IMG/VR virus record: IMGVR_UViG_3300036860_000042
Span: 1 to 24,622 of that record
DNA from: a virus
Strand: one strand, 5' to 3'
DNA length: 24,622 bases
A model generated the notes under the pieces. The model saw only the letters and a list, made by a program, of their open reading frames with translations, did not search any database and was not told where the DNA came from. Made by a program: the position numbers and the translations under genes. Positions within the stretch are counted from its first letter, which is position 1. The number at the start of each line of letters is the position of its first letter. This document shows positions 1 through 24,622 of the stretch, piece after piece.

Positions 1-295
1 TGCTGCTTAAGCCTACTAAGATACAGCCTTGCGTGTTAGCGACGGTATTCCCTGCATGAATACGAATAGCTGTATAGTTGGGTACGTTCATTAACTCTGG
101 GAGCCTAAATTGCGGATCTGGTGTCCATAGTGTATGATTCATTGCTCTGCCAGAAACAGTGAGCAGAAGATCATACACGCCAGCAGGAATAGGGTTAGGT
201 AGCTCAAGTGTATAGCACTCAAACTTACCGTCAACATATAATACCCCGGAGGTAGCAGTAGCATCTTTGTGAACACGCTTAAGTTGGAGGTTCAT
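1..295 (-). CDS. DUF5675-like (L,D-transpeptidase-like) protein, 3' end missing
   Basis: The first 98 residues are visible and the gene continues past the left edge. The start MNLQLKRVHK overlaps the preceding stop as TAATG, so translation is probably coupled; no Shine-Dalgarno is visible. The diagnostic stretch is IRIHAGNTVANTQGCILVG, with His80 and Cys91. This matches the core of the DUF5675 family as I remember it (IHxGNxxxxTxGCIxxG), which resembles L,D-transpeptidases with a His/Cys catalytic pair. Phages often carry this family near tail or lysis genes. Here it follows the ejection and tail block, so a role in peptidoglycan processing at entry or lysis is plausible but inferred. The family call is fairly secure; the catalytic role is not demonstrated. 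Confidence 0.75.
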   Translation of the reverse strand, partial: MNLQLKRVHKDATATSGVLYVDGKFECYTLELPNPIPAGVYDLLLTVSGRAMNHTLWTPDPQFRLPELMNVPNYTAIRIHAGNTVANTQGCILVGLSS

Positions 296-1080
296 TATGT
301 TGAAATCGGGTTGATGTTAATGCCGCCCATTCTGTAGTATGAGATTTCTGTTATCTGTGTAGATGTTCCACCGGCAGACATCTTTGCCTGAACAGCAAAG
401 CCAATATTGTGACTGCCGATGAAGTCAGCCGGAGCAGATATTGAAATAAGGTTACCGTGCTCAATATTGGCCGTATAGCCACCAATAGATGGGTTATGGT
501 TGAGTATTTGTAATCCGCCCCCATTATCTGTAACTGCGAAGGCTGTAGTACCAAACACATACCTACTTAAAAATTCTATGGAGCGATGCGCGGTACTTAC
601 GTCAGGAGGTGGAATATTAGGCGACGGTCCAATATGAATTGAATTTAACATCGTATCAAATCGCCATACCATGTACCCAACGCCGCTTGCGACAGCAAGT
701 GTTTGCTGCCCTACGAACCCGTTAGTGGCGGCATTAAACCCTGCCGGTGGAATATCCTGAAATTGAACCGTGGCTTGTCCAAAGTTAACACTTGGATCTT
801 TCCAAGTAACAACAATAAGATGGCTCATTCTACGGAAGTCAATCACTATCGTACGTAAGGTAACAAATGATGTTGTATTGATTGTTCTTACATCTAAATC
901 AGAGAACTCTTTAAACCAACCAATTTGGTTAGGGTTGCCGAATTGATTGGCGTAAGTAAACGTCTCAGTAGTAGTGGTTATTGTACCACCACTAACGCCT
1001 TGATCGTTACCAGTACTATAGTCTGGTACTAGTAGAGGGCGCCAGACATTAGGGGTAAGTCCGTAATCTAACTCGCCCAT
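295..1080 (-). CDS. Beta-rich virion protein, unknown function
   Basis: A 261-residue protein that I do not recognise. It starts MGELDYGLTP and overlaps the upstream stop as TAATG, and its own stop overlaps the next ATG in the same way. The sequence is rich in Thr, Asn, Gly, Ile and aromatic residues, with alternating hydrophobic stretches such as FVTLRTIVIDF and LIVVTW. It has no signal peptide and no obvious membrane helix. The composition suggests a beta-sandwich such as those in tail or fibre-associated proteins. It sits between putative ejection proteins and a cell-wall-active gene, which fits a role in the virion's adsorption or entry apparatus. That is inference from position and composition only. 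Confidence 0.7.
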   Translation of the reverse strand: MGELDYGLTPNVWRPLLVPDYSTGNDQGVSGGTITTTTETFTYANQFGNPNQIGWFKEFSDLDVRTINTTSFVTLRTIVIDFRRMSHLIVVTWKDPSVNFGQATVQFQDIPPAGFNAATNGFVGQQTLAVASGVGYMVWRFDTMLNSIHIGPSPNIPPPDVSTAHRSIEFLSRYVFGTTAFAVTDNGGGLQILNHNPSIGGYTANIEHGNLISISAPADFIGSHNIGFAVQAKMSAGGTSTQITEISYYRMGGININPIST

Positions 1081-1916
1081 TATTGCTGTGGCGGCTGCTG
1101 ATTGCCCTGAAATAGTCCCTGGAAAAGAGGGGCAAGTAACTCGCGCAGCTTATTGAGTCCTACATTTAGCCCTGATTGCGCTGCTTGACCTGTTGCTCCC
1201 CCCATTGTTGACATAGGCGGCTTCTCAATATTCTTAAGAACGTCTTTAATCAACATAGGCTGGGTAGCGCCGGGAACTGCGCCATATGTATAGAGCTTTT
1301 CCCATTCCTCACCCGCACGCGGTCCAGCTTGTGGGCCAGCCATCTTAGCAGCCTTAATGATCGCACGCGCCTTAGCGCCTGGTAAGATAGTTGCCGCTGC
1401 GGGCGCTGCCTTACCTACACCTTCTCCAATAAGGTTAGTTGCCGCGCCCTGCATGAATGCGCTTGCGGGCGTGGTTCCAGGAGGCGCTGTAGCGGCCTCT
1501 AAGCCTCCACCAGACACGATTCGGCCTATTCCCGGTCCCATACCCAACTGCTTACTTACTGCCCCGCCTAAGCCCGTCCCAAGCACTTTAGTGGCAATGT
1601 CACCATATGGCCCAGAACGCGCTTCAGCCTGCTCAGGAGTAGTCTTGCGAAGCTCAAAAGGAGTACCTTGGCTAGCTACGTCCAGCTTGCCGCCCAACTT
1701 AGCTACCCCTCGCATTGGCGCAGATATGGCCTGCCAAGCAGCGCCTTGCATTCTGTGTCCCGGAGTCTTGGTTAGATGAGCAAGGATCTCTTTATCGGTC
1801 CACCCGGCTTTTCTAGCCGCTTCATGGTCAAAGTTAGCGCTTTGGCCTAGAAAGTCAACAATCTCTTCGTCTTTCCATCCAGCCTTCTTAGCTTCAGAAA
1901 CGTCCAACATTTCCAT
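1080..1916 (-). CDS. Putative internal virion/ejection protein with tandem GW-x-D-x-EI repeats
   Basis: A 278-residue protein. The first ATG is chosen because GAGG lies 8 nt upstream. The N-terminus holds two copies of a short helical repeat, AKKAGWKDEEIVDFL (residues 9-23) and ARKAGWTDKEILAHL (34-48), 25 residues apart. Similar AGxxDxEIxxxL repeats occur in phage ejection proteins and large virion proteins as far as I recall. The rest is rich in Gly, Ala and Pro with amphipathic or weakly hydrophobic stretches (about residues 100-190), and the C-terminus is Gln/Pro-rich. It follows two other Gln-rich proteins and precedes the beta-rich 261-residue protein. An ejected protein is the best guess; the family is not identified. 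Confidence 0.75.
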   Translation of the reverse strand: MEMLDVSEAKKAGWKDEEIVDFLGQSANFDHEAARKAGWTDKEILAHLTKTPGHRMQGAAWQAISAPMRGVAKLGGKLDVASQGTPFELRKTTPEQAEARSGPYGDIATKVLGTGLGGAVSKQLGMGPGIGRIVSGGGLEAATAPPGTTPASAFMQGAATNLIGEGVGKAAPAAATILPGAKARAIIKAAKMAGPQAGPRAGEEWEKLYTYGAVPGATQPMLIKDVLKNIEKPPMSTMGGATGQAAQSGLNVGLNKLRELLAPLFQGLFQGNQQPPQQ

Positions 1917-1921
1917 AGGTA

Positions 1922-3538
1922 TTACCTCTGAAAGCTTGACAGCGGTGGACGGTTAGTGGGCGCGTCCATAGGCGCTCCCGTAACTCCCGCGCTACTCTTA
2001 ATAGGCTGCTGCTTAGCAGGCGCTGTACCTGTCTTAGGCGTCCCAAATGCCGTAGGAGGCGTTTTATTCCCTTTAGGCGTCTCAGGACGAAGGTATACTG
2101 ACGGTGTATCATACCGCTGCGACATTTCCCGCTGCTTGGAAATAAGTGTAGCCTGCATATCGTTCGCCAGCCCTCTAAAGTGAATTGGCGCGTTTACGTT
2201 AGACAAGTCACTAATAAGATCGGCTGCGGTAATCGCGTAGAATTGGACCGAACCTCCACCCTTCATTCCGCCAATTGCCGTATCGTAGCGGTTACGGGTA
2301 TTAGTAATATGCGCTTGAAGTTCCGCCAATTCCGGTCTAATAGATAACGCTCTAGTTGCTTGCATCATAGGCGCAATTACCTTGCCCAAGATTGGAATTG
2401 CTGCTGCCGCTTTTGGCCCGCCTAATTGCGCTGCCGCTATTTGTCGGTCTCTATCAGTAAGCTTTAACCCTTCAACTCTATCTGCCGCATTGCGCAGAGA
2501 GTTAATAGAGAACTCCATATCGCGGAGTTCTTTCATTTCAGCGTCAGTCGGCGGTTTCGCAATCCGTGTCCCAATTTCTCCGGGTTGTGGAAGCCGTGGC
2601 GGCGCGTGAAAGGCTTGATACGGGCCAGTATATCCCTTTGCGCCGGGCATAACTGACTGCCAGCCCTTTTGCTCAGGATCTATTTTTACAGTCGTTTGAC
2701 CGGGTGCTAAGCCTTCGCTTTTACTTTCCGGTACTAGATTACCAGACTGAACCGGCTCGCCCGGCTTAACAACTTTAGGCGTAAGAGGTTGCTGCGCCCC
2801 TCTAAGACTCAACGGAAAGCCGCCAAGATTGATTTGGTACATATCCGGCGTTTGAATCTGCCGCTGCATTGTATTTACAATTGAAGTATCGCGCTCATAC
2901 TTAGTATGCTCTTCCGGCGTAAGTGGAATTCCCGCAGCCTGCTTAGCCGTAAAAAACTGCATCCGTCCAACACGGGCGTTAAACTCTGCGCCACGCGCCG
3001 CTGGACCGCTTTTAGGCATTACCATTCCTTTAGCGTCGGTATGCAAGTAAATAGATCGGACGCCGTGCTCATAATCGTCTAGCGACTCTGGAATAATACC
3101 TTCTTGAATGCCCTTCGTCGCGGCAGCATTCTGGTCTAACATATGCTGCTGCTGAAGTTCTTTCAGCAACTCAATCGCTGCTGGCCCGCGCACTCCACCG
3201 CTGCGTAAGGCGCCTGCGTAAGCTTTAGCGCGGTTGCGCGTATCAGAGCTAGCAGTGTTATCTGTAGAAATCTGGTCCGCAATTCCACTCAACGCCTGCC
3301 CCTGCTGCTTCGCAACCTGTTCCTCTTGATACCCTTTCAAACCGCCAGCTTTCATGAAGTTCATAAACTCTGGCCCTGTACCTTCAGGAATTGGCGCTTC
3401 AGCCCCCGGCGCTAAACCCTGCTTCTGAAGATACTGCGCAAACTCCCCCTCACGCTGGCGTTGACGGCCTTCTTGCAGACCTTCTTTAACATCTTCTGTG
3501 AAGATGACTTCGCCGGTCTGAGGATTAACAGTAGGCAT
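1922..3538 (-). CDS. Putative internal virion/ejection protein
   Basis: A 538-residue protein starting MPTVNPQTGE, with its ATG overlapping the preceding stop as TAATG. It is Gln-, Ala-, Gly- and Pro-rich. The N-terminal half is charged and helical (KEGLQEGRQRQREGEF). There is a longer helical section around residues 335-470 (for example AEMKELRDMEFSINSLRNAA), and the tail is Pro/Thr-rich and probably disordered. No enzyme motif or signal peptide was found. Size, composition and position after the nozzle gene resemble podovirus ejection proteins that leave the capsid with the DNA, but I cannot align it to a named family. Function is inferred. Confidence 0.75.
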   Translation of the reverse strand: MPTVNPQTGEVIFTEDVKEGLQEGRQRQREGEFAQYLQKQGLAPGAEAPIPEGTGPEFMNFMKAGGLKGYQEEQVAKQQGQALSGIADQISTDNTASSDTRNRAKAYAGALRSGGVRGPAAIELLKELQQQHMLDQNAAATKGIQEGIIPESLDDYEHGVRSIYLHTDAKGMVMPKSGPAARGAEFNARVGRMQFFTAKQAAGIPLTPEEHTKYERDTSIVNTMQRQIQTPDMYQINLGGFPLSLRGAQQPLTPKVVKPGEPVQSGNLVPESKSEGLAPGQTTVKIDPEQKGWQSVMPGAKGYTGPYQAFHAPPRLPQPGEIGTRIAKPPTDAEMKELRDMEFSINSLRNAADRVEGLKLTDRDRQIAAAQLGGPKAAAAIPILGKVIAPMMQATRALSIRPELAELQAHITNTRNRYDTAIGGMKGGGSVQFYAITAADLISDLSNVNAPIHFRGLANDMQATLISKQREMSQRYDTPSVYLRPETPKGNKTPPTAFGTPKTGTAPAKQQPIKSSAGVTGAPMDAPTNRPPLSSFQR

Positions 3539-4134
3539 TATGTCCCGCCCTGACTAAGCCCAACGTCCATACCACCGCTAGGCTGCATACCCATATCTGA
3601 CGTATTAAGATCCTTATTACCACCTGTCAGACTATTCCAAATTGAACCAAACGACGGACCTTGATTGCCGCCCACTTGGCTCATTAAATCCTTTACGCCG
3701 CCGCCCGCAAGCTGGGGAATAATCCCTGCGCGCCCCGGCTGCGGAGTAGAAGTAACAGCAGGCGTACCGGGATGTCCATAAGCCTGTAGCGCACCTTGGC
3801 GCAGTTGATCCCTAGCTTGCTGTTGCATCTGCATCTGACCAAGCTTCCAATCCGCCACAGCCTTAGCCATCATAGCTTTAGCCGCTGGGCCAGTAACACC
3901 CCTCTCTCCCAACGCATTAGCCTGCTTATCAATCAACTCATTCATCTGAAGCTGCTGTAGTTGAGGATCGCCAAGCGCAAACGCGGGGTCACGAAGGGAA
4001 TTCTGATACTGCTGTGTCAGTCTATCTCCCATCTGCATGTTACGCATTTCCTGCTGCTGCATGAAAGCAGTCCTCGGGTCAGTCTGCTGAACCCTTGGCG
4101 GCGCGCCTGTAAGTCCTTCCATTGCTCCCGGCAT
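3538..4134 (-). CDS. Gln/Met-rich virion-associated protein with C-terminal GGMDVG motif
   Basis: A 198-residue protein with a strong ribosome-binding site (AAGGGG, 7 nt before ATG), starting 1 nt after the acetyltransferase stop. The first 130 residues are unusually rich in Gln and Met (FMQQQEMRNMQMGDRL, LGQMQMQQQARDQLRQ) and should be largely helical. A Gly/Pro-rich linker follows, and the end is SGGMDVGLSQGGT. The GGMDVG sequence is one of seven related motifs in this window. Together with the next two genes it forms a run of Gln-rich, probably internal virion proteins. I do not recognise a family and the role is inferred from context. Confidence 0.75.
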   Translation of the reverse strand: MPGAMEGLTGAPPRVQQTDPRTAFMQQQEMRNMQMGDRLTQQYQNSLRDPAFALGDPQLQQLQMNELIDKQANALGERGVTGPAAKAMMAKAVADWKLGQMQMQQQARDQLRQGALQAYGHPGTPAVTSTPQPGRAGIIPQLAGGGVKDLMSQVGGNQGPSFGSIWNSLTGGNKDLNTSDMGMQPSGGMDVGLSQGGT

Positions 4135-4135
4135 G

Positions 4136-4534
4136 TTAAATCCCCTTAATCCAATGAGTTAATTCTATATTATTGCTCTGGTAGCCGTGTCGCTTTAATG
4201 CCTTCCCGATACGCTTAGGTGCGGTCGTAGTAATTAATCTGACCCCACGCTCCAATAACATCTTCTCTGCAAACTGGCCCAACTTACGCGCGTTAGCATG
4301 GCTGCGGTAAGCGGGCTGAAGATACCAGTGGTCCAAGAATACCCACGGGAAGCCATTATCAAAGATATGTAATACGCCTACTAACTTACCGTCTACTTCA
4401 GCTACGATAACGTCTCGCGGCGGAAAGTTGGCGTAATTCTTAGCCATCCACTCTTTCCACTCAGGCGTAAAATCACTAAGCTGAGCGAGCATTTCTGGCG
4501 TATCAGTTTCAGGATTGTACTGACGAACTATCAT
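4136..4534 (-). CDS. GNAT-fold acetyltransferase-like protein (second of two paralogues)
   Basis: A 132-residue protein whose ATG overlaps the preceding stop as ATGA. The order of elements fits a GNAT fold: N-terminal RQYNPETDTPEML, strand DVIVAEVDGKLVGVL (about 41-55), strand/turn LDHWYLQPAY (67-76), then a helix ending in ERGVRL. The usual acetyl-CoA pyrophosphate loop (Q/RxxGxG/A) is replaced by RSHANARKL, so cofactor binding is uncertain. It resembles the other GNAT-like gene at 5209-5634 (shared RQYxPxxDTxExL, DxGxPxxxLDxxYLxPxY and RGxR), which implies duplication. The acceptor substrate is unknown. Its position in the virion block leaves open whether it acts on host molecules, on phage proteins, or is packaged. 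Confidence 0.8.
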   Translation of the reverse strand: MIVRQYNPETDTPEMLAQLSDFTPEWKEWMAKNYANFPPRDVIVAEVDGKLVGVLHIFDNGFPWVFLDHWYLQPAYRSHANARKLGQFAEKMLLERGVRLITTTAPKRIGKALKRHGYQSNNIELTHWIKGI

Positions 4535-4782
4535 CTGGCCCCTTTAAGAAGCTTAATGTAGTCTAAGTCTTGATCTGTCGGATTGGTAGGGTGCCCACCA
4601 ACCGCGTCATACTTCGTGCGCTGTTGTGGGTTCAGGCTCTCAACCTCTGGGTGCAATACTGTAGGCTGTGCAGCGCCCGTAGAAGCGGGCGCGGTCGGAT
4701 CAAGCCCCTTAGCAATATTCTCAATCGCCTGATTGGTCGCTCGATTGCGCGTTCTGATCCCTACAGTCATCCCGCTTTCCAT
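4531..4782 (-). CDS. Small protein with N-terminal SGMTVGI motif
   Basis: An 83-residue protein of unknown function. The start MESGMTVGIRTRNR overlaps the preceding stop as TAATG, and the stop overlaps the acetyltransferase start by 4 nt. The GMTVGI stretch lies at residues 4-9, the only case where this window's recurring GM-x-VG motif is N-terminal. The remainder is hydrophilic and Pro/Thr/Asn-rich and ends YIKLLKGAR. It contains no membrane segment and no cysteine. Tight coupling on both sides supports a real gene. Confidence 0.7.
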   Translation of the reverse strand: MESGMTVGIRTRNRATNQAIENIAKGLDPTAPASTGAAQPTVLHPEVESLNPQQRTKYDAVGGHPTNPTDQDLDYIKLLKGAR

Positions 4783-4991
4783 TACCTATATACCCCACTT
4801 CTGTATGGCGTCATTGATCTCCCTTGCGGAATACCAACGCCCATTCCACCTGATTGTGCGCCTGGGTCACGCAGCCGCTTTTCAGCCCTTATCTGCCCCG
4901 CTGTCATTGACTCTTTCTTCTTCTTACGCCGAGTACCTGGAGCAGGATTAGCCAAATCCGGCTCTTGCGTATCTCGCCCACTAACTGGCAT
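4782..4991 (-). CDS. Small basic protein with KKKK cluster and GGMGVGI motif
   Basis: A 69-residue protein. A longer frame opens upstream, but the start MPVSGRDTQE at 4991 is preferred because AGGAG lies 8 nt upstream and the longer version would run back through the upstream membrane-protein gene. A RRKKKK cluster occurs near residue 23 and AQSGGMGVGIPQGRS near residue 50. It overlaps the stop of the 54-residue membrane gene by 11 nt, and its own stop forms TAATG with the next gene. The combination of lysine cluster and GGM-x-VG is also seen at 17597-17809 and 18005-18202. Function unknown; the basic, probably disordered sequence could bind nucleic acid or a virion protein. Confidence 0.75.
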   Translation of the reverse strand: MPVSGRDTQEPDLANPAPGTRRKKKKESMTAGQIRAEKRLRDPGAQSGGMGVGIPQGRSMTPYRSGVYR

Positions 4992-5145
4992 TTGGATCTC
5001 TCCTATGACGCAATGCGCCCGTAACGTGATACCATCCGCCAAGCAATCCAATAACTAAATGTAATATACATACGCCTGCTGCGCACCAGTGAAATAGCTC
5101 TGCCTTACGATTACTTACCGGATGCTTTGGGAATGGATCTACCAT
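4981..5145 (-). CDS. Tiny single-span membrane protein (54 aa)
   Basis: A 54-residue frame starting MVDPFPKHPV, with GAGG 9 nt before the ATG. The middle is a hydrophobic helix (FHWCAAGVCILHLVIGLLGG, residues 18-37), followed directly by WYHV and a basic tail ALRHRRDPNAS. It overlaps the 51-residue gene upstream by 35 nt and the GGMGVGI gene downstream by 11 nt. A single inner-membrane span with a positively charged C-terminal side is predicted. It shares G-W-Y at the end of the helix with the tiny proteins at 7694-7831 and 18206-18286. Function unknown; a holin or other membrane accessory role is possible but unproven. Confidence 0.65.
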   Translation of the reverse strand: MVDPFPKHPVSNRKAELFHWCAAGVCILHLVIGLLGGWYHVTGALRHRRDPNAS

Positions 5146-5266
5146 TGGCGGTATCCTCAATCAGCGCCTTTAGAGTCTGCTCAACAATAAGTTCAAACGA
5201 TCCAAAGTCTATATTACGACTGACTTGCACAGCATCGGCTTCTCGCCCAGGTATTGCGCTTGCCAT
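5111..5266 (-). CDS. Small overlapping ORF, 51 aa, unknown
   Basis: A 51-residue frame beginning MASAIPGREA inside the 3' end of the GNAT-like gene. It is supported by a near-ideal ribosome-binding site (GGAGG, 5 nt before ATG) and by a plausible helical core, FELIVEQTLKALIEDTANGR. It overlaps the GNAT-like gene by 58 nt and the following membrane-protein gene by 35 nt, both in different frames. Without it, the stretch 5146-5208 would be the only uncovered gap in this densely packed block. No family recognised. The strong start site makes it more likely real than not. Confidence 0.55.
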   Translation of the reverse strand: MASAIPGREADAVQVSRNIDFGSFELIVEQTLKALIEDTANGRSIPKASGK

Positions 5267-5634
5267 TTAGCCCTCCGCTTGAGCAAGTCAACCGACTGCT
5301 CAGCTTCTCCGCCTGTCCCGTTCATTAACGCGTAGAGCCATCTGATTCCGCGCTGAGCACATAAAGCTTCCACATACACCATAACGTCCCGCAGAGTAGC
5401 GAACCGATTATAACGAGGGAGTAAGTAAAGCTGATCCAGGACTGCGTACGGTAATCCCCCATCCAGTAGAAAGGCAAACCCAACCACTCCATTATCTTCC
5501 TCGATAATGATTACATTATCTAAGTTAAGCCTATCAAAGTGCGCAAGCGTAAATAATGTTGTCCCATAACAGAGATTCCACAAGTCTAGTAATTGCTCCT
5601 TAGTATCCTTTGTAGGATCGTACTGTCTAATCAT
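5209..5634 (-). CDS. GNAT-fold acetyltransferase-like protein (first of two paralogues)
   Basis: A 141-residue protein starting MIRQYDPTKD, with its ATG overlapping the nozzle-like gene's stop as ATGA. GNAT-like elements in order: N-terminal strand/helix; strand VIIIEEDNGVVGFAFLL (41-57); LDQLYLLPRY (66-75) at the position of the central strand; helix LRDVMVYVEALCAQRGIRW. The canonical acetyl-CoA loop glycines are missing (NRFATLRD in their place). It resembles the gene at 4136-4534 in length, order of motifs and N-terminus, so the two are probably paralogues. Substrate unknown. Because the cofactor loop is degenerate, it may be a divergent enzyme or a repurposed fold. Confidence 0.8.
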   Translation of the reverse strand: MIRQYDPTKDTKEQLLDLWNLCYGTTLFTLAHFDRLNLDNVIIIEEDNGVVGFAFLLDGGLPYAVLDQLYLLPRYNRFATLRDVMVYVEALCAQRGIRWLYALMNGTGGEAEQSVDLLKRRAKWQAQYLGEKPMLCKSVVI

Positions 5635-7691
5635 GGGACTCGCTTTGTCGGTAGCGCGATAATCTCCACTGGCGGGAAGACTTCAAAGCCTGACCCACTA
5701 AACTTAACCTGTGCCCAACGTGATACACGCCCAAACAATACTCTTGCTTGCGAAGCTGCGGGCGCGTCAACAGGAAGGTCCATAATATCTTCATACGTGG
5801 CGCTGTCAAACTGGTGCGGATGCTGCGCGTAACGAATGCTTACGGTAAGTTCATTGTCTTCATGTCCAAACGTGGCGTACGGGACAATCAATCCTAACCA
5901 TTTAGTAAGCTTATCTTTACCCTCCCTTGCCATCCAAGGAAGTTGAACACTTGATTGAACGCCATCAAAGGGATTGGCTGGATTCTGCGAACCGACGCCC
6001 ATGCGGATAACGTCTTTACCGTCAAACCTAACGTATATAACTTCGCGCTCACCATTAATAATAGCTGGCACGGCAAAGTCTGCCACTTGCGTCATAGTGC
6101 TGGTCCAAACACCCTCACCTAACTCTTGCGAACGGACGAAATCTTCAATAACGCCAGTATTTACTTTTGACGGCGAGCCGGGCTTCTGTCTAAACCAGAA
6201 TCTAATTGTTTGCGTCTTTTCGTCAAATACGCCTTGCGTCCACCAGGGCTCAATAAGCCAAAGATCGCTCAGAAGATTAGCAATCTTACCTGACCCATAC
6301 GCCCGCCATGTTGCGCGAATTACATATATTCCTCTTTGCCAAAAGAAGAGTAATGCTCCATCAGGCGTTTCTACCATAGACTTATGGCTGTCAATCCCGT
6401 GCTCATTCGTGACCATTAACACTATAGGGTTGCCCGCAGCGTCAAGAGTAAAGGAAGATATGCTTGATGGAGTCCCTACGATAACTCCTGAACCTAACTC
6501 ACGTACAGCGGTGATACGATTAGCTTGCGAGAGCGCATTAACGCCGCCTGAGATTGTGGTAGCATTCTCAGGAGGGAACTCGTCTGGGAATAGCGCCCGT
6601 GACCAGTACAAGTTAGCAAGCGTAGGAGTTGTAGAGCCTGCTGTAGGCGCTCCCCCGCCAACAATGCGCGTCTTATGCCAAGTGGCAACCTGTAACGCTG
6701 GCGGGGCATTAGCGTAGAGGAAGTAGAGATCATCAAAGTAGACGACGTTTGCGCCATCATCGTTAAAGAAGGTAACGCGCTTTATGTCTGACCAAACAGG
6801 CGTTCCCGTTGTAGTAGCACTTGACCGCAATAGGCTGAATTGCTGCCAGCTAGCTGATGGTCCAACAGATTGAGTAAACTCGAAGTAATTGGCGTTAGCA
6901 TCATCGCCAAATCGTATCCGAACATTAGCTGTCCCAGCAGCTTTGAATACCTGAAAGTTGAGGAAGTCCGTTCCGGTAAAGTCTGTCCCGCCATAAGGGT
7001 AAGGACCGCTTAAGAAGTTCTTAGCAACAGTCCAGCTATTGAATGCATTACTACTAGCCGCGACTTGAAGTGATTGTGTGTGGACTCTGCTTCCCCCACC
7101 TGGAACTGATGCATCTGCTACGAATGTCCCACCTGTCCAGTTCTCGTCAGTAATCGTTGCGCCGACAGGACTAACAGGCTTGCTCCCTAACGGGAACATG
7201 AATGGGCGTGCTTCTCCTTGCGCAAGGAAGTGCTGCCCATACTTCATTGGCGCGTCGCGCCCGTTGAGTGTGATAAGCCACTGGTCGAATACCGTATGCG
7301 TCCAATACATTTCATTAGCGGTATTGTTGAAGCCACGCCTAACTATTGTTAGCGTACCGGGCGCTCCAATATCATACCGCCACACTGCGCCAGTATTAGT
7401 AGTAATAATTAAATGAGTACTGAATGTAAGTACATTAGCTACGTAAGTACTGAATGTAAAGGGCGCAACGAATACCGTATTGCCGTCTAGGTCAGCGAAT
7501 CTTACCGAGTCAAGCGATAGATCTGCTCGGATTGAACAGACGTGCGTCCCGCCTTGCGGAAGGCACCTAAGTAAGATGTTTGACGCATCGTCATATCCAC
7601 CTTTGGCAATATCTGAACGCGGATCTTCACGGTCAATCCCGCGCTCAAAACTGACAAAAGGCTCTTCAGGAAGTGTGGCTATGTGCGCCAC
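5631..7691 (-). CDS. Tail nozzle-like structural protein with inserted carbohydrate-binding-like domain
   Basis: A 686-residue protein with a GTG start (GTG GCG CAC), 2 nt after the stop of the tiny membrane gene. The N- and C-terminal parts look like a beta-propeller/nozzle (THLIITTNTGAVWRYDIG, VFDQWLITLNGRDAPMKY, and later LTKWLGLIVPYATFG), a layout I associate with short-tail nozzle or tail-tubular proteins that close the podovirus tail. An insertion at about residues 172-326 has jelly-roll features (NFQVFKAAGTANVRIRFGD, SWQQFSLLRS, VVYFDDLYFLY), like carbohydrate-binding modules. It lies downstream of the probable adaptor, as expected. The structural role is likely, the nozzle assignment moderate, and the domain type inferred. 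Confidence 0.75.
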   Translation of the reverse strand: MAHIATLPEEPFVSFERGIDREDPRSDIAKGGYDDASNILLRCLPQGGTHVCSIRADLSLDSVRFADLDGNTVFVAPFTFSTYVANVLTFSTHLIITTNTGAVWRYDIGAPGTLTIVRRGFNNTANEMYWTHTVFDQWLITLNGRDAPMKYGQHFLAQGEARPFMFPLGSKPVSPVGATITDENWTGGTFVADASVPGGGSRVHTQSLQVAASSNAFNSWTVAKNFLSGPYPYGGTDFTGTDFLNFQVFKAAGTANVRIRFGDDANANYFEFTQSVGPSASWQQFSLLRSSATTTGTPVWSDIKRVTFFNDDGANVVYFDDLYFLYANAPPALQVATWHKTRIVGGGAPTAGSTTPTLANLYWSRALFPDEFPPENATTISGGVNALSQANRITAVRELGSGVIVGTPSSISSFTLDAAGNPIVLMVTNEHGIDSHKSMVETPDGALLFFWQRGIYVIRATWRAYGSGKIANLLSDLWLIEPWWTQGVFDEKTQTIRFWFRQKPGSPSKVNTGVIEDFVRSQELGEGVWTSTMTQVADFAVPAIINGEREVIYVRFDGKDVIRMGVGSQNPANPFDGVQSSVQLPWMAREGKDKLTKWLGLIVPYATFGHEDNELTVSIRYAQHPHQFDSATYEDIMDLPVDAPAASQARVLFGRVSRWAQVKFSGSGFEVFPPVEIIALPTKRVP

Positions 7692-7693
7692 AA

Positions 7694-7831
7694 TTACCTC
7701 TTATCCCTCTTAAATAACTTATAAATGTACCAACCATAGAATCCCCAGATTACCGCGATAAACGTAATCCAGAAGAGCATAAGATCGCTGTCATTCACAG
7801 TCGGTAGCTCCAAAAAGGGAGGGAGAGTCAT
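7694..7831 (-). CDS. Tiny single-span membrane protein (45 aa)
   Basis: A 45-residue frame starting MTLPPFLELP, beginning 3 nt after the adaptor stop and ending 2 nt before the nozzle GTG, so it fills the gap exactly. Residues 18-39 form one membrane helix (LMLFWITFIAVIWGFYGWYI), followed by a strongly basic end KLFKRDKR, predicting an outside-N, inside-C orientation. The aromatic GWY sequence at the helix end is shared with the proteins at 4981-5145 and 18206-18286. A small membrane gene within tail genes could be a holin-like or entry-associated protein; no family recognised. Confidence 0.7.
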   Translation of the reverse strand: MTLPPFLELPTVNDSDLMLFWITFIAVIWGFYGWYIYKLFKRDKR

Positions 7832-7834
7832 AGT

Positions 7835-8863
7835 CTACCACGCGCTCGTGATGCCAAACTCTTCAGCATCTTCCGTAACGCGTGACTCCTGGCCCTGACG
7901 CCTTCCAGCGGTCGGGCGTATAGATTCCTCTAAGCGCTTCAACAGGTCCATGGCAAACTTATCTGCTAGCTCAGGGTTGATTTTCTTGAGCATAAAGGCG
8001 GAAGTTAACTCTGCTATCCAGCGGTGAATGTCACGCGGTAACACAGGAACCATTGCCACAATCGCACTGGTAGCTGGCGCAATTGTCGCACTTGCAACCA
8101 TTACGGCAGCAGTATCGTTAGTAATACTGGCAATGCGCGGATAGTCCTTATTCATGCTAATTGTAGCGTTCTGAAGATCCTGATTACCGCTTGCTAACGT
8201 AATTAACTCAGCAGCATTCTGTGTATTCTCAGTAAAGATGTTATCAGTAACCCAAGTAGTCCCTGCGCCGGTTAGCGCTGTTCCAGCTTGCGTCACTGTT
8301 CCATTTAACGAGACATACAGCGGTCGCTTTAATGGTATATAGTCTATCTGGATGTTGAACGTTCCCGTAGTAGGCGGTACGAGCACAAGAGTGCGCCCGG
8401 CAATAAGATCGTAATGGAATACCAAACCATCAGGGGTATTGAGTAGGAGAGTATTGCCGCTAAGGTCGAATGCGCGCTGCTCATAATCTATCCAGTGGTA
8501 GGATTCCATTTCAGAGGGTAAGAATCTTACCGTTCTATTGTTCAAGCAGAGTATTCTAACCATCTCGCCAAAGTCAGCCGGTAAGGTCACTCTAACTGGT
8601 GAGGAGATTGACGAGCCGGTAAAGGTCAACGCAGTAGAGGGCGTATACGTCTCGCCATCACGCGTAAAGGGCGGGTCATCCTGTCTAACCGTGACCATGC
8701 CCCATTTCTGCCTAGCTAGCCGATAGCGCCTATATACCTCTTCATACGCCACGTTAACAACATCGACTACCTCTTCGTCTGACCATTGGCTAGACACAAC
8801 CCCGCCTGGTAAGATAGCATCCACCCCTAGGCGTGCCTTGCGGACCAGTTGAGCCAAGTTCAT
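7835..8863 (-). CDS. Probable head-tail adaptor (neck) protein
   Basis: A 342-residue protein; its ATG overlaps the repeat-protein stop as ATGA. The N-terminal pattern LVRKARLGVDA...WSDEEVVDVVNVAYEEVYRR (residues 6-46) is the helical signature I recall from adaptor proteins of the SU10/P22 gp4-like type, which join the portal to the tail. A beta-rich middle follows (VRVTLPADFGEMVRIL, IQIDYIPLKRPLYV), then a helical C-terminal segment (IHRWIAELTSAFMLKKINPELADKF). An Ala/Thr-rich stretch near residues 185-265 may be an insertion. It stands immediately before the nozzle-like gene, as expected for a neck component. Family assignment is from memory and not a computed match. Confidence 0.7.
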   Translation of the reverse strand: MNLAQLVRKARLGVDAILPGGVVSSQWSDEEVVDVVNVAYEEVYRRYRLARQKWGMVTVRQDDPPFTRDGETYTPSTALTFTGSSISSPVRVTLPADFGEMVRILCLNNRTVRFLPSEMESYHWIDYEQRAFDLSGNTLLLNTPDGLVFHYDLIAGRTLVLVPPTTGTFNIQIDYIPLKRPLYVSLNGTVTQAGTALTGAGTTWVTDNIFTENTQNAAELITLASGNQDLQNATISMNKDYPRIASITNDTAAVMVASATIAPATSAIVAMVPVLPRDIHRWIAELTSAFMLKKINPELADKFAMDLLKRLEESIRPTAGRRQGQESRVTEDAEEFGITSAW

Positions 8864-9561
8864 TGTATTGGTCTAACCTTATTCTGAGGGTCATTAGGGT
8901 TCGTATCGGTCAATATAGTCGTCCCGTCAGGTATCTTAGGAATAGGCATTGGCTGGTCATCGTGGCGCTCCCAGAATGCGGGCAACCATTTCTCTCTTAG
9001 TTTCCACCAGGTTGCGAAGATACCATTGAATGTAAGCGTACCGGCCAGTTTCTGCCCACCTACATTGATAAGTAGGGTTAGTGTGCCTGCAAATGTACCT
9101 ACCCCACTAGTAACCTTCCCCACGCCCTTCGTTAATGCCCCTGTAAGCGTCAAGGTGCCATCCAGTGCCCTTCTAAACGTCGCAGCAGTGGTTAGACTGC
9201 CTGAGAAGGTTAAAAGGCCGTCTAGGAGCTTCCCAACGCGTTTAGTGAGGTCTCCGCTAAAGCTGACTGACCCGGCTATCTGGAGTAGGAAGCTTGATAG
9301 GCTGGTCAGCGTGCCCACAAGGGTAAGTGTACCGGCCAATAACTTACCAACTAACTTACTTAACGCGCCCGTGAATGTTAGTGTACCGGCTAACTCTAAG
9401 ACATGCGCAGCTTGGGTAGTCAGCGTACCTACGAATGTTAACGTTCCAGCTAGTGACTTATTGACACGCTTACTTAATGCACCTGAAGTAGTTAGTGTTC
9501 CAGCTACATTCTGGAAGAATGTCTGTACGCCAGCGCCGCCAAGCTTAAGAAGTAATGACAC
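8860..9561 (-). CDS. GTLT-repeat virion protein
   Basis: A 233-residue protein with a GTG start (GTG TCA TTA). An ATG 2 nt upstream is in another frame. Residues 19-180 consist of tandem repeats that alternate between 18 residues (type LAGTLTFTGALSKLVGKL) and 20 residues (type LAGTLTFVGTLTTQAAHVLE). After a TWWKLREKWLPAFWERHDD segment comes a polar tail. The regular hydrophobic/Thr alternation suggests stacked beta-strands, as in a fibre shaft or beta-solenoid. I recall similar GTLT repeats in uncharacterised phage and metagenomic virion proteins. It lies between a LamG-like structural protein and the adaptor. Function unknown; a fibre or receptor-contact role is inferred. Confidence 0.75.
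   Translation of the reverse strand: MSLLLKLGGAGVQTFFQNVAGTLTTSGALSKRVNKSLAGTLTFVGTLTTQAAHVLELAGTLTFTGALSKLVGKLLAGTLTLVGTLTSLSSFLLQIAGSVSFSGDLTKRVGKLLDGLLTFSGSLTTAATFRRALDGTLTLTGALTKGVGKVTSGVGTFAGTLTLLINVGGQKLAGTLTFNGIFATWWKLREKWLPAFWERHDDQPMPIPKIPDGTTILTDTNPNDPQNKVRPIQ
9022..9507 (-). repeat. Coding tandem repeat, alternating 18/20-residue units
   Basis: About eight full units and one partial unit encode residues 19-180 of the GTLT protein, forming a 38-residue (114-bp) super-repeat. On the plus strand it appears as recurring short runs such as gtaagtgtaccggcc. Units have diverged at the DNA level but keep G-T-L-T at fixed positions. The unit at residues 151-171 has 21 residues, breaking the strict alternation. 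Confidence 0.85.
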
Positions 9562-9566
9562 ATTTC

Positions 9567-11045
9567 TTACTCAAAGTAAGCGTCAAGCATGAACGTCCAC
9601 ATAATAGCGCCCGCAGTTGGCGCAGTCGTAATCTTACAGTGCGTAATCGCTATAAACTCGCCCGGCGCAACCACAACCGGCGAAGTGAACGCATAATATG
9701 TAGGAAGCCCGGCAACCGTCTGTCCAATAACTCCTGCTGCTACAGTGCTCCCAACCGCCGCAAGTGCAATCTTTCGCGGAGCCTTAGCAGTCGGTCCCGG
9801 TGTGGCAAACGACGCCGATTCGGCAGTAGCCATTGACACGGCTGTGTGTCCATAAGCGAGCGAAAGCACGCCAGTTAATGGGCTGGTAACGATTGCAACC
9901 GTAAACACACCGCCAATGGCTATACCACGAATGACTAGATTTCGCGGCGTCTGAGTAACGCTACCAAGCGGATTCTGGAACGACATGATAATTCCGTCCG
10001 TAGCCGCCGCTAGTGTTAGCGTCTCTTGGAACTTGCCGCCCAATCCTACACCCAGCGCAGCCGTTGTATTCGTCGGTACAGTAGCAGCCGGGTTGGAGTT
10101 GTTAGCATTCAGCCCGGTCGTACCCATCGTACCGCCGTTTTGGCCTTGGTACGCCATATGGCCGAATCCAGCTTTATTCTCGCTCCAAATACGCCCCGTA
10201 TCTGAACCAAGCACGGTAATGAAAACGTCGCTTACCTTGATCTGTGACGCGAGCGCGGGCGTTGAAGCCCCAATGATATAACGTATGGTCAACGGCACAG
10301 CCGCTTGAATCATCGGCTGTCCTTGCGTCGGCGCGTCAGTCAGAAGCGTAAGAACGCCGCGCAGAATATCGTCAATATAGAACAGAACCGTATTCGTTTG
10401 AATAACGATTACATAGTCATGATTGACGTTAACTGAAGGTGCAGTGATTGCAGCGGTTTGCGTCTCAGTTCCGTTGAAGTTAATAACGCCGCGAAGCTCG
10501 CCTGAAGTATTACGCCGCCAGAATACGCCATCAGTAGGAGCCGTACCGTTTGGAAGCGTTGCAGTAGTGAATACGCCCCATTCATATGTCTCGTTAGCTT
10601 GCGGGACTTGCGTAAATAGTGCGGAAATATTGACGCGTAACTCAGTCTTCCCGAATAGCGGGAACGTCTTGAACGTCTGTAATGCTGAGTTCGTGTTAGC
10701 AGTAGTAATCGAAGAGTTGTTGAGGATTAAGAACCCGCCCGATTGCGCACCCGTCTGAGTCGTAGAGCCGAATCGATACTTTGACGTATTCTGTGCTGTA
10801 GCATTGAAGGTATCGTCCCAAAGAAGAAGAGGCTGCGTAACCTTCTGACTCTGCCCCTCAGTTACATATCCACGATTAACTCTGCCCGCTGCTACAATCG
10901 TCCCATCGTCGTTCCGGCCCGCAACCGCAGTAAAGCCTGTTTGGGCAACGCCAATTGTAGTCGGAACTAATACCTTGAGGTTGTTTGTAGCATCAACCTC
11001 GGCAACGTTCCCAGACGTATTGCCTTCAACCCTAATTCCGGCCAT
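9567..11045 (-). CDS. Virion structural protein with probable LamG/concanavalin-like domain
   Basis: A 492-residue protein starting MAGIRVEGNTSGNVAEVDATNN, with GGAG 7 nt before the ATG. This N-terminal opening recurs in phage structural proteins as I remember them. Residues roughly 75-285 look like a concanavalin/LamG-type jelly roll (LQTFKTFPLFGKTELRVNI, WGVFTTATLPNG, HDYVIVIQTNTVLFYIDDIL), and the C-terminal third is another Ala/Thr/Gly-rich beta region ending FMLDAYFE. No catalytic motif seen. It begins directly after the stop of the preceding small structural gene. A capsid-surface or tail-associated glycan-binding role is plausible; the assignment to the virion is moderately sure. Confidence 0.75.
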   Translation of the reverse strand: MAGIRVEGNTSGNVAEVDATNNLKVLVPTTIGVAQTGFTAVAGRNDDGTIVAAGRVNRGYVTEGQSQKVTQPLLLWDDTFNATAQNTSKYRFGSTTQTGAQSGGFLILNNSSITTANTNSALQTFKTFPLFGKTELRVNISALFTQVPQANETYEWGVFTTATLPNGTAPTDGVFWRRNTSGELRGVINFNGTETQTAAITAPSVNVNHDYVIVIQTNTVLFYIDDILRGVLTLLTDAPTQGQPMIQAAVPLTIRYIIGASTPALASQIKVSDVFITVLGSDTGRIWSENKAGFGHMAYQGQNGGTMGTTGLNANNSNPAATVPTNTTAALGVGLGGKFQETLTLAAATDGIIMSFQNPLGSVTQTPRNLVIRGIAIGGVFTVAIVTSPLTGVLSLAYGHTAVSMATAESASFATPGPTAKAPRKIALAAVGSTVAAGVIGQTVAGLPTYYAFTSPVVVAPGEFIAITHCKITTAPTAGAIMWTFMLDAYFE

Positions 11046-11339
11046 TTATGTGCTCCATACCCAACGAACGGTTAGTAGTCCGCGTAGCCTTAATTCAGTA
11101 AAGGCGTTTATATCAAACCCGGTTCCCGCAATAAGATTATCTGCAGCAAACCCGATATAATTCGAGAGGAACTTATGCTCGTAGCCGTTATGGTCCGCAG
11201 TGGAATCGTTACCTTGAAGCCAAGCTTCAACAAAGGACGCAGATGTAATCCCAACCTGTCCCGTTACCGTGATAGTAGCGTGGTTCGTACCAGGCGCAGC
11301 GCCAAAGTTAAGTGTAGCGCTTCCAGTCCCGTTAGCCAT
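11046..11339 (-). CDS. Small conserved-type virion protein
   Basis: A 97-residue protein starting MANGTGSATLNFGAAPG, overlapping the preceding stop as TAATG. The pattern GTGSATLNFGAxPGxxxATITVTGQxGI followed by VEAW and DHxxxEH is one I have seen in many small phage structural proteins, but I cannot give a family accession. It is predicted beta-rich with a short charged central segment (DSTADHNGYEHKF). It stands between two other virion proteins and is probably co-assembled with them. Function unknown. Confidence 0.75.
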   Translation of the reverse strand: MANGTGSATLNFGAAPGTNHATITVTGQVGITSASFVEAWLQGNDSTADHNGYEHKFLSNYIGFAADNLIAGTGFDINAFTELRLRGLLTVRWVWST

Positions 11340-11869
11340 TATCCGCCTGAGTTAGCAGTCAAGACGTAAGTAAACTGAATCGAGTCGCCAATCGCTAAGT
11401 TAATCACCGCGAATACTGATCTATCCCATAAGGTAATCGTATTCGTAGTAATGACGCTAAATATCCCATGCTCAACAATTGCCCGTGGAGCAGTAGCAGT
11501 AATCGTCCCTACAGTCGTATAAGTAGCATTCGCACCTGAAGTCGCACTCGCCTGTGAACCAGACGTACGCGTCTCAACCTCTGCGCCAAGTAGCGTATCC
11601 GCTGCTGCTTCGGCAGTATTTGACGTACCCATCGCGTGGAACTTCATATTACTTATCTCTGTCCCGCCCGCGTTAAAGTCATCACAAAGGAATCTCACGC
11701 CTGCTGTAGTGACCACTCGCCTAGAGATTAAGCCTAGATTCTTAGTCTTCCCATTGGCGTAGATAACTTTAGCGTACAGTCTGCTAGTAAACGCAATATC
11801 GCCTAGCCATACGGTATTCCCATATAACAATCCCCGCAGTATTGCCTTCCAATTACGCAGCTTGTACAT
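11339..11869 (-). CDS. Virion structural protein
   Basis: A 176-residue protein. The second ATG (MYKLRNWKAI) is preferred because AAAGGA lies 5 nt upstream, whereas the first ATG overlaps that site. The segment FLCDDFNAGGTEISNMKFHAMGTSN followed by AADTLLGAEVETRTSGSQA resembles a pattern common in phage tail or baseplate-type proteins, where a short-looped beta domain is expected. The C-terminus HGIFSVITTNTITLWDRSVFAVINL is also beta-rich. It is coupled to the next gene by TAATG. Exact role unknown. Confidence 0.75.
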   Translation of the reverse strand: MYKLRNWKAILRGLLYGNTVWLGDIAFTSRLYAKVIYANGKTKNLGLISRRVVTTAGVRFLCDDFNAGGTEISNMKFHAMGTSNTAEAAADTLLGAEVETRTSGSQASATSGANATYTTVGTITATAPRAIVEHGIFSVITTNTITLWDRSVFAVINLAIGDSIQFTYVLTANSGG

Positions 11870-11878
11870 TATCATCCT

Positions 11879-12298
11879 TTAACCAATTTGTGTAGGAACG
11901 TTAACGCGAGACTTGTAGCACCAAACATAGTTGTCATACAGTGCGCTTGCCTTATACCGCAACCCCATTTGACGGTTGCGCACGTCCCGCGCAGCTTTCC
12001 GCTTATCTGCTTCCTCAACCATCCTCCAGATCGGTACATCCCGCTTCCAGCTATCCGTCGCCTTTAGCGTGTCAAGCAGCTTATTCGTGTCAAATTCATC
12101 CCGATGAATAGACATGAGTAGTACATGTCCTTCCTCACGTCTACGCCCAACATCCTTGCTCCATAGCATTCCGTCTGGCCCTAGCGATCCTATCTTCCCT
12201 CGCGCAACTTTGCGCTCAAGTAGCACTGTGTCAGACTCAAACGACTTACGGAGTCTAAGAGCTTTGTCGTACTGTCTCAGCGTCTTTTCTGGCAGCAT
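11879..12298 (-). CDS. Basic protein of unknown function
   Basis: A 139-residue protein starting MLPEKTLRQYDKALRLRKSF, inside the end of the small coiled-coil gene (44-nt overlap), with AAGG just before the ATG. It is rich in Arg and Lys and mostly helical (LLDTLKATDSWKRDVPIWRMVEEADKRKAARDVRNR), with a C-terminal YNxxWCYKSR-like aromatic stretch. No cysteine pair, nuclease motif or HTH is recognisable. It differs from its beta-rich neighbours in composition. It might be a nucleic-acid-binding or internal virion protein; this is a guess. Confidence 0.7.
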   Translation of the reverse strand: MLPEKTLRQYDKALRLRKSFESDTVLLERKVARGKIGSLGPDGMLWSKDVGRRREEGHVLLMSIHRDEFDTNKLLDTLKATDSWKRDVPIWRMVEEADKRKAARDVRNRQMGLRYKASALYDNYVWCYKSRVNVPTQIG

Positions 12299-12383
12299 TA
12301 GCCTTATCCAATTCTGCTCTAAGGATACAGACTTGAACGGTTAGCTCAGCAATATAAGCTTTAATGTGTTCTTCAGCGGTCAT
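12255..12383 (-). CDS. Tiny coiled-coil protein (42 aa)
   Basis: A 42-residue frame starting MTAEEHIKAY. Its ATG overlaps the upstream stop as TAATG, a coupling style used repeatedly in this module, and it fills the gap before the next gene. The sequence is one continuous amphipathic helix with heptad-like spacing (EEHIKAYIAELTVQVCILRAE), followed by DKANAARKDAETVRQSS. A small oligomerising or chaperone-like protein is possible; no family recognised. Confidence 0.6.
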   Translation of the reverse strand: MTAEEHIKAYIAELTVQVCILRAELDKANAARKDAETVRQSS

Positions 12384-12898
12384 TATGGCGCGCTCAATAC
12401 ACCGTTAGCGTCGGCAACGACTGCGCGTGAGCCAGCGCCTGCAAGACTTCTCACAGTCACTGTTCCGCCGTCCGCTATAAGGATGTTATCTGCGTTATCA
12501 GCATTATTCCGTAGCGACATAGACGTAGCGCCAGGGATAATCTTTGAAATAGCAACCGTAATGTGAAGTGCGTCACCAGATATAATCAAGCCATTGTTGA
12601 ATTCTGGGCGATTAATGATAACCCCTAATATATTTATTGCTTCTCCGGTATCGCCCACTACAATCTGGTTATTTCCGCGTAGGGATATTAAATTCTTTGT
12701 AGCTCCAGTCGTCTCTGTTCCGAGCAGAAATTTATTGTTCGCAAGCGTAATATCTCCACCCGCAGTAGTATTGCCACTAACAGCAAGCGTACCTACCGTA
12801 AACGTACTCACTGGAAGAACAGAAGGCGCAAAGACAAGCGTACTGTTAATAATAAGATTATCTACTGTCCAAACTCTCGCGTCTACAAGCTGTGCCAT
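12383..12898 (-). CDS. Tail-fibre-like beta-structured protein
   Basis: A 171-residue protein starting MAQLVDARVW, with GGAG 7 nt upstream of the ATG. It resembles fragments of fibre shafts: FTVGTLAVSGNTTAGGDITLANNKFLLG, then LISLRGNNQIVVGDTGEAINILG, and an end AGAGSRAVVADANGVLSAP. The short strand-turn periodicity suggests a beta-helix or triple-beta fibre. It lacks a recognisable receptor-binding or lyase domain. It could be a short fibre or a decoration protein. It is placed among other capsid or tail-associated proteins, and its function is inferred from composition. Confidence 0.75.
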   Translation of the reverse strand: MAQLVDARVWTVDNLIINSTLVFAPSVLPVSTFTVGTLAVSGNTTAGGDITLANNKFLLGTETTGATKNLISLRGNNQIVVGDTGEAINILGVIINRPEFNNGLIISGDALHITVAISKIIPGATSMSLRNNADNADNILIADGGTVTVRSLAGAGSRAVVADANGVLSAP

Positions 12899-12907
12899 AA
12901 TTGTCTC

Positions 12908-13288
12908 CTAGAACCCAAACACAACTACAATATTGAATGGCGCGCCCGATTCATCCGCCGCACTGACGAATCTGAGCACACCTGTACCAAACTGAGACTT
13001 ATAGAATACAATAGCGCTCTGCTCAGGGATTGAATCGAGTGCGGGATAAGCATCGGCTGCGGCTTCAAGTTGGACAACTTTAATGGTATGCCATGTTTCT
13101 GTACCATCAGCAGCGATAGTGGGAGAGAGTGTCTGAAGCGAGAATGTCGCGCCTGCACTATTCGGGGTAAGGTGTACAGTCATTGTATCGGCGGCGCGTG
13201 GGACAGGGAACGGCTCACTGTTAACCGTATCCCCGGCCTTGGGCATAAGCGGACGTGCAATAATTCCATTCCAAGCATACGAAGGCAT
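12908..13288 (-). CDS. Small virion-type protein, unknown
   Basis: A 126-residue protein starting MPSYAWNGIIARPLMPKAGD, with a strong AAGGGAG ribosome-binding site. The core suggests beta strands (MTVHLTPNSAGATFSLQTL, IVFYKSQFGTGVLRFV) and the C-terminus is hydrophobic (FNIVVVFGF). No motif recognised. It follows a strong hairpin in the transcript and precedes the fibre-like gene, in the structural part of the operon. Confidence 0.75.
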   Translation of the reverse strand: MPSYAWNGIIARPLMPKAGDTVNSEPFPVPRAADTMTVHLTPNSAGATFSLQTLSPTIAADGTETWHTIKVVQLEAAADAYPALDSIPEQSAIVFYKSQFGTGVLRFVSAADESGAPFNIVVVFGF

Positions 13289-13307
13289 AGATAAGGCTCC
13301 CTTATTG

Positions 13308-13344
13308 AAAGGAAGGCGGGGCCTCTAGACGCCCCGCGTCCTTT
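13308..13344 (-). terminator. Strong hairpin downstream of the 225-aa structural gene
   Basis: The inner stem is GCGGGGC (13316-13322) paired with GCCCCGC (13331-13337) around an 8-nt loop. The outer stem AAAGGA (13308-13313) pairs with TCCTTT (13339-13344) across a small asymmetric bulge. It lies in the gap between two genes, just after the stop of the 225-residue protein. On the transcript the 3' side ends in a pyrimidine stretch (CCTTCCTTT) rather than a clean U-run, so it may be a leaky terminator or an mRNA-stabilising/processing hairpin. Confidence 0.6.
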
Positions 13345-13354
13345 AGTTAATTAC

Positions 13355-14032
13355 TTAACCTTCTTGCGGTCCACCGTCAGTAGACGACGTTGCAAGCACG
13401 GTACTCAGCGGACGCGTCAGTTTCAGTCTGCGCCCACCACGAATATTCTTCTCAGGCCCGCCCATCTGGCGCGGGGTATAACGCATTTCAAGTCCCATAA
13501 TGCTAACTTCATCTGCCGTGAACGTACCAATATCTGGAACGGCAATCTGAATGTTCAAGAACGCCGTAGTATCCGCAAGCACGTTCTTATTGATAACTCC
13601 AAACCCCGTCGCCTGTGCCTGTAAGGCAACACCCGTTGAAAGGTCCAGCACCGGAATCACGGTATTGAGCGCGGTAGCTGGCGCAACCATAACCGTGTTA
13701 GACGTTACTGTCCCAAGAACGTTATCTGACTCGATAACTGCCTGATAGGTAAGCACAAAGGTAACTGAATCCGTCGCTGTAGTTGACGTTTGCGTCCACC
13801 ACACACGGAACCGAATCTGTTTACCCCGGTCCAGGTCATACGGAACCATCATCATATGCGCCACGTCGTCAAGCGCGTCCACAGGAAGCGTCACCATACC
13901 AGTCGTACTCAACTCTAGCGGCACTGGCGCGCCCGTACCAACTCCAACCCACGCTCCAGCATACGCCGAGAATGCTGTAACCGGGATATACACCCGTTTC
14001 TCTAACCACTCTACGTTCTTATCGCGAATCAT
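13355..14032 (-). CDS. Virion structural protein (225 aa)
   Basis: Starts MIRDKNVEWLEKRVYIPV, with a very strong AAGGAGG site 7 nt before ATG. The body is beta-rich and Ala/Thr/Val-rich (MMMVPYDLDRGKQIRFRVWW, SVTFVLTYQAVIES, TAFLNIQIAVPDIGTF), ending in a basic Gly-rich tail (KNIRGGRRLKLTRP) and a disordered STDGGPQEG. The strong start site and the strong hairpin right after its stop suggest high expression, as for a capsid decoration or other abundant virion protein. No family recognised. Confidence 0.75.
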   Translation of the reverse strand: MIRDKNVEWLEKRVYIPVTAFSAYAGAWVGVGTGAPVPLELSTTGMVTLPVDALDDVAHMMMVPYDLDRGKQIRFRVWWTQTSTTATDSVTFVLTYQAVIESDNVLGTVTSNTVMVAPATALNTVIPVLDLSTGVALQAQATGFGVINKNVLADTTAFLNIQIAVPDIGTFTADEVSIMGLEMRYTPRQMGGPEKNIRGGRRLKLTRPLSTVLATSSTDGGPQEG

Positions 14033-14056
14033 TTATGGCCTCCTTGACCGTCAGGC

Positions 14057-14596
14057 CTAGTTCGCGTAAACGACTAGAACTTTAGTCCCGCTGGCATCGC
14101 CAAGAGTCGAGCCTTCAATATCCCCGTCCGCACCGTTATCAACCACGCTAAACGTCAGCGCAGTATCAAACACAACCGGCTCAGCATACACCACAGCCGC
14201 TGCACGCGCAGTCGCCGCAGTCCCGCCAGCCGGAACGTTGACCATCGCCAGATACCGCGTAGTCCCTTCAGTCGGCGTGTTCGTATTATAGAACAGAACC
14301 GCCTCATCCTCTGCCGCGTTCGCATTCGTCCACGCCACCACGCCAAGAAGAAGCGCAGGAGTCGTAGAAACGTCTACGTCATTCGTACCGTCAAATAGCG
14401 CAATTCGAACTCTAAGATTCTTGCTAGGGTCCAAATCAGCGCGGGCAGCAACTTCCATAACCAAATCTGGAAACATTGCCACGCCTTGATTGTCCGGGAA
14501 TAGGGCGGCAACGCCACCAATCCGGTTCTCTTCCTCCGGGTCAGTCAGTAACCCCTGAATGAGATTCTTTGTAGCACCGTAATTACCGAGACTCAT
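14057..14596 (-). CDS. Virion-type protein, possible capsid decoration protein
   Basis: A 179-residue acidic, Ala/Val/Thr-rich protein starting MSLGNYGATKNLIQGLL, with GGGAG about 9 nt upstream. After a helical N-terminus it is mainly predicted beta (LRVRIALFDGTNDVDVSTT, EAVLFYNTNTPTEGTTRYL, ALTFSVVDNGADGDIEGS). Position two genes after the major capsid protein is where head decoration proteins are often encoded, which is the main reason for that suggestion. It is not a recognised family. Confidence 0.7.
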   Translation of the reverse strand: MSLGNYGATKNLIQGLLTDPEEENRIGGVAALFPDNQGVAMFPDLVMEVAARADLDPSKNLRVRIALFDGTNDVDVSTTPALLLGVVAWTNANAAEDEAVLFYNTNTPTEGTTRYLAMVNVPAGGTAATARAAAVVYAEPVVFDTALTFSVVDNGADGDIEGSTLGDASGTKVLVVYAN

Positions 14597-14611
14597 TTTA
14601 AGTAGCTCCCT

Positions 14612-15064
14612 TTAGATGTTATCGCCAAACCCTGCTGGCCTTACGCCATCTTGATTAGGGCCGGGAATGTTAGCTGAAATAGGATCATGCCGTCTAATCG
14701 GATTATTGATCCGATGCGCCTTTAGCGTACGCCCGAACTCATCTTTAGCGCCAAACTGACGATTAGGCCCCAAACTCTCGCGCTCAATGAGTTCAAGGGG
14801 TTTGGACTCTGCAACCGAAATTGGATCGACGGGCATTCCCCAATCTGCAACACCAAGCTTGTAATGTCCAGCCTGGGAAAGCGGGTCAATCTTGTACATC
14901 GAACCGTGAACGATAATCCTTGCGACACCTTCTGGAAGTGACACAGACTCTTGGATAACAAGCACTGTGCCGTCTATCCAGGCGTCATATTGAACAGGTT
15001 TACCGTTCTCGTCTCTAACGCGGTTAACGACTTGTACTTGTTTACCAAGAGTAGCGATGTTCAT
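14612..15064 (-). CDS. Protein following the major capsid gene, unknown
   Basis: A 150-residue protein starting MNIATLGKQVQVVNRVRDEN, with AGGAG 5 nt before ATG. The first 55 residues look like a small beta domain (QVQVVNRVRDENGKPVQYDAW, GTVLVIQESVSLP) and the rest is polar, basic and Pro-rich. No catalytic or metal-binding residues stand out. It directly follows the major capsid protein and a hairpin. A structural accessory role is inferred. Confidence 0.7.
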   Translation of the reverse strand: MNIATLGKQVQVVNRVRDENGKPVQYDAWIDGTVLVIQESVSLPEGVARIIVHGSMYKIDPLSQAGHYKLGVADWGMPVDPISVAESKPLELIERESLGPNRQFGAKDEFGRTLKAHRINNPIRRHDPISANIPGPNQDGVRPAGFGDNI

Positions 15065-15080
15065 TTAATCTCCTAGAAGG

Positions 15081-15102
15081 GGGGAGGTTGCGGTCCCTCC
15101 CC
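15081..15102 (-). terminator. GC-rich hairpin after the major capsid gene
   Basis: GGGGAGG (15081-15087) and CCTCCCC (15096-15102) form a perfect 7-bp stem with an 8-nt loop in the 49-bp gap between the capsid stop and the next start. The transcript's 3' side continues CCTTCT without a U-run. It is more likely a leaky terminator or a 3'-end-stabilising hairpin than a full stop, because the downstream gene has no visible promoter of its own. Confidence 0.55.
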
Positions 15103-15113
15103 GTATAAACTAC

Positions 15114-16424
15114 TTACTCAACGTGGATGTTAGACACGTTAACGTCGATACCATCCCACCTAACGCACTTATTCGGCGCGTCAAGGAAGAAGTTATCGTA
15201 GATATAGAACAGTCCAGTAGCAGTATGCGTACCCGCCGCTGGGAGAAGCACTGATCCGCCCCAATCCTCGAACTTACCCGGCACGACAGTGTAGCGCACG
15301 AGAGTAGAGTCATCGAGCCCAATCATAATCCCGTACGGGAAGTTATAATCGACCAGAATCTCAATCCCCGACCACGTAACCGTCTTACCAAGCTGGCCCG
15401 CACGAGTACCGGCGTCTGGGTTCCAGTTGCCGTTCCCGCCAGACACTCCAAGGTCATACCGCCTGTCGCCTTCAGCAATCAGGAGATACGCCCGTCTAAC
15501 CGCCTGCTCGCACACGAACTTACTGAGCCGCCCACGACCGCGCGAGTACGCCACGTCGATACCCTGTTGAAGGATATCGCTCGACAGCGGCCCGACAGCC
15601 GGGAACACGAATGACTTGATAACGTCCCAAGTCGCCCGCGAGATACCGAAATAGTCCATGACGTAAGTCCCGTCATCAACCATCCCAAGCAGTCCCATCG
15701 GAGGCTGGAAGTACGAAGTATCCGCAATGTCCGTAATCGTTGTAGAACCCGCGCGCACCAGGATATCGTTATCCTCAAGGTCGGCAGTGTTCGTAGCAAC
15801 GGTGATGTTAGCGAAGTTACCGGCTGGCGCAATGCCCGTCACGGTAAGCGGCGTACCCGTAAGGATGGCACCGTTACGAATGGCGGCAATGATCTGCCCA
15901 ACCTGAAAGAACCGGCTACCGTTAGTCACGCCCGTAGGAAGCGCAACCCCGCCCGGCGAGTCAACACCAACAGTCGTCGCAGAAGCCGCTGATCCAGTGG
16001 CTAGCCCGAGAATGTCAGCGCCGTAGTGGCACATGGCCTTGTTACGAATGTCAACAAGGTTCTCAACTAGATGGTCCATAATGTACGAAAGCGTCCGCAC
16101 AAATGAACCCCGGTTAGTCTGGGCCTGGTCGATAGCTTCCTTGGTAATCTGGAAGCGGGCAGCAGACTTGCGGAACGGAATGGTATAGAACGCCGACTGC
16201 TCCGCAGCCGGGGTAGGAAGCTGGCGACCTTCACCGACGAAGCCGACACCAGCATGATCCCTACGAAGGTGGGCAGGAATAATCACGCGCCGCCCGTCCG
16301 CACTCTCGGTATCGCCCTCAGTAAACAAATCGAGGGCGGTAGTCTCAGTGTGGACTAGCTCAGCAACGTAATCCTCGTACTCGTCCTTCAGAAGAGGATT
16401 AATTGCAGCAAGATCCATAGCCAT
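15114..16424 (-). CDS. Major capsid protein (HK97-fold)
   Basis: A 436-residue protein starting MAMDLAAINPLLKDEY. It follows the scaffold gene and has the features expected of an HK97-type capsid protein without a delta domain: a helical N-terminal arm with acidic residues, a long helix IMDHLVENLVDIRNKAMC, a Gly/Thr/Asn-rich A/P-loop region (about residues 150-260), the RGRGRLSKFVCEQAVRRAYLL helix and a C-terminal WDGIDVNVSNIHVE strand. It should be the most abundant virion protein. The GGGAG site lies 11 nt before the first ATG, somewhat far, within a potential hairpin loop. No cleavage site or prohead protease gene is visible in this window. Confidence 0.85.
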   Translation of the reverse strand: MAMDLAAINPLLKDEYEDYVAELVHTETTALDLFTEGDTESADGRRVIIPAHLRRDHAGVGFVGEGRQLPTPAAEQSAFYTIPFRKSAARFQITKEAIDQAQTNRGSFVRTLSYIMDHLVENLVDIRNKAMCHYGADILGLATGSAASATTVGVDSPGGVALPTGVTNGSRFFQVGQIIAAIRNGAILTGTPLTVTGIAPAGNFANITVATNTADLEDNDILVRAGSTTITDIADTSYFQPPMGLLGMVDDGTYVMDYFGISRATWDVIKSFVFPAVGPLSSDILQQGIDVAYSRGRGRLSKFVCEQAVRRAYLLIAEGDRRYDLGVSGGNGNWNPDAGTRAGQLGKTVTWSGIEILVDYNFPYGIMIGLDDSTLVRYTVVPGKFEDWGGSVLLPAAGTHTATGLFYIYDNFFLDAPNKCVRWDGIDVNVSNIHVE

Positions 16425-16478
16425 GGGTAGTAAATCTCCCTTTAGGTTATTTGGCTACCCATAGATAGGCCATATCTA
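16423..16478 (-). promoter_or_regulatory. Paired hairpins in the major capsid mRNA leader
   Basis: ATGGGTAG (16423-16430) and CTACCCAT (16455-16462) form a perfect 8-bp inverted repeat whose 24-nt loop contains the capsid gene's ribosome-binding site and whose inner 3' arm ends in the A and U of the start codon. A second hairpin, TAGATA (16462-16467) with TATCTA (16473-16478) and a 5-nt loop, abuts it. These are readable directly. A role in tuning capsid translation or in RNA processing is inferred. Confidence 0.5.
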
Positions 16479-16498
16479 CAGGACTGCTCAGGTTAATG

Positions 16499-17344
16499 TT
16501 ACTCTTCATCCCTTGAGGCAATCTTATCAAAGAACCTCGCGGATGCAGCCTTGTGAAATTCAGCACGCCCTTTTGGCGTACGAATATCAGGCTTATTTTC
16601 AGTCTTACTATCACTAGTCGCCTGCGGTTGTGCTTTACCGAATGGCGGCGTCTTAGTCACGGCAGAACGTTCTTGCCGCGACTTCTTCTCCCGCAGTCTT
16701 TGCGCAATATGCGGGGAAACGAGTGAGTTAAACACTTCGTCAATAATCTCTACATTACCGTTAACGAATGCTTCCTTAAGCTTAGGATTAGCATTGATGA
16801 CTTCTGTGATGGCACGCTCGAATGGGAATACCATCTTATTCATATCAGCATCAGTTGAAGCTTTGAAGCCCGCCTTACTCGCTAACTCTACCACTCGCTG
16901 ATGCGCCAACTGATTGACGCCGACTAACTGCTGGATCTGCACATTCTCAACTGTACCCGTCAGCCTATCTAGCGCCTGTGGGTCATTCTCTAGCATTTCA
17001 AGCGCTTTTCTGACGCCAGGCGGGCTAATCCGCTTCAAGTCTTCAAAGATAGCCTTATACTGCTTAGGGTCCGTCTGGTCGCCTTCACCGCTAATCGCCT
17101 TAATGATCTTATCAACGATAGCAGCTTGCTTAGTAACTGACTCGGTAGCCTTAATCTGCTCGCCCATCTTGGCGACAGTCTCTTTAAGGCCCGCAATCTC
17201 TGCCGCAGCCGGATCAACAGGCTTCTCGACAGGCTTTGCTGTAAGCGGATTGCCTTGCGGATCAAGCCCATACGGCGCATATGGGTTGTGCTCAGTAACT
17301 ACGGGTTGAACAACTGGTTGCGTTACGACTGTCTCTTCAGGCAT
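16499..17344 (-). CDS. Scaffold protein
   Basis: A 281-residue protein. The frame opens further upstream, but MPEETVVTQP at 17344 has an ideal AAGGAG 6 nt before ATG, so that start is used. It has the expected scaffold layout: a Pro/Val-rich disordered N-terminus (VVQPVVTEHNPYAPYG), a long charged coiled-coil middle (AAAEIAGLKETVAKMGEQIK), further helices, and a basic C-terminal end (RLREKKSRQERSAV ... ASARFFDKIASRDEE) of the kind that contacts capsid protein. It lies directly upstream of the capsid gene, the usual scaffold position. Confidence is from layout and position rather than a named family. Confidence 0.8.
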   Translation of the reverse strand: MPEETVVTQPVVQPVVTEHNPYAPYGLDPQGNPLTAKPVEKPVDPAAAEIAGLKETVAKMGEQIKATESVTKQAAIVDKIIKAISGEGDQTDPKQYKAIFEDLKRISPPGVRKALEMLENDPQALDRLTGTVENVQIQQLVGVNQLAHQRVVELASKAGFKASTDADMNKMVFPFERAITEVINANPKLKEAFVNGNVEIIDEVFNSLVSPHIAQRLREKKSRQERSAVTKTPPFGKAQPQATSDSKTENKPDIRTPKGRAEFHKAASARFFDKIASRDEE

Positions 17345-17365
17345 ACTAATCTCCTTTACGATTTT

Positions 17366-17401
17366 GGCGTAATCGGAGCCTACCTGAGTCTCCAATTCGC
17401 C
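17366..17401 (-). promoter_or_regulatory. Stable hairpin upstream of the scaffold gene
   Basis: In the 89-bp gap before the scaffold gene, GGCG-T-AATCGGAG (17366-17378) pairs with CTCCAATTCGCC (17390-17401). On the transcript this makes 12 base pairs including one G-U wobble, with a single bulged base and an 11-nt loop. No U-run follows on the transcript side. The scaffold AAGGAG lies just downstream. No convincing promoter was found in the same gap, so it could attenuate, protect or process the scaffold-capsid message. Confidence 0.5.
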
Positions 17402-17433
17402 GCTTGGAGTAGCGGGTTATAGTCTAATAATTA

Positions 17434-17595
17434 TTAGTTACTCGCGTGCTTGTACTTAGAGCCTTCGCCCAAATACGACTTCACGGACTTAGGGGAGTCA
17501 GCTTTCTTAAAGTCAGCCGCTGCATCGCGCCCGCGACCTTCCTTAATGTCCTGCTTACCCTTCTTACCAAACCCAAGATCCTTATTCTCAGCCAT
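17434..17595 (-). CDS. Tiny basic protein (53 aa)
   Basis: A 53-residue frame starting MAENKDLGFGKKGKQDIKEG, with GAGG 7 nt before ATG and 1 nt after the preceding stop. It is highly charged, Lys/Asp/Gly-rich, with no hydrophobic core, and ends SYLGEGSKYKHASN before a TAATAA double stop. It is the last of the small-gene cluster between portal and scaffold. A disordered nucleic-acid- or capsid-interacting protein is plausible; function unknown. Confidence 0.7.
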   Translation of the reverse strand: MAENKDLGFGKKGKQDIKEGRGRDAAADFKKADSPKSVKSYLGEGSKYKHASN

Positions 17596-17596
17596 G

Positions 17597-17809
17597 TTAA
17601 AACCTCATTCCCACGGTCATCCCATTACCACGGACGCCGCCTTTGGTTGATCGTTTAGCGTTATCGCCCATTTTATCGACTGCGCCACTGATATCTTGAT
17701 TCTTCGTAGGCTTCTGCGTAACAGTGCCCATGCCCTCTTTGCGGGCTTTATTCTTCTTCTTCTTAGGCGTGAAGGCTTCCTGAGCGTACTGCGTGCCCAT
17801 TGAAGCCAT
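17597..17809 (-). CDS. Small basic protein with KKKK cluster and C-terminal GMTVGM motif
   Basis: A 70-residue protein. The start MASMGTQYAQ at 17809 follows the preceding stop by 2 nt and is preferred to an ATG 18 nt further upstream; the ribosome-binding site is weak. Residues 14-19 include PKKKK, the middle is Lys/Thr/Asn-rich, and the end is VRGNGMTVGMRF. The C-terminal motif matches those of six other proteins here. Its KKKK-then-GMxVGM plan is nearest to the protein at 18005-18202, suggesting related small proteins. Probably disordered; function unknown. Confidence 0.75.
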   Translation of the reverse strand: MASMGTQYAQEAFTPKKKKNKARKEGMGTVTQKPTKNQDISGAVDKMGDNAKRSTKGGVRGNGMTVGMRF

Positions 17810-17811
17810 TA

Positions 17812-18003
17812 TTAGCTCTGACGGCACTGCCAGCGAAGCATCGTGAAGCTGGACGCTGGCGCAGCCGCGACGAGATTATAAATCTTCGCTGCGGTATTGT
17901 CACCGGAAGCAATCGCCTGAAAGTGATAATCCAAACTAGCGATTGGAAATCCACACCGCGCACAAGCGGTACGAGAATCTGACGGAACATACATAAGCGC
18001 CAT
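17812..18003 (-). CDS. Small CxxC protein (63 aa)
   Basis: A 63-residue protein with a good start (AAAGGGA, 7 nt before ATG), 1 nt after the preceding stop. It contains CARC at residues 14-17 and a lone Cys60. The N-terminal TACARCGFPIASLDYHF looks like half of a zinc knuckle, and His27 could complete a site, but a second CxxC is absent. The rest is Ala-rich and weakly helical. A small metal-binding or nucleic-acid-binding protein is possible; no family recognised. Confidence 0.7.
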   Translation of the reverse strand: MALMYVPSDSRTACARCGFPIASLDYHFQAIASGDNTAAKIYNLVAAAPASSFTMLRWQCRQS

Positions 18004-18004
18004 T

Positions 18005-18202
18005 TTAGTATCCCTTTCCAGGATTCATCCCGACAGCCATTCCGCCGCGAGTGCCCCCATTTGATTTCTTCTTCTTCTTTGGATTAGAAGCAAAGTCGCT
18101 AAGTTGAGATTCCGACATGCCCGTCTGCGTCTTCTTGCCTGCCCGCTTACGGCCCAACTCCGCACCCATAAACCGCTGCTGCTTATCGCTGACCGCTGGC
18201 AT
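18005..18202 (-). CDS. DUF3008-like small basic protein with C-terminal GGMAVGM motif
   Basis: A 65-residue protein starting MPAVSDKQQRFMGAELGRKR; GGAAGG lies about 8 nt before the ATG. The opening MPAxSxKQQRFMGA and the later SxSQLSDFAS match my memory of the DUF3008 family of tiny phage and bacterial proteins; its function is unknown. A KKKKK cluster is followed by GGTRGGMAVGMNPGKGY. The family resemblance covers the first 45 residues and the motif tail appears to be an addition. It is part of the portal-scaffold small-gene cluster. Confidence 0.8.
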   Translation of the reverse strand: MPAVSDKQQRFMGAELGRKRAGKKTQTGMSESQLSDFASNPKKKKKSNGGTRGGMAVGMNPGKGY

Positions 18203-18205
18203 GAT

Positions 18206-18286
18206 TTAGCCCTTCCACCACTTACGAAGATACCAACCGGCATAGACAAGCGCGGCGGCGACGAGAAGGCTCATTGCGTGATACAT
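18206..18286 (-). CDS. Tiny single-span membrane protein (26 aa)
   Basis: A 26-residue frame starting MYHAMSLLVA, whose ATG overlaps the preceding stop as TAATG, so its expression is likely by re-initiation. Residues 4-19 are a hydrophobic helix (AMSLLVAAALVYAGWY), followed by a strongly basic LRKWWKG. It exactly fills the gap between two genes, and its end supplies the GGAAGG for the next gene. The GWY at the helix end and the basic tail match the tiny proteins at 4981-5145 and 7694-7831. Function unknown. Confidence 0.65.
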   Translation of the reverse strand: MYHAMSLLVAAALVYAGWYLRKWWKG

Positions 18287-18672
18287 TATGGTGTCTCCTT
18301 CATTGGATTGCGGTACCCCGCATCCTTCTTATTTTCAGGCTTACCTTCAGTCCACCCATTCTGACGATGCGACTTATGAACCTCTTGCTTGCCGTAGCCG
18401 CAATCAAGCGCGCCCAGCTTGGTCAACTTCTCAGCAGCCTGCGCAGCGGATTTAACATATCCCGGCGTCCCGGTCCCCTTGTTATAGCCGGGAACATTCG
18501 CGCCGTGTGTTGGACGGCCCTTATCGTCCCAACGGGCAGACGATTTGGCTTCCCGCGCTGCATCCATTACGTGCTTGCTGGTGCGCTTGCTACCAGACCG
18601 ATTCTCTTCAGTCTTGATTGCAGGCTGACCATGCTTACGCCATGTTGGTGTCTCGTACGTGTCTTTAGCCAT
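18286..18672 (-). CDS. Basic hydrophilic protein, unknown
   Basis: A 128-residue protein. MAKDTYETPT at 18672 is preferred to an ATG 18 nt upstream because it gives a short 8-nt overlap with the phosphatase stop and a GAG about 9 nt upstream. It is rich in Lys, Gly, Asn and Ser with almost no hydrophobic core (EENRSGSKRTSKHVMDAAREAK, GYNKGTGTPGYVKSAAQAAE). It has one helix around residues 70-90 and a single Cys. It is probably disordered or DNA-associated. No family recognised. Confidence 0.7.
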   Translation of the reverse strand: MAKDTYETPTWRKHGQPAIKTEENRSGSKRTSKHVMDAAREAKSSARWDDKGRPTHGANVPGYNKGTGTPGYVKSAAQAAEKLTKLGALDCGYGKQEVHKSHRQNGWTEGKPENKKDAGYRNPMKETP

Positions 18673-19288
18673 TCTTAGGCTCTCCCGCAACCCAGCGGTC
18701 GCGCTTAAAATTGAGTTCTACATATTGTCCGGGTTTGACCGGATCTTCGTCTTTAGCAAGCCATTTAGAAGGCGGCTGCGCGAACACGCCGCTTAGTCCG
18801 CTCTCTATGAATGTCAGAAAGACGCGAATATTGCGACTATGCGTAACTACTACAACAGGTTTATCACTAGTTAGCGCTTTGCTAGTAATCTTATCTATCG
18901 CCCCTTTGAAGCGGTGGACGAAAGAACTGAACGATTCGCCGTCGGGAGCCTTCTTACTAGAATTGACTACTAGCTTAGCAGCGTACTTACGCACGCGATC
19001 ATCAAGCGGAACTCCTGCTAACGCCCCAACGTCCCACGGACGTAACGCACGCATTTTTTCGAGAGGTGCGTTAAGAACTTCTTTAAGCTCGTCAGCAGTA
19101 TCACCAGCACGCTGCAAATCTGAAGTATAGATTTTAGATACGGTACCTAGCTTACTGAGCTTTTGAGCAACCTCTTTAGACTGCTGCTTACCGTGCGCAT
19201 CAAGCGGGACATCTTTCCATCCTCTAATCATTTCAGGAGAGGTATTCAACTTAGTCTCGCCGTGCCGCACGAGGATGATACGCGCCAT
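18665..19288 (-). CDS. Histidine phosphatase (phosphoglycerate mutase-like)
   Basis: A 207-residue protein starting MARIILVRHGETKLN; its ATG overlaps the portal stop as TAATG. The branch-1 histidine phosphatase signature is present: Arg8-His9-Gly10-Glu11 with His9 as the phospho-acceptor, a second Arg60 (SDLQRAGDTA), and His150 in VVVVTHSRNIRVF. The usual catalytic acid would fall around Asp86 (RPWDVGALAG). It is an enzyme gene set between portal and scaffold, an unusual location for a metabolic-type gene. Substrate unknown: a phosphosugar, nucleotide or phosphoprotein are all possible. Whether it is in the virion or acts in the infected cell cannot be told. Confidence 0.88.
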   Translation of the reverse strand: MARIILVRHGETKLNTSPEMIRGWKDVPLDAHGKQQSKEVAQKLSKLGTVSKIYTSDLQRAGDTADELKEVLNAPLEKMRALRPWDVGALAGVPLDDRVRKYAAKLVVNSSKKAPDGESFSSFVHRFKGAIDKITSKALTSDKPVVVVTHSRNIRVFLTFIESGLSGVFAQPPSKWLAKDEDPVKPGQYVELNFKRDRWVAGEPKNG

Positions 19289-21501
19289 TACGCAGTCTGT
19301 GGGCCAGCCGGTTGATTCGGGCCTGATTGAACCGCTCCGCTACTCATACCTGGTGCAGGCGGACTTGGCGCTTGCGGAACCATCATACTCATTTGCTGAT
19401 CCTGCTTATGCTGAAGCATATGCTGGAACATTATATTCTGGATCTGGTCAGGGAGCGCCTTAAACTCTTCAGTCAAACACAGCCTTCTGTGTGTAAGGAA
19501 GTGTAGAGAGTGTTCATCGACTAATGGATGCACCATAATTGGCTGGTCTGCCATAGGAGCCTGCGCCGCTTGCTGGCCTTCAGCGGTCATAATATTGCTA
19601 TTCATGATAGCTTGCGTAGCTTGCTGCGCCCACTGCATAAAGTCAGCATTCTCTTTATACGCGGCTTTGGTATCCTCTTGAACACCGGGCAGTAAGTTGG
19701 ACATTCCAACGTCTTCAAGAATCTTGATCTTCTGCGCCGCGTCAGCTAGGTTGAGAATGCCCGCTTGAGCTAGGTAGAGATAAGTTTGGAGCTTTTGCAT
19801 CTGCGTCTTAGGCCGCGCAGATCCAGCTTCCACCTGGATATCTACCCCATCATCCCAATCCGCCGCCATGAACTCTTGGAATGACCAACCACCGATTGCA
19901 TTCTTGACGGCCTTTACACGTGGAGAGTTAGCATTTTGCCGCCAGACTTCTAAGCTTATTCGGGCCAGATCCTCGTATCCCTCTTCAAGCTGGTCAAATA
20001 CCGTAGCCCAACGCCCGAAACCGCGCTCAGTAAGCTGCTGAACCGTGCTAGCAGGCGTACGAGTGCCAACCTGTCTGCCTCTGACCGCACTAAACGCTCC
20101 CGATAACTCATCAAAGGCGTTCCTTATATCAGCAATATACTTAACGAGTGATTGAGGAGCTTCTGCGCCGGGTACGCGCTGCGGACCAATTCCGCCCGCT
20201 CCAGGTGTATACTCAATCTGTAGCCCAATCTCGCCAGTGATTCTTGTTGGATTGCTATTCGACGGGATCAACCAGACTGGATTCGCCATCCGCGCCATGA
20301 TTAACGTAAACAGCGATTCAGCTTTGTTAAGCTGATACTGCTTAGGCAGCAAGTCGTCTGCTGGGGTGTATCCCCACGCGCGACCGCCAATCTCGCCGAA
20401 CTTGAACATAACCATCGGGTAGAACTTCTTACCGGTAACCTTACGCTGCCAAGGGAAAGGCGCTACTCTTTCAAGCATCTTCCCGGCTGCAGTCATCACC
20501 AGGTACGCGCCATCGGGATATTCCTTATGGTGCTTAATGAATGCGCGGTAGACAGTAATGCGATTCATTCTATCTTGCGCACTCAGAGCGCCAAGCGGGA
20601 GCGCAATCCCTGGACTCGCAAGCGTAGCAGCGTTCTCTTTGAACATCTGTCCAGTCCCAGCGTACTCGTAATCACTCTCTACATCTACCGACCACTGCAT
20701 TGCAACCTGTTCTTTCGTATAGGACTCAACTAACAGAATAAATGGATTCTCTTCCAGTTCGTCAATCGCAGGGTCAAGGTATACTTCAAACGGAGAGTGC
20801 GTATCAAAGCGGATTGATCCTCTAGGGACTGAAACTGCCATAGTTTCGGAATCGACGAGGATCTTATTCCCGCAAGAAGGGCACGCAGGGTTTGTCGGAT
20901 CAATCTGATCGGGCATAAACTCAGTATTACATTGCGTACACTTCTCGTAGGGAATCTCGTCCATCCCCGTCTCAGGACTGGAATCCCATACAACCTCAAC
21001 GAACGCGTTACCTGTAGGAATAAGCCAATCCAGCATTCTACGGCGCGCTTTACGAAAGCCGCCTTCCTCTAGAATGACTTGAAGCTGCTCATCCGCTGTA
21101 CTCGCTGCAGCAATCGCCTTTGGATCGTCTCGCATTGGTGTGCCAAGAAAGCGCGGCTCATGTTGCGCAATGGCTGACTTGACCGTATCAAGCGTAGCGC
21201 GGAATAGGTTAGTAATCGGCGTAGGCACGCTTGGCGAAAGCTTGCGCTGCCGCCAACGTCGCGCATTGGTGTCATAAACAACCCACTGTACTCCTAAAAG
21301 GTAGAGGATGTTTCCCCACCAGTTGCGCTCGACCAACCAACGCCTTTTACTAAGGCGTTCTTTAAGCTCTCGTACTAATGCTTGGTCAAGATTGGTTGCC
21401 GTCCCAGCCTGACCACCACCTTTAGACGCGTTAGACTCTTCGCGTGGAGCAGACGCACCTTTGCTCGCGCGCGTAGAGCTTACGATTTCGCTAGTCGGCA
21501 C
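19288..21501 (-). CDS. Portal protein (P22-type) with zinc-ribbon insertion
   Basis: A 737-residue protein with a GTG start (GTG CCG ACT); no closer ATG exists, because an in-frame stop lies just upstream. It has the size and pattern of P22-like portals, such as NWWGNILYLLGVQWVVYDT (60-78) and TPITNLFRATLDTVKSAIAQHEPRFLG, then a helical wing/stem region and a Pro/Gln/Met-rich C-terminus. Between about residues 186 and 215, four cysteines (188, 191, 207, 210) form CxxC...CxxC, a probable zinc ribbon in the clip/wing part. It lies after TerL and a small coiled-coil gene, the usual packaging order. The portal forms the dodecameric DNA gate. Confidence 0.88.
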   Translation of the reverse strand: MPTSEIVSSTRASKGASAPREESNASKGGGQAGTATNLDQALVRELKERLSKRRWLVERNWWGNILYLLGVQWVVYDTNARRWRQRKLSPSVPTPITNLFRATLDTVKSAIAQHEPRFLGTPMRDDPKAIAAASTADEQLQVILEEGGFRKARRRMLDWLIPTGNAFVEVVWDSSPETGMDEIPYEKCTQCNTEFMPDQIDPTNPACPSCGNKILVDSETMAVSVPRGSIRFDTHSPFEVYLDPAIDELEENPFILLVESYTKEQVAMQWSVDVESDYEYAGTGQMFKENAATLASPGIALPLGALSAQDRMNRITVYRAFIKHHKEYPDGAYLVMTAAGKMLERVAPFPWQRKVTGKKFYPMVMFKFGEIGGRAWGYTPADDLLPKQYQLNKAESLFTLIMARMANPVWLIPSNSNPTRITGEIGLQIEYTPGAGGIGPQRVPGAEAPQSLVKYIADIRNAFDELSGAFSAVRGRQVGTRTPASTVQQLTERGFGRWATVFDQLEEGYEDLARISLEVWRQNANSPRVKAVKNAIGGWSFQEFMAADWDDGVDIQVEAGSARPKTQMQKLQTYLYLAQAGILNLADAAQKIKILEDVGMSNLLPGVQEDTKAAYKENADFMQWAQQATQAIMNSNIMTAEGQQAAQAPMADQPIMVHPLVDEHSLHFLTHRRLCLTEEFKALPDQIQNIMFQHMLQHKQDQQMSMMVPQAPSPPAPGMSSGAVQSGPNQPAGPQTA

Positions 21502-21781
21502 TTGGGGTCAAAGCCTCTTCAATATCTCTCACGTTTGGAATTTCATCCGCTGCGGGTGTCATCCATTCGTCAGGTAGTTTGTCATTTTCAGCATAGGGGT
21601 CACGCTCGAAGTCTACTTGCTGAAGGGGCCTGCCCCCAATCGTGCTTCCCATAGTCATAACAATGCGCTTGAAGTCTGCATAGAGTGTGTCGTATTCAAG
21701 TCGGAGGCGCTCATGCGCACGCCGCTCGGCGGCTAGCTCTGCTTGAAGGACAGCTATCTCACCAGATTTCGTCTTCCACAT
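21491..21781 (-). CDS. Coiled-coil protein between TerL and portal
   Basis: A 96-residue protein that overlaps the TerL 3' end by 23 nt and the portal GTG by 11 nt. The first 45 residues form a charged heptad helix (EIAVLQAELAAERRAHERLR), followed by a Pro/Asp/Glu-rich, probably disordered tail ending EEALTPSAD. No motif recognised. Position and the coiled coil suggest an assembly or packaging accessory protein; weak evidence for function. Confidence 0.75.
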   Translation of the reverse strand: MWKTKSGEIAVLQAELAAERRAHERLRLEYDTLYADFKRIVMTMGSTIGGRPLQQVDFERDPYAENDKLPDEWMTPAADEIPNVRDIEEALTPSAD

Positions 21782-23300
21782 TTCTCATGTCCGTATCGTC
21801 GCGTCGGTCGGTATCTTGCAACTCGTCATCATAGCCGGGCGTGACGATTGACTCATTCCCTTTGCGCATCGGGAGCGTACGCCTAAACTCTTCCCAATGC
21901 CGGTACGAGCCTTCATCAAGTCCATCTGCAATATCAAATGCCTGCCGAATTTCCCTTATGTCAACCGCAACTACCTTAGTTGGAATAAGGGATAACGCAT
22001 ACCCGCCCGCGTCAACTGCGTGGAAGCTTGATTTAGCGGCTATCTTCAACGCTCTATTTCCACTATCCCCGACGATCTGTCCCTTAAGGCGATAGCTAGG
22101 GCCTTGTCGTATGAGGTTTGTGCATCGTTGAGATACCGTAAGCCCTCGTCTGTGAGCGTTAATATACAGCATGACTCTGGCCCATTCATCGCCTTGACTC
22201 GGCACAACGGGCAATCCCGCTTGGACGTACAAGTCTGCCACTGATATGCTGCCGTGTTTCTTAGACATGAAAGAAGCAGACCAGGAAGTGCGATCCATAA
22301 TCTGAGCGCGAGGGTTGTACGGGTAATTGATCTGCCGAATCGCGTCAGCGTGGAGTTCAGCGTCTCTACCCTCTGCCCAATACTCTGCGTAAAAGTGTGG
22401 CGCATTGGGATTTACGCCTTTCCAAGCTTCTTTATCAGGATTAACGGTAACCCATAACGCGGCAGTAACACCAGATGATCTAGCCGGGTCAATCCCAACC
22501 CACCTAGGCCAATGTCCGGGAATGTCAAATGGTTCAACTATTCTCCATCCTGGTAACAGTCTGCTTGATCCCGCTTCCATCAATGCATAAACATAACGTC
22601 TTTGCATTTCTGGCGGCAGCATTAAGTATTGCGCGCGTATCCCTTCATCAAGGTGCGGATTCTCCAACGCCGAACCGCGCACAAGCTTGCGTGAGGCGTT
22701 AAGCGATGGCCGACCGTGCGGGGCTTCGTACGTGAGAAAGCGCTGTCTGATCCAGTTGTCTCCTTCGTCGTTTCCAACACTGACGACGTGTCTTTCAGAC
22801 GCAGGAGCCGCTGTAAGTCTACACCGAAGTAGGAGGATCTGGTAGACATCAAACTCTATTTCTTCAACCTGGTCAACGAAGATAAATGAGTATTCAACGT
22901 TCTTATGCTTATCAATTGATTTGTCGAGGTTAGTAAAGAAGAACTCTGACCCGTTTGACATACGGGCATAATTTGTACCTTCCCGAACGTCCCATACTCT
23001 AGGCTTGACAAAGTATTTCTGTAATCCCTTCTGCTTGACTATCTCGAAGAACTGGTGTTTCGTTGACTCGATTAGCTCTTTGTACGTGAAACGCGCAATG
23101 AGTACTCTTGCTCCCGGAAACTTCGCGGCATGGCGAATAGCTGCCACGCACGCTGCGTACGTCTTTCCGGCACCCATTCCCCCGACTGCACATACTTCGT
23201 ATTCCTTAGCTAATATGAGTTCTGGTTGGAGCGGGTGGTACTTGTCACCTAGTAGATGCTTAAGTGACAGTTCACTTTCTGTCGGATTAGGTGCCGACAC
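21759..23300 (-). CDS. terL: Terminase large subunit
   Basis: A 513-residue packaging motor with a GTG start; an in-frame stop sits directly upstream, so no longer form is possible. The ATPase part has Walker A GGMGAGKT (40-47) and a Walker B-like FIFVDQVEE (139-147), in which the usual DE pair reads DQVEE. The nuclease part has GIDPARSSG (Asp271), QIMDRTSW (Asp336) and SSFHAVDAGG (Asp430), the usual acidic triad. Length is close to the family norm. It follows the two small proline-rich genes rather than the small terminase directly. It overlaps the upstream gene by 14 nt and the downstream gene by 23 nt. Works with the portal and small terminase to pump DNA. Confidence 0.92.
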   Translation of the reverse strand: MSAPNPTESELSLKHLLGDKYHPLQPELILAKEYEVCAVGGMGAGKTYAACVAAIRHAAKFPGARVLIARFTYKELIESTKHQFFEIVKQKGLQKYFVKPRVWDVREGTNYARMSNGSEFFFTNLDKSIDKHKNVEYSFIFVDQVEEIEFDVYQILLLRCRLTAAPASERHVVSVGNDEGDNWIRQRFLTYEAPHGRPSLNASRKLVRGSALENPHLDEGIRAQYLMLPPEMQRRYVYALMEAGSSRLLPGWRIVEPFDIPGHWPRWVGIDPARSSGVTAALWVTVNPDKEAWKGVNPNAPHFYAEYWAEGRDAELHADAIRQINYPYNPRAQIMDRTSWSASFMSKKHGSISVADLYVQAGLPVVPSQGDEWARVMLYINAHRRGLTVSQRCTNLIRQGPSYRLKGQIVGDSGNRALKIAAKSSFHAVDAGGYALSLIPTKVVAVDIREIRQAFDIADGLDEGSYRHWEEFRRTLPMRKGNESIVTPGYDDELQDTDRRDDTDMRNVEDEIW

Positions 23301-23595
23301 TCATTCCGCCCAGCTTTTGCTGCTGCTGTGGATCAACCATCAATCCACCCGTAGCACTAGACTCTTTATACTGGCCCATTGGTGTAATAAGCGGACTTGC
23401 GTTGCTGCCTGGTAATGGCGTGCTTGACGGAGTAGGTTGTGCCAATTCGGGCGGCATAGGCGGCATTTGGCTCGCCTGACGCTGCTGCTGCTTGGCAAAC
23501 TGACTCTGTTGCGACCGCTGCTCAGATGCATTATACATCTGGGCACCGACGCCAAGAAGTCCAATCACGGCTGGGATAGCGGCTGCGGCTGGCAT
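23287..23595 (-). CDS. Pro/Gln-rich small protein with one hydrophobic helix and C-terminal GGMSVG motif
   Basis: A 102-residue protein. The start MPAAAAIPAV at 23595 is preferred to one 27 nt upstream because it sits just after the previous stop. Residues 2-22 form a hydrophobic helix (PAAAAIPAVIGLLGVGAQMY), then a Gln-rich segment (QRSQQSQFAKQQQRQ), a Pro-rich linker and the end KLGGMSVGT. A similar MPAAAxxP hydrophobic opening is common in small phage internal or ejection proteins as I recall. The stop lies inside the TerL start region (14-nt overlap). It is unusual to find such a gene inside the terminase pair. Confidence 0.75.
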   Translation of the reverse strand: MPAAAAIPAVIGLLGVGAQMYNASEQRSQQSQFAKQQQRQASQMPPMPPELAQPTPSSTPLPGSNASPLITPMGQYKESSATGGLMVDPQQQQKLGGMSVGT

Positions 23596-23596
23596 A

Positions 23597-23833
23597 CTAA
23601 ATTCCGACTCCCATGCCCCCATACGGGCTGTTACGTTTCATAGCATCTTCGTTAGGCATCGTCATTCCCGCTGCTTGCTGCGCCATCTGACCCGGCGTTC
23701 CCAGCAATCCCGTTGACGGCTGATTCGGGTGCAAGGGAGTCGTTGTCTGGGTAGTCGTGCGCCCTGTCATCACCGGAGGGGGCGGAGGCATCGACGGCTG
23801 CTGCGGCATTTCGGGGCTGAACATCTGAGGCAT
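23597..23833 (-). CDS. Proline-rich protein overlapping terS, C-terminal GGMGVGI motif
   Basis: A 78-residue protein starting MPQMFSPEMP in a different frame from the small terminase, whose 3' end it overlaps for 182 bp (23652-23833). The start is backed by AAGGA 8 nt before ATG, inside terS. It is Pro/Gln/Thr-rich, with a PPPPP run near residue 18 and a middle QTTTPLHPNQPSTGLLG, and ends PYGGMGVGI. That motif is shared with six other proteins here, which makes it unlikely to be a chance frame. Function unknown; probably disordered. Confidence 0.75.
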   Translation of the reverse strand: MPQMFSPEMPQQPSMPPPPPVMTGRTTTQTTTPLHPNQPSTGLLGTPGQMAQQAAGMTMPNEDAMKRNSPYGGMGVGI

Positions 23834-24275
23834 CTAAATCATCCTTGAATCCCGCAGCTAGTTTGGCGGGTAAAGTTTGGGTCAAATCTTCTGGTTGAAT
23901 CACTTTAAGCTTATTACAGATATCCGCGTATTCGCTAATAGCTTTGATTCTTATTATCGGCTTCATTTTAGGATCGCGGATAATGTTATTTAGAACTTTC
24001 ATGTTATCATATAAACTGGCGCGTAAGAGATTGGCGAGATTACTTGCTGATTCAGTCTGTTCAAGCGTATATTCAGTAAGCGCTTGATTAACCTTAACTT
24101 CCCACCTATCTTGATCTCGCCAGTATTGAACCGCTCCCATCGTAACGCCGAGGGTCATTGCAATGCTGCGAAATGATATTCTCTTGCCTTCCATCGCGCC
24201 GTTAAGGTACATCTTGTACGCATTAAGGCGCAAGGCTCTTTGCTCAGGCGTTTGGACAGGTCTACCAGCGGGCAT
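23652..24275 (-). CDS. terS: Terminase small subunit
   Basis: A 207-residue protein starting MPAGRPVQTPEQRALRLNAY, a common small-terminase opening. It is followed by a helix-turn-helix at about residues 33-54 (SFRSIAMTLGVTMGAVQYW) and a helical oligomerisation region (residues 60-120). The last 70 residues are acidic and Ala/Ser/Asp-rich and are the part that overlaps the proline-rich gene. There is no recognisable Shine-Dalgarno before the ATG; the sequence TACTATAATATG lies there instead. Binds the packaging initiation site and brings DNA to the large subunit. Confidence 0.85.
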   Translation of the reverse strand: MPAGRPVQTPEQRALRLNAYKMYLNGAMEGKRISFRSIAMTLGVTMGAVQYWRDQDRWEVKVNQALTEYTLEQTESASNLANLLRASLYDNMKVLNNIIRDPKMKPIIRIKAISEYADICNKLKVIQPEDLTQTLPAKLAAGFKDDLDASDVQPRNAAAAVDASAPSGDDRAHDYPDNDSLAPESAVNGIAGNAGSDGAASSGNDDA

Positions 24276-24283
24276 ATTATAGT

Positions 24284-24358
24284 ATTGCTAACGGTGAGGA
24301 TAACCTAACCGTGGGGGCGGGAGTCAGGTATAAACCGGAAGGACTCACCGCTAGCAAT
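24284..24358. repeat. 15-bp inverted repeat upstream of terS
   Basis: ATTGCTAACGGTGAG (24284-24298) and CTCACCGCTAGCAAT (24344-24358) are inverted repeats with one mismatch, which is a G-U pair on the minus-strand transcript. The spacer is 45 nt. It lies entirely in the gap between the DUF1508-like gene and terS. No U-run follows it, so it is not a typical terminator. A terminase binding site, a protein operator or an mRNA leader structure for terS are options. Confidence 0.6.
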
Positions 24359-24365
24359 CTCTTTA

Positions 24366-24622
24366 CTATTCGATGGGCTTGCCGTCACGTGTCCTTACGG
24401 GCGCAGGCTCAGGCGCAACCTCAACAATCTTAACTTCAGTCATATCATAATCGAGCATATTAGCCGCAGCTTGCATAACATCCGCGTGATTAACATATGC
24501 TTCTGCGCCATTTGCAACCACACGGCCATTTCCGGCTTTAAGTCGCCAGCGCCATGTGCCTTTATCGCCCGCAGACATAGGTGCTTGATAAACCTCAAGC
24601 GTGCCGTGCTGTGGGTTAGTAA
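24366..24622 (-). CDS. YegP/DUF1508-like protein, 5' end missing
   Basis: The reading frame stays open from its stop at 24366 to the right edge, so the true start is outside the window. An internal ATG at 24578 would give 70 residues, but 14 or more in-frame residues precede it, including LEVYQAP, which completes the family pattern. The core GTWRWRLKAGNGRVVANGAE with an aromatic start fits DUF1508/YegP, small beta-alpha proteins of unknown function. Reading past the internal ATG is therefore better supported. It lies upstream of the packaging genes in the same direction, separated by an inverted repeat. Confidence 0.75.
   Translation of the reverse strand, partial: TNPQHGTLEVYQAPMSAGDKGTWRWRLKAGNGRVVANGAEAYVNHADVMQAAANMLDYDMTEVKIVEVAPEPAPVRTRDGKPIE

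Follow-up and report, generated by a model that had tools for sequence, protein, structure and literature searches.

Several internal proteins of phage T4 have a short peptide in common, the capsid targeting sequence, which brings them into the prohead; it is located at the N-terminus and is removed by the gp21 protease. A second route for loading proteins is found in the encapsulins, which are related to HK97-type phage capsids. Family 1 encapsulins recognise targeting peptides such as NTGGDLGIRK, DGSLGIGSLKG and PLTVGSLRRGG, in which two hydrophobic residues, one residue apart, are accommodated in a hydrophobic pocket, and which are attached by flexible linkers of 10-20 residues (PMC7925596). 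The N-terminal helix of the shell protein forms part of the peptide pocket, and there is precedent for N-terminal targeting peptides (PMC8346489). In T7, gp6.7 encircles the portal barrel with its loop I, and gp7.3 has its C-terminal loop (residues 84-98) where adaptor and nozzle meet (PMC11784390). The manner in which podovirus heads select their small internal and ejection proteins is mostly unexplained so far.

The window, by which we mean the whole stretch of 24,622 nucleotides of virus record IMGVR_UViG_3300036860_000042, encodes seven small proteins with a GGM-x-VG peptide. The record comprises 24.6 kb and is perhaps a fragment. As in T4, one short peptide is shared by several proteins, but only one of the seven copies is N-terminal and the gene products scanned included no recognisable protease, many of the genes being without annotation. 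As with gp6.7 and gp7.3 of T7, which dock by short loops, small proteins are encoded near the head genes; each of the T7 proteins, however, has its own loop, with no tag common to many and no Met-x-Val-Gly core. The likeness to Family 1 encapsulin targeting peptides comprises the short, mostly C-terminal position behind a flexible linker (five of seven copies lie at most six residues from the C-terminus), Gly or Ser followed by two hydrophobic residues one apart (LGI and LTV in encapsulins) and often a further Gly, the existence of N-terminal variants, represented here by the SGMTVGI copy, and the combination of several different proteins with one HK97-fold shell. Thus, the statement of the preliminary description that no named signal fits was too strong, as a Gly-hydrophobic-x-Val/Ile-Gly peptide on a flexible tail resembles this class. 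There are differences as well: the phage motif has Met where encapsulins have Leu, the phage tails are devoid of the GSL plus Lys/Arg continuation (no SL[KR] in the 30 sites compiled below), and encapsulins are encoded by a stand-alone shell gene whereas the phage has portal, terminase and tail genes. Given the lack of the GSL-K/R half and a shell that is a phage capsid, we do not assign the motif to the encapsulin peptide family.

A recurrent peptide in small proteins of the virion module

The seven peptides described previously were all confirmed in the ORFs named, in frame and on the minus strand. Across the six frames of the entire window, GM.VG occurs at these seven sites, every one in the own frame of a small minus-strand ORF, and nowhere else. 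Among the window's 35 gene models, the seven strict matches compare with a mean of 0.005 after residue shuffling, which preserves composition, and 0 of 5,000 shuffles reached seven; for GM.VG, the seven matches compare with a shuffled mean of 0.10 and a maximum of 4. These shuffles rule out an origin by chance or composition. The Val codons of the seven copies (GTC, GTC, GTC, GTG, GTT, GTA and GTT) comprise all four possibilities, and the Gly codons vary too, so that third codon positions are free. Since synonymous codons vary, the motif is conserved at the protein level, and a DNA-level element such as a promoter or ribosome site is ruled out.

Small unannotated genes fill the intervals among the terS, terL, portal, capsid and nozzle genes, and the carriers occupy three slots, all on the minus strand. 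The arrangement in three clusters had been pointed out before and was borne out here. Slot 1, before the terminase large subunit gene (21759-23300, assigned by homology), holds two carriers. The first (23287-23595; 102 aa from the given start) ends exactly with GGMSVGT (23290-23310), and its N-terminus, AAAIPAVIGLLGVGAQ.., is similar by eye to T7 gp14-type N-termini. The second is a Pro/Met-rich ORF of 78 aa (23597-23833) ending exactly with GGMGVGI (23600-23620); it is mostly nested out of frame in the tail of the terminase small subunit gene (23652-24275; PF10668, E 5e-5), an arrangement repeated in two related contigs, L004 and L005. Slot 2, between the genes of the portal protein (19288-21501; PHROG portal, E 4e-30) and the scaffold candidate, also holds two: a 65-aa protein (18005-18202) with GGMAVGM (18026-18046) six residues before the end, and a small basic protein (17597-17809) with NGMTVGM (17606-17626) two residues before the end. 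The scaffold candidate (16499-17395), proposed from its position in the portal-capsid interval and homologues of about 41% identity, has its own conserved C-terminus without the motif. Slot 3 follows the gene of a nozzle-like tail protein (5631-7691), which has a weak PHROG tail match and is 51% identical over 258 residues to a protein of contig L031. It holds a 69-aa carrier (4782-4991; GGMGVGI at 4830-4850, 15 residues before the end), an 83-aa carrier with the N-terminal copy (4531-4782; SGMTVGI at 4756-4776) and a 198-aa carrier (3538-4134; GGMDVGL at 3556-3576, five residues before the end) that has the position and size of T7 gp14.

In total, two copies are exactly C-terminal, three lie two to six residues from the end, one lies at 15 residues and one is N-terminal. 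A looser pattern revealed an eighth, relaxed copy further on, SGLNVGL (1155-1175, minus strand), 24 residues before the end of a 278-aa probable internal virion protein (1080-1916) that comes after putative internal virion proteins. The linkers preceding the tails are mostly rich in the disorder-promoting residues K, P, S, G and Q. No carrier received a confident family assignment, the 65-aa protein being weakly DUF3008-like. The preliminary description had called the carriers otherwise unlike, and they are indeed mostly unrelated, although a weak, low-complexity similarity connects the 111-aa, 78-aa and 198-aa carriers. From the position of their genes, we infer that the carriers are located in the virion.

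Conservation in related phages

Relatives were collected from viral contigs by searching with the TerL, portal and capsid proteins, and have TerL proteins from 52% and portal proteins from 56% identity; none were found in bacterial genomes. The resulting 12 related contigs mostly retain the motif in the same three gene slots, as examined in the lineages with enough sequence to inspect the slot tails. In slot 1, the relatives end in GGMGVGV, GGMQVGV, GGMSIGT, GGMGIGV, GGMGVGTGTV, GGMNVSAT, GGMVIGV or SGLRIGV; the homologues of the 23287-23595 protein in L004 and L005, for instance, have bodies 53-55% identical to it and the tails GGMGVGV and GGMSIGT. Only degenerate slot-1 ends are present in L011 and G002 (GGMAAF and NGGFTLY). 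The slot 2 tails are GGMGVGMNPGGGY, HGMTVGLRF, GGMGVGR, GGMSIGFPA, GGLSIGM, GGMSVG, GGMSVS, GGMNVTSTG.. and GGFGVK. An exact-pattern search for relatives of the nozzle protein found none, and therefore slot 3 could be compared in just two lineages, with the tails GGMGVTP.. and GGWGVGR. The positional counterparts of the 198-aa carrier are proteins of 194 aa in G001 (GGMGVT) and 185 aa in G003 (GGWGVGR). Degeneration in the relatives is limited to replacement of Met by Leu, Phe or Trp, of Val by Ile and of the final Gly by Ser, Thr or Lys. Among 30 listed sites, Gly at position -1 is constant, position 0 is Met in 25, Leu in three, Phe in one and Trp in one, position 2 is Val in 24 and Ile in six, position 3 is Gly in 25 and otherwise Ser, Thr or Lys, and the residue after VG is mostly Val, Met, Leu, Ile or Thr; these counts describe the motif and are no test of it, because the sites were collected by the same pattern.

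To compare the clade with outgroups, gene-like ORFs were scanned over their final 25 residues for one fixed pattern, G[ML].[VI][GST]. The clade yields 21 matching ORFs among 409 (mean after shuffling 1.7, maximum 8), at least two of them looking like chance: a tail protein of G003 (22138-22506) and an ORF of G005 (8180-8341). Without the window, the count is 17 of 372 (shuffled mean 1.6, maximum 8). The outgroup consisted of contigs with capsid proteins of at most about 39% identity together with HTVC115P, HMO-2011 and MW202554; in its 34 contigs, one of 792 ORFs matches, below the shuffled mean of 3.0. The contrast is large, though the lineages are not fully independent. Tails of the motif kind are absent from HTVC115P and HMO-2011, whose terminases are alignable, and from MW202554, a relative with a 37% identical capsid protein. 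An unbiased pattern scan of viral contigs also ruled out a universal phage motif. It returned 47 stretches with the exact C-terminal pattern, of which about ten end an ORF of at least 35 aa; two of these belong to the clade (L004 and L002/L046, the latter near-identical to the window) and another, which may be due to chance, terminates an unrelated portal protein (L036). The motif is thus a lineage-specific tag. It also withstands the refuting outcomes named in the preliminary description, being in excess of what composition yields and retained by homologues.

The slot 2 proteins demonstrate that the tag is retained when the body changes. In the window, the carrier is MPAVSDKQQRFMGAELGRKR... 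with the DUF3008-like body, whereas L004 and L005 have another body, MPLSKYNAQFGGKPGAAAKAKS...VFYATKNK...; the proteins of all three share the end RGGMxVGMNPGxGY or a slightly longer form of it. Once the tails are removed, the similarity of the bodies is only marginal and due to lysine-rich sequence (30% over 40 residues, E 0.003, a value from a tiny database without composition correction). The VFYATKNK-type body occurs also in L012 and G001, with the ends GGFGVK and GGMSVG. A constant tail on swapped bodies is as expected from a portable tag.

A candidate docking tag and its possible receptor

The motif is conserved at the protein level and in position across divergent relatives, and a docking signal is its most likely function. 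We put the probability at roughly 60% that [SG]-G-M-x-[VI]-G serves as a short linear docking tag recruiting small proteins into the particle via one shared receptor. Of the roles suggested before (docking, packaging, targeting or cleavage), the first three are best supported and cleavage is without support. Attached for the most part to the flexible C-termini of several small and otherwise dissimilar proteins of the virion module, the tag would insert its Met and Val, which are separated by one residue, into a groove of the receptor, with the glycines serving as a hinge. A pair of hydrophobic anchors, hinges of glycine and a flexible linker together make up the build of a docking peptide. The carriers would probably comprise small assembly factors along with internal or ejection proteins. 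That the tag binds at all, what it binds and that its carriers enter the virion are, by contrast, inferred.

Provided that the tag docks, the capsid protein with its HK97 fold, whose inner face would be loaded like an encapsulin with its cargo, has somewhat less than an even chance of being the receptor. We rank it first, with the portal or core close behind, because the peptide anatomy is encapsulin-like and the N-terminal helix of the capsid protein aligns with encapsulins. The major capsid protein (15114-16424, minus strand; PHROG major head protein) was modelled with AlphaFold2 from 24 sequences (pLDDT 78, pTM 0.74), an earlier model from eight close sequences (pLDDT 37) having been useless. 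The model has the HK97 fold according to Foldseek, with a predicted N-terminal helix at residues 5-26; its first ten residues have a pLDDT of 58, and as it represents a monomer, the assembled state may differ. In VIA-align, Family 1 encapsulins score Z of about 15-18 and align from model residue 1-5, N-terminal helix included, whereas for most HK97-type phage capsids listed, the alignment starts only at about residue 20-26. As phage capsids reach Z 19 and rows within 1 Z unit are tied, this indicates shared topology and no closer kinship with encapsulins. A credible sequence relative of the capsid protein was not found in the PDB, and clade-specific conservation of the capsid protein indicated no particular pocket. 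Furthermore, phages with 33-39% identical capsid proteins are devoid of the motif, yet their capsid N-termini are alignable, so that the N-terminal helix alone does not predict the motif. The comparison cannot single out the capsid protein because this clade has conserved portal and TerL proteins as well. A modular, encapsulin-style code, in which one peptide on seven or eight small proteins loads them inside the capsid protein of a tailed phage, appears doubtful, at well below even odds. If the receptor is the capsid protein, cargo loading of encapsulins would be connected with HK97-type phage capsids and tied to a mechanism that a virus still uses.

Alternative explanations

The strongest competitor, which we regard as less likely than not but nearly as likely as docking on the capsid protein, places the docking site on the portal, the internal core or the adaptor-nozzle ring, making the carriers ejection core or tail-gate proteins instead of shell cargo. 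The short docking loops of T7 gp6.7 and gp7.3 (PMC11784390) argue for it, and slots 2 and 3 adjoin portal and nozzle, with the 198-aa carrier in the gp14 position. T7 gp7.3 ends in GGGINI and phiKMV gp29 in TLGINY, a loose likeness noticed by eye, but each of these phages has one such tail, devoid of the Met-x-Val-Gly core, and the absence of the motif from HTVC115P and HMO-2011 despite alignable terminases also speaks against such a site. Moreover, seven or eight carriers would have to share 6 or 12 ring sites. In Pfam, none of the carriers scanned matched a family of T7 small proteins, a test that proteins of short length and disordered structure can escape. A portal receptor would provide the ejection machinery with a shared docking site.

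It is highly improbable that the tails are homologous merely through duplication or recombination of small-gene ends and have persisted by descent or drift without sharing a receptor. Neighbouring slots could swap ends, and the weak, low-complexity similarity among the 111-aa, 78-aa and 198-aa carriers would fit such exchange. Both the silent-site codons and the linkers differ between copies, however, and the motif, unlike the linkers, persists across lineages with 52-62% identical TerL.

Least probable of all is that the motif is recognised by a processing or modifying enzyme, either a protease or a GNAT-like acetyltransferase of the module: among the slot-3 carriers there are indeed a clear GNAT (Pfam E 5e-9) and another neighbour of about the same size, but G001 and G003 carry the motif with no acetyltransferase-like gene in their lists (by inspection only), the motif contains no lysine or other fixed modifiable residue, and the peptide is often the very C-terminus with nothing left to cleave off, residues after it not being conserved where present.

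Returning to the shared docking tag, its existence would allow sequence alone to predict which anonymous small genes encode virion proteins, and the peptide would provide a ready-made packaging handle.

Results and Discussion

The 78-aa carrier, a small protein that ends exactly in the peptide motif GGMGVGI, is encoded at 23597-23833 (-), mostly within the terminase small subunit gene terS (23652-24275, -) in another frame. The out-of-frame overlap comprises 182 nt and falls on the disordered tail of TerS. In the window and in the viral contigs L004 and L005, the ORF starts at a conserved AAGGATGA..TAGATGCC, a region providing a Shine-Dalgarno-like AAGGA and a stop-start TAGATG. Over its first 150 nt, L004 and L005 differ at 4, 4 and 12 sites by codon position in the frame of the small ORF. 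Judged from this codon-position pattern, the 78-aa ORF looks like a real nested gene. A GGMGVGQ end was also encountered on the portal protein of an unrelated phage (L036:5123-7261), where it may reflect chance or convergence.

In the window, the portal gene (19288-21501, -) is directly followed by that of a histidine-phosphatase-like protein (18665-19288, -; RHGET motif; PHROG 12933, unknown function), which is kept in L004, L005, L018 and L020. Between the nozzle gene (5631-7691, -) and the genes for probable internal virion proteins lies a GNAT acetyltransferase (4136-4534, -; Pfam E 5e-9), accompanied in this interval by another neighbour similar in size (5209-5634, -). Likewise, phiKMV and SP6 carry acetyltransferases close to head genes, and in HTVC115P a gene of nozzle size is followed by one annotated as an acyltransferase. 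The 233-aa protein at 8860-9561 (-), built of repeated LAGTLTFxGxLT-type units, had no PHROG match. By inspection, small HNH-type or homing-endonuclease-like ORFs occur at differing insertion points in the virion module of relatives (L003:2019-2369, L005:9806-10261, L018:11416-11823 and L025:7782-8099).
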